A stretch of DNA of 64,000 nt, taken from Spirosoma sp. KCTC 42546. Lineage in GTDB: Bacteria; Bacteroidota; Bacteroidia; Cytophagales; Spirosomataceae. The notes under the pieces were generated by a model. The model did no database searches. It saw only the letters and a list, made by a program, of their open reading frames with translations, and had not been told where the DNA came from. Below are positions 1-64,000 of the stretch, in pieces; within the stretch, counting starts at the first letter, position 1; every line of letters starts with the position of its first letter. The stretch spans positions 4,382,501 to 4,446,500 of the forward strand of contig NZ_CP041360.1 in NCBI RefSeq assembly GCF_006965485.1, written 5' to 3'. The position numbers and the translations under genes are program-made.

Positions 1-21
1 AATTTTTACGCTTCATTCTCT

Positions 22-1098
22 TCAGCTCGCTTCCGCTATTTTTTCGTGAGCTTCTTCCAGATCCTCTTCATCGGGCTTGGGAATCTCGACTTCTGCTTCC
101 ACAGATTTAGCTACGTATGCTAATGAAATAAACATTGGAAAATGATCCGACCCACAATTGGGCAACCGTCGGATCGCCCGTAGTTGAAAGTGCCCCGAAA
201 CAAATACGTGATCCAGGGGCCAGCGAAGAAAGAAATAGCCTGCATGAAAAGTATTGAACAGGCCTCGCCCAACACGAGGATCTAATAATCCACTAATTCG
301 TTGAAACAGACGGGTGGTGTGCGACCAGGCTACATCATTTAAATCGCCGGCTACAATGACGGGCCCAGACTTTGTTCGCGCTTCTTTACCAACCAGCAAG
401 AGTTCGGCATCCCGTTCGGTAGATCGGTAGTGCTCTGTGGGGCTGGGAGGCATCGGATGAACCCCATAAAAGTGGATTAACTGGCCTGAGGGTAATTCAA
501 GCTGAGCATAAACAGACGGAATATCGTCCTGAATTAAAAAACGGAGTTCATGGTGCCGAATTGGAAAACGAGAGTATAGTAGAAGCCCATAGGTATTCTC
601 TAAAGGATACAGTATTTGGTACGGATGGGTCTCCTGTAAAGGAGCTAGTTCATCCTGCCATTTCTGGTTGGCTTCCAGCACAAAAAGTACATCAGGTTTG
701 TATTTGTTGGCTAATGCCAATACTTCCGGCATCTTGGTATTTTCCATAAACACGTTTGCCGTTAGCAGCCGTATAGTACTGTTTTCCAATTCCTCATGGT
801 TCTTTCGACTGGATAAAGAGAGAACCTGCTTTGGATGGAGAGGGGTAAACGGATAAATTAACCAGCCCTGATAAAAGAGCGTCGCCAGAAGCCCTATGGG
901 CACAATGATCAGATAACCATCCCGATGATGACCCACTAAAAGCCACGCAAGAAGGCCAAGTGCAGCCAGTACAGTAAGTTGTAAATGCGGAAAATCCCAC
1001 ATTCGAATCCACCAGTAATCGAGCCTGATTAAGTTTATAAATGAAGCCGTTAGTATAAAAAGAGAGTAACCAAGCAGAAGAGAATCAAGGGTGAGCAT
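22..1098 (-). CDS. Membrane-anchored endonuclease/exonuclease/phosphatase (EEP) family hydrolase
   Basis: 358 aa. Three hydrophobic segments fill roughly residues 5-85, then an EEP (DNase I-like) domain runs from about residue 108 to 330. Visible EEP motifs are LTANVFMEN near the domain start, the metal-binding GDLND near residue 249, DHVFVSGHF near 298 and the terminal GSDHFPM near 316, so the catalytic Asp/His set is complete. The tail after residue 335 is acidic (PKPDEEDLEEAHEK) and probably disordered. The family cuts phosphodiester bonds in nucleic acids, lipids or inositol phosphates; the substrate here cannot be told. The domain is probably on the periplasmic side, inferred from the membrane segments. 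ATG start; no same-strand partner is tightly coupled. Confidence 0.8.
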   Translation of the reverse strand: MLTLDSLLLGYSLFILTASFINLIRLDYWWIRMWDFPHLQLTVLAALGLLAWLLVGHHRDGYLIIVPIGLLATLFYQGWLIYPFTPLHPKQVLSLSSRKNHEELENSTIRLLTANVFMENTKMPEVLALANKYKPDVLFVLEANQKWQDELAPLQETHPYQILYPLENTYGLLLYSRFPIRHHELRFLIQDDIPSVYAQLELPSGQLIHFYGVHPMPPSPTEHYRSTERDAELLLVGKEARTKSGPVIVAGDLNDVAWSHTTRLFQRISGLLDPRVGRGLFNTFHAGYFFLRWPLDHVFVSGHFQLRAIRRLPNCGSDHFPMFISLAYVAKSVEAEVEIPKPDEEDLEEAHEKIAEAS

Positions 1099-1177
1099 AG
1101 TGATCGCACTAAGAGTAGTTGGGAACCTAACTTAAAAGTGCATGGCGAAGTTTAATCAACTGTACTCTCCTTACTGC

Positions 1178-2089
1178 TCACTTCCAATAATTCCATACAG
1201 CTTGCGCAACCTTAGCAATTACACCTTCTCGCGTAGTCTGATCCGCTTTAGAGTCCGAAACAAACACAGCAATCGCGGTATGATGCCCATTGGGTAAGGT
1301 TATCAACCCCACGTCGTTGGTGGCGGCCGTTAGTCCATCTATGGTCCAGGATGTACCGGTTTTGTGCGCGACTATGGTTCCTGCTGGCAACAACCCTTTC
1401 AGCCGGTGAAGGCCCGTTTCTGTTTCCGTCAATAAGCGCAGTAATAGCGTACGACTGGAAGCAGAAAGCCCCTTACCTTCCTGCACAGCACGCAGCAAGA
1501 TAACAGCTTCGTTGGGTTTGGCCCAGTTACGGTATTGAACCGCGTTATCGCTACCAATTTCCTTTTCGGTATTGGCAACGATGATTCCATTGATACCCAA
1601 TGTATGTAAGTAGTTCATAACCACTTTCGGTCCACCAAGTACACGCAACAACACATCACTAGCCGACCCATCGCTCTCTGATACAGCATAACGTAATAAC
1701 TCGGCAACGCTGACATCCGCACCAGTTGGATATTTGTCCCGGAGTGGGCTATGTTGCCGTTCTGATACATATTCGCTCGGCGTCACATGGACAACTTGCT
1801 CCAACGTCAATTTCGTCTGATCGACCTGCTGTAATACAGCCATACCAATCGGCATTTTGTAGACGCTTTGCATCGGGAATTGCTGGTCGCCATTCAGGGT
1901 TACCGTTTCGCTTGTTTCGAGAACGGTGGCGGTCACCCCTACCCGCCCCTGAGCTGTTCGGGCAATCTGCTCAAGTTGATTACGAAGGCTGTTGATCGAC
2001 CTCCGCTTCGGTAACGGGTTAGACGTTGACTGGCCCGATAAGTTTATAGTAACGAAAAGAGCAAGTGCAAGCAACGTGAATTTTGTCAT
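1178..2089 (-). CDS. Class A (A2-like) serine beta-lactamase
   Basis: 303 aa with an N-terminal signal peptide (about residues 1-20), so exported to the periplasm. Active-site motifs are complete: SVYK (S-x-x-K nucleophile) near residue 74, SDG near residue 140 at the usual SDN position, and KTGTSWT near 245. The omega-loop region contains QYRNWAKPNEA, which resembles the QYQNW of PER/VEB-type subclass A2 enzymes common in Bacteroidota. Expected activity is hydrolysis of penicillins and cephalosporins; the spectrum cannot be predicted. Gly at the third SDN position is unusual but known in M. tuberculosis BlaC. It lies 166 bp downstream of menB on the same strand, with two overlapping hairpins between, so it may be transcribed separately. 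Confidence 0.88.
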   Translation of the reverse strand: MTKFTLLALALFVTINLSGQSTSNPLPKRRSINSLRNQLEQIARTAQGRVGVTATVLETSETVTLNGDQQFPMQSVYKMPIGMAVLQQVDQTKLTLEQVVHVTPSEYVSERQHSPLRDKYPTGADVSVAELLRYAVSESDGSASDVLLRVLGGPKVVMNYLHTLGINGIIVANTEKEIGSDNAVQYRNWAKPNEAVILLRAVQEGKGLSASSRTLLLRLLTETETGLHRLKGLLPAGTIVAHKTGTSWTIDGLTAATNDVGLITLPNGHHTAIAVFVSDSKADQTTREGVIAKVAQAVWNYWK

Positions 2090-2149
2090 GAAACTGGTTG
2101 ATTGCCCGTGAAATTAGTACAAGCAACTGTAGTTAGTCAGGTGGCTACA

Positions 2150-2220
2150 TTGGTTTTTCTGGCGAGGGTAATAATTCTCGCCAGAAAAACCAAAAGCAAC
2201 TTTCAGAGTCGCTTTTGGTT
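2150..2220 (-). terminator. Two overlapping hairpins between menB and the beta-lactamase gene
   Basis: On the minus strand a 10-bp stem (AACCAAAAGC / GCTTTTGGTT, 2189-2198 with 2211-2220) ends in a T tract, a good intrinsic terminator for menB. Its distal arm overlaps a second perfect 17-bp stem (2150-2166 with 2177-2193). The two stems share the AACCAA segment at 2188-2193, so they cannot both form fully. The second stem lies just upstream of the beta-lactamase gene. Confidence 0.6.
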
Positions 2221-2255
2221 CATAATCTAAAAAAATCCGGGTACTTAACCTCCCA

Positions 2256-3080
2256 TTACGGAAACTTCGGAAACTTACTGAAGTCTGGCTTTCGTTTTTC
2301 CAGAAAGGCATCTTTTCCTTCTTTCGCTTCTTCGGACAGGTAATAGAGCAGTGTGGCATCACCCGCCAACTGCTGAATACCCGCCTGACCATCTAATTCA
2401 GCATTGAACGAGGCTTTGAGCATCCGAAGTGCAATCGGGCTTTTTTCCAGAATTTTATGGCACCAGGCAATTGTTGTTTCTTCCAGTTGATCGAGAGGAA
2501 CAACCTTGTTGACCAAGCCCATGTCCAGCGCTTCCTGTGCATCATACTGATCGCACAGGAACCAGATTTCGCGGGCTTTTTTCTGACCCACCACCCGTGC
2601 CAGATACGAAGCGCCAAAACCGCCATCGAACGAACCCACTTTAGGCCCAGTTTGCCCGAACCGGGCGTTATCGGCGGCAATGCTCAGGTCACAAACGACA
2701 TGCAGAACGTGCCCCCCACCAATGGCATAACCCGCCACCATAGCGATAACAGGCTTCGGAATACGCCGGATTTGCATTTGTAGATCCAGCACATTCAGGC
2801 GTGGTACTTTGTCTTCGCCTATGTAGCCACCATGCCCACGGATGGACTGATCGCCACCGGAGCAGAACGCTTCACCACCTTCGCCGGTAAGGATAACGAC
2901 ACCAACCCGTTCGTCCTGGCGAGCTAACTCCATCGCTTCCGACATTTCCTTAACCGTCAGCGGAGTAAAGGCGTTTCGTTTGTGAGGACGATTGATACTG
3001 ATCTTAGCAATTCCGTCGTAATAGCTAAACAGAATTTCCTCATATTCTTTAATGGTTTCCCAGGGGTAATTGCTTTGCAT
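2256..3080 (-). CDS. menB: 1,4-dihydroxy-2-naphthoyl-CoA synthase (menaquinone synthesis)
   Basis: 274 aa, normal length for MenB of the crotonase superfamily. It closes the second ring of the naphthoquinone by converting o-succinylbenzoyl-CoA to 1,4-dihydroxy-2-naphthoyl-CoA in the cytoplasm. Diagnostic stretches are [18 protein letters not shown] (oxyanion-hole and substrate loop), [14 protein letters not shown] and [15 protein letters not shown]. The last carries the Q-T-G signature of bicarbonate-dependent type I MenB. Next upstream on the same strand is a DUF2452 gene, and menE lies nearby on the other strand, so this is a dispersed menaquinone locus rather than a compact men operon. ATG start just after a repeat hairpin. 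Confidence 0.95.
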
Positions 3081-3094
3081 ATGACTTATAGATA

Positions 3095-3172
3095 ATGGAT
3101 AATTAGTAATGAATAATGGATAATGAATGCTTAGATAGACTCATTGTACATTATGCATTACTCATTATCCAT
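3095..3172. repeat. Inverted repeat, ATGGATAATG-word family (element E1)
   Basis: Two 32-nt arms (3095-3126 and 3141-3172) are inverted copies with four mismatches, separated by a 14-nt loop. Each arm is made of degenerate tandem words like ATGGATAAT and AGTAATG. The right arm contains the stop codon (TAA at 3158-3160) and last codons of the DUF2452 gene. It shares its words with the element at 4223-4301. Confidence 0.85.
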
Positions 3173-3628
3173 TTTTTCATAATTGGTTTCGTGATACTGT
3201 ACATCCCAGGTATGATCGGCCATCATGCGGACGGTGGCGAGGCAGCGTTCAAACGGGAACTTACGGCCCCATTCGTTTGGGCCGATCATTGAGAGCAGAT
3301 CGGTGCCGTTTTTTCGCTGATAAAAATGATAGGTATGGCCAACCACAGGCTCAAAATTCATTTGAGCCGAGTAAATCCGCTCCGAGATTTCGACCCGGTT
3401 CCGAATGGCCGTAGCCTGTTCGGCCAGCAACTGCATTTGCTTGTACAGCTGACTAAGCTGCATGTCCGTTTGTTCGCGCATGGCCGCCACCGCCCGTCCT
3501 GTAATCTTACCCTTGTCTTCGGGGCGAATAACAGCACTACCGGCTGTGTGTGCATAGGCCAGCAGGCCCGGTGCTTCGGCAACTTTATCCGGCGAAATCG
3601 GATTGATGATAACTTTCGCTTCTTCCAT
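3158..3628 (-). CDS. DUF2452 family protein
   Basis: 156 aa, cytoplasmic, no signal peptide or membrane segment. The sequence matches my memory of DUF2452: an N-terminal INPISPDKVAEAPGLLAYAH segment, a helical middle with many Gln/Leu (MQLSQLYKQMQLLAEQ) and a C-terminal half rich in aromatic residues (GHTYHFYQRKNG, MIGPNEWG). The function of the family is not known. The last residues (KMDNE) and the stop codon are encoded inside an inverted-repeat arm, so the natural C-terminus may have been remodelled by the repeat. It lies 77 bp upstream of menB on the same strand and may be cotranscribed with it. Confidence 0.75.
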   Translation of the reverse strand: MEEAKVIINPISPDKVAEAPGLLAYAHTAGSAVIRPEDKGKITGRAVAAMREQTDMQLSQLYKQMQLLAEQATAIRNRVEISERIYSAQMNFEPVVGHTYHFYQRKNGTDLLSMIGPNEWGRKFPFERCLATVRMMADHTWDVQYHETNYEKMDNE

Positions 3629-3783
3629 AGTTGTTAATTGGGTAACCGCCCTGCAAACGTGTTTGTTCGCTGTCGTTGAATGACAAAAAATAACGCATCT
3701 TTACACCGTAAAACGGCACAATGCCACAAAAGTACGCGAAAACCGTTATGGAAACTACCCTTCCTACAATGGATCAGTCAACA

Positions 3784-4215
3784 ATGCATCGGCAGGAGTT
3801 TCTGCGGCTAGTCGGCACCAGCATTGGCGCCATTCTGCTAACGCGCTGTATGGCCGGTTGTTCTGGACAAGGCAATGCGGACCCCACTCCTGATCCAAGC
3901 CAGAAAGTCGATTTTACCCTTCGATTGGATGATAAAGCAAACGAAAACCTGCTGGTAAAAGGCGGATACGTGATCGCGAATGGGGTTATTGTGGCTCAGA
4001 CGAAAGATGGCCAGTTTGTAGCCGTCTCAGCCGACTGTACCCACGAGGGAACCCAACTCGTCTATAAATCAGCGGATAACATGTTTTACTGTCCGCTTCA
4101 TCTCTCCCGTTTCGACACGTCTGGCAAAGTAGTTGTTGGTCCCGCCACGCTCCCCCTAACTAAGTATACGACCGAGCCAAATCTTACAGCGGGTACCGTG
4201 CGGGTGCATAATTGA
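3784..4215 (+). CDS. Rieske-type [2Fe-2S] protein, exported, possible lipoprotein
   Basis: 143 aa from the ATG at 3784 (MHRQEFLRLVG); in-frame ATGs at 3721, 3748 and 3769 would add up to 21 residues. The N-terminus has a hydrophobic stretch (LVGTSIGAILL) followed by TRCMAGCSG, a plausible lipobox, so export is likely. The Rieske cluster motifs are present: CTHEG near residue 83 and CPLHLSRF near residue 103 (C-x-H ... C-x-x-H). The second box lacks the usual C-P-x-H-G/W context, but all four ligands are there. Such small soluble Rieske proteins carry single electrons; no partner oxidoreductase is adjacent. Divergent from DUF2452, followed by menE across a perfect hairpin. Confidence 0.82.
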   Translation: MHRQEFLRLVGTSIGAILLTRCMAGCSGQGNADPTPDPSQKVDFTLRLDDKANENLLVKGGYVIANGVIVAQTKDGQFVAVSADCTHEGTQLVYKSADNMFYCPLHLSRFDTSGKVVVGPATLPLTKYTTEPNLTAGTVRVHN

Positions 4216-4222
4216 ATTTTAT

Positions 4223-4301
4223 AATGGATAATGTAAAATGAACAATGGATAAGGTTGAGGACTATCACTCATTATCCATTGTTCATTTTACATTATCCAT
4301 T
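4223..4301. repeat. Perfect 30-bp inverted repeat, ATGGATAATG-word family (element E2)
   Basis: Arms at 4223-4252 and 4272-4301 are exact inverted copies (30 of 30) with a 19-nt loop. Each arm contains the words ATGGATAA, TGTAAAATG and ACAATGGATAA. It starts 7 bp after the Rieske stop codon and ends 12 bp before the menE start codon, so it fills nearly the whole spacer. There is no T tract for a terminator. Confidence 0.9.
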
Positions 4302-4313
4302 TCCCATTTCATC

Positions 4314-5426
4314 ATGTTCCTCCCCCCCACCCATTCTGACTCGTGGCCTTTACCGCAAACACCGTATGAAGCGGAGGCTCTGGAATTTTGTCGAGCCTGG
4401 TTGAGTGGTCAGACCGAATTTACGCTTCATACCTCTGGCTCGACCGGAACGCCTAAACCAATTCGGCTCACGCGGGTGCAAATGCAGGCGAGTGCGTATC
4501 TGACCGGGCAAACACTTGGTTTACAAGCGGGTGATGCCGCCCTTGTCTGCCTGAACATTCATTATGTAGCGGGTGTCATGATGCTTGTTCGTGGGCTGGA
4601 ATTGGGCTTACCCATGACCATTATTGAACCAACCAGCAATCCACTGCTTGATTTTTCTACAGAACGGTTTGCGTTTACAGCCTTCGTACCCCTGCAACTT
4701 CAGGCTATTTTAGCATCTAGCAGTTCGCCAGATTGGTTAACCAAACTAGCTATACTGAACGGCATGAAGGCCATTTTGGTGGGGGGAGCAGCCACGAGCC
4801 CATCTCTGGAAAAAGCGCTACACCTAATAACCGCTCCTGTGTATGCCACCTATGGCATGACCGAAACCGTCTCCCACATCGCTCTCCGACGACTCAATGG
4901 CCCCAATGCCAGTGACTTGTTTACGGCCCTCAAAGGAGTCGAACTCGGCACTGATGAGCGCGGGTGTCTGCACATCACCTCAGCAGCTACGAACGGGGAG
5001 CGGATTCAGACAAACGATGTTGTTGATTTAATTGATCCCACACATTTTCGACTAGTAGGTCGGGCCGACCGGGTTATTAATAGTGGCGGAGTAAAAATAC
5101 AGCCCGAACAGGTAGAACACGTGATCATGAATCAGCTAGCTAAATTAGACTTAGGTAGCGAAAGCACGAATAGACGCCTTTTTGTAACGGGTTTGCCAGA
5201 CGAACGGCTGGGGCAACGGGTGGCGGTCGTTTATGAGCGGGGAGCAGGGGGCAGGGAGCAGGGTAATTATAACCTGGATAGCGATACCTGGGTGCTTCTG
5301 CAGGAAGCCGTTCGGAAAAAATTAGGCCCCTATGCTGTACCAAAAGAACTCATTGCAGTGGCTCACTTTTCAGAAACACCCACCGGTAAGGTTGATCAAA
5401 AAGCGACAGTTGCACAAATACGCTAA
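4314..5426 (+). CDS. menE: o-Succinylbenzoate-CoA ligase (menaquinone synthesis)
   Basis: 370 aa from ATG 4314 (MFLPPTHSD). An upstream in-frame ATG at 4245 lies inside the inverted repeat and is rejected as start. It belongs to the ANL adenylating superfamily: P-loop HTSGSTGTPKP near residue 40, ATYGMTE near 180, the hinge GRADRVINSGGVK near 250 and the C-terminal catalytic-lysine motif PTGKVDQKA near 360. It activates o-succinylbenzoate to its CoA thioester, the substrate of MenB. It is shorter than typical MenE (about 450 aa) but keeps all core motifs, which is usual in Bacteroidota. Around residue 308 (ERGAGGREQGN) a purine-rich repeat word appears to be inserted in frame. Confidence 0.88.
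   Translation: MFLPPTHSDSWPLPQTPYEAEALEFCRAWLSGQTEFTLHTSGSTGTPKPIRLTRVQMQASAYLTGQTLGLQAGDAALVCLNIHYVAGVMMLVRGLELGLPMTIIEPTSNPLLDFSTERFAFTAFVPLQLQAILASSSSPDWLTKLAILNGMKAILVGGAATSPSLEKALHLITAPVYATYGMTETVSHIALRRLNGPNASDLFTALKGVELGTDERGCLHITSAATNGERIQTNDVVDLIDPTHFRLVGRADRVINSGGVKIQPEQVEHVIMNQLAKLDLGSESTNRRLFVTGLPDERLGQRVAVVYERGAGGREQGNYNLDSDTWVLLQEAVRKKLGPYAVPKELIAVAHFSETPTGKVDQKATVAQIR
5236..5263. repeat. Purine-rich GGGAGCAGGG word inside menE
   Basis: Two to three degenerate copies of GGGAGCAGGG stand in tandem within the menE reading frame, giving the Gly/Arg/Glu-rich GAGGREQG. The stretch is more repetitive than the surrounding codons and resembles the purine-rich words in the intergenic hairpins. 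No matching inverted arm is present. Confidence 0.55.
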
Positions 5427-5452
5427 CTTTGCGACCTGTTAACCGACGTTTT

Positions 5453-6193
5453 ATGTCTTTCAAAAGTCTTCAGATTCGCTTTCAGACCGCCCGGTCCTTA
5501 CCTGCACCTTATGCGTATTTTTATACCCTGAACCTTGATAAAGTTGCTGGTAACGCTATTCAGGTCAATATCGACATCACCTATCCCGATCGTGATGATA
5601 TCGACGACGATGAATTAATTGCGGAAGGGTTCACGCGTGATGACGATTATGTATGGTCAGGTCAGCTACCCAAAACCTGGTGGGAGGCCATCGCTAATCT
5701 GGTCCGTAAAACGCGTCTGCAACCAATTAACGAAGACGAACTGGACGAAGACGATGATTTCTGGGACATAACGCTTGAGACGGATAACGGAACCAAATCT
5801 CAGGGAAAGCCAGCCAAAGCCGATGATTGGCAGTATTTAATGCAGGAACTCATCCAGGCGACTTATGAAGCCGTTGGGCGGGAACGGCCATTTGACTTAG
5901 TATATCTGAGTATCGGAGGTCAGCCGGGTGAGCAGGAAATTAGGCTAACCGCTTCCTTTGCCGACCGAACCGTTAAAATAACGACGGTAGAAAACCGACG
6001 CGAACAGACCAAAATGCTTCCGTGGTCAACGTTGCAACACGTTATGGGGCAGGTTTATAACAACGACTACGACCCTGATGATGCCCTGCTCAAACGCCCG
6101 AAACAGGAAGGCCAATGGCTCAATCTGGGTACGGAAGAATGGTACGACATAAGTGGCCTTAAGAACCTGGTGAAGATGTTCCGGGGACTTTGA
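5453..6193 (+). CDS. Hypothetical acidic cytoplasmic protein
   Basis: 246 aa from ATG 5453 (MSFKSLQIRFQTARS); a TTG at 5429 would add eight residues but sits almost on the menE stop. No signal peptide or membrane segment. It is strongly acidic, with Asp/Glu runs (DRDDIDDDELIAEG, NEDELDEDDDFWD), and has two aromatic-rich beta-type stretches (YAYFYTLNLDK, FDLVYLSIGGQPG) that could be two halves of a duplicated fold. I do not recognise a family. It lies 26 bp after menE on the same strand and its stop codon overlaps the next gene's ATG by one base (TGATG), which suggests translational coupling to the peptidase. Confidence 0.7.
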   Translation: MSFKSLQIRFQTARSLPAPYAYFYTLNLDKVAGNAIQVNIDITYPDRDDIDDDELIAEGFTRDDDYVWSGQLPKTWWEAIANLVRKTRLQPINEDELDEDDDFWDITLETDNGTKSQGKPAKADDWQYLMQELIQATYEAVGRERPFDLVYLSIGGQPGEQEIRLTASFADRTVKITTVENRREQTKMLPWSTLQHVMGQVYNNDYDPDDALLKRPKQEGQWLNLGTEEWYDISGLKNLVKMFRGL

Positions 6194-7347
6194 TGAACTA
6201 TCTGCTTACTCTCCTACTTTTTGCGGCTACAACTGTACTGGCGCAGACTGCCAGTAAACCCAGAGCCCGTGATTTAGGCATTCCATTCAATGGGACGCCG
6301 GGAAAATTTAATGCCATTACGGATGTACCAGGTGTGCTGGTTGGATACAAAACCAGAATTGAAGGGTCAGGCAAATGGGTTCTGGGAAGCGGTCCCATCC
6401 GAACCGGCGTAACGGTGGTGATGCCCGTTGGTAAAACTGATAAAAGCTACCCGGCGGGTTATTTCATTTTCAATGGCGACGGTGAAATGACCGGCATTCC
6501 GTACATCCATGATTACGGAACGGGTTACGGCCCAATTGGTATCACGAATACCAACAGTGTTGGTGTTGTCAGAGATGCCATTGGTGCCTGGTGCCACCAG
6601 AAATTCTCGACCAAAAATCCGCTTGATTTTTCCTTTGGACTACCCATTGTCGGCGAAACCTGGGATGGTGTGTTAAACGATATAAATGGCCTCCACATAC
6701 AGAAGGAGCACGTATTTTCGGCTTTAGAAAGTGCTGGTTCCGGCGCGATTCAGGAAGGAAATGTGGGTGGAGGTACGGGTATGGTTTGCTATGCATTCAA
6801 AGGTGGAACCGGTACAGCTTCACGAACCTTTACAATTGGTAATCGAACCTATACCATTGGTGTTTTAGTGCAGGCCAATTTCGGCCGCCGACCCGATTTG
6901 TTGGTTGCAGGCATGCCTGTTGGAAAGGAAATTTCGGATCTGATGCCCGTTATCAACGAGAAAGATGGCTCGATCATCGCTATCGTAGGAACGGATGTGC
7001 CGCTTGTGTCTTCCCAATTGAACTTAGTCGCAAAACGCGTTACCATGGGGATTGCCCGCACGGGTACGTATGGTACCAACAGCTCGGGCGACATTTTTAT
7101 GGCCTTTTCGACCAGGCAAGCCGAACAGGACTCCACAACCAAATTAACAACCTACCAATCCGTTGATAAGTCAAGTCTGGACCCGGTGTTTAAGGCAACC
7201 GTAGAAGCCACAGAAGAAGCCATCATCAATGCCCTCGTTGCAGCAGAAACAATGGAGGGCATCAATAATCATAAAGTGTATGCTCTCCCCCACGACCGAA
7301 TGCAGAGCGTTTTGAAGAAATACAATCGACTGCAAAAGGTCGATTAA
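6193..7347 (+). CDS. P1-family (DmpA-like, S58) peptidase, exported
   Basis: 384 aa from ATG 6193. A clear signal peptide (MNYLLTLLLFAATTVLAQ) sends it to the periplasm. It belongs to the DmpA/BapA family of self-processing beta-aminopeptidases: RARDLGIPFNGTPGKFNAIT and DVPGVLVGY at the N-terminus, GITNTNSVGVVRDAIG in the middle, and GTYGTNSSGDIF near residue 300. The last holds the Gly/Ser-Ser cleavage site where the chain cuts itself to expose the catalytic serine. Substrates in the family are N-terminal D-amino acids or beta-peptides; the real substrate is unknown. The start overlaps the preceding stop as TGATG. Confidence 0.88.
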   Translation: MNYLLTLLLFAATTVLAQTASKPRARDLGIPFNGTPGKFNAITDVPGVLVGYKTRIEGSGKWVLGSGPIRTGVTVVMPVGKTDKSYPAGYFIFNGDGEMTGIPYIHDYGTGYGPIGITNTNSVGVVRDAIGAWCHQKFSTKNPLDFSFGLPIVGETWDGVLNDINGLHIQKEHVFSALESAGSGAIQEGNVGGGTGMVCYAFKGGTGTASRTFTIGNRTYTIGVLVQANFGRRPDLLVAGMPVGKEISDLMPVINEKDGSIIAIVGTDVPLVSSQLNLVAKRVTMGIARTGTYGTNSSGDIFMAFSTRQAEQDSTTKLTTYQSVDKSSLDPVFKATVEATEEAIINALVAAETMEGINNHKVYALPHDRMQSVLKKYNRLQKVD

Positions 7348-7395
7348 ATGTTGTGGCTTTGGGCACCGGCTACCCAGCCCAACACCACGACATTT
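7346..7395. terminator. Bidirectional hairpin whose arms contain both converging stop codons
   Basis: Arms 7346-7356 (AAATGTTGTGG) and 7385-7395 (CCACGACATTT) pair over 11 bp with one G-U, and GGGC/GCCC pairs further in. The plus-strand stop TAA is at 7345-7347 and the minus-strand stop is at 7394-7396, so each arm begins at a stop codon. Probably a shared terminator, though T tracts are short. Confidence 0.55.
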
Positions 7396-8038
7396 AGTCG
7401 ACCTGCCCCCAAACCTCCGCCGAAACCATCCCGCCTACTTCGGTCTGTCGCTTTTCACAGCGTAAGCCTGCTTCCGAAAGAAGTTTTTGCCAATCGGCCA
7501 GGTGCTGAGCCTGGATACCTGCTGTGAGCCGAAAAAAGCGAATCATCACCCATAACAAGGCTTTCTGCCAGTTGGATGGAGGCTTTACAAAATCAGTGGC
7601 GAGCCATAACCCACCGGATTTCAAGACGGTACGAAGTTGAGGAATAATAGTAGTCTGTAATGTTTGCGCAGAAAACAGATCCAGCACAAAGGGCGTCAGG
7701 ATGACATCAAAACGTTCGTCTGGCTTGAGGCTTGACTCATCCCCTACCCGAAACTCAACTGACCCAACCAGCGCTTTCTGAACCATGCGCCGACTGGCAC
7801 GAGCAACCATCTGTGTCGATGTTTCGAGGTAAACGATTCGTTTAGATTGGCAGCGACGTAATACCTGTTCCAACAACCAGCCCGTTCCTCCACCAACGAT
7901 CAATACCGAAGCACCCGTCGGGATACGATTCAGGAATACGGCCTGCGCCTGTTGTAGTTTATGACCGAAGACAATGAAAGCAAGGGCATCGTATACCGGA
8001 GCAATCCAATTAAAATTTCCTCCTGCGCCAGTGCCCAT
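7394..8038 (-). CDS. Class I SAM-dependent methyltransferase
   Basis: 214 aa, cytoplasmic. Motif I is VLIVGGGTGWLLEQV near residue 46, followed by the acidic residue after beta-2 (VYLETSTQMV), FDVILTPFVLDLF (motif IV region near 110) and LKSGGLWLATDF (motif VI near 140). This is the layout of Methyltransf_11/25-like enzymes. The N-terminal NFNWIAPVYDALAFIVFG resembles UbiE/BioC-like methyltransferases, which bind a substrate carrier there. The substrate is not predictable; a role in quinone or lipid methylation is only a guess from the nearby men genes. Convergent with the peptidase gene. Confidence 0.82.
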   Translation of the reverse strand: MGTGAGGNFNWIAPVYDALAFIVFGHKLQQAQAVFLNRIPTGASVLIVGGGTGWLLEQVLRRCQSKRIVYLETSTQMVARASRRMVQKALVGSVEFRVGDESSLKPDERFDVILTPFVLDLFSAQTLQTTIIPQLRTVLKSGGLWLATDFVKPPSNWQKALLWVMIRFFRLTAGIQAQHLADWQKLLSEAGLRCEKRQTEVGGMVSAEVWGQVD

Positions 8039-8087
8039 AGTTAAAAAAGGTTGAGAGACAGAGCTGTATGCAGTTCCGTGTTAACTT

Positions 8088-10544
8088 CTATTGATCAGCC
8101 CGCTCCCCAAATGACAGGAAATCTTTGTACATCGCACACTCCCGAATCATTTCTTTGTGAAAGGCTGTACGCCTGTGGTTTTTAAAGAAGTTAGTATACG
8201 CGCTGGCAAATTTAGCCTTACGCAATGCCAGCATAGTCTTCACAAACGTAGAATCCTCTTCGTACACATACCCATTGCGCATCTGCTCGATGGAACGTTG
8301 TAAGGAAAATGAATGTGCTTCGCAACGGGCAGCCATGTAGGCAGATCGGTCGGTAATGGCGGGGGTTTTACCTGCTTTCACAGACTGCTCAAAATACCCT
8401 TTGGCGTGTGCTGTTGTATAGTAATCCGTATTCATAAGCTGATCGATGCGTTTTTGTTTCGCAACTGGATTGGATGGAAGGTCGTAAACCGGGGGTTCGC
8501 CTGCACTCCAGTACGATTTTACCAGCAACCACGCATTACCATACCAGCTCAGGTTCCAGGCTCCACAGCCTAACTGGTAATACAAGTCAGCGGCTTTATC
8601 GCCCGAAGCCGCTTTGGCTTGCTGTTCCAGTTCAGCCATACGCTTAGCAAACTGAACAGGTGTATACGGGTTTTCTTTTGCTTCAGCCGGAAAGTTCACA
8701 CTCCCATCGGCCGTTTTTACCTGAGGCATTTTAATGGCAAATGGATTCTGCTGAAAGTACATCGAGAAGGCCTCATTCGCCCAGGTTTTCGGGTCCACGT
8801 TTGCAAATGCATCGGCCGCTTTTGCATACTGGTGCTCCATCATCAACCGACGCCCTAACAACAGGCTCAGGTAATCCCTGGTCAGGCCTGATAAGTTCAG
8901 CAATCGTTTGTCAAAATCAGTTTTAGGCTGGCTGGCAAAGGCAATTGTCTGTTCTACAGTAGCAGCCGAAACCGTATCTTCAATCGTATTTGGATCTGTT
9001 GTGCTGGCGAAATAGCTATCACTTCCTGCCTGTGTGGTAAGCATTGTCAGCAAATAGGCTTTGGCCTCACTTGGCCCATCAACCGGCTCTGTTTTGGAGC
9101 GACTACATCCAGTTAACCAGCCGCTTTTCGGCTCGGTCTTGTTCCGGTAGGTAGTTGCAAACTGCTTACAAACAGACACAAAGGCATTATTCAATCGGAA
9201 GTTGCCCGTCGTATCAAATTCTTCCAGATACCCAATCAGTTGATTTTCAGTCTCCGGTGTAATCGTTTCCGTTTGTGCAGCCAGCAGTAACATTCGCTGC
9301 ACGGTGATCTGTTTTTTTAGATTGGCATTGGTCGATGGCACTAGTACAGCTTCATCCAGGTGCGATTGCGCGGCTTTATAGTCTTTCCCGATGTAATCCA
9401 GATACGCGGCCGCGGTGTACCAAAATGAAGCATTACCAAGCGCTTGATTCTCCGCCGACTCTAGTGCAAACGACCGCAGTTTATCAAAGTAGGAAGCCGA
9501 CTCATTCTTTCGATTGATGAACCGCACCGAATCCGGATTCTCGCTCAGACTGTTTCTTACGTACTGCTCATCGGTTATAAAAAAGTAATACTCATTCCGG
9601 TTGATCTCCCGGGCCATGACCAGCTCAATTAGTGGACTTTTCGGAGTTAGTCGCACCATTTCCTTCAGAAACTCCAGCGCATCCTGGCCCGGTTGAATGG
9701 CACAGAGGGCGTAAACGGCCGCCCGTTCGTTATCCGTTTTTGCGAATTGCTGTGCCTCCTCCCGAAAGCGGATGCCATACTTACGCAAGCTGGTTTCAGC
9801 CGCTTTCCGGCGCGATGGGCACCGGTCGAATACCTGCGCAAATTCATAGATGGCTTGTGCGGTATCGCCCAGTGCCAGCGTAGCCCCCGCCCGACGGCAT
9901 AAGGCCCAATCACTCATAAACGTATGTTTAGATAGCGGTTTAACCAACTGATCATACAGTTGCTGCGCCTGCTTATACGCTTCGATTTCGCAGGCTAGTT
10001 TGACGGCTTGAAAGGCGTATCGCTCCTTCAAAAAAGCATCTGTCGTTGTCCGATAACCCGTTCTGGCATCCTCAAGCAGTTCAGGCAGTTTCGTGCTATC
10101 AGCCTGAGTTGGATTTGGCTCCCAGGGATTTCCCTGACCATCATCAGCAGCCCAGGCGAAATCCAGGTACGCTACCGCAGGGGAATTGGTACGTTCCAAC
10201 TTCGCCTTTAGTGCACTGACGGCCTCAGGCTCTTCGCGGTACAATGCCTTATAGATTTGCGTTTCAGACAGGCTATTTCTCACGTAACTTGCCCATGCCG
10301 TTATGTTTTCATCCACTATAATGCTATCGCTATACTGCTCCGCGATTTCGGGATCATTGTAGAACTGCGGGGTAAAAAAATAGCGACTATCCTCTGGTTG
10401 ACTTGTTGCCGATTCAGGCATAAAAAAGCTCATAAACTCGTTCAGATCGAACGAGGGGCCACAGGCAAAGCCAAGTAAGATAGCCACTAAAAGGGCTGGT
10501 CTACGGAAGTTTCGGAGACTGAAGGAGGGTTTGAAGCGTTTCAC
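8088..10544 (-). CDS. Large repeat-helical lipoprotein of unknown function
   Basis: 818 aa, GTG start; no ATG lies upstream of the signal sequence. The N-terminus (RRPALLVAILLGFACGPS) is a lipoprotein signal with lipobox GFAC, so the mature protein is membrane-anchored at Cys29. The rest is helical and shows TPR-like features: AYKQAQQLYDQL, ALGDTAQAIYEFAQVF, YKAAQSHLDEA, QYAKAADAFANVDP. The last 400 residues hold many Trp/Tyr-rich helical repeats. I do not recognise a named family. The first 44 bp overlap the end of the upstream gene for another lipoprotein, so the two are cotranscribed and probably work together. Confidence 0.75.
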   Translation of the reverse strand: MKRFKPSFSLRNFRRPALLVAILLGFACGPSFDLNEFMSFFMPESATSQPEDSRYFFTPQFYNDPEIAEQYSDSIIVDENITAWASYVRNSLSETQIYKALYREEPEAVSALKAKLERTNSPAVAYLDFAWAADDGQGNPWEPNPTQADSTKLPELLEDARTGYRTTTDAFLKERYAFQAVKLACEIEAYKQAQQLYDQLVKPLSKHTFMSDWALCRRAGATLALGDTAQAIYEFAQVFDRCPSRRKAAETSLRKYGIRFREEAQQFAKTDNERAAVYALCAIQPGQDALEFLKEMVRLTPKSPLIELVMAREINRNEYYFFITDEQYVRNSLSENPDSVRFINRKNESASYFDKLRSFALESAENQALGNASFWYTAAAYLDYIGKDYKAAQSHLDEAVLVPSTNANLKKQITVQRMLLLAAQTETITPETENQLIGYLEEFDTTGNFRLNNAFVSVCKQFATTYRNKTEPKSGWLTGCSRSKTEPVDGPSEAKAYLLTMLTTQAGSDSYFASTTDPNTIEDTVSAATVEQTIAFASQPKTDFDKRLLNLSGLTRDYLSLLLGRRLMMEHQYAKAADAFANVDPKTWANEAFSMYFQQNPFAIKMPQVKTADGSVNFPAEAKENPYTPVQFAKRMAELEQQAKAASGDKAADLYYQLGCGAWNLSWYGNAWLLVKSYWSAGEPPVYDLPSNPVAKQKRIDQLMNTDYYTTAHAKGYFEQSVKAGKTPAITDRSAYMAARCEAHSFSLQRSIEQMRNGYVYEEDSTFVKTMLALRKAKFASAYTNFFKNHRRTAFHKEMIRECAMYKDFLSFGERADQ

Positions 10545-11565
10545 GCGGATACGAAGATAGAATGGTAGAGTCTAGGTGGTATAAAGCAAATGTAAGCCGT
10601 TGGTTGGAAATCTGATTGAGTAAACGGGCTTTTTCCTGAAGTAGCCGATCGGACGGAACCGCTTCGGACCGGAACAAATCACCCCGACGAATAGCAATAC
10701 CAAATGCCGATGTATCGCGGGTGGCAACAAATCGGGTACTATCCGACTGGGGAGCCAGAAAGTGACTTTTTGCCAGCGTTTGCCGATCAAGGTTAGTTAA
10801 AAAGATCAGGAAACGATTGTTGCGATACACGATCGTCCAGCGAAAAAGTGGCATCACCAAATCGAGCGGCAAAGGGTATGTTGATACAAACGACAGGTAT
10901 TGGTTTGCTACGTCTGGATCGTAAATAGAGTTACGCGTGTCGGCCCGTTTCCAGTCATCCACATTATAGAGCATCAGCATACCACGTGTAACGGGTGGAA
11001 TACCGGTCTGGTCGGTGTATTTAATCTGGTGCAGCCGAATCGTTGCCGATAGTGGGCAGTTGAGCCGGTTTTTAAGTAGCGTCAATAACCGAAAGTATCG
11101 GTCGCGGGTGCTTGTACTCCAGTCACAGTCAACCTGTACTTCACTGAAAGCCAATCCACTTTTCTGGCTGATCCTTTTTATGGCCTGGGTAATATGGGTT
11201 GCCAGTTCAGGAAGTCCGTTTGGCGACACATTCATCAGGGTTCGGTTCGTAATAAACACGACCGGCACGATGGTGCCAACGGGCTTTTGCTGAAATTGAA
11301 CAAAGGCTTTAGGTACAGGCTGGCGAGTGCGGGCATCCCAGTCTACATCGAAGAAGTGAACATACAGCTTATTGACAGTCAACCGTTTAAGTTCTCTTAC
11401 TTCTGAACGGGTTGGATTATAAGCGACTTTCCAATGGTAGAAGGCAGAGGTGATTTGTTTCTCCAAGTCATCCGTATGGCTGCTCGATGATTTACAGGCG
11501 ATGTTATTCAGGCATAGCAGTATAAAGACAACTACATACAAACGCACGTCATTTAGTTTTCCCAT
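10501..11565 (-). CDS. Lipoprotein with probable TIM-barrel-like domain (DUF3142-like?)
   Basis: 354 aa from ATG 11565 (MGKLNDVRLYVVVF); a longer frame to 11634 adds 23 residues before the signal and is rejected. Signal LYVVVFILLCLNNIAC with lipobox NIAC. Features such as YVHFFDVDWD, VPVVFITNRTL and EVQVDCDWSTSTRDRYFRLL look like strands and loops of a glycosidase-like barrel. The V-D-C-D-W-S-T stretch resembles the substrate-side motif I remember from DUF3142 proteins; this assignment is tentative. It overlaps the downstream 818-residue lipoprotein gene by 44 bp, marking a two-gene unit. Confidence 0.7.
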   Translation of the reverse strand: MGKLNDVRLYVVVFILLCLNNIACKSSSSHTDDLEKQITSAFYHWKVAYNPTRSEVRELKRLTVNKLYVHFFDVDWDARTRQPVPKAFVQFQQKPVGTIVPVVFITNRTLMNVSPNGLPELATHITQAIKRISQKSGLAFSEVQVDCDWSTSTRDRYFRLLTLLKNRLNCPLSATIRLHQIKYTDQTGIPPVTRGMLMLYNVDDWKRADTRNSIYDPDVANQYLSFVSTYPLPLDLVMPLFRWTIVYRNNRFLIFLTNLDRQTLAKSHFLAPQSDSTRFVATRDTSAFGIAIRRGDLFRSEAVPSDRLLQEKARLLNQISNQRLTFALYHLDSTILSSYPRETLQTLLQSPKLP

Positions 11566-11596
11566 CCGACACAATTTACGCGGGCAAAATAGCCGT

Positions 11597-11953
11597 TTAC
11601 CCCTTATACCGGTACAGTTCCGACGGGTTTTCAAGGCTATTTATCCATGTTTCTACTTCTGGTATCGTACCAGTAAAACTACCAGCCTCCCCACTAACCT
11701 GGCCCTGATTTAGTGCTACATCCAATGTTAGATCACAGGCTAGTAAACCAGGATATAGCCGCAGGTACATGGTAACCGTTGAGTCATTCACCCATTGAAT
11801 TCCCGACCCAGACCAGAGATGCTCCAGTTCAAATAAAGTCTTGTTATCGCTAACCCGAACAAGATAGGGCTGATCAATCCAATGGCTCATGCGAATTTCC
11901 GTACTGCAAATGCTAACCATGTATTGATGATCAGGAGAATAAAACTCGCCCAT
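11597..11953 (-). CDS. Small hypothetical protein
   Basis: 118 aa, no signal peptide. It starts MGEFYSPDHQYMVSIC and is rich in beta-type, aromatic sequence (WIDQPYLVRVSDNKTLFEL, HLWSGSGIQWVNDSTVTMYL), suggesting a small beta sandwich, with a short helical C-terminus (IPEVETWINSLENP). I do not recognise a family. It has its own good promoter just upstream, and its stop is 31 bp before the next lipoprotein gene, so it may lead that operon. Confidence 0.65.
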   Translation of the reverse strand: MGEFYSPDHQYMVSICSTEIRMSHWIDQPYLVRVSDNKTLFELEHLWSGSGIQWVNDSTVTMYLRLYPGLLACDLTLDVALNQGQVSGEAGSFTGTIPEVETWINSLENPSELYRYKG

Positions 11954-11979
11954 GATGAATCCAGCTTATTTTGATGGAG

Positions 11980-12007
11980 CAAAAGTAACCCGATGGGTAT
12001 CCATCAA
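11980..12007 (-). promoter_or_regulatory. Bacteroidota-type promoter for the 118-aa gene
   Basis: On the minus strand a TTG (12005-12007) is followed after exactly 17 bp by TACTTTTG (11980-11987), matching the TTTG / TAnnTTTG primary sigma promoter of Bacteroidota. The -7 element lies 27 bp upstream of the start codon. Confidence 0.6.
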
Positions 12008-12083
12008 CCAGAACTAGTTAGTAACTGGCGGATGCGCGTAAATAATTGGCCCCAACCGACGAACAAAGGCCACTATAAAAAAA

Positions 12084-12111
12084 GCCCGAATGATTCACCA
12101 TCATTCGGGGC
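12084..12111 (-). terminator. Intrinsic terminator after the barrel-protein gene
   Basis: Stem GCCCGAATGAT (12084-12094) with ATCATTCGGGGC (12100-12111), 5-nt loop. On the minus strand it is followed by seven T residues. Confidence 0.8.
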
Positions 12112-12134
12112 ATAAGCTCTTGTATACTGGTACC

Positions 12135-12674
12135 TCATCGACCCAGATTCAATCCATACGCGAAATTGAAGGAGAAGGCTCCACTACCTTCGCCAAAACT
12201 GGTAACGAAACTGGTTCCTATATCAACGTAGTTCTGATTTGGCAAGCGAATAGCATAACCAAAAGCTGGTTCGAACCGGAAGGCGGTAGCCGCAATCCGG
12301 CTTACGCCAATATCGACCCCCAGGTTCAAACCAGCATGCAGGCCATCGATGATATAAAAACGGGGACCAACCGTTATAGGAATCGAGATACCAGAGGCCG
12401 ATCCATAATAGTAGCGAAAATCGTCTCTGTAGCGTCCCTTTACCAGAAAGAACTCCATACCCGTTTTGCCCGTGATAGTGAAGTTGGCGCCTAACGGTTG
12501 CTGGTAGCGAATGTCGAGACCTGTTGTAAAGCCAGTTGCATTATAACGGCCTACACCAACAGCCATCGGTGTTCCTATAAATAAAATCTGGTTGCGTCCC
12601 TGCGCCTGAACCTTGATTTGCGTGCTACTAAAAACCAGCAGCAGACTAACGAAAATGCGTGTGTATGTTTTCAT
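12135..12674 (-). CDS. Outer-membrane beta-barrel-like protein
   Basis: 179 aa with signal peptide (RIFVSLLLVFSSTQIKVQAQ). The mature part alternates polar and hydrophobic residues in strand-length blocks rich in Gly and Tyr (GRYNATGFTTGLDIRYQQPL, GMEFFLVKGRYRDDFRYYYG, GLHAGLNLGVDIGVSRIA) and ends in FNFAYGLNLGR, as in small 8-stranded porin-like barrels. No specific function can be given. The gene follows a small lipoprotein gene after 7 bp on the same strand, so they form an operon. Confidence 0.72.
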   Translation of the reverse strand: MKTYTRIFVSLLLVFSSTQIKVQAQGRNQILFIGTPMAVGVGRYNATGFTTGLDIRYQQPLGANFTITGKTGMEFFLVKGRYRDDFRYYYGSASGISIPITVGPRFYIIDGLHAGLNLGVDIGVSRIAATAFRFEPAFGYAIRLPNQNYVDIGTSFVTSFGEGSGAFSFNFAYGLNLGR

Positions 12675-12681
12675 GGCTGGC

Positions 12682-13131
12682 TTATTTAGTAGCGTTAAAC
12701 TTCAGTTCCAGCGATTCGCCCGTTTGGGCATCGGTTTCCGATACATTGAAGATGATGTTATTGCCATCCGCATCGGCCACGAGTTCCCCATCCAGGTATA
12801 GGCCGTAGGCTTCACTGGTTTTCCGGACCTCGATATTATCAATATCTATAGTTGAGTTTTGCTGGCCCGTAATCTTTAGCGTGAGTGTTAGCGAGACAGT
12901 CTCCTCCGAAGTTGAGGTTAGTTGTACCGTACCCGAAATGGTTTGTCCGCTTTGCGTATACGGCATTTTGGGAAGGTTAATGGCATCAGAGCCAGATGCA
13001 TAGCGGAACGATGTCAATGTATAGGTGCCCGCCACCGCATCGGCTGGTTTTTTCGGCGCAATGTCGTTTTCACCTTTTTTACAGGCGCTGAACGCCAAAA
13101 GGATACAGAGGAAAAGAATGAGCTTTTTCAT
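12682..13131 (-). CDS. Small lipoprotein of unknown function
   Basis: 149 aa from ATG 13131 (MKKLILFLCILLAFSAC); the alternative start at 13167 lies almost at the predicted transcription start and precedes the signal, so it is rejected. Lipobox FSAC gives an anchored Cys17 followed by KKGEND. The mature part looks like a single beta sandwich with a lipocalin-like or DUF-type layout (AGTYTLTSFRYASGSDAINL, TVQLTSTSEETVSLTLTLKI). I do not recognise a named family. It is the first gene of an operon with the barrel protein and has a promoter upstream. Confidence 0.7.
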   Translation of the reverse strand: MKKLILFLCILLAFSACKKGENDIAPKKPADAVAGTYTLTSFRYASGSDAINLPKMPYTQSGQTISGTVQLTSTSEETVSLTLTLKITGQQNSTIDIDNIEVRKTSEAYGLYLDGELVADADGNNIIFNVSETDAQTGESLELKFNATK

Positions 13132-13176
13132 GGCATTTGATTGTTTTACTTCAGCGATTACCGTCAATCACCGAGG

Positions 13177-13207
13177 CAAAACTATCGGCTCATCTAAGGG
13201 CCTACAA
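13177..13207 (-). promoter_or_regulatory. Bacteroidota-type promoter for the lipoprotein/barrel operon
   Basis: Minus strand TTG (13205-13207), 20-bp spacer, TAGTTTTG (13177-13184), giving TTG-N20-TAnnTTTG about 46 bp upstream of the chosen ATG. Confidence 0.5.
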
Positions 13208-13242
13208 TACCACATTTGTATGATTTTCTGAGTTTTAAAGAG

Positions 13243-13317
13243 AGAAAGAATGAATGAGTGAAAGAGCGGAAAGCTGAAATAAACTATTTTTCGCTCTTTC
13301 ACTCATTCATTCTTTCT
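13243..13317. repeat. Perfect 26-bp inverted repeat, AATGAGTGAAAGAGCG family (element E5)
   Basis: Arms 13243-13268 and 13292-13317 are exact inverted copies with a 23-nt loop. The arm contains AATGAGTGAAAGAGCG, which occurs again identically at 29339-29354. The element ends 13 bp beyond the LuxR regulator stop codon, so it lies at the 3' end of that transcript and may act as its terminator. Confidence 0.9.
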
Positions 13318-13329
13318 TTAAATCGCTAT

Positions 13330-13965
13330 TTATTTTCTCCCCAGATACTTATTGACAGCCTCAACTTTGGAGTGGACCTGGAGTTTCTCGTAGATATTAA
13401 AGATGTGTTTACGAACCGTAGTAGGGCTCACAAACAGTTCATTTGCTACTTCTTTGTGGCTATGACCTTTTGCTAATCGGTCCAGGATTTCCCGCTCACG
13501 GGGAGTCAGTACATCGAGCTCGCTGGGCGTGGAGGTGTTGACATGAAACGAACCGGCTATTTTACGGGCTATGGTGCTGCTCATAGGTGCTCCCCCTTCG
13601 TGGAGTTCTGTGATGGCTTCGAGGAGCTTATGGGGTGGGCTACGCTTCAGAATATAGGAATTGGCACCTGCTTTAAGGGCTTCAAACACAGTTTCGTCTT
13701 CGTCGTACATGGTACACATCATGAATTGTGTATCAGGGCAACGGGTCTTTAAATGCCGTACACAATCGATACCGTTCATGCCGGGCAAGTCGATGTCCAT
13801 TAGCACCACATCCACGCAATGGCCTGGCAAATACTCAAGGGCCGCTTCAGCCGTTTCGAAGGTGGCCTGGCACGAGAAACCATCCGCCCCATCGACCAGA
13901 ATGGCCAGCGACTGTCGGATGGGCTCTTTATCTTCAACGATGGCAACCGTAATGGAGGTTTTCAT
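13330..13965 (-). CDS. NarL/LuxR-family response regulator
   Basis: 211 aa. Receiver domain residues 1-125 with acidic pair ED near residue 11, phospho-acceptor Asp in VVLMDIDLPGMNG near 56, Thr/Ser-region MMCTMYDED near 85 and Lys in ILKRSPP near 107. A LuxR helix-turn-helix (LTPREREILDRLAKGHSHK ... VSPTTVRKHIFNIYEKL) occupies residues about 148-210. It is the output partner of the adjacent sensor kinase, whose gene ends 37 bp upstream on the same strand. Phosphorylation should drive dimerisation and DNA binding; target genes are unknown. Confidence 0.93.
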   Translation of the reverse strand: MKTSITVAIVEDKEPIRQSLAILVDGADGFSCQATFETAEAALEYLPGHCVDVVLMDIDLPGMNGIDCVRHLKTRCPDTQFMMCTMYDEDETVFEALKAGANSYILKRSPPHKLLEAITELHEGGAPMSSTIARKIAGSFHVNTSTPSELDVLTPREREILDRLAKGHSHKEVANELFVSPTTVRKHIFNIYEKLQVHSKVEAVNKYLGRK

Positions 13966-14002
13966 CCGGCAATATTGAGCGATTTTTTAGTTCTATGCTA
14001 TA

Positions 14003-15961
14003 CTACGTTTGTAGTATTTTCTCTGCTGGGACAATTGGGTACGGGTAACAGATTTTCACGCAGGTGCCCGTTTCTGAAGGCACAATTTCGCAACGCCCAC
14101 CCGATTCAGCCATTCGATTCTGCATATTACTTAACCCATTCCGCAAATTCGATTTCGCGTTGGGGGTAAAACCCCGTCCGTTGTCACATACTTCGATCAA
14201 CAGCTGTTTATCGTCTGGTTGCATTCGGAGGATAACCCGGCTCGCCTGTGCGTGTTTGACTACATTATTCAGGGCTTCCTTTACGGTCAGAAATACATTT
14301 CGACGGTCGATACCCCGCATCGTAATTTCACTGGGCGACTCTTCCACCTCAGTTTGTAACATGAGATCGGTATTTTCGATAAATTCACTAGCGTAGGCAC
14401 GGGTGTACGCGATCAGCCCATTCAGGCTATCATTTTTGGTATTAAGCGACCAGATGATCTCGTTCATCGTTGTGACCATATCAGCCGAAATACTCGAGAT
14501 CTTTTCCACTTCGGGCGTTGTATTAGGCCCCATGCGGGTTTTCACCACCTCACTTAGCAATCCAATAGCTGTGAGTGATGCCCCCAGATCGTCGTGCATT
14601 TCTTTTGAGATACGGAGTCGTTCTTTCTGCTGGCCCTGTAATTCAGATTGTACCAATGCCAACTCGCGTTCACGCTCAGCAGCCAGTAAGGCATTTTCGG
14701 CGGATCGTTGACGCTGCTGGTAGTAGAGATATCCAAAAATACCCCCACCAACAATACTAATAATCAGCAAACCTGCCAGCAACAGCCAGAAGTTCTGTTG
14801 CTGACGGGCCAACTCCAGCTGATCAATCTGGCGTTGTTTTTCAGCCAGTTTCTGTCGACCCTCGGCTTGTTTGAGTTGTAGTTCATAGTTTTGAAGGAGT
14901 TCTTTCGTTTCCTGATTATTCAGGGAATCGTTGGTTCCAATGTATTTATCGAGCCACTCGGCCGTTGCTTTATACTGGTGAAGCCCCTCGTTCGCAACCG
15001 CATACTCCCGGTAAATATTTCTAAATTCGGCTAAACCAACTTCGTTTTTTGTAGCAATCTGATTCGATTTATCCAGCAGCGTTTTAGCCTGAGCAAACTG
15101 CTTCATTCGGTTGTGCGTTTGTGCCAGCGACATCAGCATATGCAATTCGTGGCGCGGGTTACCTAACTGCCGACTCATTCGGAGTGCTTCGCCCTGATAA
15201 TACAAGGCCGAGTCATAGCGTGCCTCCGCACTGTATTGATAGCCTATATTATTGTACAGATTGATCATAAAATCAAGGTCATTCGTCTGCTCGATCCACT
15301 GCTTTGCCTTCAGATAATATGCCTGCGATTCCTTTAGTTTATTCTGTTTGCTCAGTAGGTTTGCCATGCTGAAATAGTCGATGGCAATAGACCGTCGATC
15401 TTTTTTATCGTTAATATCGAACGACAGCGCCCGTTTATACTGGTCTAACGCCTGGGAATACATTTTTTGCTGTTCATAGATGTAGCCCAGATTTTGATTG
15501 ATAACCGCTACGTTTTTCAGCTTGCCTATTAGCCGCATATAGTGAGCGGCCTGCTGATAATTGGGGATAGCTTCGCTCAGCTGACCCGAAAACAAAGCGG
15601 TATTGGCCAATGCAAAATAGCTTAGTCCCAGGTTCCGTTTCGAGGTATCCTGCTTTGCCTTCTGTAACGCATCCTGCGCAATTTTCCGGGCTTCGTCGTG
15701 CCGACCGAGGTTGTTCAGCAAATAAGCCATTAGTCGAACACTTTCGAAATAGCCCTTTGTGTAGTTTATTTTCTTTGAGAATTCGTAGGCTTTCTGATAA
15801 TTAGTGAGTGCCACTTTACTCTGATTCGTCTCAATAACTTCCCCTTTTTTCAGCAACTCCATCACGTAGCTGGTATCCGTGGGGCTGGGCACCAACTGGC
15901 TAAACGTCGGGAGAGTGCACACCGACAGCACGACGATAAAAACCAGCAGCGATTTAATCAT
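14003..15961 (-). CDS. TPR-containing sensor histidine kinase (HisKA_3, NarX/DesK type)
   Basis: 652 aa. Signal peptide at residues 1-21, then about six TPR units to residue 350 (LSEAIPNYQQAAHYMRLIG, MYSQALDQYKRALSFD, ARYDSALYYQGEALRMSRQL), a coiled coil (LKQAEGRQKLAEKQRQIDQL), one membrane segment (FWLLLAGLLIISIVGGGIFG, about 395-418), a HisKA_3 dimerisation helix with phospho-His in SKEMHDDLGASLTAIGLL near 454, and a HATPase_c domain (EALNNVVKHA, DNGRGF, NGLSNMQNRM). Topology puts the TPRs in the periplasm and the kinase in the cytoplasm. This TPR-sensor/LuxR-regulator pair is a common Cytophagales type; the signal sensed is not known. Confidence 0.92.
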   Translation of the reverse strand: MIKSLLVFIVVLSVCTLPTFSQLVPSPTDTSYVMELLKKGEVIETNQSKVALTNYQKAYEFSKKINYTKGYFESVRLMAYLLNNLGRHDEARKIAQDALQKAKQDTSKRNLGLSYFALANTALFSGQLSEAIPNYQQAAHYMRLIGKLKNVAVINQNLGYIYEQQKMYSQALDQYKRALSFDINDKKDRRSIAIDYFSMANLLSKQNKLKESQAYYLKAKQWIEQTNDLDFMINLYNNIGYQYSAEARYDSALYYQGEALRMSRQLGNPRHELHMLMSLAQTHNRMKQFAQAKTLLDKSNQIATKNEVGLAEFRNIYREYAVANEGLHQYKATAEWLDKYIGTNDSLNNQETKELLQNYELQLKQAEGRQKLAEKQRQIDQLELARQQQNFWLLLAGLLIISIVGGGIFGYLYYQQRQRSAENALLAAERERELALVQSELQGQQKERLRISKEMHDDLGASLTAIGLLSEVVKTRMGPNTTPEVEKISSISADMVTTMNEIIWSLNTKNDSLNGLIAYTRAYASEFIENTDLMLQTEVEESPSEITMRGIDRRNVFLTVKEALNNVVKHAQASRVILRMQPDDKQLLIEVCDNGRGFTPNAKSNLRNGLSNMQNRMAESGGRCEIVPSETGTCVKICYPYPIVPAEKILQT

Positions 15962-16073
15962 CAGTCAAGTTTGGCTTTTCTAACCAAACTATGAATCAGT
16001 TCGTATGTTATTGGCAATTTATGAAGGATATAATGCAGTATCTAAAAGACGGCGTTACCATCAAATAAATGGC

Positions 16074-16715
16074 TTACTTCTTAAAGTCTACGGAAGCGAT
16101 AAAGGTAATCCAGGCTTCTGCCCGGTCACGGTAATGATTAATATCTTTAGGAAGTTGAGTAAACGCAGTTGGGTTTTCAAGTTGAAGTAACTGGATTGGG
16201 GCAATTAAAACCGGATTTGGGTCATTCGCGCTCGTGCCATAATTCAAAGCGAGTTTAAACATCACTCGGTTCGGGCGAATGGTGGCGGGAGGTAAATTTG
16301 GCGATACCTTAATAAGTTTATCAATCTCCGTTGTCTCGCCCGGCGAAATAGGATCCGTGATGCTTGCTTTACTTAATGTGTAGGTAGATGTTATAAAGGA
16401 AGGTTTGTGTATCCGGCGAAAATCGACCGATACATTATAAAACAGTGTTCCTCCTGACGTATTTACTGAACTGCTTAACGCCTTGCTTTGCGGTAATTTA
16501 ATGGACTTTTCTGTTTGTGTAATCTTCCCCAGCACCTCCCCATTTTTGCCTATAAACCAAAGCGTCAGGAGGTCAAACTCGCAGGGGTAGGGTTTGGGTT
16601 TACCTGTAATCGTTTTACACCCGTTGGTAAGTGGAGCTACGGCCGTTTCAGAAGCAGGAGCCGCTTTCATCGCAAACAAAGCAGGAATCAGGAATAACAA
16701 CAAGCTGGATTTCAT
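16074..16715 (-). CDS. Exported hypothetical protein
   Basis: 213 aa with a signal peptide (MKSSLLLFLIPALFAMKAAPA). The mature protein has two early cysteines (NGCKTITGKPKPYPCEFDLL) that could form a disulfide, and beta-type strands ending in AEAWITFIASVDFKK. It has no catalytic motif I can recognise. It stands alone between the kinase and the Uma2-like gene, on the same strand as both. Confidence 0.65.
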   Translation of the reverse strand: MKSSLLLFLIPALFAMKAAPASETAVAPLTNGCKTITGKPKPYPCEFDLLTLWFIGKNGEVLGKITQTEKSIKLPQSKALSSSVNTSGGTLFYNVSVDFRRIHKPSFITSTYTLSKASITDPISPGETTEIDKLIKVSPNLPPATIRPNRVMFKLALNYGTSANDPNPVLIAPIQLLQLENPTAFTQLPKDINHYRDRAEAWITFIASVDFKK

Positions 16716-16782
16716 ACGGGAAGATGGCTAAAACTAGGATGGAGATGATTCGCTAAAACTAGTACACTTTCTTCCATAAAAA

Positions 16783-16810
16783 TAGTCTCGCCGGTTTAGC
16801 AACGAGACTA
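16783..16810 (-). terminator. Intrinsic terminator after the Uma2-like gene
   Basis: Stem TAGTCTCG (16783-16790) with CGAGACTA (16803-16810); on the minus strand the stem is followed by TTTTTA. Confidence 0.65.
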
Positions 16811-16837
16811 GTTAGGTATCGGTAATTAAACTACCCG

Positions 16838-17251
16838 TTAAAACAAAAACTCATTAAGCGAATGACCAACTGCCTGACAAAAGGATGATTCTTCGCCAGA
16901 ATCGGGACCATCCAGTTCATACCGATGCCAGATATTCAGTTTATAATCATAGACAAATCCTTCAGGTACATCATAGGTTGTCATCAACTCTTTTAGCTTC
17001 TGCGTATCCTTCTTAACACCCTGAGTATGGGTCACCTCAATCAATACCTCGGTCAATTCAGTTTCAGGATTGGCTAACAATAGATCTGGAACAGGGCTTG
17101 TTTGGCTCTGATCTATCATTGCTTCAGGGTAGGCAAAAAGCTGTGTCTGCCGATTACGATACAGATTCATTAATCCTGTAACGAGTTGGGCAATTATGGC
17201 CTGGTGAATTCGGGGTGCGTTAACGCCCATGTAAACAATATTATCGTTCAT
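16838..17251 (-). CDS. Uma2-like (PD-(D/E)XK nuclease-fold) protein, short form
   Basis: 137 aa. FAYPEAMID, PVPDLLLANPE and EVLIEVTHTQGVKKDTQKLKE match the acidic residues and the E-V-x-(S/T)...D-x-x-x-K core of the Uma2 endonuclease family, and VPEGFVYDYKLNIWHRYEL fits its C-terminal strand pair. It is shorter than normal Uma2 proteins (about 180-200 aa) at the N-terminus, where only MNDNIVYMG precedes the RIHQAIIAQL helix. Function of the family in cells is not established. RBS AAAGGA precedes the ATG. Confidence 0.6.
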   Translation of the reverse strand: MNDNIVYMGVNAPRIHQAIIAQLVTGLMNLYRNRQTQLFAYPEAMIDQSQTSPVPDLLLANPETELTEVLIEVTHTQGVKKDTQKLKELMTTYDVPEGFVYDYKLNIWHRYELDGPDSGEESSFCQAVGHSLNEFLF

Positions 17252-17289
17252 GTCCTTTCCCGTTTATGACGTTAAGGTACAAAAATTGG

Positions 17290-19620
17290 CTATACTTTCA
17301 GATTACTGACTTTTATCTCCACCGTTTTCTTCCCCTCTCCTGCCACAGTTACCTCTTTACCATTCAACTTGATGGTGATGGGTTGTGCTGAAGAATTTTG
17401 AACCGTTACATTCTGCTGAGTGGTTGTCACCTGCAATAAGGCCCCCCGGAACCGAATCTTGAACGAAAGCGACTGCCAGTTATCAGGACAGTAAGGATCC
17501 AAAACAACCTTTTCATGTTCAATACGTAGCCCCCCAAATCCTTTCACAACTGCCAACCAGGTACCAGCCATCGACGTAATGTGGCAGCCATCTTCGGTGT
17601 CGTTGTTGTAATCGTCGAGGTCAAGCCGGGCGGTGCGGAGGTACATTTCGTAAGCCTTTTCTTTCATCCCCAGCTTCGACGCCTGAATGGAATGAACGCA
17701 GGGCGACAACGATGACTCATGCACTGTCATGGGTTCGTAGAATTCAAAATTTCGCCGGAGTGTATCGGTATCGAACTCATCTTCAAAGAAATAGAGTCCC
17801 TGCAATACATCGGCCTGTTTGATAAAACATGACCGCAAAATCCGATCCCATGACCAGTTCTGGTTAATAGGCCGCTGACCTTTCGGGATGTCCGAAACAG
17901 GCATCAGGTCTTTATCCAGAAACCCTTCCTGCTGAAGGAAAACCCCCAACTTCTCATCCTGAGGCAGGTACATTCTTTCAATAATCTGCTTAGCGGTAGC
18001 CAATTCCCTCTCTTCGCGAAAGTGAATCCGATCGATCAGTTCAGCATATTTATCCCAGTCAAGAGCTTTTACTTTGCCAACAGCCTCTACCGTGTAGCGA
18101 AGGGTCCAGGCGGCCAGGTAATTGGTGTACCAGTTGTTGTTAACGTTGTTTTCGTACTCGTTGGGGCCAGTTACGCCCAGCATAACATACTGCTCTTTTG
18201 CTTTCGACCAGTTGACACGCTGACTCCAGAAACGGCTGATGGCAATGAGTACTTCCAGACCGTATTCAACCAGATACTGCTCATCACCCGTGTAACGAAC
18301 GTAATCGTAAATGGCGTAGGCTATGGCCCCATTTCGGTGAATTTCCTCGAAGGTAATTTCCCATTCGTTATGGCACTCTTCGCCGTTCATCGTCACCATC
18401 GGGTAAAGCGCAGCACCCGCTCGGAAGCCTAGTTTTTGTGCATTTTCGATGGCTTTACCGAGTTGTTTGTACCGATAAACCAGCAGGTTTTTGGCCACTT
18501 TCTGGTCGGCAGTTGACAGGTAGAAGGGCAGGCAGTAGGCTTCTGTATCCCAGTAGGTCGAGCCACCATATTTCTCGCCCGTAAAGCCTTTGGGACCAAT
18601 GTTCAATCGCTCGTCTTCGCCGGTATAGGTTTGATTCAACTGGAAGATATTGAACCGGATACCCTGTTGGGCCGCCACATCCCCGTCGATGATAATGTCG
18701 TTGGTTTTCCACTTATCCGCCCAGGCCTGCTTTTGCTCAAACAGCATTTTCTCGAATCCCTTCCGCGTAATCCGCTGGATATATTGATGGGCATCTTTGA
18801 TGATGGTATCCGAATCGTAATTAAGCGACGATAGGTTGACCGCGTATTTGTAAATAACTGTTTCCTGCCCCTTTCGACAATCGAGGGTCATGCGGTTGGC
18901 GACGTACTTTTCGTACTTGATCGGCTGCGACTGAAAATCTACCTTCACGCCATCCTGCTCAATTTCCACACACATACCGGTAGCCACGTGGAAGCCCGTT
19001 TTACGGGTACGAAGTTCAATATAGGCTTCGCCATAAGCTGTTTCCTTACGCACTTCATCCCAGAACGTTTCGTCGTAGTTGGCGTCCCGGTTACGAATAT
19101 CGCCATCAATGTAGGGCGTAATAGTGATTTTAGCGTCGAAATTCAGCGGTTTGATGGCATAACGGATTGCCCCCGACTCATCATCAACAATGGAGCAGAA
19201 CCGTTTGGCATTGATCTGAAGTTCTTTACCGCTTTTGAGAACAGCTACAAAGGATCGTTCAAGATACCCCTCCTGCATGTTCAGCACACGCCGAAAATCA
19301 CGGACTTCGCATTGATTCAGATCCAGAGATTCGTACTCGATATCAATGTCGATACCAATCCAGTTAGCAGCATTCAACACTTTAGCGAAGTATTCGGGGT
19401 AGCCGTTTTTCCACCAGCCCACGCGGGTTTTGTCGGGATAATAAACGCCGGCCACATAATTCCCCTGTAGGGTTTTGCCGGTAAATTTCTCCTCGAAATT
19501 TCCCCGCTGCCCTAATCGGCCATTGCCAATAGACATGAGGCTTTCGGTAATCTCATTAAAGTCACGGTAAAACCCTTCTTCAACAATGTTCCAGGGATCT
19601 TGAGTAATGTAGTGTTTCAT
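17290..19620 (-). CDS. Glycoside hydrolase family 65 disaccharide phosphorylase
   Basis: 776 aa from ATG 19620 (a GTG one codon earlier is possible). GH65 layout: N-terminal beta-sandwich, (alpha/alpha)6 barrel from about residue 320, C-terminal sheet. The general-acid Glu lies in GVTGPNEYENN near residue 485. The phosphate site is visible as KQADVLQGLY near 600 and HESSLSPCVHSI near 640. YGGSTYWDTEAYCLPFY marks the sugar site. These mark it as an inverting phosphorylase of maltose, trehalose, kojibiose or a related alpha-glucoside; the sugar cannot be fixed by eye. It is cytoplasmic. Its ATG overlaps the DinB-family stop as TGATG, so the two are translationally coupled. No beta-phosphoglucomutase or transporter is adjacent. 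Confidence 0.9.
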   Translation of the reverse strand: MKHYITQDPWNIVEEGFYRDFNEITESLMSIGNGRLGQRGNFEEKFTGKTLQGNYVAGVYYPDKTRVGWWKNGYPEYFAKVLNAANWIGIDIDIEYESLDLNQCEVRDFRRVLNMQEGYLERSFVAVLKSGKELQINAKRFCSIVDDESGAIRYAIKPLNFDAKITITPYIDGDIRNRDANYDETFWDEVRKETAYGEAYIELRTRKTGFHVATGMCVEIEQDGVKVDFQSQPIKYEKYVANRMTLDCRKGQETVIYKYAVNLSSLNYDSDTIIKDAHQYIQRITRKGFEKMLFEQKQAWADKWKTNDIIIDGDVAAQQGIRFNIFQLNQTYTGEDERLNIGPKGFTGEKYGGSTYWDTEAYCLPFYLSTADQKVAKNLLVYRYKQLGKAIENAQKLGFRAGAALYPMVTMNGEECHNEWEITFEEIHRNGAIAYAIYDYVRYTGDEQYLVEYGLEVLIAISRFWSQRVNWSKAKEQYVMLGVTGPNEYENNVNNNWYTNYLAAWTLRYTVEAVGKVKALDWDKYAELIDRIHFREERELATAKQIIERMYLPQDEKLGVFLQQEGFLDKDLMPVSDIPKGQRPINQNWSWDRILRSCFIKQADVLQGLYFFEDEFDTDTLRRNFEFYEPMTVHESSLSPCVHSIQASKLGMKEKAYEMYLRTARLDLDDYNNDTEDGCHITSMAGTWLAVVKGFGGLRIEHEKVVLDPYCPDNWQSLSFKIRFRGALLQVTTTQQNVTVQNSSAQPITIKLNGKEVTVAGEGKKTVEIKVSNLKV

Positions 19621-20210
19621 CACAGGTTATTAGTCGTAGTCGCAAAAGTAGCCATTTCCGCTTTTACGCGCATGGCCTGCTTCATGTGTCGTTCGGTATG
19701 GGCCACCAGCATCAGAAAGGCATCACCCAGTCGGATTTTGAGCCAGTTACCAAACAGGGTCATTACCTTATCCTGATTCCAGTCCAGGTAAACAGCTTTA
19801 TCCAGTAGAGTTCGAAGTAAGGTTTGTAGCTCAACAAACTGGCTCATAACCTCCGTAGGCACCAGGTCGGCGGCTGGCCGTGGACGAACCATTCCCGGCG
19901 CAGGAATTTTCATTTTCACCTGAGGATCAACAGCATACAGCATTGCTTTACCAATCCAATCGCTGTTAAGTACCTGATCGGCTGGATTAGCCTGTAGTAA
20001 ACCGAGCTTATCCACCTTATGCTGAATGTTTCGGATATAGAATCGTTCAGCCAGGTTCAGGTGCTGCAGGCATTCCAGAATACTCCAGCTGTCAGGTGCG
20101 GGTTTCCAGCGCAATTGAGCATCCGTGAGCGGTGAAAACTCGGTTTCGACCGTTGCTAAAACAGCCGAAAGGCGCGTTTGGAGTTCCTGGGCAGTGGTGA
20201 GTTTTTGCAT
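19620..20210 (-). CDS. DinB-family (DinB_2) four-helix protein
   Basis: 196 aa. Helical throughout. The metal-binding histidines of the DinB/YfiT fold are visible: SILECLQHLNLAERF near residue 50 and the H-x-x-x-H in LVAHTERHMKQAMR near 175. DRWKPAPDSWS-like sequence (LRWKPAPDSWS) at 34-44 is typical of the DinB_2 group. Members are metal-dependent thiol transferases or hydrolases, mostly uncharacterised. Its stop overlaps the GH65 start codon by one base. Upstream lies a CGCAAAG-type inverted repeat and then the MobA-like gene on the same strand. Confidence 0.82.
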   Translation of the reverse strand: MQKLTTAQELQTRLSAVLATVETEFSPLTDAQLRWKPAPDSWSILECLQHLNLAERFYIRNIQHKVDKLGLLQANPADQVLNSDWIGKAMLYAVDPQVKMKIPAPGMVRPRPAADLVPTEVMSQFVELQTLLRTLLDKAVYLDWNQDKVMTLFGNWLKIRLGDAFLMLVAHTERHMKQAMRVKAEMATFATTTNNL

Positions 20211-20220
20211 GGTTTAGGAT

Positions 20221-20300
20221 TTAACCGCAAAGAACGCAAAGGTTATCGCAAAGAGCGCAAAGCACTAATTTGTCTTAAACTTCGCGCCCTTTGCGGTTAA
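20221..20300. repeat. Inverted repeat, CGCAAAG-word family (element E6)
   Basis: The arms pair over a perfect 12 bp (TTAACCGCAAAG at 20221-20232, CTTTGCGGTTAA at 20289-20300), continuing imperfectly inward. The left side carries four degenerate tandem words of the type CGCAAAG. The right arm contains the stop codon (TAA, 20297-20299) of the MobA-like gene. It fills the spacer to the DinB gene. Confidence 0.8.
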
Positions 20301-20902
20301 GAAAATTGTGCTTGTTGAAACAAATCAACGTCGCGCTTTGAGTCGAGGTCGATGGCTCCGGCTTCGAATGGCACTTCGGAGCAGTCGTTGCGATGCTTCC
20401 CGATGACCCATTTTACACCTTTATCCCCCTGGAGCTGAAGCAGTTCATTTATGTAATTGCGATCGAACAGGGCAGGTACGCTGAGTTGCGTATCATAACG
20501 GCAGGCAACAATCTTTTTCCCTTCCTCCTTCCGAACATCGAACATATGCAGGAGTAGTCCAAGAGAAACAAGTGGTTGATCGGTATGCAATACCAATACG
20601 GCTTCAATATCTTTATGGGTCAAATAAAGTCCTGCCAGCCCTGTCTTCAGCGATGAGGCCTGCCCCGTTGGCCAGCTTGGATTATCGACCAGTGTAATTG
20701 GCAAACCAGCCAGCTCAGGCACAATCCGGGCACGATTGGCACCCAATACCACCACCACTGGCCCTCGTTGCAAGGCCAGCGCATTTTCGGTTACCCGTCG
20801 AATCAGCGACTGGCCTTTATAGGTTAATAACTGTTTTGGTTCACCGCCCATACGAGAGGAGTCCCCAGCGGCTAATATGATCGTTCCAATTTTCAAGTGC
20901 AC
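20297..20902 (-). CDS. MobA/MocA-like nucleotidyltransferase
   Basis: 201 aa, GTG start. GT-A-like NTP transferase with the signature IILAAGDSSRMGGEPKQLL at residues 8-27, a magnesium-binding LHTDQPL near 108, and the MobA-type WPTGQASSLKTGL near 78. It belongs to the NTP_transf_3 group that includes molybdenum cofactor cytidylyl/guanylyltransferases (MocA/MobA). No other molybdenum cofactor genes are close, so the substrate is uncertain. Its last codons lie at the edge of an inverted repeat. Confidence 0.82.
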   Translation of the reverse strand: MHLKIGTIILAAGDSSRMGGEPKQLLTYKGQSLIRRVTENALALQRGPVVVVLGANRARIVPELAGLPITLVDNPSWPTGQASSLKTGLAGLYLTHKDIEAVLVLHTDQPLVSLGLLLHMFDVRKEEGKKIVACRYDTQLSVPALFDRNYINELLQLQGDKGVKWVIGKHRNDCSEVPFEAGAIDLDSKRDVDLFQQAQFS

Positions 20903-20925
20903 TCATTTTTGTTTGTGACAAGATA

Positions 20926-21027
20926 GCGAAAAATGAGTGAAGAGTGTAGAACGAAAAGTGAAGAATAAAAAAGGTAGACCGTACTATTCTTCATTTTTCA
21001 TTCTACACTCTTCACTCATTTTTTCGC
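20926..21027. repeat. Long inverted repeat (about 42 bp), AATGAGTGAAGAGTGTAGA family (element E7)
   Basis: Arms 20926-20967 and 20985-21027 are inverted copies over 42-43 nt with one indel and two substitutions and a short loop of 17 nt. The right arm holds the truA stop codon (TGA, 21012-21014) and codes for its last residues. Words AATGAGTGAA and GAAGAGTGTAGA are shared with the element at 29339-29440. Confidence 0.9.
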
Positions 21028-21770
21028 TTTTTAAACACCTCTTCAGGATACCCTACTTCCATCAACGACAGCCCTTCGGCAGGAGCTGCCCGACCGGCAC
21101 GACGGCGATCCCGGGCCAGAATTATCTGTTCAAATTCGGAACTACTTATCCGCCCCTGCCCTACTGCCAGCAACGTACCGACAATGGCACGAACCATGCC
21201 GTGTAAAAACCGATTGGCTTTAATATGAAAAACTAAATCGCCGGTGGGTTTTTCCTCCCAATAAGCCAGTTCAATCTGACAATTGAAGGTCTTCACATCC
21301 GTCTTCACCTTGCTGAAACTCTCAAAATCGGCATGATTCAGCAACGTTGCAGCCGCTTCATTCATGGCCTTTACGTCCAGCGGCAAGGTGAACACATAGA
21401 CTAATCCATCCCGAAATGGGTCTTTTCGTCGGCTAATCTGGTATTGGTAATAACGAGAGGTAGCCGTGAAACGGGCGTGATCGTCTGCTCTCACCGGAAA
21501 GCACTCATAAACGGCGATATCGGGTGGAAGCAAACTATTCAGCGACCGAATCAAGTATCCGGTTAAGGGTGCATCGAACTCAAAGTGAGCAAATTGCTGG
21601 CCAGCATGAACACCCGCATCGGTTCGACCACTCCCAACGATAGAAATGGGTTGCCGGAGCACGGTTGCTAAAGCTGATTCAAGAACCTCCTGCACACTGA
21701 TGCCATTCGGCTGTCGCTGCCAGCCGTGATACTTTGTGCCCCGGTAAGCCAGTTGTAGAAAATAACGCAT
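21012..21770 (-). CDS. truA: tRNA pseudouridine(38-40) synthase TruA
   Basis: 252 aa from ATG 21770 (MRYFLQLAYRGTKYHGWQRQ); a longer frame to 21845 has an N-terminal tail not seen in TruA. The catalytic Asp is in GSGRTDAGVHAGQ near residue 51. Other TruA blocks are RYYQYQISRRKDPF, NHADFESFSKV and ANRFLHGMVRAIVGTLL. It isomerises uridines 38-40 in the anticodon stem of many tRNAs. The last residues (KKRKNE) and stop codon are encoded in the arm of an inverted repeat, so the C-terminus may have been rewritten by the repeat. Confidence 0.95.
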   Translation of the reverse strand: MRYFLQLAYRGTKYHGWQRQPNGISVQEVLESALATVLRQPISIVGSGRTDAGVHAGQQFAHFEFDAPLTGYLIRSLNSLLPPDIAVYECFPVRADDHARFTATSRYYQYQISRRKDPFRDGLVYVFTLPLDVKAMNEAAATLLNHADFESFSKVKTDVKTFNCQIELAYWEEKPTGDLVFHIKANRFLHGMVRAIVGTLLAVGQGRISSSEFEQIILARDRRRAGRAAPAEGLSLMEVGYPEEVFKKRKNE

Positions 21771-21778
21771 ATTGCCAA

Positions 21779-21786
21779 CAAAAGTA
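21779..21786 (-). promoter_or_regulatory. Possible -7 promoter element of truA
   Basis: TACTTTTG on the minus strand fits the Bacteroidota TAnnTTTG box and lies 9 bp before the chosen start codon, which would give an almost leaderless mRNA. The -33 box is weak. This supports the shorter truA start. Confidence 0.35.
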
Positions 21787-21988
21787 CGGGTTGTCGGCTT
21801 TGCCAGAAACAGTGGAGGCTTTGGTTTCAGGAAAATGATTCCCAAACGCCAAAGCCTCGATTAAAGAGGAAGGAACGAAAAACGATACGGAATCAGCAGG
21901 AAAATTAGTCCTGTTTTGATTACCGAATGTCCACGCCGAGTACTGGTATACTTACTTTCAATACAGGTTTTACGCAAACTACCCCCTG

Positions 21989-22002
21989 CTGCTACGTAGC
22001 AG
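21989..22002. promoter_or_regulatory. 14-bp perfect palindrome between the HTH gene and truA
   Basis: CTGCTACGTAGCAG is a perfect palindrome in the roughly 295-bp spacer between truA and the HTH gene. It could be an operator or a chance palindrome. No other structure stands out in that spacer, which I otherwise see as empty. Confidence 0.25.
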
Positions 22003-22066
22003 AAGAGTTATGACAAACATACAAAAAACATGCCCAATAACCACTAAAATGGCCTTTAATTGACGT

Positions 22067-23356
22067 TTAAAGACGTTCAACTTCGAATCTCAGTTCATCA
22101 ACAAGCTGCCGTAGGCGATCCGTATTTGGTGCTGGAGGTGGTAATTGCTGGCTCACGAAAGCGCAGATTTCCCACACTTCCAACACATCTTTTAACGCTA
22201 TTTCACGGTTTGGCAAGTCGGCACGGTCGGCAGTGAGTAGTAAAGTGCCTTTAACTTTCACCTGGTTATAGACCCGGCGGCAGCAAATACCAGAACCAGT
22301 GGGCGGCTGATGTATAAGCAGGACATATAATTTCCCATCGGCAATATCGAACCAGTTCCGGATAAACTTCCCAACAAGCAACGCCCCAGGAAAGCTAAAG
22401 TCGTCGCCAGCCTCAAACGCGCGATAATGGCCTTCAGGCAAGGTTGGTAAGTGCATAGCCGGAAGCCGATGCAGAAAATCGGCCTGCTGATACCGCTGCC
22501 CATATTCGGCAAACTGCCGTTGGACTACTACAGGAATGGTAGGCGCAACGGTTTGGGCAGGCGCATTCGAATAGGCAGAAGCTGCCGATCCCTCATATAC
22601 GTTGTTAAACGTCAGCGATTCCGTTTGCCGGGTAGAGGGTGTTGGACTACTCGGACGAACAGGTTCAGGCCGTGGTTCTGGTTGTGAAGCAAATAGCCGA
22701 TCAACAGCCTGTTGACCGGACCGATCAGATTGCCTGACATCAGGCTGGGGTTGAAAGGACGATGGCTGGGGACGATCGTTTCCTACGCCGGGACGCACGG
22801 GTGACGTGATTACGGGAGGAACCGGTGGATCTTGTGACCGACGTGGCTCTTCCTGCGTTTTGTAGTATTTATTCAACACCGACGATAGCGGCTGTGGTTC
22901 GGGTGTCGGGGGCGAAGGCTGCGAAAATATATCGGGGAAGTCGGGGTGCTGAAACGGATCATCATCGTCGGCTAATTTACCATCCGATCGAATGGCGGAA
23001 CCTGTTTCATTCGTGCGCCGATCATCCCGATGCGCATACACATCCGTTGTTTTTTGCCCTAGTGGAATACTGAGGTTCGGTGTTTCGCGAAGTTTACGCA
23101 AATCCTGTCGCGTTAGTAGTTCAACCGTTGTATTGAAAGCTTTGGCAATTAACTGTATATTTTGCTGATTCGGGTTGGCACGACCCTCCTCATAAGCCCC
23201 TAACAACGAGCGCTTTATATTTATTTTTCGAGAGAATTGCTCCTGCGTTAAGCCGTTTAGTTTACGTAGGTAGCGGATGTTGTCACTGACGAGCGTCATC
23301 CAGTTTGGGGTGGCTAAAGTTTCAGCTAAGATAAACGATTCATGTTTTAAATCCAT
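22067..23356 (-). CDS. XRE-type HTH regulator with long Pro/Ser/Gln linker and S24-like C-terminus
   Basis: 429 aa. Residues about 18-75 form an XRE helix-turn-helix (NIRYLRKLNGLTQEQFSRKI, KRSLLGAYEEGRANPNQQNI). A disordered linker rich in Pro, Gln, Ser and Arg runs from about 95 to 280. The C-terminus (HYRAFEAGDDFSFPGALLVG, KLYVLLIHQPPTGSGICCRR, VLEVWEICAFVS) resembles the LexA/S24 peptidase-like fold, but the D-S-M serine motif is missing (it reads D-D-F), so it is probably not self-cleaving. A strong GGAGGA precedes the ATG. It is transcribed divergently from an aldehyde dehydrogenase across 124 bp, so it may control that gene. Confidence 0.8.
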   Translation of the reverse strand: MDLKHESFILAETLATPNWMTLVSDNIRYLRKLNGLTQEQFSRKINIKRSLLGAYEEGRANPNQQNIQLIAKAFNTTVELLTRQDLRKLRETPNLSIPLGQKTTDVYAHRDDRRTNETGSAIRSDGKLADDDDPFQHPDFPDIFSQPSPPTPEPQPLSSVLNKYYKTQEEPRRSQDPPVPPVITSPVRPGVGNDRPQPSSFQPQPDVRQSDRSGQQAVDRLFASQPEPRPEPVRPSSPTPSTRQTESLTFNNVYEGSAASAYSNAPAQTVAPTIPVVVQRQFAEYGQRYQQADFLHRLPAMHLPTLPEGHYRAFEAGDDFSFPGALLVGKFIRNWFDIADGKLYVLLIHQPPTGSGICCRRVYNQVKVKGTLLLTADRADLPNREIALKDVLEVWEICAFVSQQLPPPAPNTDRLRQLVDELRFEVERL

Positions 23357-23480
23357 ATCCTCCGCTTTTTTGTATTTTTAGCATAAAAAGTAGGCAGTAA
23401 CCTTTCGATTTAGGGTGGACCTACGCCAACGTCTCTTGGGCACCAGCCCACCGTAAACCGAACACAGAAAACTCAATGCC

Positions 23481-24911
23481 ATGACCACTGTACCCAGCGA
23501 AACCGATTTACACGAAAACATTCAGATCGCCTTTGATCGGCAACGTCGGCATGCACCCCAGATGGCGCTGACAACTGCCGAACAACGGATTGAACGAATC
23601 AGGCGGATTCAAACCTGGGTAAACGCTCATGAGACCGATATTCAGCAGGTTATGTACAATGACTTTCGGAAGCCTTCGGCGGAGGTCATGCTGGGTGAGT
23701 TAATGGCGCTTCATGCCGAGATAACGCATACGCTACGGCAGTTGAACCGATGGATGAAACCACAGTCGTTGCCTACGCCGATGGCCCTAATTGGCACAAA
23801 AAGCCATATCCGTCATGAGCCCAAAGGAAACGTCCTCATTATTTCGCCCTGGAATTACCCGTTTGTCCTTTGTATCAGACCGTTGGTATCCGCTATTGGT
23901 GCAGGCAATGTAGTGATGCTGAAACCCTCAGAACTGACGCCACATACCTCCAGCCTGATCAGAAAGATGATTTCTGAACTGTTTCCGCCCGAGGAAGTGA
24001 CTGTTTGGGAAGGTGATGCTCATGTATCACAAGCCTTGCTGGAACTGCCCTTTAACCATATTTTCTTTACTGGAAGTCCTACTGTCGGGAAGGTTGTAAT
24101 GACCGCTGCGGCAAAGCATTTGGCGTCTGTTACGCTGGAACTAGGCGGAAAATCGCCAGCCATTGTTGATAAGTCGGCCGATGTAAAACAGGCGGCTGGC
24201 CAGTTGGCCTGGGGTAAATGCCTCAACAATGGCCAAACCTGTATTGCGCCCGACTACCTGCTTGTCCATGAGTCTATTAAACAACCCTTCATGCAGGCGT
24301 TTCGCGACTCGATAACGGCCATGTATAGCCCCGACGGCAAACTCGTAGAAGCCTCCGAGAGCTACGCCCGCATTGTTAACAAACGGCATTTTGATCGTAT
24401 TCGCACCCTGGTTGACGATGCGGTTGCCAAAGGGGCTACCGTTACGCTGGGAGGCAAGATGAATCCTGACCAAAATTTCATTGAGCCAACGGTTCTGGAA
24501 AACGTAACCAACGATATGGACGTGATGAAAGAGGAGATATTCGGCCCGGTGCTACCTCTACTTACGTATACCAATCTGGACGATGCGCTCCGTATGGTAA
24601 ACCAGCGGGAAAAACCGCTCGCTCTGTACATTCACAGCCGAAATCGAAAAACGACGCAGTATATTCTGGACAGAACGTCGGCGGGCGACACGGTTGTAAA
24701 CGATACATTGATCCAATTCGGCAATGTGGAATTACCTTTTGGCGGGGTGAATAACAGTGGATTGGGTAAATCGAACGGTTTCTTTAGCTTCCAGGAATTT
24801 TCTAATCAGCGAGGGGTTATGCAACGCGATTTTGGAACGATGAAATTCATTTATCCGCCCTACACCGAGAAGGTGAAAAAGTTGATCAATTTTATTGTAA
24901 AGTACCTGTAG
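23481..24911 (+). CDS. Class 3-type NAD(P)+ aldehyde dehydrogenase
   Basis: 476 aa. ALDH-superfamily motifs are intact: cofactor region ISPWNYPFVLCIRPL near residue 115, FFTGSPTVGK near 195, general-base Glu in LELGGKSP near 220, catalytic Cys in NNGQTCIAPDYLLVH near 254, and EEIFGPVLPLL near 350. Length and the hydrophobic C-terminus (KVKKLINFIVKYL) match the short class 3/fatty aldehyde dehydrogenase group. It oxidises aldehydes to acids; likely substrates are medium or long chain aldehydes. Divergent from the HTH regulator gene. Confidence 0.92.
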   Translation: MTTVPSETDLHENIQIAFDRQRRHAPQMALTTAEQRIERIRRIQTWVNAHETDIQQVMYNDFRKPSAEVMLGELMALHAEITHTLRQLNRWMKPQSLPTPMALIGTKSHIRHEPKGNVLIISPWNYPFVLCIRPLVSAIGAGNVVMLKPSELTPHTSSLIRKMISELFPPEEVTVWEGDAHVSQALLELPFNHIFFTGSPTVGKVVMTAAAKHLASVTLELGGKSPAIVDKSADVKQAAGQLAWGKCLNNGQTCIAPDYLLVHESIKQPFMQAFRDSITAMYSPDGKLVEASESYARIVNKRHFDRIRTLVDDAVAKGATVTLGGKMNPDQNFIEPTVLENVTNDMDVMKEEIFGPVLPLLTYTNLDDALRMVNQREKPLALYIHSRNRKTTQYILDRTSAGDTVVNDTLIQFGNVELPFGGVNNSGLGKSNGFFSFQEFSNQRGVMQRDFGTMKFIYPPYTEKVKKLINFIVKYL

Positions 24912-24971
24912 GATTCAACACCATCAGCACACAGATCATTTTTTCGTTAAAAATCCGTATCATTGATACTG

Positions 24972-27920
24972 ATGTTTCAACGACGATTCCTGACGGCCCT
25001 GCTTCTGTTTAGTACACTTACAGTCTCGGCCCAAACCCTACCGATTCTCGATCAAAACCCTACCAGCCTGCGCTGGTATAGGATTAACACGCCCCATTTT
25101 CGCGTTTTATACCCCAGGGGTCTCGATTCCACCGCTCAGCGAACAGCCAGTCGACTGGAAAGCCTGTACGAACCAACCAGTGCTTCGCTCGACAAACAAC
25201 CCCGACCAATTTCAGTTTTGCTGCAGAATCAGAACACAGTAAGCAACGGCTTTGTAACGCTGTTTCCACGTCGGTCGGAGTTCATTGCCGTAGCCCCACA
25301 AGATCCTGCGCTGATGGGTACGTACAATTGGCTCGATTTGTTGGCGGTCCATGAATATCGACATGTTGTACAGTATGAAAAATCACTACAGGGCTATGGA
25401 CGTGTACTCCATACCTTGTTGGGCAGTACAGGTCAGTTTCTTCCCACCTTAACGGTCCCCGACTGGTTTGCCGAAGGGGATGCCGTTAGTAACGAAACCC
25501 TGCTAAGTAACAGCGGTCGTGGCCGGATTCCCAACTTCGATCTGGGTATGCGCGCCAACCTGCTCGCCGGAAAGCCTTTCGATTACCCCAAAGCGGTGGC
25601 TGGTTCGTACCGCGATAATGTACCAAACCATTACGTACTGGGTTATTTTCTGACAACCTATCTCAAACGCACCTACGGCCCGGATGTCTGGAGTCGGGTG
25701 CTTGACCGCAACTACCGTCGGTTTCCGTGGCCCTTTGCCTTCTCGGCCAGTATTAAAGAAGAAACCAAGTTGCGAACGGAAGATATGTACCGCAAAACGA
25801 TGGACGATCTAACCGAAATCTGGCAAAAACAGCAGGAAGGGTTAACGATCACCCCCTCAACAGGTTTCCTCGTTAGCGCCGAAAAACCAAACTCGACAAG
25901 GCCGAATCCACGGCGGCCGATCTTTACTAACTATCAGCATCCGCAGTTCCTGAACGACTCGACTGTTGTATGCGTAAAAAGCGGCCTTGGTGATACGCCC
26001 CGACTGGTAATTTTATCAAAGAACAAGCCTGAAAAAACGATTCATGTGCAGGGTTTCCCGAATGACCCCGATCTGCTTTCGGCCACGCCCACTAAAGTAT
26101 GCTGGATTGAATTAGGATTCGACCCACGCTGGGGTCAGCGTGTTTACTCCAACATTCGTCTGCTCGATCTCAGGACCGGAAAGCTTACCCGCCTGACGCA
26201 CCGCACCCGTTATACCACGGTTGCTCTTTCACCCGACAATACGAAACTGATTGCTGTTGACAATACAGATCGGTACAAAATCAACTTGCTGGTGCTTGAT
26301 GCAAAGTCCGGCAAGGTCATAAAGCAATTACCCAACCCCGACAATGAGTTTTACCAGCATCCGCGCTGGCAGGATGACAATCGTACCGTTATAACGGTTG
26401 TCCTGAAAGATGGGCAGAAAACTATTCAGGCTATTGACACTGATGGCAATACAAAAACTGATCTACTGCCCCGCATAAATGAGAATATCAGCCACCCACA
26501 GCCCTGGGGTAAGTATGTACTATACAACTCACCCCGATCAGGAATCGACAATGTGTTTGCCGTAGATATCAACTCGAAGCAAGTATTCCAGGTCACCTCT
26601 CGCCCATTGGCGGCTTATCATGCAACCATATCGCCATCAGGTAAGCGGCTCGCGTTCGAAGATTTTGCCGCAACGGGCTATCGGATTGCTGACATGCCCC
26701 TTGCTCCTGCCAACTGGAAACCTATAAGCGCGCCAGCACAGGAGCAACCCATTCGCTACTTTGGTTCATTGCCCCAACAGGAACCGGGTGCCGCCCTGGG
26801 GCGTCGTATTTTGGCAGATTCGGCAACAACAGCAACCCGTTACCAGCCGACGCGCTTTCGGCGGCTGGCCCATGCCCTTAATGTGTACAGTTGGGGGCCA
26901 ACTATAGCCAGCACCGGGCAAGCCTTGACGGTTGGGCTGAGTTCGCAGGATTTGCTGAGCACGACGCAGATTGGCGTGGGTTATACCTATAACCAGACCG
27001 AACAGGCTGGCAACCTCTATGCCCTGCTCAGTTATCAGGGACTTTTCCCGATCATTGATGTAAGCTTTCAACGCGGCACACGCAGTACTTCTCTCTTCAT
27101 CGACCGGATAGAACCCGCCGACAGCCTGCGTTCGGATCGCTGGCAGTACAATCAGTTGACAGCCGGGTTTCGGTTGCCTCTTCAATTCACCAATTCGAAG
27201 TACATTCAGGGAATAAATCTGTCAGCTTACTTCAACTACCTTCAGGTAACGGGCTACGACCTCCCTTATCGCTATCCAACGGAGGTCGGCTCTTCAGGGT
27301 CGATCAGCGCCTTAACGTATGGATTTAGCTACTCTCACCTGTTACGGCAAAGCAAACGGGATGTTGCTCCCCGTTGGGGTCAATCGCTGTCGGTCAACTA
27401 CCGCACAACCCCCTTCGGCGGGAAACTCACTGCCGAACAATTAGGGGTTCAAGGCAATTTATTTTTCCCAGGCTTAGCCAAGCACCATTCGCTACGCTTA
27501 CGGGCAGGCTATCAGCTACAGGCACAGGGAACGTACCAGTTTGGCGCACTCGTATTTTATCCGAGAGGACAATCCTATATTGGCTTCGACCAGATCAAAG
27601 CAGGCAGCGTTGAATACCGATTCCCGCTGGCTGATACCCACTGGTCGCTGGGGCGATGGCTGTATGTGCAACGGATTAAAGCAGGCGGCTTTTATGATCT
27701 TGCCAAAGGGCAGAGTAATGTGGAAGTGCGCGATGTGTTTGGTCGCCTTCGTGGTTACGAAACGCAGTACCGTGATTTTCAGACAACCGGGCTCGACGTC
27801 TCCTTTGTCTTCAACACCCTTCGTTTACGCAACTCCTTCGAAGCCGGTTTCCGAACCATTTACAACGTAACCACCCGCCAATGGCTGATTCAACCGTTAG
27901 TGATTGATATTGGGTTTTAA
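24972..27920 (+). CDS. Fusion of HExxH metallopeptidase-like domain, TolB-type propeller and outer-membrane barrel
   Basis: 982 aa from ATG 24972. Signal peptide MFQRRFLTALLLFSTLTVSA. Residues about 20-300 look like a gluzincin-type metallopeptidase: HEYRHVVQYE (HExxH) near 120 with a downstream WFAEGDAV supplying a possible third ligand near 167. Residues about 300-600 carry WD40/TolB-like beta-propeller repeats (TTVALSPDNTKLIAVDN, YQHPRWQDDNRTVITVVL, ATISPSGKRLAFEDF). The last 350 residues read as a beta barrel of the surface-antigen/Omp85 kind (LSAYFNYLQVTGYDL, GGKLTAEQLGVQGNLFFPGL, AGFRTIYNVTTRQWLIQPLV). It should sit in the outer membrane with the peptidase-like part in the periplasm. 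Substrate unknown. Confidence 0.75.
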   Translation: MFQRRFLTALLLFSTLTVSAQTLPILDQNPTSLRWYRINTPHFRVLYPRGLDSTAQRTASRLESLYEPTSASLDKQPRPISVLLQNQNTVSNGFVTLFPRRSEFIAVAPQDPALMGTYNWLDLLAVHEYRHVVQYEKSLQGYGRVLHTLLGSTGQFLPTLTVPDWFAEGDAVSNETLLSNSGRGRIPNFDLGMRANLLAGKPFDYPKAVAGSYRDNVPNHYVLGYFLTTYLKRTYGPDVWSRVLDRNYRRFPWPFAFSASIKEETKLRTEDMYRKTMDDLTEIWQKQQEGLTITPSTGFLVSAEKPNSTRPNPRRPIFTNYQHPQFLNDSTVVCVKSGLGDTPRLVILSKNKPEKTIHVQGFPNDPDLLSATPTKVCWIELGFDPRWGQRVYSNIRLLDLRTGKLTRLTHRTRYTTVALSPDNTKLIAVDNTDRYKINLLVLDAKSGKVIKQLPNPDNEFYQHPRWQDDNRTVITVVLKDGQKTIQAIDTDGNTKTDLLPRINENISHPQPWGKYVLYNSPRSGIDNVFAVDINSKQVFQVTSRPLAAYHATISPSGKRLAFEDFAATGYRIADMPLAPANWKPISAPAQEQPIRYFGSLPQQEPGAALGRRILADSATTATRYQPTRFRRLAHALNVYSWGPTIASTGQALTVGLSSQDLLSTTQIGVGYTYNQTEQAGNLYALLSYQGLFPIIDVSFQRGTRSTSLFIDRIEPADSLRSDRWQYNQLTAGFRLPLQFTNSKYIQGINLSAYFNYLQVTGYDLPYRYPTEVGSSGSISALTYGFSYSHLLRQSKRDVAPRWGQSLSVNYRTTPFGGKLTAEQLGVQGNLFFPGLAKHHSLRLRAGYQLQAQGTYQFGALVFYPRGQSYIGFDQIKAGSVEYRFPLADTHWSLGRWLYVQRIKAGGFYDLAKGQSNVEVRDVFGRLRGYETQYRDFQTTGLDVSFVFNTLRLRNSFEAGFRTIYNVTTRQWLIQPLVIDIGF

Positions 27921-28012
27921 AAGAGGAGAAAAGGGAGGAAAGGGAAGAGAAGTATTGCTTTCGCATCAATTCCTTCGTCCTTTCCTCCCCTCCTCCCTTT
28001 TCTCCTCTTTTA
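27918..28012. repeat. Inverted repeat, GGAGAAAAGGGAGG family, starting at both stop codons (element E8)
   Basis: Arms 27918-27938 and 27992-28012 are perfect 21-bp inverted copies, each beginning TAAAAGAGGAGAAAAGG. The first TAA is the stop codon of the barrel-fusion gene and the mirrored TAA is the stop codon of the ABC permease gene. Inner parts repeat GGGAGGAAAGG words imperfectly. The T-rich strand on each side could also serve as a bidirectional terminator. Confidence 0.9.
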
Positions 28013-29332
28013 CCCTTTGTAAAACACCCATTTCGCCAATTCGCGGAAGGAGGTTTTCTTACCGTACATGAGAATACCCACGCGATAGATTCGGGCGGCT
28101 ATCCAGGTCGTGCCGATGAACCCAATGACCAGCAGCAGCATAGACAGGATAAGCTCCCAGGCCGGTACGCCAAACGGAATCCGAACCATCATGACTACGG
28201 GCGAGGTGAACGGAATGATGGATGTCCAGAAGGCCAGCGGTCCATCGGGGTCCCGCACGGCAATCTGCGCAAAGGCAATGGCCGCAATAATGGGCATCAT
28301 GATTGGGAACATGAACTGTTGCGTCTCCGTCTCGCTATCGACGGCAGCTCCAACCGCGCCAAACAAGGCGCTGTACAAGAGGTATCCACCTAAGAAATAG
28401 AACAGAAAACAAGCTATAATCATCGGGAGATTCAGGGTTTCAATAGCCGCCATAACGTCGGCAACCGGGTTTTTTGCCGTCGACATTTTGTGTTGAACAT
28501 CCTGTCCGCCGGGCATACCGTTCATGCGAGTCGACATAGCCGATTTGGCGGTTTCTTTCTGTCCCATAACACTAGAACCCAAGGTGATCAACCCAACGGT
28601 CAGAATAATCCAGAGCATAAACTGGGTTAAACCCACCAGGGCAACACCAATAATTTTACCCAGCATCAACTGGAAAGGTTTCACCGACGAGATGATAACT
28701 TCTACGATCCGGCTGGTTTTTTCTTCCATCACCCCCCGCATGACCTGCGTTCCGTAGATGAGGACAGAAATGTAGATAAGTAAGGCGCAAAAGCCACTGA
28801 TAATAGTAGTGGCAATCCCGTTGCTATTCTTTTCTCCCGCGTCGCTCAGGCTAATGGTTTGCGCATCTACGTTCACCTTGGCATCCTCGATGATTTTCTG
28901 AGTAATGCCCGCCTGTTCCAGTTTTATGGTTTCAATTTCCTTGCCAATGGCCCGCTCGATACCACTTTGCATTGAGAGACTAACGCTTTTTTCAGCAAAA
29001 ATCTGTACTGTTTTAGGTTGCTCAATAACATCTTTCGGGATAAAGACCAATGCATCGTACCCATCCTTGACGAATGATTTTTTAGCCGCCGTCAGCGATA
29101 GCTTTGGGTAGGAAAAATTCGTTTCATCATCGTTTTTAAACTTATTGACAAAGCGACCACTCTCATCGACCACCGCAATTTTTTTCTGGTTGATAGAGCT
29201 AACAGCCGCCCAGCCAATGATGGCATAAAAGCCAAAAATCAGTACCGGCCCCAAAATCGTCATAATAATGAATGACTTTTTGCGCACCCGTACCATGTAT
29301 TCGCGCTTGATAATCAGGAAAATTGTGTTCAT
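28010..29332 (-). CDS. ABC-2 type exporter permease (NatB-like)
   Basis: 440 aa. A first membrane helix (FIIMTILGPVLIFGFYAIIG, about 21-42) is followed by a large periplasmic loop (about 45-180), then five or more helices (STIISGFCALLIYISVLIYG, IIGVALVGLTQFMLWIILTV, LPMIIACFLFYFLGGYLLYS, MMPIIAAIAFAQIAV, ILSMLLLVIGFIGTTWIAAR). The conserved MRGVMEEKTSRIVEVIISSV precedes the second helix. This is the NatB/ABC2_membrane_3 layout. It forms an exporter with the ATPase encoded just upstream. NatAB exports sodium in Bacillus; the substrate here is not known. Confidence 0.9.
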   Translation of the reverse strand: MNTIFLIIKREYMVRVRKKSFIIMTILGPVLIFGFYAIIGWAAVSSINQKKIAVVDESGRFVNKFKNDDETNFSYPKLSLTAAKKSFVKDGYDALVFIPKDVIEQPKTVQIFAEKSVSLSMQSGIERAIGKEIETIKLEQAGITQKIIEDAKVNVDAQTISLSDAGEKNSNGIATTIISGFCALLIYISVLIYGTQVMRGVMEEKTSRIVEVIISSVKPFQLMLGKIIGVALVGLTQFMLWIILTVGLITLGSSVMGQKETAKSAMSTRMNGMPGGQDVQHKMSTAKNPVADVMAAIETLNLPMIIACFLFYFLGGYLLYSALFGAVGAAVDSETETQQFMFPIMMPIIAAIAFAQIAVRDPDGPLAFWTSIIPFTSPVVMMVRIPFGVPAWELILSMLLLVIGFIGTTWIAARIYRVGILMYGKKTSFRELAKWVFYKG

Positions 29333-29354
29333 ATTAGTAATGAGTGAAAGAGCG

Positions 29355-29440
29355 AATGAAGTGAAAAATGAAGAGTGTAGAGTGATGAATAGTTTGATTG
29401 CATCAGTTTTTATTCATCACTCTTCATTCTTCACTTCATT
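29355..29440. repeat. Inverted repeat between the ABC genes (element E9)
   Basis: Arms 29355-29391 and 29411-29440 match with one substitution and a 7-nt extra word (TAGAGTG) in the left arm. Just before the left arm, 29339-29354 repeats the AATGAGTGAAAGAGCG word of the element at 13243. The right arm ends at the stop codon of the ABC ATPase gene (29440-29442). The element fills the spacer inside an operon, so it is unlikely to be a strong terminator. Confidence 0.85.
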
Positions 29441-30351
29441 TAATCATTGGTTTCGCCAACAGTCTGGATGAAAATATCATTTATACTGGGTATGTTCTCG
29501 CCAAAAGACCGTACGGTGACGCGATCGAGCAAGTGCCGAATCAGTTCATTAACAGCGGCATCGGGAGGAATTTTAATATCGGTCCTCAGAAATCCGTCAT
29601 CCGTTTGGCGGGTAGTCAACACGTCAAATGCCGTTGGGAGATTCTCCAGTACGCCCTGGTATTCCACATGATAGGTATGGGTTTTAAATTGCTCCTTGAT
29701 AGCTCGCTTGGGGCCGTCGAGCACTTTATGCGACCGGTTGATGAGTGCAATATAATCGCAGAGTTCTTCCACTGATTCCATGCGGTGAGTCGAGAAAATT
29801 ATTGTTTTCCCTTTATCACGCAGTTCCAGAATCTCATCTTTAATCAGGTTGGCGTTGATAGGGTCGAAACCGGAAAAAGGTTCATCCAGAATAATCAGGT
29901 CAGGCTCGTGCATAACAGTGGCCACAAACTGTACTTTCTGCTGCATCCCTTTCGATAAGTCCTGCACCTGTTTATCCCACCAGGTTTTGATATCGAACTT
30001 GATAAACCAGGTTTTTAACTTGTCCATTGCCTGCTTTTCGGTCAGCCCTTTAAGCTGAGCCAGGTATAGCAGTTGCTCACCAACCTTCATCTTTTTATAG
30101 AGCCCCCTCTCCTCGGGCAGATACCCGATCCGTTTAATGTGGCTTGGATTCAGGCGTTCGCCATCCAGAATGACCTCACCTGAATCGGGAGCTGTAATCT
30201 GGTTAATGATTCGAATCAGCGAGGTTTTACCCGCACCATTAGGTCCGAGAAGGCCAAAAATGCTGCCTTTAGGCACAGCTAAACTGACGTCATCCAACGC
30301 CCGATGCTCGGCATACTGTTTTACAATGTGGTGGGTTTCGAGAATATTCAT
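29440..30351 (-). CDS. ABC transporter ATP-binding protein (NatA-like)
   Basis: 303 aa. Walker A GPNGAGKTSLIR near residue 37, signature LSKGMQQKVQF near 134, Walker B DLIILDEPFSGFDP near 152 and switch His in IIFSTHRMESVEEL near 190. A C-terminal DUF4162-like extension (YHVEYQGVLENLPTAFDV) follows, as in NatA-type exporters. It pairs with the permease encoded 107 bp downstream on the same strand; an inverted repeat separates them. Confidence 0.93.
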   Translation of the reverse strand: MNILETHHIVKQYAEHRALDDVSLAVPKGSIFGLLGPNGAGKTSLIRIINQITAPDSGEVILDGERLNPSHIKRIGYLPEERGLYKKMKVGEQLLYLAQLKGLTEKQAMDKLKTWFIKFDIKTWWDKQVQDLSKGMQQKVQFVATVMHEPDLIILDEPFSGFDPINANLIKDEILELRDKGKTIIFSTHRMESVEELCDYIALINRSHKVLDGPKRAIKEQFKTHTYHVEYQGVLENLPTAFDVLTTRQTDDGFLRTDIKIPPDAAVNELIRHLLDRVTVRSFGENIPSINDIFIQTVGETND

Positions 30352-30470
30352 TTAGTTTAGGGAAGAACCGTTGGTTGCAATTCGTGGGCTCAAGCTACGA
30401 ACTTTGCTTGATCAACAGCAATCAAATTACGGATGAACTGCCAATCAGCTATACAGACGGTCATAAAAAA

Positions 30471-30495
30471 GGCCACAACCGTGTGGGTTGTGGCC
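30471..30495 (-). terminator. Intrinsic terminator after the RDD gene
   Basis: Perfect 10-bp stem GGCCACAACC (30471-30480) with GGTTGTGGCC (30486-30495), loop of 5 nt, followed on the minus strand by six T residues. Confidence 0.85.
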
Positions 30496-30518
30496 TTGTC
30501 AAGTACTATCAGATGAAA

Positions 30519-30938
30519 TTAGACCTTTACAACAATAGTTTTAGCCCATTTATCGCCAAACCGTTTCCCTTCATCGCTGAATACCATTAGCGCATCTACG
30601 AACCCGAAAAAAGGGATCATCAGCGATACCTGCCGGGTAATAGCAGTTCCATAATCACCAACTAGACTAGCACCCGTATCTTCTTTGATGGCTTTGATAC
30701 CCATCAGTTTTTTACCAATACTCTGCCCACCCAGAAAGCCTCCTGTTTCAGGCAGTGCATCCTTGGTAAGCATATAGGCAATCGCAATGGCATACCCCAC
30801 CATTCCGAGACTATAGGATACCATAATCAAGATCCAACAGGGTATGTAAGCAATAATACCGTCAATGAATGCGGCAACGAAACGCTGTACCGGTGTAGCT
30901 TTAACGTGGGTACTAACAGGAGTGTAAGAGGGTTGCAC
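30519..30938 (-). CDS. RDD-family membrane protein
   Basis: 139 aa, GTG start. RDD proteins have an Arg and Asp in the first helix region, here VQRFVAAFIDGIIAYIPCW, and a conserved GQSIGKKLMGIKAIKEDTG near residue 75. Two to three membrane helices are visible (IIAYIPCWILIMVSYSLGM, VSLMIPFFGFVDALMVF). The family has been linked to sodium/proton exchange in one case, otherwise its role is unknown. It has its own terminator and no coupled neighbour. Confidence 0.85.
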   Translation of the reverse strand: MQPSYTPVSTHVKATPVQRFVAAFIDGIIAYIPCWILIMVSYSLGMVGYAIAIAYMLTKDALPETGGFLGGQSIGKKLMGIKAIKEDTGASLVGDYGTAITRQVSLMIPFFGFVDALMVFSDEGKRFGDKWAKTIVVKV

Positions 30939-31042
30939 GAGCTTAGGGGTTTAGGTAAAACAACTAAAAAGTAATTACATCCCCAACCTACGAAATCAGC
31001 CGGGAATACCCATGCATTACTTCCTAAACTTTTTCCGATTTA

Positions 31043-32290
31043 TCAAGCGGTAACTTCATCAGTTTCAATGGGCTGCGTCCTGAACTCCCCTTCCCACTTG
31101 GAAATTACACAGGTGGCTACAGCATTACCCGCAACACTGGTAGCCGAGCGTCCCATATCAAGCACCTGGTCGATTCCCAGCAACAGCGCCAGCCCTTCGA
31201 TCGGCAAATTGAATAACGACATGGTTCCGGCAATAACGACCAGAGAAGCTCTGGGGACTCCCGCAATTCCTTTGGAGGTTATCATTAACGTAAGCATCAT
31301 AGTAATTTGCTGCTCAAGGCTTAAGGGCACATGATACGCCTGGGCAATGAAGGCCGTAGCAAACGTCATATACAACATCGACCCATCGAGATTAAACGAA
31401 TAGCCCAGTGGTAGTACGAACGAAATAATCCGCTCGGAACAGCCAAATCGACGTAAAGCCTCAATCGTTTGTGGAAATGATGCCTCTGAACTGGCGGTAC
31501 TAAAGGATAGAATAACGGCGGAACGAATTTCTTTCAGCAAAGCGAAATACGGGATTCCTACCACCAAACATATAACCGCCAACACCACGAAAATGAAGAA
31601 CAGAAGACCCCCAAAAAAGCATAAAATCAGGTACACATAGCCTCCCAGAATACCCAGACCCTGTTGGGCTACAATAGCTGCAATAGCCCCAAGTACACCA
31701 AAAGGAGCAAAAGCCATCACATAGCTGGTAATTTTGAACATAATGTGGGAGAGTGCATCCAGCGCTTTTATCATGATTTTGCCCTGTGCCCCTACAGCGC
31801 CTACAGCAATACCGAAAAAGATACTGAACACCACAATCTGAAGAATTTCATTCGTTGCCAGTGCCTCAATAAAGCTGGTTGGAACAATGTGCTCAATAAA
31901 TGTATTGAACGACATTTTCTGTACTGCCACACCAACATCAGTCCCTTTAGCAGGCAATTGGGGAATATTCATTACTTCGCCAGGTCTCATGATGTTGACC
32001 ACCAGCAAGCCAACAACCAATGAAAGAATAGTAGCAAAATAAAAATACGCAAGGGTTTTGAGCCCAATCCGTCCAACGGTACCAAAGTCGCCAAGTTTAG
32101 CAATTCCCACAACCAGTGTAGCGAATACAAGGGGCCCAATAATCATCTTGATAAGCCTCAGGAAAATCTTGGACAGGATATTCAGGTCACTACCCGAAAA
32201 ACCAGAGCCTGTATCCGGGAAAAAATAACCAATAGCAATACCGAGCACCATGCCCAGAAAAATTCGTGTAGTTAAGTTGGGAAGTTTCAT
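31043..32290 (-). CDS. Sodium/proton-dicarboxylate symporter (DAACS family)
   Basis: 415 aa with about eight membrane helices. Family motifs: the serine-rich hairpin SFSTASSEASFPQTIEAL near residue 265, SFNLDGSMLYMTFATAFIAQ (the NMDG-like site, here NLDG) near 300, hairpin-2 TSKGIAGVPRAS near 340 and DQVLDMGRSATSVAGNAVAT near 378. It takes up glutamate, aspartate or C4-dicarboxylates driven by Na+ or H+. GltP/DctA/GltT cannot be separated by eye. A good promoter lies upstream. Confidence 0.92.
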   Translation of the reverse strand: MKLPNLTTRIFLGMVLGIAIGYFFPDTGSGFSGSDLNILSKIFLRLIKMIIGPLVFATLVVGIAKLGDFGTVGRIGLKTLAYFYFATILSLVVGLLVVNIMRPGEVMNIPQLPAKGTDVGVAVQKMSFNTFIEHIVPTSFIEALATNEILQIVVFSIFFGIAVGAVGAQGKIMIKALDALSHIMFKITSYVMAFAPFGVLGAIAAIVAQQGLGILGGYVYLILCFFGGLLFFIFVVLAVICLVVGIPYFALLKEIRSAVILSFSTASSEASFPQTIEALRRFGCSERIISFVLPLGYSFNLDGSMLYMTFATAFIAQAYHVPLSLEQQITMMLTLMITSKGIAGVPRASLVVIAGTMSLFNLPIEGLALLLGIDQVLDMGRSATSVAGNAVATCVISKWEGEFRTQPIETDEVTA

Positions 32291-32317
32291 GCAGTGAGAT
32301 TAAAAGACACTAGTATA

Positions 32318-32325
32318 CAAAGTTA
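32318..32325 (-). promoter_or_regulatory. -7 promoter element of the symporter gene
   Basis: TAACTTTG on the minus strand matches TAnnTTTG, 28 bp before the start codon, with a TTTT-type -33 box about 20 bp further upstream. Confidence 0.45.
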
Positions 32326-32506
32326 ACGTAGTCCATGCAGTTCCGAAAATACGGCTGCAATGGTTACAAAGCCAGAGTTATACCTTTTTTTCAAATCGAT
32401 TAATAAACAGTTAAGCCAAAAACGCCTTTTTTTTGCATGTTTAGCTTCCATGACGTATTATGCGACTAAATCAGTGGACTAAATCAACAAAACCATTGAA
32501 TCAGAA

Positions 32507-32959
32507 TCAGTTGAAGACCCGCCGGTAAATTGGCTTTCGGCATGCAAATTGTAACCAAAGAATCGGATAAAATAGATAATTGGTCAGTAAAAATGGGGTT
32601 TTGAATGTGATATCGTCGATTACTATCGTCTGTTCACTACCCGTCTGGAGGTCAACGAAACGGCGGAGACCATGCCGATGTTTCCAATGGGAAAGGAAAA
32701 AGGGAAGTTGGGTGCCCTGATCAATAAAATAAATTTCCTCTTGATCTGCTTGTTGATCAACAATGAGACTGATCCAGTCCTGCCGGAAGAACAGAAAATT
32801 TAGCTGTAGATGAACTACATCACCCCGTAGGCACCCATCAAAGCGAACAACTTTCACCGGTGGAAACGCTGGCGTGAGCTGTTCGAACAGGGCACGCGTA
32901 AAGCCAGCCCAAACAGCAAGCAAGGGTTGGTTAACCCTGGTTTTAAGAACAATATGCAT
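32507..32959 (-). CDS. SRPBCC-like ligand-binding domain protein
   Basis: 150 aa, no signal peptide. Beta-rich with the start IVLKTRVNQPLLAVWAGFTRALFEQLTPAFP, resembling the first strand and helix of SRPBCC (START-like) domains. LFFRQDWISLIVDQQ, FIDQGTQLPFFLSHWKHRHGL and the C-terminal ILWLQFACRKPIYRRVF follow the pattern of Bacteroidota SRPBCC proteins. The identification is from pattern only. Divergent from the large hybrid sensor gene across about 155 bp. Confidence 0.6.
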   Translation of the reverse strand: MHIVLKTRVNQPLLAVWAGFTRALFEQLTPAFPPVKVVRFDGCLRGDVVHLQLNFLFFRQDWISLIVDQQADQEEIYFIDQGTQLPFFLSHWKHRHGLRRFVDLQTGSEQTIVIDDITFKTPFLLTNYLFYPILWLQFACRKPIYRRVFN

Positions 32960-33116
32960 AACAGGTGCAGGAATTGTGGAGCGGAAAGCAAAAGAATACA
33001 GTTACCTTTCACGAAATAAGACTCTTTTCGAGTTGCCGAAAGCGACTAAAGGTAGATATTTGTTCGTTCATATTTCGCTTTATCCAAGCCCATCTGGGCA
33101 AACTCATGATCAGTTT

Positions 33117-36100
33117 ATGCACCGACTTACTCGCCGGTTAGTTTGTTGGCTGATTATTGGACTGCTCGGTTTAGTAAGGCAGGTGAGTGCCGCTGCCCCT
33201 GAACCAGAATACTTAACCGTACGAAATGGCTTACCGCAGGGATTCGTTAACTCGATTATTCAGGATCGGGGCGGATTTATCTGGCTGGCAACGCGCGATG
33301 GGCTCTGCCGATACGATGGCATTCGGTTTCGCATTTATACCCACGATCCTCAGCAGGCCCAATCATTATCCTTCAGCAGTATTTACGAGATTCAGGAAGA
33401 TCGTAGGGGCAAACTCTGGATTCGAACCGAAAATAACCAAATTGACTGCTTTGACCCGGTTACAGAGCGATCAACTCGAATTTCTAACTCGCCTGCCTTT
33501 AAACAGGCATTAGGTCGCGACCAACTCGTTGGCATAAAGCCCGATCAGGCGGGTAACGTTTGGGTGGCTACCTATACGAATGGCTTTTTCCGACTCAATG
33601 CCAATGGAACGGTCTCGCACCGGCACTGGGTTGCGCAGGGGGATACGAATTATCACCTGATCCACTCACTCGTAGTTGACCGAACAAACCGCCCCTGGTT
33701 GGCAACCCAGGATGGGCTAGTTCGATATAATCCTGCGTCAGCACAACTCGATCTCTTTCAGGAAGCACAGGGCTTACCCCAAAATGAGGTTTACAGAGTA
33801 CATGAACGAAAAAACGGCGAATTACTTCTGGGCTTTCCGGGCCAGTTTGCCCGCTTCGATCCCGTAAGTGGCCGTGTTCGACAACTGATTACACTTCCTG
33901 ATGAACCCGGCTTACCGTTGTTCGCAACGGACCAGAAAGGAATCGACTACATTAATCAAAACCGCTATACTGATCAGAATGGCCTGGTTCCGTTATGGCC
34001 CGATCGGACGTTGGAGTCGCCTAAGCTAGCCCGCTTCTCGGCATTGTCACTATTAATAGACCGCTCAAATGTGCTCTGGATGGGTCTTAACGGTGACGGA
34101 GTGATAAAATATGATCTGAATAAACGTCCGTTCCAAACCTGGCCATATACCAGCAATTTCCAGACCGACTGGTTAAGTCAGCAGTGGGATGTTCCAAGAG
34201 ATGCGATTCCTGCCGACATTCGCCAGCAATCGCCTGCGGGTATTCGATACCAGTTCGACCGGCGTAAAACGCTCTGGATTAGCAGTCAGCAAACCATTCC
34301 CTATCGTTTTGATGCCTCCAGTAGGGCATTTGTTCCGGTGCTACCAACTGGCATTGAAACCCGCTGGCTCCCGAACGGCGAGTTCCGTCTAACCACGCTG
34401 GCAGCCGGGGCACAAGGTGAACTCTGGGGCTTACTTGGCCCTACGAATCAGGTGATCGTACGTCATAATCCCGATCTGGCCACCTTTACCGCCTTTCCGC
34501 TACCCCTCCCCCCTAACCATCCTTACGAGATTACAGCGATGGTAGTCGATGGGGGGCGGATTTACCTGGCTACCGAAAATCACGGGCTACTCCGGGCCGA
34601 CCTATCGCAAAAACGACTTATTCACTGGGACAATATAATGGGCGATCCGAAATCCTTACCCGGAAATGCCCTACTATGCCTGGCCCAGGATCCGCTTCAG
34701 TATAAGTATCTCTGGATAGGAACCTTTGGCGAAGGACTCTGCCGACTCAATAAAATGACTGGCCAGATTCAGCGGTTTACGGTTGGGCAAGGCTTATCGA
34801 ATAACGTCATTTACGCGATCAGGCCCGATGGTGATGGGCACCTATGGCTAAGTACCAATCGAGGACTTTGCCGCTTTGATGCCCGCTCCAACGAGGTGCG
34901 AAACTATATGACCGACGATGGGCTCCCAAGCGAAGAATTTAAGCAGTACTATGATGTAACCCTACCAGATGGCAGGCTCATTTTTGGTGGTATTGGCGGT
35001 TACACGGCCTTCGACCCGCGCCAAATCAGCGAGGATCCGATGAAGCCCACTGTGGCGCTCACGGCACTACGTATCAATAACCTGCTGGTAAGCGCAACTA
35101 CACCAGATTCCCCTATTCAGAAGGACATCAACGAGACAACGGAGATCGTTTTAACAAACCGTCAAAACTTCCTATCCATTGATTTTGCCGCTCTTGAATT
35201 TAATCAAACCCATAAAAATCAGTACCGGTATAAATTAATTGGGCTCGATAAAGACTGGGTCTATAGTGGTAATCAGGCCACGGCAACTTACACAAACCTC
35301 CCCCCAAACACTTACACATTTGTTGTTAATGCCTCGAATACGTCTGGCGTATGGAGCCCCAACATACATTCATTGCGATTGATTATAGAGCCGCCGATTT
35401 GGGCAACGTGGTGGGCCTACACGCTCTATGGACTGCTGCTGATTGGCGCGTTAGTTCTCTATCTCCGAGTCCGAATCCGTCGTATTCAGCAGAAAAGTCA
35501 GATGGAGCTTCGCGAGCAGGAGTCGATTCAGTTAAAACACCTGGATGCCGTTAAAACACGGTTCTTTGCCAATATCACCCACGAGTTCCGAACTCCCCTT
35601 ACCTTAATTCTAACACCGTTAGAACAGGTATTAAATGATACGACTAACTCACCTTATCACAGTCGGCTTACGCTTATTTACCGGAATGCCAACCGGCTCC
35701 TGCGACTGATCAATGAGCTGCTCGATCTGGCAAAACTCGATGCAGGAAACCTGACTATTACCCCAACTCCTGCCGATTTGCCCGAGTTTATCCGACGAAT
35801 TGTGACGGTCTTTACAGAAGAAGCGCAACGGAAACACATTCAATTGCAGTTAACTGACCAATTCAAACAGCCCTACTATTGGTTCGACCCGGATAAAATC
35901 GAAAAAATTCTAAGTAATCTTTTATCGAATGCGTTAAAATTCACGGAGGAAAACGGCTCCGTGAATGTGTTGATTCACGTTGAACCTATTGATCCAACCG
36001 TAGCCAGTTCCGCGAAAACGGATTTAGTTCGCTTAACGGTTCATAATACTGGATCGAAGATTCCTGACCAGAAATTACCCCGTATTTTCGACCGATTTTA

Positions 36101-37118
36101 TCAGGCAGATCCTCTCGAAGGAGCTATGGGTGGATCAGGTATTGGCCTGGCTTTAGTAAAAGAGTTAGTTGAGATGATGCAGGGTACGGTTAAGGTAACG
36201 AGTCTGCCGGATAAGGGCACTAGCTTCACAGTTGAGCTACCCTGCCGTCAGGCACGTGCTGAACTTGTTGTACAAACTCCTCCCAATGAGTCCGCATCAA
36301 CAACGGCCCCTGGGCAAGCTCCGGTTAGTCCAGACTCTACAGATGATAAACTACATCGGATCTTATTGGTAGAAGATAACGACGAACTAGCCGAATATAT
36401 AGCGTCTACGCTGAATACCGAATGGCGGGTTAAACGGGTCAGTAATGGCCAGTTAGGGGTTACAACCGCCATTGCTGAAGGTCCTGATTTAATCATAAGC
36501 GATGTGCTGATGCCCGAAATGGATGGCTATGAACTCTGCCGACAACTGAAGGCCAATCCGGTTACAAGCCATATCCCTATCATTTTACTCACGGCTAAAG
36601 TATCTGTAGAAAGCCGATTGGAAGGATTAACCGCCGGTGCAGATGATTATTTAGCAAAACCTTTTCAGGTTGATGAGTTACGCGGGCGGGTTAGAAACCG
36701 GCTGGATCAGCAATCGCGCACCCGTCAGCATTTCCGGTCTCAGTTGTTACGGGAAGGCAACCTGCCTACAACTAGCCTGGACCCTCAGGATGAGTTCATG
36801 AATCGGGTCTATAGCATCCTGGAAGAACGTCTGGATGACTCCACATTCGGTGTTGAACCACTGGCTACAGCCATTGGCATGAGCCGTATGCATCTGAACC
36901 GGAAAGTTAAAGCAATGACTGGCCTATCGCCGAATGAACTAATCCGAATTGTACGACTGAAACGGGCAGCGGAGTTGTTACTAACGGGCGTATCTGTATC
37001 AGAAGTGGCCGACCGGGTAGGCTTCGATACACCTGCTTATTTCTCCAAAGTTTTTAAAGATCAGTACCACCTGACCCCCTCTGAATACGTCGATCAAAAC
37101 CGGCACGAAATTGCCTGA
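33117..37118 (+). CDS. Hybrid two-component system sensor/regulator (HTCS)
   Basis: 1333 aa from ATG 33117 (MHRLTRRLVCWLIIG); the reading frame continues upstream but lacks a signal there. Order: signal peptide; periplasmic Reg_prop propeller repeats (GGFIWLATRDGLCRYDG, GNVWVATYTNGFFRL, GHLWLSTNRGLCRFD) to about 680; Y_Y_Y domain to about 755; membrane helix (WWAYTLYGLLLIGALVLYLR); HisKA with phospho-His in NITHEFRTPLTLIL near 823; HATPase_c; receiver with Asp in DLIISDVLMPEMDGYELC near 1128; AraC helix-turn-helix to the end. HTCS proteins usually sense glycan fragments and switch on an adjacent utilisation locus. Here no SusC/SusD pair or glycosidase lies next to it, so its target is elsewhere or unknown. 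Confidence 0.93.
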   Translation: MHRLTRRLVCWLIIGLLGLVRQVSAAAPEPEYLTVRNGLPQGFVNSIIQDRGGFIWLATRDGLCRYDGIRFRIYTHDPQQAQSLSFSSIYEIQEDRRGKLWIRTENNQIDCFDPVTERSTRISNSPAFKQALGRDQLVGIKPDQAGNVWVATYTNGFFRLNANGTVSHRHWVAQGDTNYHLIHSLVVDRTNRPWLATQDGLVRYNPASAQLDLFQEAQGLPQNEVYRVHERKNGELLLGFPGQFARFDPVSGRVRQLITLPDEPGLPLFATDQKGIDYINQNRYTDQNGLVPLWPDRTLESPKLARFSALSLLIDRSNVLWMGLNGDGVIKYDLNKRPFQTWPYTSNFQTDWLSQQWDVPRDAIPADIRQQSPAGIRYQFDRRKTLWISSQQTIPYRFDASSRAFVPVLPTGIETRWLPNGEFRLTTLAAGAQGELWGLLGPTNQVIVRHNPDLATFTAFPLPLPPNHPYEITAMVVDGGRIYLATENHGLLRADLSQKRLIHWDNIMGDPKSLPGNALLCLAQDPLQYKYLWIGTFGEGLCRLNKMTGQIQRFTVGQGLSNNVIYAIRPDGDGHLWLSTNRGLCRFDARSNEVRNYMTDDGLPSEEFKQYYDVTLPDGRLIFGGIGGYTAFDPRQISEDPMKPTVALTALRINNLLVSATTPDSPIQKDINETTEIVLTNRQNFLSIDFAALEFNQTHKNQYRYKLIGLDKDWVYSGNQATATYTNLPPNTYTFVVNASNTSGVWSPNIHSLRLIIEPPIWATWWAYTLYGLLLIGALVLYLRVRIRRIQQKSQMELREQESIQLKHLDAVKTRFFANITHEFRTPLTLILTPLEQVLNDTTNSPYHSRLTLIYRNANRLLRLINELLDLAKLDAGNLTITPTPADLPEFIRRIVTVFTEEAQRKHIQLQLTDQFKQPYYWFDPDKIEKILSNLLSNALKFTEENGSVNVLIHVEPIDPTVASSAKTDLVRLTVHNTGSKIPDQKLPRIFDRFYQADPLEGAMGGSGIGLALVKELVEMMQGTVKVTSLPDKGTSFTVELPCRQARAELVVQTPPNESASTTAPGQAPVSPDSTDDKLHRILLVEDNDELAEYIASTLNTEWRVKRVSNGQLGVTTAIAEGPDLIISDVLMPEMDGYELCRQLKANPVTSHIPIILLTAKVSVESRLEGLTAGADDYLAKPFQVDELRGRVRNRLDQQSRTRQHFRSQLLREGNLPTTSLDPQDEFMNRVYSILEERLDDSTFGVEPLATAIGMSRMHLNRKVKAMTGLSPNELIRIVRLKRAAELLLTGVSVSEVADRVGFDTPAYFSKVFKDQYHLTPSEYVDQNRHEIA

Positions 37119-37332
37119 CGTCACGCTCATTCTAGAGATACGTTGCGTTTTTCGCACTTTAGACACCTCCTGGCCTTCTTTGAGTAGCATTTGTTCCCTT
37201 ATTAACAAGTGATCATACCTGATGTTACAAATTTTATAGTCCTTGTTACGAAAGAGCAAGACAAGGGAAGTCATTGGGTTTAGTATTGCGTAAGTATTCT
37301 TTCATCATTACTCTGAAAAGTAATACACGCCT

Positions 37333-37728
37333 ATGTCAATGTCTGTCTTTTCTTTATCCAATCGATCCATGCCAACGGATTGGCCTCCGCTAAAACTCTA
37401 CCTTCGTGAAACGGGTCGCCAGTTTTTTTCTGTATCGGACTTAGTGTATCTACAGGCAGTTGCTAACTATAGCTGGTTAAACTGGGCAGATGGTCGCCGA
37501 ATGTTAATGCCCCGAACGCTGAAATATTATTCGCCCCAGCTTCCTACCGAATTGTTCATCCGGCTTCATCGAAACTGTGTTGTTAACCGTCAGTTTGTGG
37601 AGCGCCTGGAGCGTACAGAAACCGGCGGATTAGTTCACTTAAGTACGGGCGATGTACTCCCTGTGTCACGTCGGCGCTGGAGTCTGGTTCGGCGTCAACT
37701 GGCAAGCCATCGGTCTTACCTAAGTTAA
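37333..37728 (+). CDS. Stand-alone LytTR DNA-binding protein
   Basis: 131 aa. LytTR domain: FFSVSDLVYLQAVANYSWLN near residue 37, LKYYSPQLPTELFIRLHRNC near 68-87 and VNRQFVERL at 88-96. There is no receiver domain. Such short LytTR proteins are frequent in Cytophagales as auxiliary regulators. It follows the HTCS gene after 214 bp on the same strand and ends in a strong hairpin. Targets unknown. Confidence 0.88.
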   Translation: MSMSVFSLSNRSMPTDWPPLKLYLRETGRQFFSVSDLVYLQAVANYSWLNWADGRRMLMPRTLKYYSPQLPTELFIRLHRNCVVNRQFVERLERTETGGLVHLSTGDVLPVSRRRWSLVRRQLASHRSYLS

Positions 37729-37750
37729 TTAGTTGTTACCTCTTATAAAG

Positions 37751-37814
37751 AGACCTTTCTCTTGAATTTTCTGGCTCACAGTAGCTGGTACAATTCAGGA
37801 GAAAGGTCTTTTTT
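37751..37814 (+). terminator. Long-stem terminator after the LytTR gene
   Basis: AGACCTTTCTCTTGAATT (37751-37768) pairs with 37792-37809 over 18 bp with one mismatch, then six T residues. The 23-nt loop is long for a terminator. Confidence 0.8.
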
Positions 37815-37933
37815 GTTTGCCTTTTCTGGCGCGGGTCGATTTAGTGTTCCAGTTGCTATAAACAGTTGACCCTATCAGGGTCAAGTCCATTGAGTGAAGC
37901 TACTTCGTACATAGCTTGTCAAAGATAATTGTC

Positions 37934-37999
37934 CACAGAGGCACAGAGAACACAGAGAAATAAACGTCTGATTAACTCTGTGTTCTCTGTGCCTCCGTG
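37934..37999. repeat. Inverted repeat of CACAGAG words (element E10)
   Basis: Arms 37934-37957 and 37976-37999 are inverted 24-nt copies with one mismatch. Each arm holds three tandem words of the form CACAGAG(G/A). Loop 18 nt. Confidence 0.88.
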
Positions 38000-38063
38000 T
38001 TCAATAAAAATAATTTGAATCAATCTGTAATGTTTCCCCAGTCCAGTCGTCTATGTGATTGAT

Positions 38064-38582
38064 ATGGATTTACAACTGTTCAAACAACGCATACTTCCGG
38101 TTCAGGGTCGCCTATTTCGGCTGGCTCAGTTGTTTCTTCGTAACCGCGAAGAAGCAGAGGATGCCTTACAGGATGTGTTGCTCCGGCTTTGGACAAATCG
38201 GCAACAGTTAGATGCCTATCATAGTGTAGAGGCTCTGGCGGTTCAGATGACAAAAAACCTGTGTCTGGATCGACTAAAGTCACACGCTAAACAAAAGACG
38301 ACCGATGACACAGCTTTGCTGGGACTGGCAGGAGAAGAAATCTCGCCTTACCGACAAGTAGAATTAGCCGATAGTGCCGAGTTGATCCGGCTGTTAATAG
38401 ATGATCTGCCCGATCAGCAAAAGCTCGTCTTGCATCTGCGGGATGTAGAAGAATATTCCTTTGAGGAAATCGAACAGGTTACCGGCCTGAGTGTCAATAA
38501 TATTCGAGTGATTTTGTCACGGGCCCGTCAGCGCCTGCGCGAAAATTACCTAAAAGCCAACGACTATGAATCAGGACATTGA
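38064..38582 (+). CDS. ECF-type RNA polymerase sigma factor
   Basis: 172 aa from ATG 38064 (a GTG at 38055 is also possible). Region 2 (LAQLFLRNREEAEDALQDVLLRLW) lies at residues about 20-44 and region 4 (LPDQQKLVLHLRDVEEYSFEEI, LSVNNIRVILSRARQRLRENY) at about 115-165. It directs RNA polymerase to a specific promoter set. The anti-sigma gene starts 17 bp before its stop, and two DUF4097 genes follow, so this is an autoregulated envelope-stress type operon by inference. Confidence 0.93.
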   Translation: MDLQLFKQRILPVQGRLFRLAQLFLRNREEAEDALQDVLLRLWTNRQQLDAYHSVEALAVQMTKNLCLDRLKSHAKQKTTDDTALLGLAGEEISPYRQVELADSAELIRLLIDDLPDQQKLVLHLRDVEEYSFEEIEQVTGLSVNNIRVILSRARQRLRENYLKANDYESGH

Positions 38583-39351
38583 AAAGCTACTGGAGAAATA
38601 TTACGAGGGGGAGACTAGCCTGCAGGAAGAAAAACAGCTGCGGCAGTTTTTTCAGCAGGAAGCTGTACCGGCTCATTTGCAAAGTCATGCTGCTCAGTTT
38701 AGCTATTTCGCAAACGCCCGAAATTCGCACCCTTCGCTTGCCTTTACAACTCAGCTAGCCACGAAATTAAGTGCGCCGGAGCCGGGTCGGGTTATAAGTC
38801 TGACAAGCTGGAGCCTTCGATTAGCCGCCAGTGTGGCCTTGCTTATCCTTGGATTCAGCGCTGGCTTGTTTTATGCGCAACGCCGGTTCAGCTCAACGGA
38901 TTTGGCCGCATCTGCAACCGATGCACCCTCAGCTTTGGCAATGAAAAAGGTGCTTAGGTTTGAGCAAATAACAAAGACATCGGCTAGTGAACGTATTCAG
39001 GCGGTCAATCAAAGTTACGACCTCAAGCAGGCCGATCAGGAGATTACGCAACTACTCATCAATACGCTGAACTTCGATGCGAATGTGAACGTACGGCTGG
39101 CGGCTTGTCAGGCACTGATTCGCTTCGAAAACGAGCCCGATGTGCGAGAAGCACTGATTCAGTCACTCAAAATCCAGACAGATCCCAATATTCAGATTAC
39201 CCTGATCGACGCGCTGGTAGCCATTAAAGAGAAACGGGCCGTCAACGAAATTCAGCGATTAGTTCAGGATCAGAAAGTGCTGGATGTGGTGCGCCAGAAA
39301 GCCGAAGAAGGCATTAACCAGTTAACCCACGAAGCAACTACACCCTCCTAA
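38566..39351 (+). CDS. Putative anti-sigma factor with HEAT-repeat periplasmic domain
   Basis: 261 aa. The cytoplasmic N-terminus (MNQDIEKLLEKYYEGETSLQ) resembles the short zinc-free anti-sigma domain common in Bacteroidota. One membrane helix (RLAASVALLILGFSAGLFYA) lies at about residues 86-105. The periplasmic part has two to three HEAT-like repeats (NVRLAACQALIRFENEPDVRE, PNIQITLIDALVAIKEKRAV). It overlaps the sigma gene by 17 bp, so the two are coupled. The HEAT domain could bind a signal protein, perhaps a DUF4097 product; that is inference. Confidence 0.8.
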   Translation: MNQDIEKLLEKYYEGETSLQEEKQLRQFFQQEAVPAHLQSHAAQFSYFANARNSHPSLAFTTQLATKLSAPEPGRVISLTSWSLRLAASVALLILGFSAGLFYAQRRFSSTDLAASATDAPSALAMKKVLRFEQITKTSASERIQAVNQSYDLKQADQEITQLLINTLNFDANVNVRLAACQALIRFENEPDVREALIQSLKIQTDPNIQITLIDALVAIKEKRAVNEIQRLVQDQKVLDVVRQKAEEGINQLTHEATTPS

Positions 39352-39474
39352 AAACTTGATAACAAAATGATTCTATTAATTCCAGGCTTCCATAGAATCA
39401 ATAGAATTTAAAGCCCTCCAATCAGTAAACAAACACAAGTCAATTACCTTAAACAACCGCCCTGGCGGACTAGT

Positions 39475-40254
39475 ATGAAAAAGCTCCTAATGTTGAGTGC
39501 AGGATTCCTATGCCTTTTAATGAACGCGCAGGCTCAGGAATACAAAACCAAATTGACGAATTCCAAAGACCACAAAGTGACACTTGAGATCGACGCGGGC
39601 GACATCAAGATTGAAGGACACAACAGCGATGACGTCATTATTGTAGCATCGTCAGGCTACGAAGCACCGCCCGAACGCGCAAAAGGGCTGAAACCTCTCT
39701 ACTACCAGGCGGTTGATAACTCAGGCATTGGCTTGGCGGTAACCCCTGAAAATGGCGGGTTGAAAATTGAAAAAGCCACTCGGAAAGCAATTAAATACAC
39801 TATTAAGCTGCCCCGTAAAGTGGCCATTCTGTATCAGCAAACCAACTGGCAGAGTGCTGGCGTTGCCATCAGCAACATGGATGGCGATCTGGAAGTACGC
39901 ACCAACAATGGGTCGATCGACCTTATAAATGTAACGGGTCCTATCGTAGCCAACACCACAAACGGCGAAGTAAAAGTTGTGTATTCAAGTCTGAGCCAGG
40001 AAAAGCCGACGGCCATCTCAACCATTAACGGCCCTATCGACATTACCATGCCTGCCAATTCTAAAGCCAATCTCAAACTCCGGTCGATTCAGGGCGAAAT
40101 GTACACCGATTTCGACCTTGGTATGAAAGCCTCCAAAGAAGGTATGCCGAGAGTTGGAGGAGGTAATAACATCGACGGTAGCACCAACGGTGGCGGGGTT
40201 GAGGTCCAGCTCAAGACTATCAACAGCAATATCTACGTACGCAAGCAAAAGTAA
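39475..40254 (+). CDS. DUF4097-family exported beta-helix-like protein
   Basis: 259 aa with signal peptide MKKLLMLSAGFLCLLMNAQAQ. The mature part has the DUF4097 pattern of stacked short strands: LEIDAGDIKIEGHNSDDVII, ISNMDGDLEVRTNNGSIDLI, NTTNGEVKVVY, AISTINGPIDITMPANSKAN, LKTINSNIYVRKQ. This repeated N-G-x-(I/V) ladder suggests a right-handed parallel beta helix. It is sometimes named putative adhesin, but its function is unknown. It is third in the sigma/anti-sigma operon. Confidence 0.82.
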   Translation: MKKLLMLSAGFLCLLMNAQAQEYKTKLTNSKDHKVTLEIDAGDIKIEGHNSDDVIIVASSGYEAPPERAKGLKPLYYQAVDNSGIGLAVTPENGGLKIEKATRKAIKYTIKLPRKVAILYQQTNWQSAGVAISNMDGDLEVRTNNGSIDLINVTGPIVANTTNGEVKVVYSSLSQEKPTAISTINGPIDITMPANSKANLKLRSIQGEMYTDFDLGMKASKEGMPRVGGGNNIDGSTNGGGVEVQLKTINSNIYVRKQK

Positions 40255-40278
40255 GCCACCTTTATTTCCTCTACTCGT

Positions 40279-40986
40279 ATGAAAAATCCCTTAATCCTGT
40301 TTTTACTTGGGCTGCTGAGTTTGCTCGTTCAGCCAATTTTCGGGCAAAAAATCATTGAAAAAACCTTGCCCGTAACCGCTGACCAAACGGTAAACCTCAA
40401 TCTGAAATTTGCCGATAGCATCAAAGTCCGCTACTGGGACAAGCCAACGGTAACCGTTCGCATTGAGGTAACCATTAACGGAGGCAGGCTTAACGATGCG
40501 CTGCTGGTAACTACCGGATCTACTTCTCAGGAGGTCAGTATTAAAACGGATTTCGACAAGGAGATGATCAAGCAGGGTAAGGCAGAAGACTGCCCCGACC
40601 AGCGTCACTCCTGGAGTTCTGATCAGGATGGTAAACGGTATTACGTATGTAGTACGCTCAACTATGAGGTATTTGTACCGCGCCAAGCCCAGTTGAAGCT
40701 AGAAACCATCAATGGCAATATCGATATTCAGGGCGCAACGGGACCCGTATTTGCCAAAACCATCAGTGGGTTCGTAGATATGAGCTGGCCCAAATCCAAA
40801 GGAGCAAACGTGGCCATGAAAACCATTACCGGAGAAGTCTATTCGGATATGGACATCAGCTTCAAAAACAAGAAGGAAAAAAATCCAATTGTGGGCTACC
40901 AGTTAGAGGGAAGCGTTAACGGTGGCGGGCCAAAAGTGCAGCTGGAGTCGATCAGCAACAATATTTATCTACGTAGAAAAGATTGA
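40279..40986 (+). CDS. Second DUF4097-family exported protein
   Basis: 235 aa with signal peptide MKNPLILFLLGLLSLLVQPI. It is a paralogue of the preceding gene: LKLETINGNIDIQGATGPVF, AKTISGFVDMSWPKSKGANV, MKTITGEVYSDMDISFKN and a nearly identical C-terminal VQLESISNNIYLRRK. It also contains two Cys (AEDCPDQRHSW, YYVCSTLN) missing from its paralogue. It lies 24 bp after that gene, so they are cotranscribed. Confidence 0.8.
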   Translation: MKNPLILFLLGLLSLLVQPIFGQKIIEKTLPVTADQTVNLNLKFADSIKVRYWDKPTVTVRIEVTINGGRLNDALLVTTGSTSQEVSIKTDFDKEMIKQGKAEDCPDQRHSWSSDQDGKRYYVCSTLNYEVFVPRQAQLKLETINGNIDIQGATGPVFAKTISGFVDMSWPKSKGANVAMKTITGEVYSDMDISFKNKKEKNPIVGYQLEGSVNGGGPKVQLESISNNIYLRRKD

Positions 40987-41059
40987 GTTCGTCATTATTA
41001 GTGAGATTATGATAGTATAAGGCTACTGCCGTTCACCAACTGGTGGAAACATTCTCGAG

Positions 41060-41108
41060 CAGGCTGGGTTCAAACAGGTACACATTCGTAGCCGTTTAAC
41101 CCAGCCTG
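41060..41108 (+). terminator. 11-bp hairpin ending 6 bp before the nth start codon
   Basis: CAGGCTGGGTT (41060-41070) pairs with AACCCAGCCTG (41098-41108), followed by TTTTG and then the ATG at 41115. It can be the terminator of the DUF4097 operon or a structure limiting nth translation. Confidence 0.55.
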
Positions 41109-41114
41109 TTTTGT

Positions 41115-41846
41115 ATGCAGCCCAGTTCCAGTTTAGCCCATAAAACACAAGACGCCCATGAGCGACTGAATGAGGTATATGACATGCAGGAAATACATGG
41201 GTATTCAGATCCGATGCATGAGCTAATTGGCACTATTTTGTCGCACCGCACGACGCATGCGAATGAAGTATTGGCTTATCGCACAATGCGGGAACGATTT
41301 CCAAGCTGGGAACAGGTTCGGGATGCCCCCCTCCCCGACCTGATTAACGCCATACAGTCAGCGAATTACCCCGAAATCAAAGCGCCTTATATACAAAATC
41401 TGCTGACACATCTTTTCCGGGAAACGGGCGCGGCCAACGTTGATTTTCTGGGTGATTTGTCAACAGAAGAGGCCATGACCTGGCTAACGAGTCTTCCTGG
41501 AATTGGATTAAAGACCGCAACGATTCTGCTTCTCTTCAAATTCCACAAACCTGTACTGCCCGTTGATACGCATGTTCATCGGGTTACACAACGGCTAGGG
41601 TTAATTGGCCCCAAGGTGAGTGCCGATAAAGCGCATGCAATTTTACTGGCCTACCTGCCACAGGATCCACTGGTATTGTTTAATTTTCACAAGCATTTTT
41701 ACTGGCATGGCCAGCGGGTATGCACCTGGTATTATCCAAAATGCAGCGACTGTGTTTTACAGTCGATATGCGATTTTTATCAATCAGGGGGAACTGCGTT
41801 ACTGAGTAGCACGCCCATTCGGAAGCAAAAGTCAGCCAATCCATGA
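41115..41846 (+). CDS. nth: Endonuclease III-type DNA glycosylase/AP lyase
   Basis: 243 aa. HhH-GPD fold with hairpin LPGIGLKTATILL near residue 131, which carries the catalytic Lys, and the catalytic Asp in PVDTHVHRVTQRLG near 154. The [4Fe-4S] motif C-x6-C-x2-C-x5-C is complete (CTWYYPKCSDCVLQSIC near 205). HRTTHANEVLAYRTM is the usual substrate-side helix. It removes oxidised pyrimidines in base excision repair. It is slightly longer than E. coli Nth (211 aa), mostly at the N-terminus. It ends in a strong hairpin shared with the convergent HhH gene. Confidence 0.9.
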   Translation: MQPSSSLAHKTQDAHERLNEVYDMQEIHGYSDPMHELIGTILSHRTTHANEVLAYRTMRERFPSWEQVRDAPLPDLINAIQSANYPEIKAPYIQNLLTHLFRETGAANVDFLGDLSTEEAMTWLTSLPGIGLKTATILLLFKFHKPVLPVDTHVHRVTQRLGLIGPKVSADKAHAILLAYLPQDPLVLFNFHKHFYWHGQRVCTWYYPKCSDCVLQSICDFYQSGGTALLSSTPIRKQKSANP

Positions 41847-41861
41847 CCAACTCGTTATCTA

Positions 41862-41901
41862 CCACAAGGGCCTGTCCATACGCATGGACAGGCCCTTGTG
41901 G
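41862..41901. terminator. Perfect 18-bp hairpin between convergent genes
   Basis: CCACAAGGGCCTGTCCAT (41862-41879) pairs exactly with 41884-41901 across a 4-nt loop ACGC. It lacks T tracts but sits between converging stop codons, so it is likely a bidirectional transcription stop or mRNA 3'-end stabiliser. Confidence 0.75.
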
Positions 41902-41921
41902 AACTGGTTAACTCAGGAACC

Positions 41922-42671
41922 TTAGCTCTTACTGCCGTATTTTCGGTCGTAAAACTCTTTCGATTGTTCGACCCAGTTGTCGCGTTCTATACGACCGGGG
42001 AAGAATTCGATGATTTCATTGACCTTGTCAATATCCTCTTTCGTAAAATTAGCGACCTGCCGAAATGTGTAGATGCCTAGGCTATGGAGTTTACGTTCCA
42101 GAAATGGGCCTATGCCTACAATATCCTTTAGGTCATCAGCTTCGGATGCCACGGCCCGCCCAATTCGATCAAAGTTAATTTCGCTCGCCCTCGATGCAAT
42201 CCGATTCAATACAGCAGCCTCTGAATTACCAGTTGTTACCCTAGCCTCAATAGGCATTGGCGAACCAACAGGGGATAACTCCGGTGCCGGTGCAACAACA
42301 GGCGGCACGACAACCACCGGCACATCAACCGGGGCACTAACAACTAGTGGCGCTTCCACTACATCAATTGGATCGGGCGTATCATCGAAACTAATGGCGG
42401 GTAGTAATGGATCAGCGTGGACAAAGGCAGGTGGTGTTTCTACAACGGGTACCGAACGAACTGGCGGTACCACAGTCGCTTTGCCAGCTACTTTTGACCG
42501 TCGGCATTCTTCCAGTTCACTCTCTTTATCCGCTATCGATGCCCGTAGCGAACTGATACGGCCTGAGGGTATCAATCGACCCAACAACCAGCCAATAAAC
42601 GCGGCAAGTGTTAGTAAAAGTAGTATTTCGGTGATGGCCACCGGACGACTAAAGGGATCTAATCCAAACAT
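41922..42671 (-). CDS. Membrane-anchored protein with helix-hairpin-helix C-terminus (long paralogue)
   Basis: 249 aa. One N-terminal helix (ITEILLLLTLAAFIGWLLGR), a short coiled stretch (SLRASIADKESELEECRRSK), a disordered Pro/Val-rich linker (about 70-165), then an HhH-type domain in the last 75 residues: DDLKDIVGIGPFLERKLHSL and GIYTFRQVANFTKEDIDKVN. The (V/I)GIGPFLE hairpin is like those used for DNA binding in LigA/RuvA or for protein contacts in ribosomal and NADH-dehydrogenase related proteins. Whether it binds DNA at the membrane is unknown. A shorter paralogue lies just upstream. Confidence 0.72.
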   Translation of the reverse strand: MFGLDPFSRPVAITEILLLLTLAAFIGWLLGRLIPSGRISSLRASIADKESELEECRRSKVAGKATVVPPVRSVPVVETPPAFVHADPLLPAISFDDTPDPIDVVEAPLVVSAPVDVPVVVVPPVVAPAPELSPVGSPMPIEARVTTGNSEAAVLNRIASRASEINFDRIGRAVASEADDLKDIVGIGPFLERKLHSLGIYTFRQVANFTKEDIDKVNEIIEFFPGRIERDNWVEQSKEFYDRKYGSKS

Positions 42672-42708
42672 GACGGGATTGAAGTTTAAAGGGGGTTATA
42701 GGTTTGAG

Positions 42709-42780
42709 GTTTACAGTATTCGGTTTACGGCCCAATGAAACTAGAAATGCGGTAGCCACCGTAAACTGAAAACCGTAAAC
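42709..42780. repeat. Inverted repeat of GTTTACGG words between the HhH paralogues (element E11)
   Basis: Arms 42709-42730 and 42759-42780 are inverted 22-nt copies with three mismatches. Each arm has two words like GTTTACNGT and GTTTACGG. Loop 28 nt. It fills the spacer between the two paralogous genes. Confidence 0.8.
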
Positions 42781-42790
42781 TGATCATTCA

Positions 42791-43279
42791 TTACTTTTTT
42801 GCCAGTTCAGTTGCCTGACCAACCCAGTTGTCTCGCTCGATACGCCCCGGAAAAAACTCGATAATGTCATTTACTTTCTCGATGTCTTCCTGATTGAAAT
42901 TGGCAATCTGCCTGAATGTATAAATACCGATGGCATGTAGTTTCTTTTCCAGAAATGGCCCAACGCCAACAATGATTTTCAAATCGTCGGCGTTGGCAGC
43001 CGAGGCCAGACCAATCCGGGCAAAGTTGATTTCATTGGCCCGGGCGCGAATCCGATTCAGCACGATCGTTTCGCCATCTGCCACTGGACCGGCAGCAACT
43101 GGAGCCCGCAGGCAGTCGTCAACAGCGCGCTCGGTGCTGGCCAGTTCACCTTCCAGTTCCCGGATGGTTCGCTGCCGGGAAATATAACCAATTATAAACC
43201 CCAGCACGGCCGACACGATCAACATAATCCCCAATTGTATCTGGGCATCGGGCAGGTTTAATGGATTTAAAGTAAACAT
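42791..43279 (-). CDS. Membrane-anchored protein with helix-hairpin-helix C-terminus (short paralogue)
   Basis: 162 aa. N-terminal helix (LGIMLIVSAVLGFIIGYISR), coiled stretch (RTIRELEGELASTERAVDDC) and the same C-terminal HhH domain as the neighbour: DDLKIIVGVGPFLEKKLHAI, GIYTFRQIANFNQEDIEKVN, FFPGRIERDNWVGQA. The last 80 residues are close to identical between the two, while the linker is missing here. Tandem duplication is evident. It lies downstream of an OmpA-domain gene on the same strand. Confidence 0.74.
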   Translation of the reverse strand: MFTLNPLNLPDAQIQLGIMLIVSAVLGFIIGYISRQRTIRELEGELASTERAVDDCLRAPVAAGPVADGETIVLNRIRARANEINFARIGLASAANADDLKIIVGVGPFLEKKLHAIGIYTFRQIANFNQEDIEKVNDIIEFFPGRIERDNWVGQATELAKK

Positions 43280-43389
43280 AATTCTTGCCTGTTTATGGTT
43301 ATTCGTTTCTGATTTGATGATTCAATTGCCAAGTTTTAACAGACCTACTCGGCGGAACATGTACCATCAAACCGGAACCAAGTTTTGTT

Positions 43390-44382
43390 TTATTGAACAA
43401 CTACTGTTACACGCCGATTGGCCTTACGACCCGATATTGTACTGTTATCAGCCTTAGGCTCCGTTTCGCCTTTAGCCTTCACATTAATCTGATCCGAGTC
43501 GATACCGGCTTTTCGTAATTTCGACTTCACATCATTGGCCCGATCGAGGGATAAGCGCCTATTCACTTCATCAGGACCGGAGTTATCAGTATGGCCGGTT
43601 AGCAGGAGCTTTTTGTCTTTGTGAGCAGCCAGGTACTTAGTGGCCTCCTCGAAGAATTTTTTTGTTTCTCCCGTTTTAATGTAGTTAGCCTCACCCAGTG
43701 GGAAGTAGAGATCGATAGGCTTAAATACAGACGTAAATTTTTCGGCTTCAGCTAACGCTTTCTCTGTCGTTGGCTCCGTAATCTTGATTGGTTCGGCTGG
43801 TTTTTCAGCAGGCTTTTCCGTCACGGCGGGTTCATCAGCAGGTTTTACTTCGTTAGCCTCTCCCCCAAAACCAAAATAAAGTCCACCCCTAAGTGAGTCA
43901 CCTTTGGCTGTAAATGGCAGATTGCGTTCCTCCCCTTTGGTTGTAATTGACCCAGCAGGAATACCCTGTTGTACTAAATACTGTTTGATTCCTTCAGCCC
44001 GAGCCAGACCCAGATTTGGGAAACTGGTTGTGTTGGTTTCGCCCGGTGCGTAGTAACCTGTCAGTTCGAGCGTTCGGCCGGGATTCTCTTTCAGGTAGGT
44101 AATAAGCGTTTCCAGCGACCCTCCCAGGCTATTCATATTAGCATTGGCTCCCGATTTAGCAAAGTCAAAATTGCCGGGAAGATCCAGCCGAAAGCGTGTA
44201 CCATCGGCAATCGTAAAGGCATCGGCGCCAGGGGGCGTCGTCTCTATGGTTGTTTCGGTTGAGGCTGCCGAGGGATTGATATCGTCACCGCATAGCTGCT
44301 TAATTTTGCAGACATGCCACCAGGTCGAGCCGATCATCCACAGAACGAGAAGGACGATCCAGGGAGCTTTGTTTGTTAGCAT
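43390..44382 (-). CDS. Protein with two OmpA-like domains
   Basis: 330 aa. N-terminal membrane anchor (APWIVLLVLWMIGSTWWHVC). A first, divergent OmpA-like domain spans about 60-160 (SLGGSLETLITYLKENPGRT, LGLARAEGIKQYLVQQGIPA), a Glu/Pro/Lys linker follows, and a canonical OmpA C domain lies at about 220-330 (KKLLLTGHTDNSGPDEVNRR, LSLDRANDVKSKLRKAGI, GRKANRRVTVVV). The second keeps the peptidoglycan-binding Asp and Arg of TGHTDNSG...NRRLSLDRA. The first lacks a typical D. It probably bridges membrane and cell wall. Same strand as the two HhH genes. Confidence 0.85.
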   Translation of the reverse strand: MLTNKAPWIVLLVLWMIGSTWWHVCKIKQLCGDDINPSAASTETTIETTPPGADAFTIADGTRFRLDLPGNFDFAKSGANANMNSLGGSLETLITYLKENPGRTLELTGYYAPGETNTTSFPNLGLARAEGIKQYLVQQGIPAGSITTKGEERNLPFTAKGDSLRGGLYFGFGGEANEVKPADEPAVTEKPAEKPAEPIKITEPTTEKALAEAEKFTSVFKPIDLYFPLGEANYIKTGETKKFFEEATKYLAAHKDKKLLLTGHTDNSGPDEVNRRLSLDRANDVKSKLRKAGIDSDQINVKAKGETEPKADNSTISGRKANRRVTVVVQ

Positions 44383-44628
44383 AATAAAGGTAGGGGGTTT
44401 ACAGACACCGAATTTTCGGATTCCTGATTGAGACGGAATTGAACGAAAAGGTTGCTCAAAAATACATGCAAGTGCTATAAATGCAAGACTATCAACGTTT
44501 TTGACAGTATTTACAGCAAACTTCAGTTCTAAACAGATTTAAGCTGTCCACTCAGGGTTTCAAGTTGGCGCTTAATTTATCAACTTTAGGGCTTTAAACT
44601 GCATCAACCTGATTCTTGAATTCTTAAA

Positions 44629-45666
44629 ATGCTAATTGATCTTCGTAGCGATACGGTTACACAACCTACGCCCGCCATGCGCGAGGCTATGTTTACAGCG
44701 CCCCTTGGGGATGATGTGCTTGGCGATGACCCAACGGTAAATGCCCTGGAAGCCAAAGCAGCTTCGCTCTTTGGTATGGAAGCCGCTCTCTTCTGTGCAT
44801 CGGGCACCATGACCAACCAACTCGCCATTCGTACCCACACACGGCCCGGTGATGATGTTATCTGCGATTACCTGTCGCACGTGTATCAGTACGAAGGTGG
44901 AGGCATTTCAGTGAATTCTTTAGCCTCCACCAGTCTGGCGCATGGCGAACGGGGCAAGCTCACTCCTGAGCTTATCCGTGAGCATATTTATAGCCCTACT
45001 GATTCACACAAACCACTTTCCCGTCTGGTTGTCCTGGAAAACACGGTCAATAAAGGGGGCGGCTGTTATTATACCATCCCCGAAATTGCCGCGATCAAAC
45101 AGCTCTGTACCGAACAAGGTTTGATTCTGCATTTAGATGGTGCCCGTCTTTTCAATGCCCTTGTCGAAACCGGTGAACCTACCACAGCCTACGGACAGTT
45201 ATTTGACTCCATCAGTATTTGCCTGTCGAAAGGATTGGGCTGTCCGGTGGGGTCGCTCCTACTCGGAAAAGCAGATGTCATTAAGCAGGCTCGCCGTTTC
45301 CGTAAACTAATGGGCGGAGGCTGGCGGCAGGCAGGTTTTCTGGCCGCAGCGGGCATCTACGCACTCGATCACCACATTGACCGGCTGAAACTGGATCACT
45401 CCCGCGCCCGTAAAATTGGGGCCATTCTCGAACAACTCCCCGAAGTACTGGAAATCCTGCCCATTGATACCAATATCGTCATTTTCAGACTTCCCGAAAC
45501 CATCTTAGCCGCCGATTACGTTCAACAATTAGAGACAAAAGGTATCCGTGGTATCCCCTTCGGTAAACATTTGGTGCGCTTTGTAACGCATCTGGATTTC
45601 ACCGATAAACATCTTGAGCATTTAGCGACGGTATTAACGCCTTCAACAATTGGGAACACCATCTAA
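44629..45666 (+). CDS. ltaE: Low-specificity L-threonine aldolase
   Basis: 345 aa, PLP fold type [19 protein letters not shown] at residues 3-20 is the family start motif. [16 protein letters not shown] and [16 protein letters not shown] mark the cofactor site, and the PLP lysine lies in [16 protein letters not shown] near residue 200. It cleaves L-threonine or allo-threonine to glycine and acetaldehyde. Stands alone with a downstream terminator-like hairpin. Confidence 0.93.
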
Positions 45667-45677
45667 TCCAATAAAAA

Positions 45678-45713
45678 AGCCCCTGCCTATCTTACCGTGG
45701 GGTTAGTTTTTTT
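45678..45713 (+). terminator. Probable intrinsic terminator after ltaE
   Basis: AGCCCC (45678-45683) can pair with GGGGTT (45699-45704) across a 15-nt loop, followed by a run of seven T residues at 45707-45713. An A run on the other side allows two-way use. Confidence 0.5.
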
Positions 45714-45814
45714 ATTCCTGGTGTCTCCATGAAAAGTAGGGTCGCGTTTACGGGTGTCGGAGCGGCTTTCCTCTATCTTTATTACAGACAGTCCAAGAAA
45801 GTAAAAGAGCAGTA

Positions 45815-47416
45815 ATGCATATACAAACCAGAACATTACAGAAATCGGACTACCACGACCTCAAAGAAACAATGATTGAGGTATATAGTGGTATTGGCGG
45901 GGATTATTGGCCTAAAAGCTCAATTAACAAACTACTCACTATTTTTCCAGAGGGTCAGTTTTGTGTAGAAGTAGATGGCAAGGCAGTAGCCATTGCGCTG
46001 GCGATCCGGGTAAAATATGGCGATTTCGGAGATAACCACACCTACTTCCAGATTACGGGTGGCTATACCTTCAAAACTCATAATGATGAAGGCGATTACC
46101 TGTACGGTATCGAGGTTTTCGTGCATCCTGACTACCGGGATTTGCGCCTGGGTCGGCGGTTATACGATGCCCGTAAGGAGCTCTGCGAGCAGTTGAATCT
46201 CAAAGGGATTCTGGCCGGAGGGCGCATTCCCAACTATAATAAATTTTCGGACGAGCTGACCCCCCGCGAGTACATTGCCAAAGTGAAACAGAAGGAGATC
46301 TATGATCCTACCCTAACATTTCAGCTTTCTAATGATTTCCACGTGAGAAAGGTGTTGCGGGGGTATCTGCCCGGCGATTCGGAGTCGAAAGAGTATGCAA
46401 CCTTGTTAGAGTGGATCAACATTTACTATGTGATCGAAAAAGACAAACGGCCGCATACCGATTCCATTATTCGGCTGGGTGTGATTCAGTGGCAAATGCG
46501 TTTGTTCAAAAACCTGAACGCTTTTCTGGAACAGGTTGAATTTTTCGTCAATGCCGTCAGCGATTACCGGGCCGATTTTATGGTGTTGCCCGAGTTTTTC
46601 AATACTCCGCTCATGGCCGATTTCAACGACCTTCCCGAGCCGGTAGCCATTCGAAAACTAGCCGACTTTACGGTGCCCGTTCGCGAAAAACTTTGCGAGC
46701 TGGCCATTTCGTACAATGTCAACATTGTGGGAGGCAGTATGCCACTGGTTGACGACGATGGTAAGCTGTACAACGTAGCCTACCTCTGCCGGCGGGATGG
46801 ATCATTTGAAGAATACCGGAAGATTCACATCACGCCCAACGAGGTGAAGCACTATGGTATGGTGGGTGGCTACGAGATTCGGGCGTTCGACACCGACTGT
46901 GGAAAAATCGGGATGCTGATCTGCTATGATGTGGAATTCCCTGAGCTGGGCCGCATATTAGCTCAGCAGGGCATGCAAATCCTGTTCATCCCATTTCTAA
47001 CCGATACCCAGAATGGCTATTCACGGGTACGGCATTGTGCACAGGCGAGGGCTATCGAAAACGAATGTTACGTAGCAATTTCGGGCTGTGTGGGAAACCT
47101 GCCGCGTGTACAGAATATGGACATCAACTACGCCCAGTCGGCGGTGTTTACCCCCTCCGATTTCCAGTTTCCGACCAACGCCGTGAAAGCCGAAGCGACT
47201 GCCAACACCGAAATGGTACTCATTGCCGACGTTGACCTGAGCTTGTTGAAAGAGTTACACGAACATGGTTCCGTGCAGGTGTTGAAAGACCGCCGGACGG
47301 ACTTATACGAAGTCACATTGAAGAAAGCAGCTAAAAAAGCACTAATCAAACAAAAGAAAGCATCGGCCGACAACGACCCGGAACAGGTTGCTCCGGTGAT
47401 CGTTGTGGCCGATTAG
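45815..47416 (+). CDS. Fusion of GNAT acetyltransferase and nitrilase-family amidohydrolase
   Basis: 533 aa. Residues about 1-210 form a GNAT domain (YGIEVFVHPDYRDLRLGRRL holds the acetyl-CoA loop). Residues about 225-500 form a carbon-nitrogen hydrolase with full Glu-Lys-Cys triad: Glu in MVLPEFFNTPLM near 258, Lys in EYRKIHITPNEVKHYG near 336 and Cys in GMLICYDVEFPELGR near 371. The fusion is known across Bacteroidota and other phyla; the substrate is not established. The C-terminus is Lys/Ala-rich (LKKAAKKALIKQKKAS). Terminated by a strong hairpin. Confidence 0.92.
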   Translation: MHIQTRTLQKSDYHDLKETMIEVYSGIGGDYWPKSSINKLLTIFPEGQFCVEVDGKAVAIALAIRVKYGDFGDNHTYFQITGGYTFKTHNDEGDYLYGIEVFVHPDYRDLRLGRRLYDARKELCEQLNLKGILAGGRIPNYNKFSDELTPREYIAKVKQKEIYDPTLTFQLSNDFHVRKVLRGYLPGDSESKEYATLLEWINIYYVIEKDKRPHTDSIIRLGVIQWQMRLFKNLNAFLEQVEFFVNAVSDYRADFMVLPEFFNTPLMADFNDLPEPVAIRKLADFTVPVREKLCELAISYNVNIVGGSMPLVDDDGKLYNVAYLCRRDGSFEEYRKIHITPNEVKHYGMVGGYEIRAFDTDCGKIGMLICYDVEFPELGRILAQQGMQILFIPFLTDTQNGYSRVRHCAQARAIENECYVAISGCVGNLPRVQNMDINYAQSAVFTPSDFQFPTNAVKAEATANTEMVLIADVDLSLLKELHEHGSVQVLKDRRTDLYEVTLKKAAKKALIKQKKASADNDPEQVAPVIVVAD

Positions 47417-47439
47417 CCTTTCGCCTTCACCAGTTAAAA

Positions 47440-47469
47440 TGCCGTAGTGTTGAGACTACGGCATTTTTT
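47440..47469 (+). terminator. Intrinsic terminator after the GNAT-nitrilase gene
   Basis: TGCCGTAGT (47440-47448) pairs with ACTACGGCA (47455-47463) across 6 nt, then six T residues. Confidence 0.88.
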
Positions 47470-47556
47470 ATTTAGTAGAGCAGGCGGAAGCCCGCGCTAC
47501 TAATTCCAACCCTTTTTCCATCTATGGTGTCTAGTCATGCACACACACGCCCGGCT

Positions 47557-48282
47557 ATGTTTATCAACCGTTTTGTCGTTATACTTTTCCTGATCGGGGT
47601 TTGCAGTTGCCAGCACCAATCAACCCAACCGGCTCCTATTGTACTCAAGGATGCCCCGTGCGATTGTCCGTTTATAAGCGATCAACCAAGCTATACCGTT
47701 AACCAGACGCCCGATTCACTAACTCAGTATTACCTGGCCGTCTGGAAACGTAAGTTTATTCAGCGTAATGGTCTCGACGACGCCCGTTTTAATGCGGCCA
47801 TTAAGTACGTCAGCGGGACACTCTTCAATTGGCAGTTAGGGGTTTCCTTTCGGGTTGATTTTATGTATCAACTGGATTGGTTAAGCATCCGTCATCATGA
47901 ACAGTTTATGGTCTACTATGATCCGGGAACTACCAAAGACTTTGCCATTAGTTTACCCCGTGGCGTCTACCTAACCGAAGCGCAAATTCCTTCGCGTGGA
48001 CTCTGGGATGATTACCAGCCTATTCAGATTGGTGCCAAGCTGGCGTTTGGTTCCTGTGCAGCAGCCTGCCAGGCCTTGAAAACTAAAACTGGCTTCCCGG
48101 TACTTAAACCGAATGGCGTTTCATTTTACCCCTCATTTCAGCTTCCCGCCCTCCCCACTGGCGAACCCTATTTATTTAGTGCGGGAACGATTGATTCAAC
48201 GATGAACAGATGTGTTTCTGGTCGAATTAATCTGGTAACCGGGTCAGCACAGGCAGAAGAAGGCCCCTGCCGGATTGAATAG
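47557..48282 (+). CDS. Lipoprotein of unknown function
   Basis: 241 aa from ATG 47557 (MFINRFVVILFLIGVCSC); an ATG at 47524 adds a non-signal tail. Lipobox VCSC gives a membrane-anchored protein. It has several Cys pairs in the mature part (DAPCDCPFIS, GSCAAACQALK, MNRCVSG, EGPCRIE), suggesting disulfides. Beta-type sequence dominates. I do not recognise a named family. It ends 10 bp before the convergent DUF819 gene stop. Confidence 0.68.
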   Translation: MFINRFVVILFLIGVCSCQHQSTQPAPIVLKDAPCDCPFISDQPSYTVNQTPDSLTQYYLAVWKRKFIQRNGLDDARFNAAIKYVSGTLFNWQLGVSFRVDFMYQLDWLSIRHHEQFMVYYDPGTTKDFAISLPRGVYLTEAQIPSRGLWDDYQPIQIGAKLAFGSCAAACQALKTKTGFPVLKPNGVSFYPSFQLPALPTGEPYLFSAGTIDSTMNRCVSGRINLVTGSAQAEEGPCRIE

Positions 48283-48292
48283 CCCTATTAGT

Positions 48293-49450
48293 TTACCGAA
48301 GTAGCTCTGCCACAAGTATACCAAGGTAAGTACCAATGGCATTACCAAGCGTTCCCACCAATACCGCCGGAAGCTGTAAATCAGGCCGATTGAGGCTACG
48401 CGCCAATGCCAGCGCGGATGTAGCCCCGCCAATGTTTGCCTGGGAAGCAATACCCAATATATCCCAATCCAGCCGAAAGAACGCGCCGATACCAAATACA
48501 ATACTAGCGTGAATGAGTACAAGCAACAGAATCATCCCGAACAATACAATGGCCAGTTTTCCATCGTGGAGCAGAGCAGCAATATCACAATACGCGCCAA
48601 TCACGGCCAGAAAAATATAAATCCCAAAAAGGCCGATTAGCCGACTTCCACGCAGTTTATTGACGACTCGAAACTGAGCTAACACCAGAGCAAACGTAGT
48701 CAGGACCAGCACGAACGGAATGACAGGTACTACATCAGCAATTTGTTTAGAAAGAAAAATAGAACCAAACCCCAATGCCAGTAAGATAGCCAGATCATTC
48801 GGCGTCATTGTTTCTGAATCCGAGAATGGATCATCATCCACCAATGTTTCCGAATGGGAAGCTTTGCTTGTATCTAGTTGATGGGCCAACTGCTGACGCG
48901 GGTAACGTCGTTGAAAAAAACGCGGAAGAGCCAGTGTTGCAATCATCCAGAGTGCCGTCATGATATTATCGGCAGCGGTAGCGGCTACGAACAAATTCCC
49001 GGCTTTCGATACGCCGTAATGAAGGGCTACGGCATGGAAATTAATGCCTCCTCCAATGTACGTTCCGGTAAACATTCCCGCCAGTGCAAAGAATAGTTTC
49101 CCAACGGTTTGTGGTGCCGCAAAGGCCCAAACACTCACAAAAACGCCGATAATTGTGCCCGCTGAACCGACTAGAAACATCGTTAGCATCGGCAATCCAG
49201 CCTGACGAAGGTCTTTCAGGTTTACACTCAACAGTAACAGGAATAATGAAAACGGGGCTATGTAGCTAAAAATGCTTTCGTAAACTGGCGTTTCGGTCGT
49301 TGGTATGAGACCCAGATTGGCCTCGATAGCCGTCAGAATAATCACCAGCAAAGCCGTTCCAATATGACGGAAACCGGGCTTTTTATTCAGCCATTCGCAG
49401 ATGATAATAGTTAAACAAAGAACGAAGAGAATGAAAATAGAGTCAGTCAC
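48293..49450 (-). CDS. DUF819-family membrane protein
   Basis: 385 aa with GTG start and about ten membrane helices. Family stretches are GTYIGGGINFHAVALHYGVS near residue 128 and the C-terminal SQANIGGATSALALARSLNR near 345, with GTLGNAIGTYLGIL at the end. A charged loop (about 200-225) separates two halves of the fold. DUF819 proteins resemble CPA/BASS-type transporters with an internal repeat; their substrate is unknown. GGG/GGATS motifs in each half fit substrate crossover sites. Confidence 0.82.
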   Translation of the reverse strand: MTDSIFILFVLCLTIIICEWLNKKPGFRHIGTALLVIILTAIEANLGLIPTTETPVYESIFSYIAPFSLFLLLLSVNLKDLRQAGLPMLTMFLVGSAGTIIGVFVSVWAFAAPQTVGKLFFALAGMFTGTYIGGGINFHAVALHYGVSKAGNLFVAATAADNIMTALWMIATLALPRFFQRRYPRQQLAHQLDTSKASHSETLVDDDPFSDSETMTPNDLAILLALGFGSIFLSKQIADVVPVIPFVLVLTTFALVLAQFRVVNKLRGSRLIGLFGIYIFLAVIGAYCDIAALLHDGKLAIVLFGMILLLVLIHASIVFGIGAFFRLDWDILGIASQANIGGATSALALARSLNRPDLQLPAVLVGTLGNAIGTYLGILVAELLR

Positions 49451-49545
49451 AGGATGAAGTGATTAAGACTGTAAACTAATCAATCTTCAGCTAAATCTGT
49501 GGCATATTCCTACTTTTACCCCTATTTAATTCTTTCTTCCTACAA

Positions 49546-49597
49546 AACAGCCAAACGGCACTAAACGAATATGTTTGTTCAGTGCCGTTTGGCTGTT
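49546..49597 (-). terminator. Perfect 17-bp hairpin downstream of the GH46-like gene
   Basis: AACAGCCAAACGGCACT (49546-49562) pairs exactly with 49581-49597. The loop can extend the stem with AAAC/GTTT. On the minus strand it follows the GH46-like stop codon by 31 bp and ends in TTTTG. Confidence 0.75.
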
Positions 49598-49628
49598 GAT
49601 AAACTATTACCTGGTCTATAGCAGGCGA

Positions 49629-50303
49629 TCAGGGCACAACAACACCATGTGCATTCACGGGCTTACTCAGCGTCCAGTTGTCATTTTCTAGTTGAGTTAA
49701 GAAACAGCGGGTTCGGTACACTGTGCCGCGAAGGATAATTTTCTTATTCGTGGCCAGCCATTCGTCTCTTGTTTTTACGTACGCTGTTACCCAGGCCTTT
49801 TCGTTTCCTCCTCGGGAAGGAGGTCGCTCCGGGAAGCGCTCTCGTAAAAAAGTAGGCACACCCCCAGAGTGAATAAAACTATCGTAGATAACTAATAGGC
49901 TAAGCGGCAAGGTAAAGTCAAAGCCCGTAAAAAAGTTCAGCGCTGGCATGTAATAAAGGATGTCGAAAAATTCATCCTGCGTTGACCGCATAATGGCATC
50001 CTCTCTGGCCGATTTTCGTAACAGGTCTTTAAATGTAGCATCATCGACCAGGGGCACAGTCCCTATTTTAGTACGATAAGGAACAAAATCATCCGCAAAC
50101 TTGCCATCACGGTTTATATATAGTTCGATCAATGTTTTCAGATTGCCCTGCTCCGTTGTCTGGCTACGTCCGTACGTAATTTGGCGGGTATTATCTTTCC
50201 CATCTTTAAAGATTACCAGCGCATCGTATTTACCTTCGGCGGTGCCCGTTTCAAATACGTTGACGATCTGCTCAATTTTAGATTTTATGGCTACTGTAAT
50301 CAT
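49629..50303 (-). CDS. GH46 chitosanase-like protein without signal peptide
   Basis: 224 aa. Aligning by eye to GH46, the catalytic Glu is in VNVFETGTAEG near residue 18 and the general-base region is ITYGRSQTTEQGNLKTL near 40. AIMRSTQDEFFDILYY, LLVIYDSFIHSGG and GGNEKAWVTAYVKTRDEWL follow in family order. GH46 enzymes cut chitosan; relatives in other systems cut peptidoglycan. No signal peptide is present, so it is either intracellular or exported by a non-Sec route. Its start is 66 bp downstream of the CHAP-like gene stop on the same strand, so the two are probably a unit. Confidence 0.7.
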   Translation of the reverse strand: MITVAIKSKIEQIVNVFETGTAEGKYDALVIFKDGKDNTRQITYGRSQTTEQGNLKTLIELYINRDGKFADDFVPYRTKIGTVPLVDDATFKDLLRKSAREDAIMRSTQDEFFDILYYMPALNFFTGFDFTLPLSLLVIYDSFIHSGGVPTFLRERFPERPPSRGGNEKAWVTAYVKTRDEWLATNKKIILRGTVYRTRCFLTQLENDNWTLSKPVNAHGVVVP

Positions 50304-50369
50304 GATGTTAGAAACTAAATGATGTGGTTAAAATCTATTTTTTTCGTTTGCTTAGTTACTCAGTATGGA

Positions 50370-51188
50370 TCACACCAGGCTTTCAATAGAGAATACATCG
50401 AGCTTCGATTTCCGGAAATTACGCACTCGTTTTAGTACAGCATTTCCATTATTAGACCCGCCCTCGTTGGTATTCCCCTCAATGGTTTCAAAAATATCAT
50501 CATCTACTGCCGAAATAATGCCGGCATGTATCCAGTCATGAGGTGCCTGTTGCAGAAGGAAAATATCGCCTGGTTTCACTACAGAAGGGTCATTTCGAAT
50601 CTGTGTGTACCGAGAAAGAATTCCCTTTTGCAAACCCGTCATACCAACCGTATCACAGCTATAGGTCAGCGGCATAAGCTTCTTGAAATTTTTTCCCTGT
50701 ACAGAAGCCGCCTGATCAAGGATAGCCTGTACAAACCCCATACACCAGAACCATTCCGAGCCTTCGTTCCCATCCATATACGCCCGTACCCATGGACCCG
50801 AATTTGGCTGCTGATCAATAATCAACTCAAAGGGGCGGTTAACAAGATGGTTTTCGGCAATAGTTAGAATCAGCTCCCGCAATCCAGCACCCTGACCAGC
50901 GCCTAAAAAAGCTGCCCGCATTGGAGCCGATAATAAGTCGAATGTGGCCTGGTCCACCAGACCGGTTTCGGCAACACCCTTTGCTTTCTGGAAATTCTTG
51001 ACAGCCTGTTCTGTGGCTTTCCCAAAATCGCCATCAATCCCTGTAGCCGTAGCCGAACCTGGGTGTGACATGGAGAAAAGCGTTAGCCAGGACTGAATTT
51101 TCCGGACTTCTTTTCTGGAGTTGCTGGCTCCATTCCGTTGTTGGGTACTACTAATCGTTAATTCGTTTTGAAAGGAGGTCTTTTGCAT
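50370..51188 (-). CDS. Peptidoglycan-binding (PG_binding_1) and CHAP/NlpC-like wall hydrolase
   Basis: 272 aa. Residues about 25-85 form a PG_binding_1 repeat (GIDGDFGKATEQAVKNFQKA). Residues about 105-265 look like a CHAP-type cysteine amidase: Cys in EWFWCMGFVQAIL near 148, His in DWIHAGIISAV near 224 and a downstream polar residue (TIEGNTNEGG near 240). It should cut peptide bonds in peptidoglycan. No signal peptide is seen. Same strand and close to the GH46-like gene, which would cut glycan chains, so together they could degrade or remodel a cell wall. Confidence 0.75.
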   Translation of the reverse strand: MQKTSFQNELTISSTQQRNGASNSRKEVRKIQSWLTLFSMSHPGSATATGIDGDFGKATEQAVKNFQKAKGVAETGLVDQATFDLLSAPMRAAFLGAGQGAGLRELILTIAENHLVNRPFELIIDQQPNSGPWVRAYMDGNEGSEWFWCMGFVQAILDQAASVQGKNFKKLMPLTYSCDTVGMTGLQKGILSRYTQIRNDPSVVKPGDIFLLQQAPHDWIHAGIISAVDDDIFETIEGNTNEGGSNNGNAVLKRVRNFRKSKLDVFSIESLV

Positions 51189-51354
51189 GGTCGTGGTTTC
51201 AATAAGCAGGCAAGAGTAAGTAAATCAATTGCTTGATTAATCTTACAAAAGCGATCCGTATCAACCGTAAATTTTTGAGTAAACGGTATAGGAAAATAGG
51301 ATTAGGAGAAATGCACATTAATTTACTATCGCGTTCACTATCAGCCAATAACAC

Positions 51355-51380
51355 GAACAGCTCCCAATTGGGAGCTGTTC
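51355..51380. terminator. 26-bp perfect palindrome in the spacer after the DUF2809 gene
   Basis: GAACAGCTCCCAA (51355-51367) is followed directly by its mirror (51368-51380). As RNA it forms a tight hairpin on either strand. T tract is absent on the minus side, so termination is uncertain. It lies 72 bp after the DUF2809 stop on the minus strand. Confidence 0.5.
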
Positions 51381-51451
51381 AAAAATCCTGTCTGTAAAGG
51401 AAATTTTAACTGTATAGGCCATTAAGTCCATCTAACTAGCTATTGCGCTGA

Positions 51452-51850
51452 TCAACGCTGATAACGACCTGGAATTAGGAACGTTTCAGCAACAAAACCG
51501 ATCATGACACCCAGGCTATAGCAGAGCAGATCGCTCCAAACGAATGTAAAACCCAGCACCAGTCCGCCCAGTCGTGTAGCCCGCAGGCTATCAATCCAGG
51601 GGGCGTGATACAACTGGCTACTCTCAATGCTGAATGAGAAGATGAGTGTTGCCAGAGCAATGGCTTTGGTGGGCCATCGGGTAAACAGGAAGGCGAAGCC
51701 AAAGAACACCATTAATGCCCACAGCACATCACCTATATAAGTTTTTACAAATGGGATATCCCCCAGAAAACGCCTGGAGGCCAAACCCATGAGCAGAATG
51801 ATCAGGGTCAGTAATCCGTAAATGGTTCGGTTTCGATGGATAGAAGGCAT
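51452..51850 (-). CDS. DUF2809-family membrane protein
   Basis: 132 aa with four membrane helices (YGLLTLIILLMGLASRRFLG, DVLWALMVFFGFAFLFTRWP, KAIALATLIFSFSIESSQLY, LLCYSLGVMIGFVAETFLIP). The W-x-D-S-L-R-x-T-R-L-G-G-L-V-L-G segment (WIDSLRATRLGGLVLG) is typical of the family; function unknown. It lies 12 bp downstream of the glycerophosphodiesterase gene on the same strand, so the two form an operon. Confidence 0.85.
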   Translation of the reverse strand: MPSIHRNRTIYGLLTLIILLMGLASRRFLGDIPFVKTYIGDVLWALMVFFGFAFLFTRWPTKAIALATLIFSFSIESSQLYHAPWIDSLRATRLGGLVLGFTFVWSDLLCYSLGVMIGFVAETFLIPGRYQR

Positions 51851-51862
51851 TTTATCGGTTTC

Positions 51863-52741
51863 TCATTTGTACAATGTCTTCGCTATTTCCAGCGGTCTGT
51901 CGGTCGACATAATATCGGCTCCGTTGTCGGCGAATGTTTTATAGACCTGATCACCTTTGGCCGCGGCCTGTTTATCGAGGTTACCAAGGGTGCCCAGAAT
52001 ACAGGCAATGCCTTTCTGATGTAGAAATTTATACAAGTCGGCATCGGGTTCTTTGACGCCCACGAAAGCCACCATCCGGTTATCGGGGACACCTAATTCA
52101 CGCAGTCGGTCATATTCAGCCTGATTGCGGATCGTTACCGAAATCATCAGATTTGGGTCGAGTTTAGTTAGTTTGGCCGCATCCTGCGCGTTATAGGTAA
52201 TCACGGCAGCATAGTCGCCCATGCCCGTTTTGTGAATCATGTCCACCACTTTTGCGAAGGATACATTCCGTTTGACATCGAGGGTAAACGTAACTTTGTT
52301 CTTCCCCCAACGCAGTACATCTTCGAGCGTCGGAATTTTATAGGGTGTTACGTTGCCCATATTATCCTCCAACCGATACGGGCTTAGTTCCGCGTATGTT
52401 TTGTCAATTAGTTTCCCTGTACCGGTGGTTGTGCGGTCGAGGGTGGCGTCGTGCATCATCACCATGACGCTGTCTTTGGTCAGGTCGATATCGCATTCAA
52501 TAATGACTGGACGATTTGGCTTCCCTATGGTTTTTGCCATGTAGGCAAACGATTCGATACAGTTTTCAGGATAACCCTTCAGATCACCCCCACCCCGGTG
52601 CACCGAAATCTTTACCTCCTGATTGGGTTTGTAACTAAAGAATTCGTAGCCCTTACCAGATGAGATGTTGGTATAAGTCTTTGGGGAACAGGCAATCAGG
52701 CCGAAACTAAGGCCAAGGACGATAAATTGTTTTGTGGTCAT
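51863..52741 (-). CDS. Lipoprotein glycerophosphodiester phosphodiesterase
   Basis: 292 aa. Signal with lipobox (LGLSFGLIACSP) anchors it to the membrane. The GDPD TIM-barrel motifs are present: catalytic His in ISVHRGGGDLKGYPENCIESF-type start near residue 47 (V-H-R-G-G), ECDIDLTKDSVMVMMHDATL with metal Glu/Asp and second His near 84-98, and TLDVKRN near 155. It hydrolyses glycerophosphodiesters to glycerol-3-phosphate and an alcohol. It is cotranscribed with DUF2809. The 199-bp divergent spacer holds an inverted repeat. Confidence 0.9.
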   Translation of the reverse strand: MTTKQFIVLGLSFGLIACSPKTYTNISSGKGYEFFSYKPNQEVKISVHRGGGDLKGYPENCIESFAYMAKTIGKPNRPVIIECDIDLTKDSVMVMMHDATLDRTTTGTGKLIDKTYAELSPYRLEDNMGNVTPYKIPTLEDVLRWGKNKVTFTLDVKRNVSFAKVVDMIHKTGMGDYAAVITYNAQDAAKLTKLDPNLMISVTIRNQAEYDRLRELGVPDNRMVAFVGVKEPDADLYKFLHQKGIACILGTLGNLDKQAAAKGDQVYKTFADNGADIMSTDRPLEIAKTLYK

Positions 52742-52815
52742 TCTTGTTGCTGATGATATGATCAGGGCGTGTTCTGGAACCGTTCTGATAAAGTGGATTG
52801 TTGAAAGATAGACCG

Positions 52816-52890
52816 CAGATTGTTATGATTTTTATGATTGATTATGATTTTTCCTTAAATCAGAATGATCATAAAAATCATAACAATCTG
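52816..52890. repeat. Perfect 23-bp inverted repeat in a divergent promoter region (element E12)
   Basis: Arms 52816-52838 and 52868-52890 are exact inverted copies containing the words TTATGATTTTTATGAT. The loop has a third degenerate word copy (GATTATGATTT). It lies between two divergently transcribed genes (GDPD and luciferase-like), so it is not a terminator. Confidence 0.88.
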
Positions 52891-52940
52891 TGTTCGATAA
52901 TATGCCGTAAAAATAAGGCAACCAGTTAGAACAACGTCGT

Positions 52941-53957
52941 ATGATTCCCTTTTCAGTTCTGGATTTATCGCCCATTGTGGAAGGCAATACAGCCTCCCAG
53001 GCGCTACAAAATACACTCAGTCTGGCTCAACATGCTGAGCAACTGGGTTATAACCGTTATTGGCTGGCCGAGCACCACAACATGCCGGGTATCGCCAGTG
53101 CTGCTACCTCTGTTGTAATTGGCTATGTAGCTGGTGGCACAAAAACTATTCGGGTGGGTTCGGGTGGTATCATGCTGCCGAATCACTCGCCCTTAGTCAT
53201 TGCCGAACAATTTGGCACGTTAGAATCGCTCTACCCAGGCCGGATTGATTTAGGACTGGGTCGGGCTCCCGGTTCCGATCAGCCAACAGCGCGGGCACTC
53301 CGACGCGATGCCACTGGGCCAGACACATTCCCACAGGATGTACTTGAGTTACAGCGTTATTTTCAGCCCGATGATTCCAACCAATTTGTTCAGGCAGTGC
53401 CTGGGAATGGTCTGGATGTACCCATATGGATACTGGGCTCTAGCTTGTTTGGCGCACAATTAGCGGCTATTCTTGGGCTTCCTTACGCCTTCGCGTCGCA
53501 CTTTGCGCCCAATGACTTGATGCGGGCTCTGCATGTGTACAGAACGCAGTTTAAACCGTCGTCCCATTTAAAGGAACCGTATGCCATGGTAGCCGCAAAT
53601 GTAATTGCGGCCGACACCGACCAGGAAGCCGAGCGTTTATTCACCTCTGTGCAACAGCAGTTTCTGTATATCCGCCGGGGAAAAGCCAGAAAAATGCAGC
53701 CACCGGTCGACGATCTTTCGGCGACCTGGCCCGATTACGAACTGGCGGGAATTGATTCCTTTTTTCGTTGCTCAGCCATAGGTTCACCAAGAACCATTCA
53801 GCGGCAGTTAGCGAATATTATTGAGCAAACACAGGCCAATGAACTGATATTCACGGCTCCTATTTTCGATCATGAAGCCCGAAAGCACTCACTTACGCTC
53901 ACGGCGCAGGTGCGCGATGCGCTGGCAGTCGAGAAAGGAGAAGCGGTTGGGGTGTAA
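52941..53957 (+). CDS. Luciferase-like (LLM class) FMN-dependent monooxygenase
   Basis: 338 aa. TIM barrel of the MsnO8/LLM family: [18 protein letters not shown] at the start, [17 protein letters not shown] near residue 38, [20 protein letters not shown] near 72 and [15 protein letters not shown] near 100. It should use reduced FMN and oxygen; the substrate is unknown. Cytoplasmic. Its 3' end lies 34 bp from the IS element's terminal repeat. Confidence 0.9.
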
Positions 53958-53991
53958 GCATACGTAGATGTGACGTCGGGTTCTTCAACCA

Positions 53992-54534
53992 TTATTGTCC
54001 GAAATGTTTTTTCAAGGCATCGTCCAGTAAGGTTGGCTCCCCGTGGCATGCTACAATAAGTGTTTTGACCAGATCAGCTTCGAGTTCATAGACAAACAGC
54101 AATTTGTTGATCTTGAACCCAGGCCGATCATTAAACCGACCATATAACCCAATCAACATAGCGCCAATGAGCATCACATACGCCATGATTTTGATCCCGT
54201 TAAAGGATCGGGACAGAAAATGAGAAAAATTCATCTGCTGCTTGATGAACCGAAAGAATTTCTCGATCTGCCAACGCTGTCGATAAATCTGACTCACCTC
54301 CAATGCGCTGAGCGAATCGGGCAGGCTGGTCAAAAACAGCAAAGATTGCTCAGGTTTGTCTTGTAGGTGAGCACTAATCAGGCGAAATGAGTCCGTAAGG
54401 AGTCGATTCGAACTCGTATAGAGCTTGATCAACGACTCCTTCTCTAAGACAAGTGTGTCGGTCGAGCTATCTATACGCTGCTCAGCCAGAAGCTGGTAAC
54501 GACTGTTGGCTTTGATGCGGGTAACAAAAAAACG
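53992..54534 (-). CDS. IS4-family transposase, C-terminal part (second frame)
   Basis: About 180 aa in the -1 frame relative to the N-terminal part; the first in-frame ATG is at 54432. It continues directly from the slip site at 54525-54532 as F-F-V-T-R-I-K-A-N-S-R-Y. It carries the third catalytic residue of the DDE triad in the classical IS4 motif IYRQRWQIEKFFRFIKQQM (Y-x2-R-W-x-I-E). It is only useful if joined to the upstream part by frameshifting. Its stop codon is in the IS end. Confidence 0.82.
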   Translation of the reverse strand, partial: RFFVTRIKANSRYQLLAEQRIDSSTDTLVLEKESLIKLYTSSNRLLTDSFRLISAHLQDKPEQSLLFLTSLPDSLSALEVSQIYRQRWQIEKFFRFIKQQMNFSHFLSRSFNGIKIMAYVMLIGAMLIGLYGRFNDRPGFKINKLLFVYELEADLVKTLIVACHGEPTLLDDALKKHFGQ

Positions 54535-55255
54535 TTTCTCCTCAGGGGCTTATTGAACTGCTCAAAGGTGAGTCGATTTTGCAGCCCAGCGTCAAAAACG
54601 GCTACATCTTTGGCCGAGAAAGCCAGCGATTCAATGGTTTCTTTGAGGGGTGTTTCATCGCTGGCATGGGTTTGTTGATCATAAAATCGAATCGTTTCGG
54701 GCTTTAAGCCATCATAGCCGATACTAAATTTGATATGCTTATAACGATGGGTTTCATCGTTGGCTTTACGGCCCAGTTGAATACCCAGGCCCAAGAGTTT
54801 GGCTGAACAAGCCACTAGGGTTGAATCAACCAGATGGAGTTGATAGCCCTGGACGGTGGGTGTGGGCCAGTGCTGGTTGACCAACTTGAGAACTTGCTTA
54901 AAAATAGCCTTCAGGTAGCCACAATCGAGTTGAGCCAGCCGGTCGGCTAAGGAGTTTCGTTTGGTGGTAAAGTGAGCATCCACGCCGATTAAGTGGCGAA
55001 TGCCCACTTTTTCCAGCAGGGCCATAAGTACATTCAGACTCAACTCATTGGTGGTCAGAACGCCATAGAGCAATAACTTAAAAACCAGGGCTCCGCGGAG
55101 TTTTTTGACGTGTTTATCGACTTGATAGTCTAGGGCTAATGTTTCCAGCACCTCATCCGGCAAATAGCCTAACAGCGTTTTTACGGGTAATTTGGCGGTG
55201 TTCATTGGTTTTTAGACTTAAAACAAATCGACAAGAAAAAACATTTCGGACAATA
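53993..55255 (-). mobile_element. IS4-family insertion sequence
   Basis: 1263 bp with perfect 21-bp terminal inverted repeats (TATTGTCCGAAATG then T6 and C; 53993-54013 and 55235-55255). It contains one transposase gene in two overlapping-phase parts on the minus strand. The transposase stop codon falls at the left terminal repeat. No target duplication is obvious. Confidence 0.88.
54471..55205 (-). CDS. IS4-family transposase, N-terminal part
   Basis: 244 aa. N-terminal helical domain (MNTAKLPVKTLLGYLPDEVL) and the first two DDE aspartates in LHLVDSTLVACS near residue 128 and KDVAVFDAGLQNRL near 203. The true coding sense changes frame at a run of seven T (minus strand) near residue 225, after RRNVF; the remaining residues in this frame are off-frame. 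The run reads U-UUU-UUG in the zero frame, a canonical -1 slippery heptamer. So it may be a programmed shift or a simple loss of one T. Confidence 0.85.
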   Translation of the reverse strand: MNTAKLPVKTLLGYLPDEVLETLALDYQVDKHVKKLRGALVFKLLLYGVLTTNELSLNVLMALLEKVGIRHLIGVDAHFTTKRNSLADRLAQLDCGYLKAIFKQVLKLVNQHWPTPTVQGYQLHLVDSTLVACSAKLLGLGIQLGRKANDETHRYKHIKFSIGYDGLKPETIRFYDQQTHASDETPLKETIESLAFSAKDVAVFDAGLQNRLTFEQFNKPLRRNVFLLPASKPTVVTSFWLSSV

Positions 55256-55278
55256 CTGGTTTAAGAACCCGACGTAGC

Positions 55279-55348
55279 GAGGTTTCTCAAAACCTACTGT
55301 GCCCTATTCGGTTTTGAGAAACCTCAACAGTCAGGTTGAAGAACCTGA
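55279..55348. repeat. GGTTTCTCAAAACC and TCAGGTT palindromes next to the IS (element E13)
   Basis: GAGGTTTCTCAAAACC (55279-55294) has an exact inverted copy at 55310-55325, and each arm also folds on itself. TCAGGTTGAAGAACCTGA (55331-55348) is a separate 7-bp-arm palindrome. The same GGTTTCTCAAAACC word forms the leuS terminator at 55374-55405. Confidence 0.75.
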
Positions 55349-55373
55349 CTTCACCTGCATAGAGCTAAGCTAA

Positions 55374-55405
55374 AAATGGGTCGGTTTCTCAAAACCGACC
55401 CATTT
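55374..55405 (-). terminator. leuS terminator built from the GGTTTCTCAAAACC word
   Basis: AAATGGGTCGGTTT (55374-55387) pairs exactly with AAACCGACCCATTT (55392-55405) across CTCA. On the minus strand it is followed by TTTTTA and starts 3 bp after the leuS stop codon. Confidence 0.75.
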
Positions 55406-55408
55406 TAC

Positions 55409-58309
55409 TTAAATCACTACGTTCACAATTCGTTTCGGCACCACCACCACTTTTTTGGGTGATTTGCCTTCCAGCCACTTCTGCACGATTTCGTCGGCCA
55501 GCACTTCGCGCTCGATTTCGGCTGGAGCCCGGTCGATGGCGAAACTGATGGTTGTGCGCACTTTGCCATTGATCTGAATCGGGTACTCGAAGGCGTCCTC
55601 AACCAGATAAGCTGGATTGAATACGGGAAACTCCGCCTGCGAGATTGTGCCGGGCTCATTGCCTAACGCTGCCCAGAGCTCCTCCGTAATGTGGGGCGCG
55701 TAAGGCGACAAGATCAGTACCAAATCCTGCAAAATTGCCCGTTTGTGGCAATTCAACGTAGCCAGTTCATTTACGCAGATCATGAACTGACTCACCGATG
55801 TATTGAACGAGAACGCTTCAATATCATTTCCGGCCTTCTGAATCGTTTTGTGTAAAACCTTCAGTTCAGCCGGTGTTGCTGGTTCGTCTGTTACAATCCA
55901 GTTGCTACTTCCGTCTGCATTGTCCTTATAAAACAACCGCCAGAATTTACGGATGAAGCGATACACACCGTCGATACCATTGGTACTCCAGGGCTTAGCC
56001 TGTTCCAGCGGCCCGAGGAACATTTCGTAAAGCCGCAACACATCAGCGCCGTATTTCTCGACAATCGTATCGGGATTCACAACGTTGAACTTCGATTTCG
56101 ACATTTTTTCAACCTCATTCCCAACGATGTATCGTCCATCAGGCTCAGTGATGAACTCAGCATTTTCGGCAAAATCAGGGCGAGCCTTTTTAAACGCGTC
56201 GATATCCAATACGTCATTTTCAACAATATTGACATCAACGTGAAGGGGAGTTACCTCCTGGCCGCTAATCTGGTTCAGCGATAAAAACACGGCTGGCGCA
56301 CCTTCCCGTCCTGTACCTGCTATCCGATACACAAAATTGCTCCGCCCCTGAATCATGCCCTGGTTGATGAGCTTTTTGAACGGCTCTTCCTGCGGCACGT
56401 AGCCCCGGTCTTTCATGAACTTGTTCCAGAAACGACTGTACAGCAAGTGGCCCGTGGCGTGTTCGGTACCACCGATGTACAGATCCACATTCTGCCAGTA
56501 GTTAATGGCTTCTTTGCTGGCAAATTCGTTGTCGTTGTTCGGGTCCATGTAGCGGTACCAGTACCACGACGAACCTGCCCAACCCGGCATGGTACTTAAT
56601 TCGTAATCGTAACTATTCAAGTCCCCTTTAGGGGATTTAGGGGTATACTTCCATCCCTCAGCGCGTCCTAGTGGGGGCTCACCGGTTTCGGTAGGCAGGT
56701 ATTTATCAACGGCGGGCAATTCCAACGGCAGGTCGCTTTCGTCAATCAAATACGGTAAGCCGTCTTTGAAATACACCGGCACCGGTTCACCCCAGTAGCG
56801 TTGGCGGCTGAAAACCGCATCGCGCATCCGGTAGTTGATTTTGCCTTTACCCAAACCTCGTTCTTCAAGCCACGCAATCAGGGTTGCCGTAGCTTCCTTG
56901 TAGGTCATGCCATTGATGATACCCGAGTTAATATAATGGCCTTCTTTGGTGTTGTCAGCCTGTTGGTCAACGTCTTTCTGGGCATCCAGAATCGGGATGA
57001 TGGGTAGGTTGAAGTGGGTTGCAAAGTTCCAGTCGCGCTGATCGCCCGAAGGAACGGCCATAACCGCACCCGTACCGTAACCCGCCAAGACGTAGTCGGC
57101 CAGAAAGATGGGGACTTGCTCGCCATTGAACGGATTGGTGCAGTAACTACCCGTAAATACGCCCGAAACAACTTTCGTTTCGGCCATCCGGTCGCGCTCC
57201 GACCGTAGTTTGGCCGCGTTTACATACGCATCAACGGCTTCCTGCTGCTCAGGCGTTGTCAACTCAGCCGCCAACTCATGCTCAGGCGCCAGTACCATAA
57301 ACGTAACACCGTAAATGGTATCAACACGGGTAGTGAAGACTTCAATATAGGAGGAAGGGGAAGAAAGGGACGAGAGGGAGGAATGGGAGATTTCCACTCG
57401 TCCCTTTCCTCCTTCCTCCCTTTTCTCCCCAAGAGGAAATTTCACACTGGCACCAACCGACTTTCCAATCCAGTTCCGCTGCTGTTCTTTGAGCGATTCG
57501 GTCCAGTCAATCGTATCTAAGCCGGTCAACAAACGGTCGGCGTAAGCGGTGATGCGCATCATCCACTGACGCATCAGTTTCTGTTCGACAGGATAGCCAC
57601 CCCGCTCCGAAACGCCGTCTTTTACTTCGTCGTTGGCCAGAACGGTACCCAGCGCCGGACACCAGTTTACTACCGCATCGGCCAGATACGTCAGGCGATA
57701 TTTCAGGGTTATTTCATAGGACTCCCGCGTAGACATGGCGTTCCACTCGGCAGCGGTGAATGTGGGCGTGTCATCGGCACATACGGCGTTGACATCTGTC
57801 GTACCGTTCATCGCGAACTTATTCGTCAGTGTTTCAATGGGTTCTGCCCGGTCGGTATCTTTGTTATACCACGAACGGAATAGCTCCATGAAAATCCACT
57901 GTGTCCATTTGTAATAGGATGGATCGGACGTGCGGACTTCGCGGCTCCAATCGTAGCTGAACCCAATATTTTTCAGTTGCTCAATGTATCGTTCCCGGTT
58001 TTGCTCCGTTGTGATGGCCGGGTGTTGGCCCGTTTGAATCGCGTACTGTTCGGCCGGAAGACCGAAGGAATCGAAGCCCATTGGGTGCAACACATTAAAC
58101 CCTTTCAGCCGCTTGTAACGCGACACGATATCGGAGGCAATGTAACCCAGTGGGTGGCCAACGTGCAGCCCCGCTCCCGATGGATACGGAAACATGTCAA
58201 GAACGTAGTACTTTGGCTTAGTCGTCTGTTCTGCGGGTTTGTAGGTGTGGTGATCGTCCCAAAACTGCTGCCATTTCTGTTCAGTTTCGCGGTGGTTGTA
58301 GTCAGCCAT
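55409..58309 (-). CDS. leuS: Leucyl-tRNA synthetase with two repeat-derived insertions
   Basis: 966 aa, class I synthetase. HIGH-type motif in [17 protein letters not shown] near residue 48 and KMSKS in [17 protein letters not shown] near 735; editing domain (CP1) lies between. It charges tRNA-Leu. Two stretches do not look like Leu[22 protein letters not shown] near residues 293-320 is encoded by a purine-rich inverted repeat just before [22 protein letters not shown] near 553-565 is encoded by an AAGTCCCCTTTAGGGGA-type repeat just before the catalytic [12 protein letters not shown] block. Both stay in frame, and all catalytic motifs survive, so the enzyme should be functional. Confidence 0.94.
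56617..56647. repeat. AAGTCCCCTTTAGGGGATTTAGGGG word inserted in leuS (element E14)
   Basis: The stretch contains the short palindrome TCCCCTTTAGGGGA and an extra TTTAGGGG. Read in the leuS frame it gives [11 protein letters not shown]. Similar words are remembered from other Bacteroidota genomes, but that is from memory only. Confidence 0.65.
57350..57430. repeat. Purine/pyrimidine inverted repeat inserted in leuS (element E15)
   Basis: GAAAGGGACGAG (57363-57374) pairs exactly with CTCGTCCCTTTC (57397-57408), and flanking GGAGGAAGG words pair imperfectly outward. It shares the 16-nt word GGAGAAAAGGGAGGAA with the intergenic element at 27918-28012. It lies wholly inside leuS and keeps frame. 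Confidence 0.8.
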
Positions 58310-58317
58310 GAGTAATG

Positions 58318-58445
58318 AAAAATTGATAATGGAAAATGTATAATGGAAACGAAAGTAGAGTCATTATCCCGGTCATTTTTAGGAGATCCATCGGCTAATT
58401 GCCCGGAGAACAGTATTCATTTTACATTATACAGTAGTCATTGAG
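58318..58445. repeat. Degenerate ATAATGGAAAATG-word repeat upstream of leuS (element E16)
   Basis: On both sides of the leuS upstream spacer there are words like TGATAATGGAAAATG and CATTTTACATTATAC in opposite orientation. Pairing is imperfect. The vocabulary is that of the elements at 3095 and 4223, so this may be a decayed copy. Confidence 0.5.
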
Positions 58446-58504
58446 TGGTTCAGGTTGCAAAAATAGCCGATTACAAAGACTTTTGCCTATCGGCCAGTCG
58501 ATGA

Positions 58505-60340
58505 ATGTATAAACACCTAATGAATCAAGCCCAATCCACTGCTCCTTTGCCCCATACAGATCAGCAGCCTATCGTCGCGGGCTCATCATACTGGTTGTGG
58601 TCCGTTGGATTAGGGCTTTTGGCTATGTTGCTCGGCATCTGGATCGTTGGCGATTTTCATCATCCTCTTTCCGATGGCAACGACACCGACCAGTTCGAAT
58701 ATGTGGGCTATTTTTTCCAGAAGAATCTTACGTTCTGGCCGTTTCCGCACCTTAATCTGATCAATACGCAAACCTTTTATCCGTATGGCACGAATCAGGT
58801 ATTTCTGGACTGGGGTTTCGAGCGCGACTACTGGTATACGGTCTGTTATCGGATTTTGGGCGGCCCCGGCCCGTATCTCCAATATTATTATGTGTACAGT
58901 CTGGTCGTTGCAGCCGCTGGAACGTTCATGTTGGTAAGCCCTCGCTTTGGCATCGGCAAATCGGTTATTCTTGGTCTGGTTGTCTCGATTTTTAATTTTT
59001 ATGCGATCTACAAGTTCCCTGTCCACATGAACGTTTGTGTAGGGCACTGGACAACCCTTTGCGTAGTAGCCACATATCGACTTTTATATGATTTGGTGAC
59101 AGCCAGATCGATCTCGCTCATCTATATACTGGCCTGGATATGGCTTCATGTTCAGGTATTGAGTCAGGAACTGGCCTACGTGGCGGGCTTTGCATTAACA
59201 TTTACCACACTGGCCTTCCCAGTTATAATCGTTATTCTGTACCAGCGATTCCGTATGAAATCCTGGTTTATGCTGATTCTTAGTTACCTACAGGAACAAT
59301 GGAGTCAGTATAAAGTGGGCGTTGTAGGCTGCTTACTAATCATAGGATTTAGCTTATTTCTGTATCTGCCCCTAACCCTTCAAATTGCCTTTACAGCCTG
59401 GCAATTCGACTTTAGCACCGTCCCTGAATTACGCGCCTGGTCGCACCCGCTGCGCATATTGATCCCCCATCTGCCTGGCTTTCACACTTATGATGTTGAT
59501 TATGGCCGTCTCTTCCATGACACGTTTGAGAGTTACGGGCAAGGGAGTCCTGGGCTGTATTTGACGGTAATGGCGGTTATCGGTTGGTGGCAATTCCGGC
59601 GATGGATAGCTGTTTGGTTACCTATTGTATTGATGGTAGGCCTATGCCTGCTCTACCACCCCGTTTTGTTACCAACGCTGAAGTTGTTTCCCTGGTTTAG
59701 TTTCAACCGACATGGCGGACGGGCCAGCCTGATCTATCCGGTACTTTTAGGCCTACTAGCCCTGCCAATTCAATGGCCCCGCCGACTATCCGCGCAACTT
59801 ATCGGGATTCTATTACTTGGCCTGATGGGTATGGAGTGGTACACGGGCTATGTTCAACGTATAGTCTATCCGGCCAACGTAGCCTCCGATAGTCTTTTAC
59901 GCTATTGCGCCCTGGTGAGGCAACAACCGGGTACAGCTGTCCTCGACTGGCCATTCTGCACGGTTGGGGGTGATGGAGTGGGCATGAACGAAGGACTTTG
60001 TCCTTATTATGTTCAGCAAAACGCGGTCTTTACCTTCCGGCGATTCTATGATAAAAGCGGAGTCGGGCAATATTTCGGGCGACTACATCCCGGCCAGATA
60101 CAACCGTTTCTGCGCGATGGGTGGCCCCGCCTGCTAACACCGGGGCGGCTATTTACAGCACAGGACTGGCAGTTTCTGGATGCATTTCTACGCCAGAACA
60201 ACTTCGCGGGTATCAACCTATATCCTGATTTACTGACACCCGAACAGGTCGCCCAGTTTTACCAGCATTATGGCCAGCCCATTGCCGAAACAACGTTTCC
60301 GGCTGCAGGTCGAGTGGCTTTTATCGCACTAAAAAGGTAG
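58505..60340 (+). CDS. Polytopic membrane protein, possible GT-C-like glycosyltransferase
   Basis: 611 aa (an ATG at 58520 is an alternative start). About ten to twelve membrane helices (LWSVGLGLLAMLLGIWIVGD, YVYSLVVAAAGTFMLVSPRF, LILAWIWLHVQVLSQEL-like region, VYPVLLGLLALPIQW-like region). The first external loop holds acidic GNDTDQFEYVGYFF and the C-terminal 150 residues form a soluble periplasmic part (AVLDWPFCTVGGDGVGMNEG). This layout is like GT-C or YfhO-type enzymes, which use lipid-linked sugars; identity is uncertain. Divergent from leuS. Confidence 0.7.
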   Translation: MYKHLMNQAQSTAPLPHTDQQPIVAGSSYWLWSVGLGLLAMLLGIWIVGDFHHPLSDGNDTDQFEYVGYFFQKNLTFWPFPHLNLINTQTFYPYGTNQVFLDWGFERDYWYTVCYRILGGPGPYLQYYYVYSLVVAAAGTFMLVSPRFGIGKSVILGLVVSIFNFYAIYKFPVHMNVCVGHWTTLCVVATYRLLYDLVTARSISLIYILAWIWLHVQVLSQELAYVAGFALTFTTLAFPVIIVILYQRFRMKSWFMLILSYLQEQWSQYKVGVVGCLLIIGFSLFLYLPLTLQIAFTAWQFDFSTVPELRAWSHPLRILIPHLPGFHTYDVDYGRLFHDTFESYGQGSPGLYLTVMAVIGWWQFRRWIAVWLPIVLMVGLCLLYHPVLLPTLKLFPWFSFNRHGGRASLIYPVLLGLLALPIQWPRRLSAQLIGILLLGLMGMEWYTGYVQRIVYPANVASDSLLRYCALVRQQPGTAVLDWPFCTVGGDGVGMNEGLCPYYVQQNAVFTFRRFYDKSGVGQYFGRLHPGQIQPFLRDGWPRLLTPGRLFTAQDWQFLDAFLRQNNFAGINLYPDLLTPEQVAQFYQHYGQPIAETTFPAAGRVAFIALKR

Positions 60341-60477
60341 ACTATTTGTTCGTATTGACGAGCGTGCAACGCCCCTGCGGCTTTTGGCGTATACTTTCTT
60401 GAACCAACTCCTGTACCGACGCATGGCATGACTTTTTACGATTGATATTTATCCAACTATCCAATTCGTACGTACCC

Positions 60478-61665
60478 ATGCGACGTTCTTTATCGTTCGC
60501 GACGCTGACCCACGTCGCCCTACTTGGCTTTAGCCTTTTTGGTTGCCAAACCGATAGTAGTGTAGAGCCTACAAGTGTTGACTGTCTGGTTAAGGCCTCG
60601 TCTACCAACGGGACGGCCATTGCCGGTTCTTACATTGTTACCTATCGACCCGCGCTATCAACTTCCTCGTCTTCCAACGCCCGCCTTGCCAGCACCGACG
60701 CCCAGGTGGAGCAGTTTCTTACCGATGCCCAGGTCACTAATGCACAGGCGGAAGTGCTAGCAACCGGGGATCAAACCAGTTTTCTGGCTCAGCTAACCGA
60801 ACGTGAGTCAGAAAAGCTAAAGCAGGACCCATCGGTTTTGCTCATAGAGCCTGATCAGATTATGTCGATGTGTAATTGTGTCGACGTTACAACGACAACC
60901 ACGTTGCCCTGGAATATTAGTCAAACTGGCTACGGTCGGGGCGATTTACAAACGACAAAAACAGCCTGGATCATCGATACAGGTATAGACCTCGATCACC
61001 CCGATCTGAATGTAGATGTCACCCGAAGTAAATCATTCGTTAGTGGTACGACCTCGGCCGACGACGAAAATGGACACGGCACGCACGTAGCGGGTATTAT
61101 TGGGGCCAAAAACAACAGCATCGGCGTAACCGGCATTGCCTCGGGGGCAACGCTGGTTTCGTTAAGGGTTCTGGATGATGAAGGTGAAGGTCGGCTGTCT
61201 GGAATTATTCAGGCCATCAATTACGTCCGACAGAATGGAAAAGCGGGCGATGTGGTCAATCTGAGTCTGGGTGGCGAAAGTACGTCAACGACACTCGATC
61301 AGGCAATCACCCAAGCGGCCAACGCGGGCATTTTATTCGCCATTGCGGCAGGCAACGACAGCAAAAACGCCGATAATTATTCGCCCTCACACGTCAATCA
61401 TGCCAATGTGTTTACGGTTTCAGCGATGGACAGCAAAAACCAGTTCGCATCATTTTCCAACTTTGGCAGCAGTGTCGACGTTTGTGCCTATGGTGTTCGT
61501 ATTACATCGACTTACATGGGTGGAAAGTATGCCACCTTGAGCGGTACCTCTATGGCAGCTCCGCATGTAGCCGGTTTATTGTTTATCCGTGGAAACACCT
61601 TCCCCAAACACGGTACGGTTACCGGCGATACCGACGGAACGCCTGATCCGATGGCAGGTGAGTAA
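60478..61665 (+). CDS. Subtilisin-like (S8) serine peptidase, lipoprotein
   Basis: 395 aa from ATG 60478 (MRRSLSFATLTHVALLGF) rather than ATG 60442. Lipobox LFGC. Residues about 35-125 form an inhibitor_I9-type propeptide ending around LLIEPDQIM. The catalytic triad is complete: Asp in AWIIDTGIDLDHPDL near 168, His in NGHGTHVAGIIGA near 200 and Ser in LSGTSMAAPHVAGL near 358. It should mature by self-cleavage outside the cytoplasm. The C-terminus is short (GDTDGTPDPMAGE) with no sorting domain. Confidence 0.9.
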   Translation: MRRSLSFATLTHVALLGFSLFGCQTDSSVEPTSVDCLVKASSTNGTAIAGSYIVTYRPALSTSSSSNARLASTDAQVEQFLTDAQVTNAQAEVLATGDQTSFLAQLTERESEKLKQDPSVLLIEPDQIMSMCNCVDVTTTTTLPWNISQTGYGRGDLQTTKTAWIIDTGIDLDHPDLNVDVTRSKSFVSGTTSADDENGHGTHVAGIIGAKNNSIGVTGIASGATLVSLRVLDDEGEGRLSGIIQAINYVRQNGKAGDVVNLSLGGESTSTTLDQAITQAANAGILFAIAAGNDSKNADNYSPSHVNHANVFTVSAMDSKNQFASFSNFGSSVDVCAYGVRITSTYMGGKYATLSGTSMAAPHVAGLLFIRGNTFPKHGTVTGDTDGTPDPMAGE

Positions 61666-61720
61666 AAGGTTCAGACCAGTAGATTCTTCTGATTCCTTGC
61701 ATCTTTCCTGATCCCTAACG

Positions 61721-61728
61721 TATCTTTG
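61721..61728 (+). promoter_or_regulatory. -7 promoter element of the TauE gene
   Basis: TATCTTTG matches TAnnTTTG; a TTG lies about 21 bp upstream. Transcription would start just before GGCACG at 61730. Confidence 0.45.
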
Positions 61729-61729
61729 T

Positions 61730-61805
61730 GGCACGTTCAGGCCAGTCTATACGTTGCTGACCTGAATCCGATTGAAAACATGCGGCACGCTGACGTGCCG
61801 TTTTT
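61730..61805 (+). promoter_or_regulatory. Possible attenuator/leader with terminator upstream of TauE
   Basis: A stem TTCAGG-c-CAG / CTG-a-CCTGAA (61736-61745 with 61757-61766) is followed by a terminator CGGCACG-CTGA-CGTGCCG plus five T (61783-61805). GGCACG at 61730-61735, at the 5' end of the predicted RNA, is identical to the terminator's left arm and can pair with the right arm instead. It could switch termination on and off. Alternatively the terminator simply ends the subtilase transcript. Confidence 0.45.
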
Positions 61806-61847
61806 CATAAATAAAATACTCCATTAACTCGATAGGCATTATACTGT

Positions 61848-62915
61848 ATGAGTCAACAGATAGCCTCTACCGCCAATTCGGCAGACACTTCACTAAGTCT
61901 GGCAGAGCCAGGAATCGACCTTAATGGACTGACGATCAGCCTTCAGGGAGACAACGCTGCGAAACAGGCCGATGCGATACGGGCCGCATTCCCAACGGCT
62001 ACTGTGCAAACGGGCTTATCCCGGCCACTTCTCCGACGCAGGAATCGCACAGAAATTGCCATTTATGTTTTTTCTGCCCTCGCGCTGATGGTTGTCGGGC
62101 ATCTGTTATTCAGCTATTTCACGCTGGATCGGCTGACGGTTATGGCTAGTTCCATTGACCTAACGCCCCAGATTTTCTACTTCATTCTGGCCGGATTTGT
62201 TGCCCAAATGATCGATGGAGCATTGGGCATGGCCTATGGCGTAACGGCTACTACATTCCTGACAAGCGTGGGCATCAGTCCCTTATTCGCTACTGCCAGC
62301 GTACACAGTTCCGAAATTTTCACCTCGGGGGTATCGGGTTACATGCACCTGAAGTTTGGCAATGTTAACAGCCGGTTGTTTAAGATTGTCCTGATTCCTG
62401 GCGTTATAGGCGCTGCGTTAGGTGCCTTTCTGATTACAAAATTGGCCGACATGGAAGTGGTTGCCAATTACTTATCACCGGCTATCTCTGTTTACACGGC
62501 CATTCTGGGTATTTTGATTCTGAAAAAAGCGCTGGCGAAACAAACGAAGAAAAAACCCGTTCGCCAGATTGGTCTGCTGGCCTGGTTCGGAGGTTTTGTC
62601 GATGCCATTGGCGGAGGTGGCTGGGGCCCCATTGTGAATTCTACGCTTATTGCGTCGGGCCGTCATCCACGCTACACAATTGGGTCGGTTAATCTGGCCG
62701 AATTTTTCGTTTCGTTTGCCAGCTCTGTTGTGTTCGCCCTCTATGCCGGATTGGATAATTATGGCATGGTGATCCTGGGTCTGATTCTGGGTGGCATGAT
62801 TGCTGCCCCTATTGCTGCCCGGTTGGCACAAAAACTACCTGTCAAGACCATGATGATTTTGGTCGGAATTGTCGTTATTCTCGTAAGTTTGCGGAAGATT
62901 ATCAAGTTCTTTTAG
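61848..62915 (+). CDS. TauE/SafE-family sulfite/anion exporter
   Basis: 355 aa. The N-terminal 60 residues are cytoplasmic and unusual for the family (GIDLNGLTISLQGDNAAKQA). Eight or so membrane helices follow. Family signatures: GFVAQMIDGALGMAYGVTAT near residue 117 and the second-half repeat GFVDAIGGGGWGPIVNSTLI near 250. TauE/SafE proteins move sulfite, sulfonates or other anions. The next gene is a trans-sulfuration enzyme, which fits a sulfur-metabolism pair. A leader with terminator precedes it. Confidence 0.88.
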   Translation: MSQQIASTANSADTSLSLAEPGIDLNGLTISLQGDNAAKQADAIRAAFPTATVQTGLSRPLLRRRNRTEIAIYVFSALALMVVGHLLFSYFTLDRLTVMASSIDLTPQIFYFILAGFVAQMIDGALGMAYGVTATTFLTSVGISPLFATASVHSSEIFTSGVSGYMHLKFGNVNSRLFKIVLIPGVIGAALGAFLITKLADMEVVANYLSPAISVYTAILGILILKKALAKQTKKKPVRQIGLLAWFGGFVDAIGGGGWGPIVNSTLIASGRHPRYTIGSVNLAEFFVSFASSVVFALYAGLDNYGMVILGLILGGMIAAPIAARLAQKLPVKTMMILVGIVVILVSLRKIIKFF

Positions 62916-62916
62916 T

Positions 62917-62980
62917 GTCTGGGCCAAGTTCCTGCTTGGCCCGTGAAAATTGACAGGCCAGGCAGGAGCTTGGCCCAGAC
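62917..62980. repeat. 25-bp inverted repeat filling the TauE-trans-sulfuration spacer (element E17)
   Basis: Arms 62917-62941 and 62956-62980 are inverted copies with two G-U type differences. They carry the words TCTGGGCCAAG and CCTGCTTGGCC. It begins 1 bp after the TauE stop codon and ends 3 bp before the next ATG, so it covers the ribosome entry site of that gene. Confidence 0.85.
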
Positions 62981-62983
62981 AGC

Positions 62984-64000
62984 ATGCAAAAACAAACCAA
63001 AGCCATCCGTACCCAGGCGCAGCAATCGCAAAACCGCGAACACTCTGTTCCCCTGTATCTGACATCCAGTTTTACCTTCGAAAACGCTGAGCAGGGAAAA
63101 GCCTTGTTTGAAGAAACGGAAGAGGGTAACATTTATTCACGCTTCTCGAACCCCAACGTAACAGAGTTCGTCGAGAAGGTCTGCATGTTGGAAAATGCCG
63201 AAGACGGCATCGCAACAGGAACGGGCATGGCTGCCGTATTTGCCAGCATGGCTGCGTTGCTAAAATCGGGCGATCACCTGGTTGCCTGCCGGGCATTATT
63301 TGGCTCAGCACACCAGATTATTACGCAGATTCTGAGCAAGTGGGGTATTACGCATACCTATGTCGATGCAACCGCCACCGAAGCCGAATGGGAAGCCGCT
63401 ATGCAGCCCAACACGCGCATGGTCTACCTGGAAACACCTTCCAACCCTGGTTTGGAACTGGTTGATCTGAAAATGCTGGCTCGTCTGAAAGCGAAATATG
63501 GATTCATCCTGAACGTAGACAATTGTTTCGCTACACCGATCTTACAAACTCCAATCGACTTTGGAGCTGATTTATCGGTGCATTCGGCCACGAAGTATAT
63601 GGATGGACAGGGTCGGGTATTGGGCGGTATCGTAGTCGGTCGTGCCGATTTGATCCAGCCAATCCGGTTCTTTGCCCGGCATACCGGCCCATCGTTGTCG
63701 CCGTTCAATGCCTGGATCTTATCGAAAAGCCTGGAAACTCTGGACCTCCGCATGGAGCGCCATTGTCGCAATGCCTTGCAATTGGCCGAAGCGCTGGATG
63801 GGCACGCAGACGTTGAGCGTGTATTGTATCCGTTCCTTCCCTCTCATCCACAATATGATCTGGCTAAACGGCAGATGAGTGCGGGCGGTGCCATCGTCAC
63901 CATTGAACTGGAAGGCGGTTTCGAACGCGTAAAAGCCTTCTTCGATGCACTGACAATTCCTACCCTTTCCTCAAATCTGGGCGATTCCCGTACTATCGTG
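62984..64000 (+). CDS. Trans-sulfuration PLP enzyme (O-succinyl/acetylhomoserine sulfhydrylase type), truncated by window end
   Basis: 339 codons without a stop; the 3' end lies outside the window. Cys/Met metabolism PLP family: HSVPLYLTSSFTFENAEQG near residue 20, NIYSRFSNPNVTEFVEKV near 49, GTGMAAVFASMAALL near 80, VYLETPSNPGLELVD near 146 and the PLP lysine in SVHSATKYMDGQGRVLGG near 205. The G-Q-G-R after the lysine favours the MetZ/O-succinylhomoserine sulfhydrylase group over cystathionine gamma-lyase; this is a lean only. It makes homocysteine or cystathionine for methionine synthesis. ATG follows a hairpin by 3 bp. Confidence 0.9.
   Translation, partial: MQKQTKAIRTQAQQSQNREHSVPLYLTSSFTFENAEQGKALFEETEEGNIYSRFSNPNVTEFVEKVCMLENAEDGIATGTGMAAVFASMAALLKSGDHLVACRALFGSAHQIITQILSKWGITHTYVDATATEAEWEAAMQPNTRMVYLETPSNPGLELVDLKMLARLKAKYGFILNVDNCFATPILQTPIDFGADLSVHSATKYMDGQGRVLGGIVVGRADLIQPIRFFARHTGPSLSPFNAWILSKSLETLDLRMERHCRNALQLAEALDGHADVERVLYPFLPSHPQYDLAKRQMSAGGAIVTIELEGGFERVKAFFDALTIPTLSSNLGDSRTIV

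Follow-up and report, generated by a model that had tools for sequence, protein, structure and literature searches.

What are the long inverted repeats that recur throughout the window, the whole 64,000-nucleotide stretch of Spirosoma sp. KCTC 42546 DNA analysed here, and how are they maintained? Their abundance, originally predicted from the letters alone, was confirmed: 14 ungapped inverted repeats reach a score of at least 15, which no repeat attains in 40 block shuffles (maximum 14), and all 14 are among the 25 places of a separate repeat listing. Together with the 80 inverted repeats counted in a 464-kb sample, the shuffles rule out a chance origin. An Rfam scan of the window produced no match at gathering score and a tRNA scan found none. 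It had also been proposed that all elements belong to one mosaic family sharing exact words. This is not the case, since eleven degenerate hairpins are written in two dialects and about six are unrelated (Table 1). Individual words are indeed shared: AATGAGTGAAAGAGCG is present at 13253 and 29339 as claimed, and GGAGAAAAGGGAGGAA at 27925 has an inverted copy in leuS, at 57413. GAAGAGTGTAGA and ATGGATAATG are likewise each common to two elements, but at 20939/29370 instead of 20941/29371, and at 3116 and 4224 instead of 3095 for the first copy. Five elements (E2150, E37747, E41862, E49546 and E62916) fit none of the gene-flank dialects, scoring about as high as shuffles do, and their arms lack a clear period (best excess 0.11). 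Hand-made word patterns used as class labels left 61 of 122 hairpins in the category 'other' and were excluded from the evidence.

Table 1. Hairpin elements of the window, with positions counted from its first nucleotide
Position	Strand	Feature	Characteristics
3094..3173	.	gene-less hairpin	arms of period 7 with FHB-type words (AATGGATAATG)
4223..4301	.	gene-less hairpin	perfect 30-bp arms; FHB-type words
13243..13317	.	gene-less hairpin	period-8 words GAGTGAAAGAGCG; like arms of FHB locus L351 (17.5)
20221..20300	.	gene-less hairpin	arms of period 9 with GxxExxY-type words (CGCAAAG); score 24 to L016
20929..21023	.	gene-less hairpin	arms of period 7 with GAGTGAAGAATG words; best FHB-flank score 17 (enlarged set)
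27918..28012	.	gene-less hairpin	GGAGAAAAGGGAGG words; stop codon to stop codon, two convergent genes
29355..29440	.	gene-less hairpin	arms of period 7 with GAAGAGTGTAGAGTG words; like arms of FHB loci L333, L336 (19.5)
37928..38005	.	gene-less hairpin	GxxExxY-type words (CACAGAGGCACAGAGAACACAGAG); score 30 to L107
52808..52898	.	gene-less hairpin	GxxExxY-type words (TTATGATTTTTATGATT); score 30 to L110
55279..55398	.	palindromes of another family (GGTTTTGAGAAACC)	outside both dialects
57351..57429	.	hairpin within leuS reading frame, in frame	words of FHB type (GGAGGAAAGGGACGAG)
58328..58442	.	decayed FHB-type hairpin, divergent genes	similar words by eye in G032, G008
62916..62981	.	terminator-like hairpin	outside both dialects

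Arms of these dialects are associated with small genes. The comparison covered four preselected partner families, namely four-helix-bundle genes (FHB; PF05635, 23S rRNA intervening-sequence protein), GxxExxY genes (PF13366, PDDEXK_3 protein), DUF559 and GIY-YIG, and flanking inverted repeats with a score of at least 16 were counted as arms. Within the genus, arms enclose the gene at 59 of 74 FHB loci (25/34 in a first set, 34/40 in a second), the other 15 being without a scored repeat, and at 33 of 35 GxxExxY loci. The FHB dialect is characterized by purine-rich, mostly 7-nt-periodic arms and that of GxxExxY by the words CACAGAG, CGCAAAG and TTATGATT. DUF559 genes (23/28 loci) and GIY-YIG genes (13/29) lie between palindromes of other kinds, in the latter case all 13 belong to the 15 loci whose frames measure 92-123 aa, the 14 others having none. 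The control genes Uma2 and leuS had arms at 0/29 and 1/30 loci, and shuffles at most at 0.7%. Mismatched flank pairs, run alongside these controls, reached the threshold in 3.6% (FHB), 10.7% (GxxExxY), 19.9% (GIY-YIG), 25.6% (DUF559), 5.1% (Uma2) and 8.7% (leuS) of cases; pairs scoring at least 60 were left out because orthologous flanks swamped this control (99th percentile 213 for FHB and 202 for GxxExxY). In other Bacteroidota, arms are present at 22/30 FHB and 24/29 GxxExxY loci. On plasmids they were found at 8/8 FHB loci, all outside Bacteroidota (8 of 26 records sampled), and at 3/4 GxxExxY loci, one of the three in Bacteroidota (4 of 8 records sampled); an FHB locus of Fusobacteria (L362) has no flanking repeat. 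The genome itself contains six PF05635 matches, and the proteins of loci L007 and L010 exceed the TIGR02436 cut-off; the gene-less hairpins of the window carry no such gene. A PDB sequence search matched the DUF559 protein to 3hrl and gave no match for the GxxExxY or GIY-YIG proteins; the solved four-helix-bundle relative 2gsc has five chains. With PADLOC a single weak match was obtained, of the DUF559 protein to part of DpdF (3.7e-05), and none for the FHB, GxxExxY or GIY-YIG proteins. In the open-access literature, searched mostly by title and abstract, we found no report linking these genes to intergenic palindromes, and the sections cited here of a Flavobacterium genome paper naming four-helix-bundle genes make no such link to hairpins (PMC5524665).

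The arms vary widely from copy to copy and are not fixed. What recurs in FHB arms is an excess of matches at a lag of 7, amounting to 0.19 in the genus, 0.22 in the phylum and 0.24 in other phyla, with lag 14 behaving likewise and all other lags staying at or below 0.10. In GxxExxY arms the excess is no more than 0.08 in the genus, at lag 9, and 0.06 in the phylum, at lags 9 and 10. Heptad-periodic arms have a median length of 37 nt, about five heptads, and among 101 hairpins with an arm period of 7 or 8 the motif GCTGACGC is found at the tip in 13 (0.2 expected) and at the bases in none. Cyanobacterial heptamer repeats (STRR) are also degenerate seven-base repeats, a resemblance that does not imply identity; FHB genes of Nostoc have arms of the GGAGTCA and GGGAAAA types.

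How well do the hairpins of the window fit these dialects? Matches to GxxExxY flanks are clear (24, 30 and 30), those to FHB flanks modest (17-20). The hairpin at 3094 scores 19 to FHB locus L011, with the same words also near control loci (17.5 and 18.5), and that at 4223 scores 20 to L011 and equally 20 near one GIY-YIG and one leuS locus; the hairpin at 52808 likewise scores 20 near one Uma2 control locus. E27918 (17) and the leuS element (18, to L087) exceed shuffles, which reach at most 16; the arm period of both peaks at lag 9, and that of E13243 at lag 8. E13243, E20929 and E29355 had no match in the first set and matched FHB flanks once more FHB loci had been added, a comparison made without fresh shuffles; E20929, with its weak match, may belong to the FHB type, the weakest of these assignments. 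In the spacer of the decayed hairpin at 58328, no similar words are visible by eye in G003, G035 and G001, and the repeat finder scored no hairpin there or in G032 and G008. The GGTTTTGAGAAACC palindrome of E55279 recurs in one relative, within the spacer at 62916; by eye, this spacer contains words resembling the FHB type in G003 and the GxxExxY type in G001. At the E20221 spacer one relative has a CACAGAG-type hairpin and two others a spacer of 2 nt. A roughly 1.7-kb insert in the E20221 spacer of L020 was considered as a gene-bearing form and rejected; its long frame resembles what we take to be a 6-phosphogluconate dehydrogenase, and the insert is therefore unrelated to the hairpin elements.

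The elements are found mainly at gene 3′ ends. When genes are roughly approximated by frames of at least 100 aa, 33 of 63 hairpins lie between tandem genes, 21 between convergent and 3 between divergent genes, 4 within frames and 2 at edges. A stop codon lies no more than 20 bp from the arm edge in 46 of 75 cases; the hairpin at 3094 overlaps the stop codon of a DUF2452 gene (3158-3628) and that at 4223 starts 7 bp past the stop of the frame 3721-4215. RNA folding predicts stable stems in the six folds computed (z from −5.6 to −13.6). The 3′ position, the few divergent spacers and the stable stems would be compatible with ordinary transcription terminators under selection, whose turnover is compensatory drift and at which the partner genes merely insert, as would the E27918 convergent spacer, where 18 of 19 syntenic loci have a hairpin with a score of at least 14 and the 19th scores 13. 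Yet ordinary terminators would not be expected to consist of degenerate heptad words, nor to have a tip motif and an arm grammar in common with gene-bearing elements of other phyla; moreover, E29355 has no hairpin at a score of 14 at 19 of 30 loci, and the leuS element lies inside a reading frame. A stable hairpin right after the stop codon is a feature that the elements share with intrinsic terminators. A terminator scan of 12000-31000 for short-loop stems preceding a run of T, restricted to loops of 3-8 nt, returned 31 sites, and the elements at 13243, 20221, 20929, 27918 and 29355 are not among them. We consider the explanation by ordinary terminators quite unlikely.

The original prediction held that the same hairpins at the same sites with compensatory changes would mark them as conserved terminators; some sites are indeed conserved, but the sequences often are not, and of the 61 orthologous spacers compared for eight window elements, 31 have no hairpin of score 12. 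With E29355 this indicates that the hairpin is not always kept. In G003 and G008 the spacer of the hairpin at 3094 contains hairpins made of other words, and the E27918 spacer has 10 arm clusters among its 19 loci. The two arms change together. Where the orthologous spacers of the eight elements contain a hairpin, its arms resemble each other more closely than arms of different species do in 95 of 97 cases (median identity 0.83 versus 0.48), and this is also true of 79 of 88 comparisons of orthologous gene-bearing elements, which bears out the earlier suggestion that pairing persists while the words drift. Both gene states were observed at one site only, that of FHB gene L010, where relatives G008 and G001 have clear gene-less hairpins; in the other two of the four relatives with both flanks, the hairpin is no better than shuffles (G003) or absent (G032). 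At E27918 and E29355 every spacer examined is 47-155 nt long, which leaves no room for an FHB gene. Neither transposition nor excision was seen, and no target duplication came to light in the comparisons made.

Concerted arms are what one would expect if palindromes arose and were repaired on the spot through template switching during replication, without any dedicated element or protein and with the small genes as bystanders, and template switching is described as able to create and mend stems in the sections cited here of PMC8794818. The template-switch or hairpin-primed copying initially proposed fits the pattern, but compensatory selection and whole-hairpin swapping predict the same. Template switching leaves unexplained why genes of four families lie between such arms in the genus, with words specific to each class, when Uma2 and leuS do not, why FHB and GxxExxY arms extend beyond the genus and why a tip motif is shared. 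An origin from local tandem words as the whole story is rejected because the dialects recur with the genes in the genus, the phylum and on plasmids. Template switching on its own is an unlikely account.

One close parallel is the intervening sequence (IVS) of 23S rRNA. In Coxiella, an S23p/four-helix-bundle ORF is located in the loop formed by pairing terminal inverted repeats, and a mobile origin has been proposed for such IVSs, as outlined in PMC4990558. The protein family and the gene between terminal inverted repeats are the same here, whereas the Spirosoma elements lie between other genes, in several copies with copy-specific arms, and have gene-less forms. An IVS is also defined by its place in a 23S rRNA gene and by its excision by RNase III. 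The six FHB loci of the genome, with 1.5 kb on each side, gave no Rfam match at gathering score, to rRNA or otherwise, for which reason the elements are not classed as IVS members. According to PMC3733652, REP palindromes occur chiefly where neighbouring genes are in tandem or convergent, and either REPs or other long inverted repeats border the RAYT genes. The layout is similar: short palindromes lie at the 3′ ends of genes, numerous copies have no gene and a rare gene is flanked by palindromes. It could suggest REPs or REPINs mobilised by a RAYT tyrosine transposase, or else MITEs derived from an insertion sequence. REP palindromes are marked by a GTAG or CGTC tag and IS-derived MITEs by terminal inverted repeats with a target duplication. 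Such elements are described as fixed sequence families, in contrast to the degenerate arms found here, and the genes enclosed by the arms are of FHB or nuclease-like families (FHB, GxxExxY, DUF559 and GIY-YIG), though only such families were sought. We regard this origin as very improbable. As described in part in PMC5678879, IS1272 replaces a stem-loop target without target duplication, which is a precedent for exchanging one hairpin for another; IS1272 has a transposase and observed movement, unlike the Spirosoma hairpins, for which neither was seen. Rickettsia palindromic elements lie within coding sequences, as does the leuS element, but are presented in the cited sections of PMC2229807 as sequence families, while the leuS site has different words in different species.

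We think it somewhat probable that the gene-less hairpins are intergenic relatives of IVS elements, probably serving as terminators, with arms that are rewritten together, and for which we infer mobility, termination and protein binding. The degenerate palindromes would be gene-less members of hairpin-element families residing at gene 3′ ends, full-length members having the same kind of arms around a small FHB or GxxExxY gene, according to the dialect; DUF559 and short GIY-YIG genes would represent parallel families in the same genus. Formed in RNA from both strands, the hairpin may act as a terminator or 3′-end stabiliser and would be kept for this reason. Its sequence could be renewed by replacement with another hairpin of the pool and by copying of one arm onto the other, and the partner protein may bind or cut its own dialect, thereby spreading or maintaining the family. 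A broader and rather unlikely proposal is that the elements form a class defined by form and not by sequence, in which heptad arms are a candidate multivalent site for the four-helix bundle, each dialect has its specific protein, terminator hairpins are swapped, and IVSs and cyanobacterial heptamer repeats are branches. TRAP, which binds repeated triplets, is the analogue that we propose for such multivalent binding.

The rare full-length copies with a gene in the loop point to an overlooked kind of hairpin element. If this is right, it would shed light on the roles of the IVS four-helix-bundle, GxxExxY, DUF559 and short GIY-YIG proteins, account for the degenerate purine-rich hairpins dotting such genomes and explain why one spacer contains unrelated hairpins in related species. 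Since sites can be conserved though the words are not, the concerted evolution of hairpin arms is directly testable.

Ungapped inverted repeats scoring at least 15 number 14 in the window against none in 40 block shuffles (best shuffled score 14), and the inverted repeats of the original prediction are therefore real. The words that it described as common to several elements are present, but the positions given for them were partly wrong: ATGGATAATG lies at 3116 and not at 3095, and another word is displaced by one or two bases. The host genome is a single contig of 8.66 Mb, with the window at 4382501-4446500; 20 sampled stretches taken together with the window (464 kb) held 80 such repeats and two shuffles none, and scaling up from this sample suggests on the order of 1,500 genome-wide. 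By crude frames of at least 100 aa, 63 sampled hairpins were distributed over tandem (33), convergent (21) and divergent (3) spacers, frames (4) and edges (2), convergent and divergent spacers making up 17% and 23% of intergenic bases. A stop codon occurs within 20 bp of 46 of the 75 arm edges, and six RNA folds gave z values of −5.6 to −13.6, two elements having been folded on both strands. A consensus terminator scan allowing loops of up to 8 nt picked out none of the five elements that it covered. The hairpins may plausibly act as terminators on both strands.

The screen for partners of the arms covered four preselected families: the four-helix-bundle genes of the 23S rRNA intervening-sequence protein (FHB, PF05635), GxxExxY (PF13366), DUF559 and GIY-YIG. 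The first two have six profile matches each in the host genome, and inverted arms scoring at least 16 within 400-bp flanks were found at 11 of these 12 loci, L012 scoring 14. Window words recur in such arms, namely GGAGAAAAGGGAGGAA at L008, AATGGATAATG at L011, CACAGAG at L014 and L015, CGCAAAG at L016 and TTATGATT at L018; the arms of L007, L009 and L010 consist of other words. In a subset of the family matches across the genus (350-bp flanks; the short loci L080, L171, L186, L194 and L227 left out), arms accompany 25/34 FHB, 33/35 GxxExxY, 23/28 DUF559 and 13/29 GIY-YIG loci, compared with 0/29 and 1/30 for the control genes Uma2 and leuS and at most 0.7% of shuffles. All 13 arm-positive GIY-YIG loci are among the 15 with frames of 92-123 aa, and no arms were found in the 350-bp flanks of the 14 others, mostly of UvrC length. 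Forty further rows, forming a second FHB set, had arms in 34 cases. The association between genes and arms is strong.

The site of the FHB gene L010, 3.2 kb outside the window, was compared in five relatives, four of which had both flanks. Clear gene-less hairpins occupy it in G008 (score 22, shuffle maximum 12) and G001 (score 29, shuffle maximum 10); the heptad-like words of G003 score 12, below the shuffle maximum of 14, and no hairpin was found between the two flanks of G032. At the GxxExxY site L121 the arms have been kept while most of the gene is lost.

A window protein used as query retrieved 15 Spirosoma loci and one from Larkinella as relatives. Orthologous spacers of eight elements contain a hairpin scoring at least 12 in 30 of 61 cases, and when those bearing hairpins were taken together with the elements of the host genome, arms of one element were more alike than arms across species for 95 of the 97 pairs (median identities 0.83 and 0.48), in agreement with the original view that pairing persists while the words drift. 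The convergent spacer of element 27918 has a hairpin scoring at least 14 in 18 of 19 syntenic loci, own genome counted and 11 non-syntenic loci outside the count, the nineteenth scoring 13; its arms form 10 clusters at a score threshold of 12, scores between shuffled arms having a 99th percentile of 11 and a maximum of 18. At 29355 such a hairpin is present in 11 of 30 loci. At four orthologous gene-bearing sites, once arms scoring below 14 were excluded, within-element identity was the higher for 79 of the 88 pairs compared. FHB proteins of one site share a median identity of 0.55-0.90, those of different sites one of about 0.32, so the arm words have changed around a gene inherited in place. 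Precedents exist in IS1272 for one hairpin replacing another (PMC5678879) and in rRNA genes for stems created and mended by template switching (PMC8794818).

In leuS, in-frame inserts at the same codon region differ among the 30 species compared, several being almost without one, and the insert is a hairpin beyond its own 100 shuffles in four of them (the host genome, L049, L050 and L056), each with different words. LeuS of L050 (G029) has three separate PPAPKGG peptide inserts, of which the one read as DNA is an in-frame CCCCAAAGGGGG palindrome. The L020 spacer equivalent to that of 20221 is filled by an extra gene, presumably for a 6-phosphogluconate dehydrogenase, and the gap in G008 is about as large.

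FHB arms are composed of degenerate heptads, with a lag-7 match excess of 0.19 in the genus (59 loci), 0.22 in the phylum (22) and 0.24 in other phyla (8); the signal repeats at lag 14 and the remaining lags do not exceed 0.10. GxxExxY arms give weak peaks at lag 9 in the genus (0.08) and lags 9-10 in the phylum (0.06). Since window elements peak at 7, 8 or 9, period alone cannot sort every element, and the terminator-like window hairpins have no clear period. Lag 7 peaks in 13 of 59 sampled hairpins with arms of at least 22 nt (0.5 expected; 35 without period), and 13 of 101 period-7-or-8 hairpins bear GCTGACGC at the tip (0.2 expected) and none at the base; it also occurs in 6 of 176 other hairpins (0.3 expected). 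These counts are inflated by related copies because exact duplicates alone were removed. The 55 strong hairpins comprise 30 that are purine-first, 3 that are pyrimidine-first and 22 in between. A separate palindrome family, GTAGAGACGC...GCGTCTC (L240, L213, L032), contains GCTGACGC or a similar word close to the loop.

Arm period of the window elements and their match scores to gene flanks (FHB matches of the first comparison: six shuffles each, 13-16; enlarged FHB set: without new shuffles)
Element	Extent	Arm period	First comparison	Enlarged FHB set
3094		7	FHB 19	
4223		7	FHB 20	
13243		8	no match	17.5
20221		9	GxxExxY 24	
20929		7	no match	17
27918	spacer 27918-28012	9	FHB 17	
29355		7	no match	19.5
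37928		9	GxxExxY 30	
52808		9	GxxExxY 30; also 20 at one Uma2 control locus	
leuS element	57351-57429	9	FHB 18	
58328		7		

The AATGGATAATG words score about as high beside a GIY-YIG and beside a leuS locus, a pattern expected of dispersed copies without genes, so their class is not fixed by this score alone. The GGTTTTGAGAAACC palindromes of 55279-55398 recur, one of them in G035 at the spacer equivalent to 62916-62981.

A draw of 118 genomes across Bacteroidota gave arms at 22 of 30 FHB and 24 of 29 GxxExxY loci (shuffles 1.7% and 3.1%). Plasmid records matched FHB 26 times and GxxExxY 8 times, and 8 and 4 of these were examined, picked for variety with Riemerella left out. The arms surpassed 100 shuffles at all eight FHB loci (two from Nostoc, and one each from Calothrix, Pseudanabaena, Picosynechococcus, Azospirillum, Geminocystis and Gemmatirosa) and at three of the four GxxExxY loci (Gemmatirosa, Sphingomonas and Bernardetia, the last belonging to the Bacteroidota); those of the Fusobacteria plasmid were no better than 100 shuffles. 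On cyanobacterial plasmids (L355 and L356) one FHB gene lies between cas6 and cas4 and another between cas10 and a Cmr3-family gene. The heptads GGGAAAA and GGAGTCA flanking the Nostoc FHB genes L352 and L353 resemble cyanobacterial STRR repeats.

The words of the palindromes are dialects of gene-bearing hairpin elements, and this is the piece that was missing from the original prediction.
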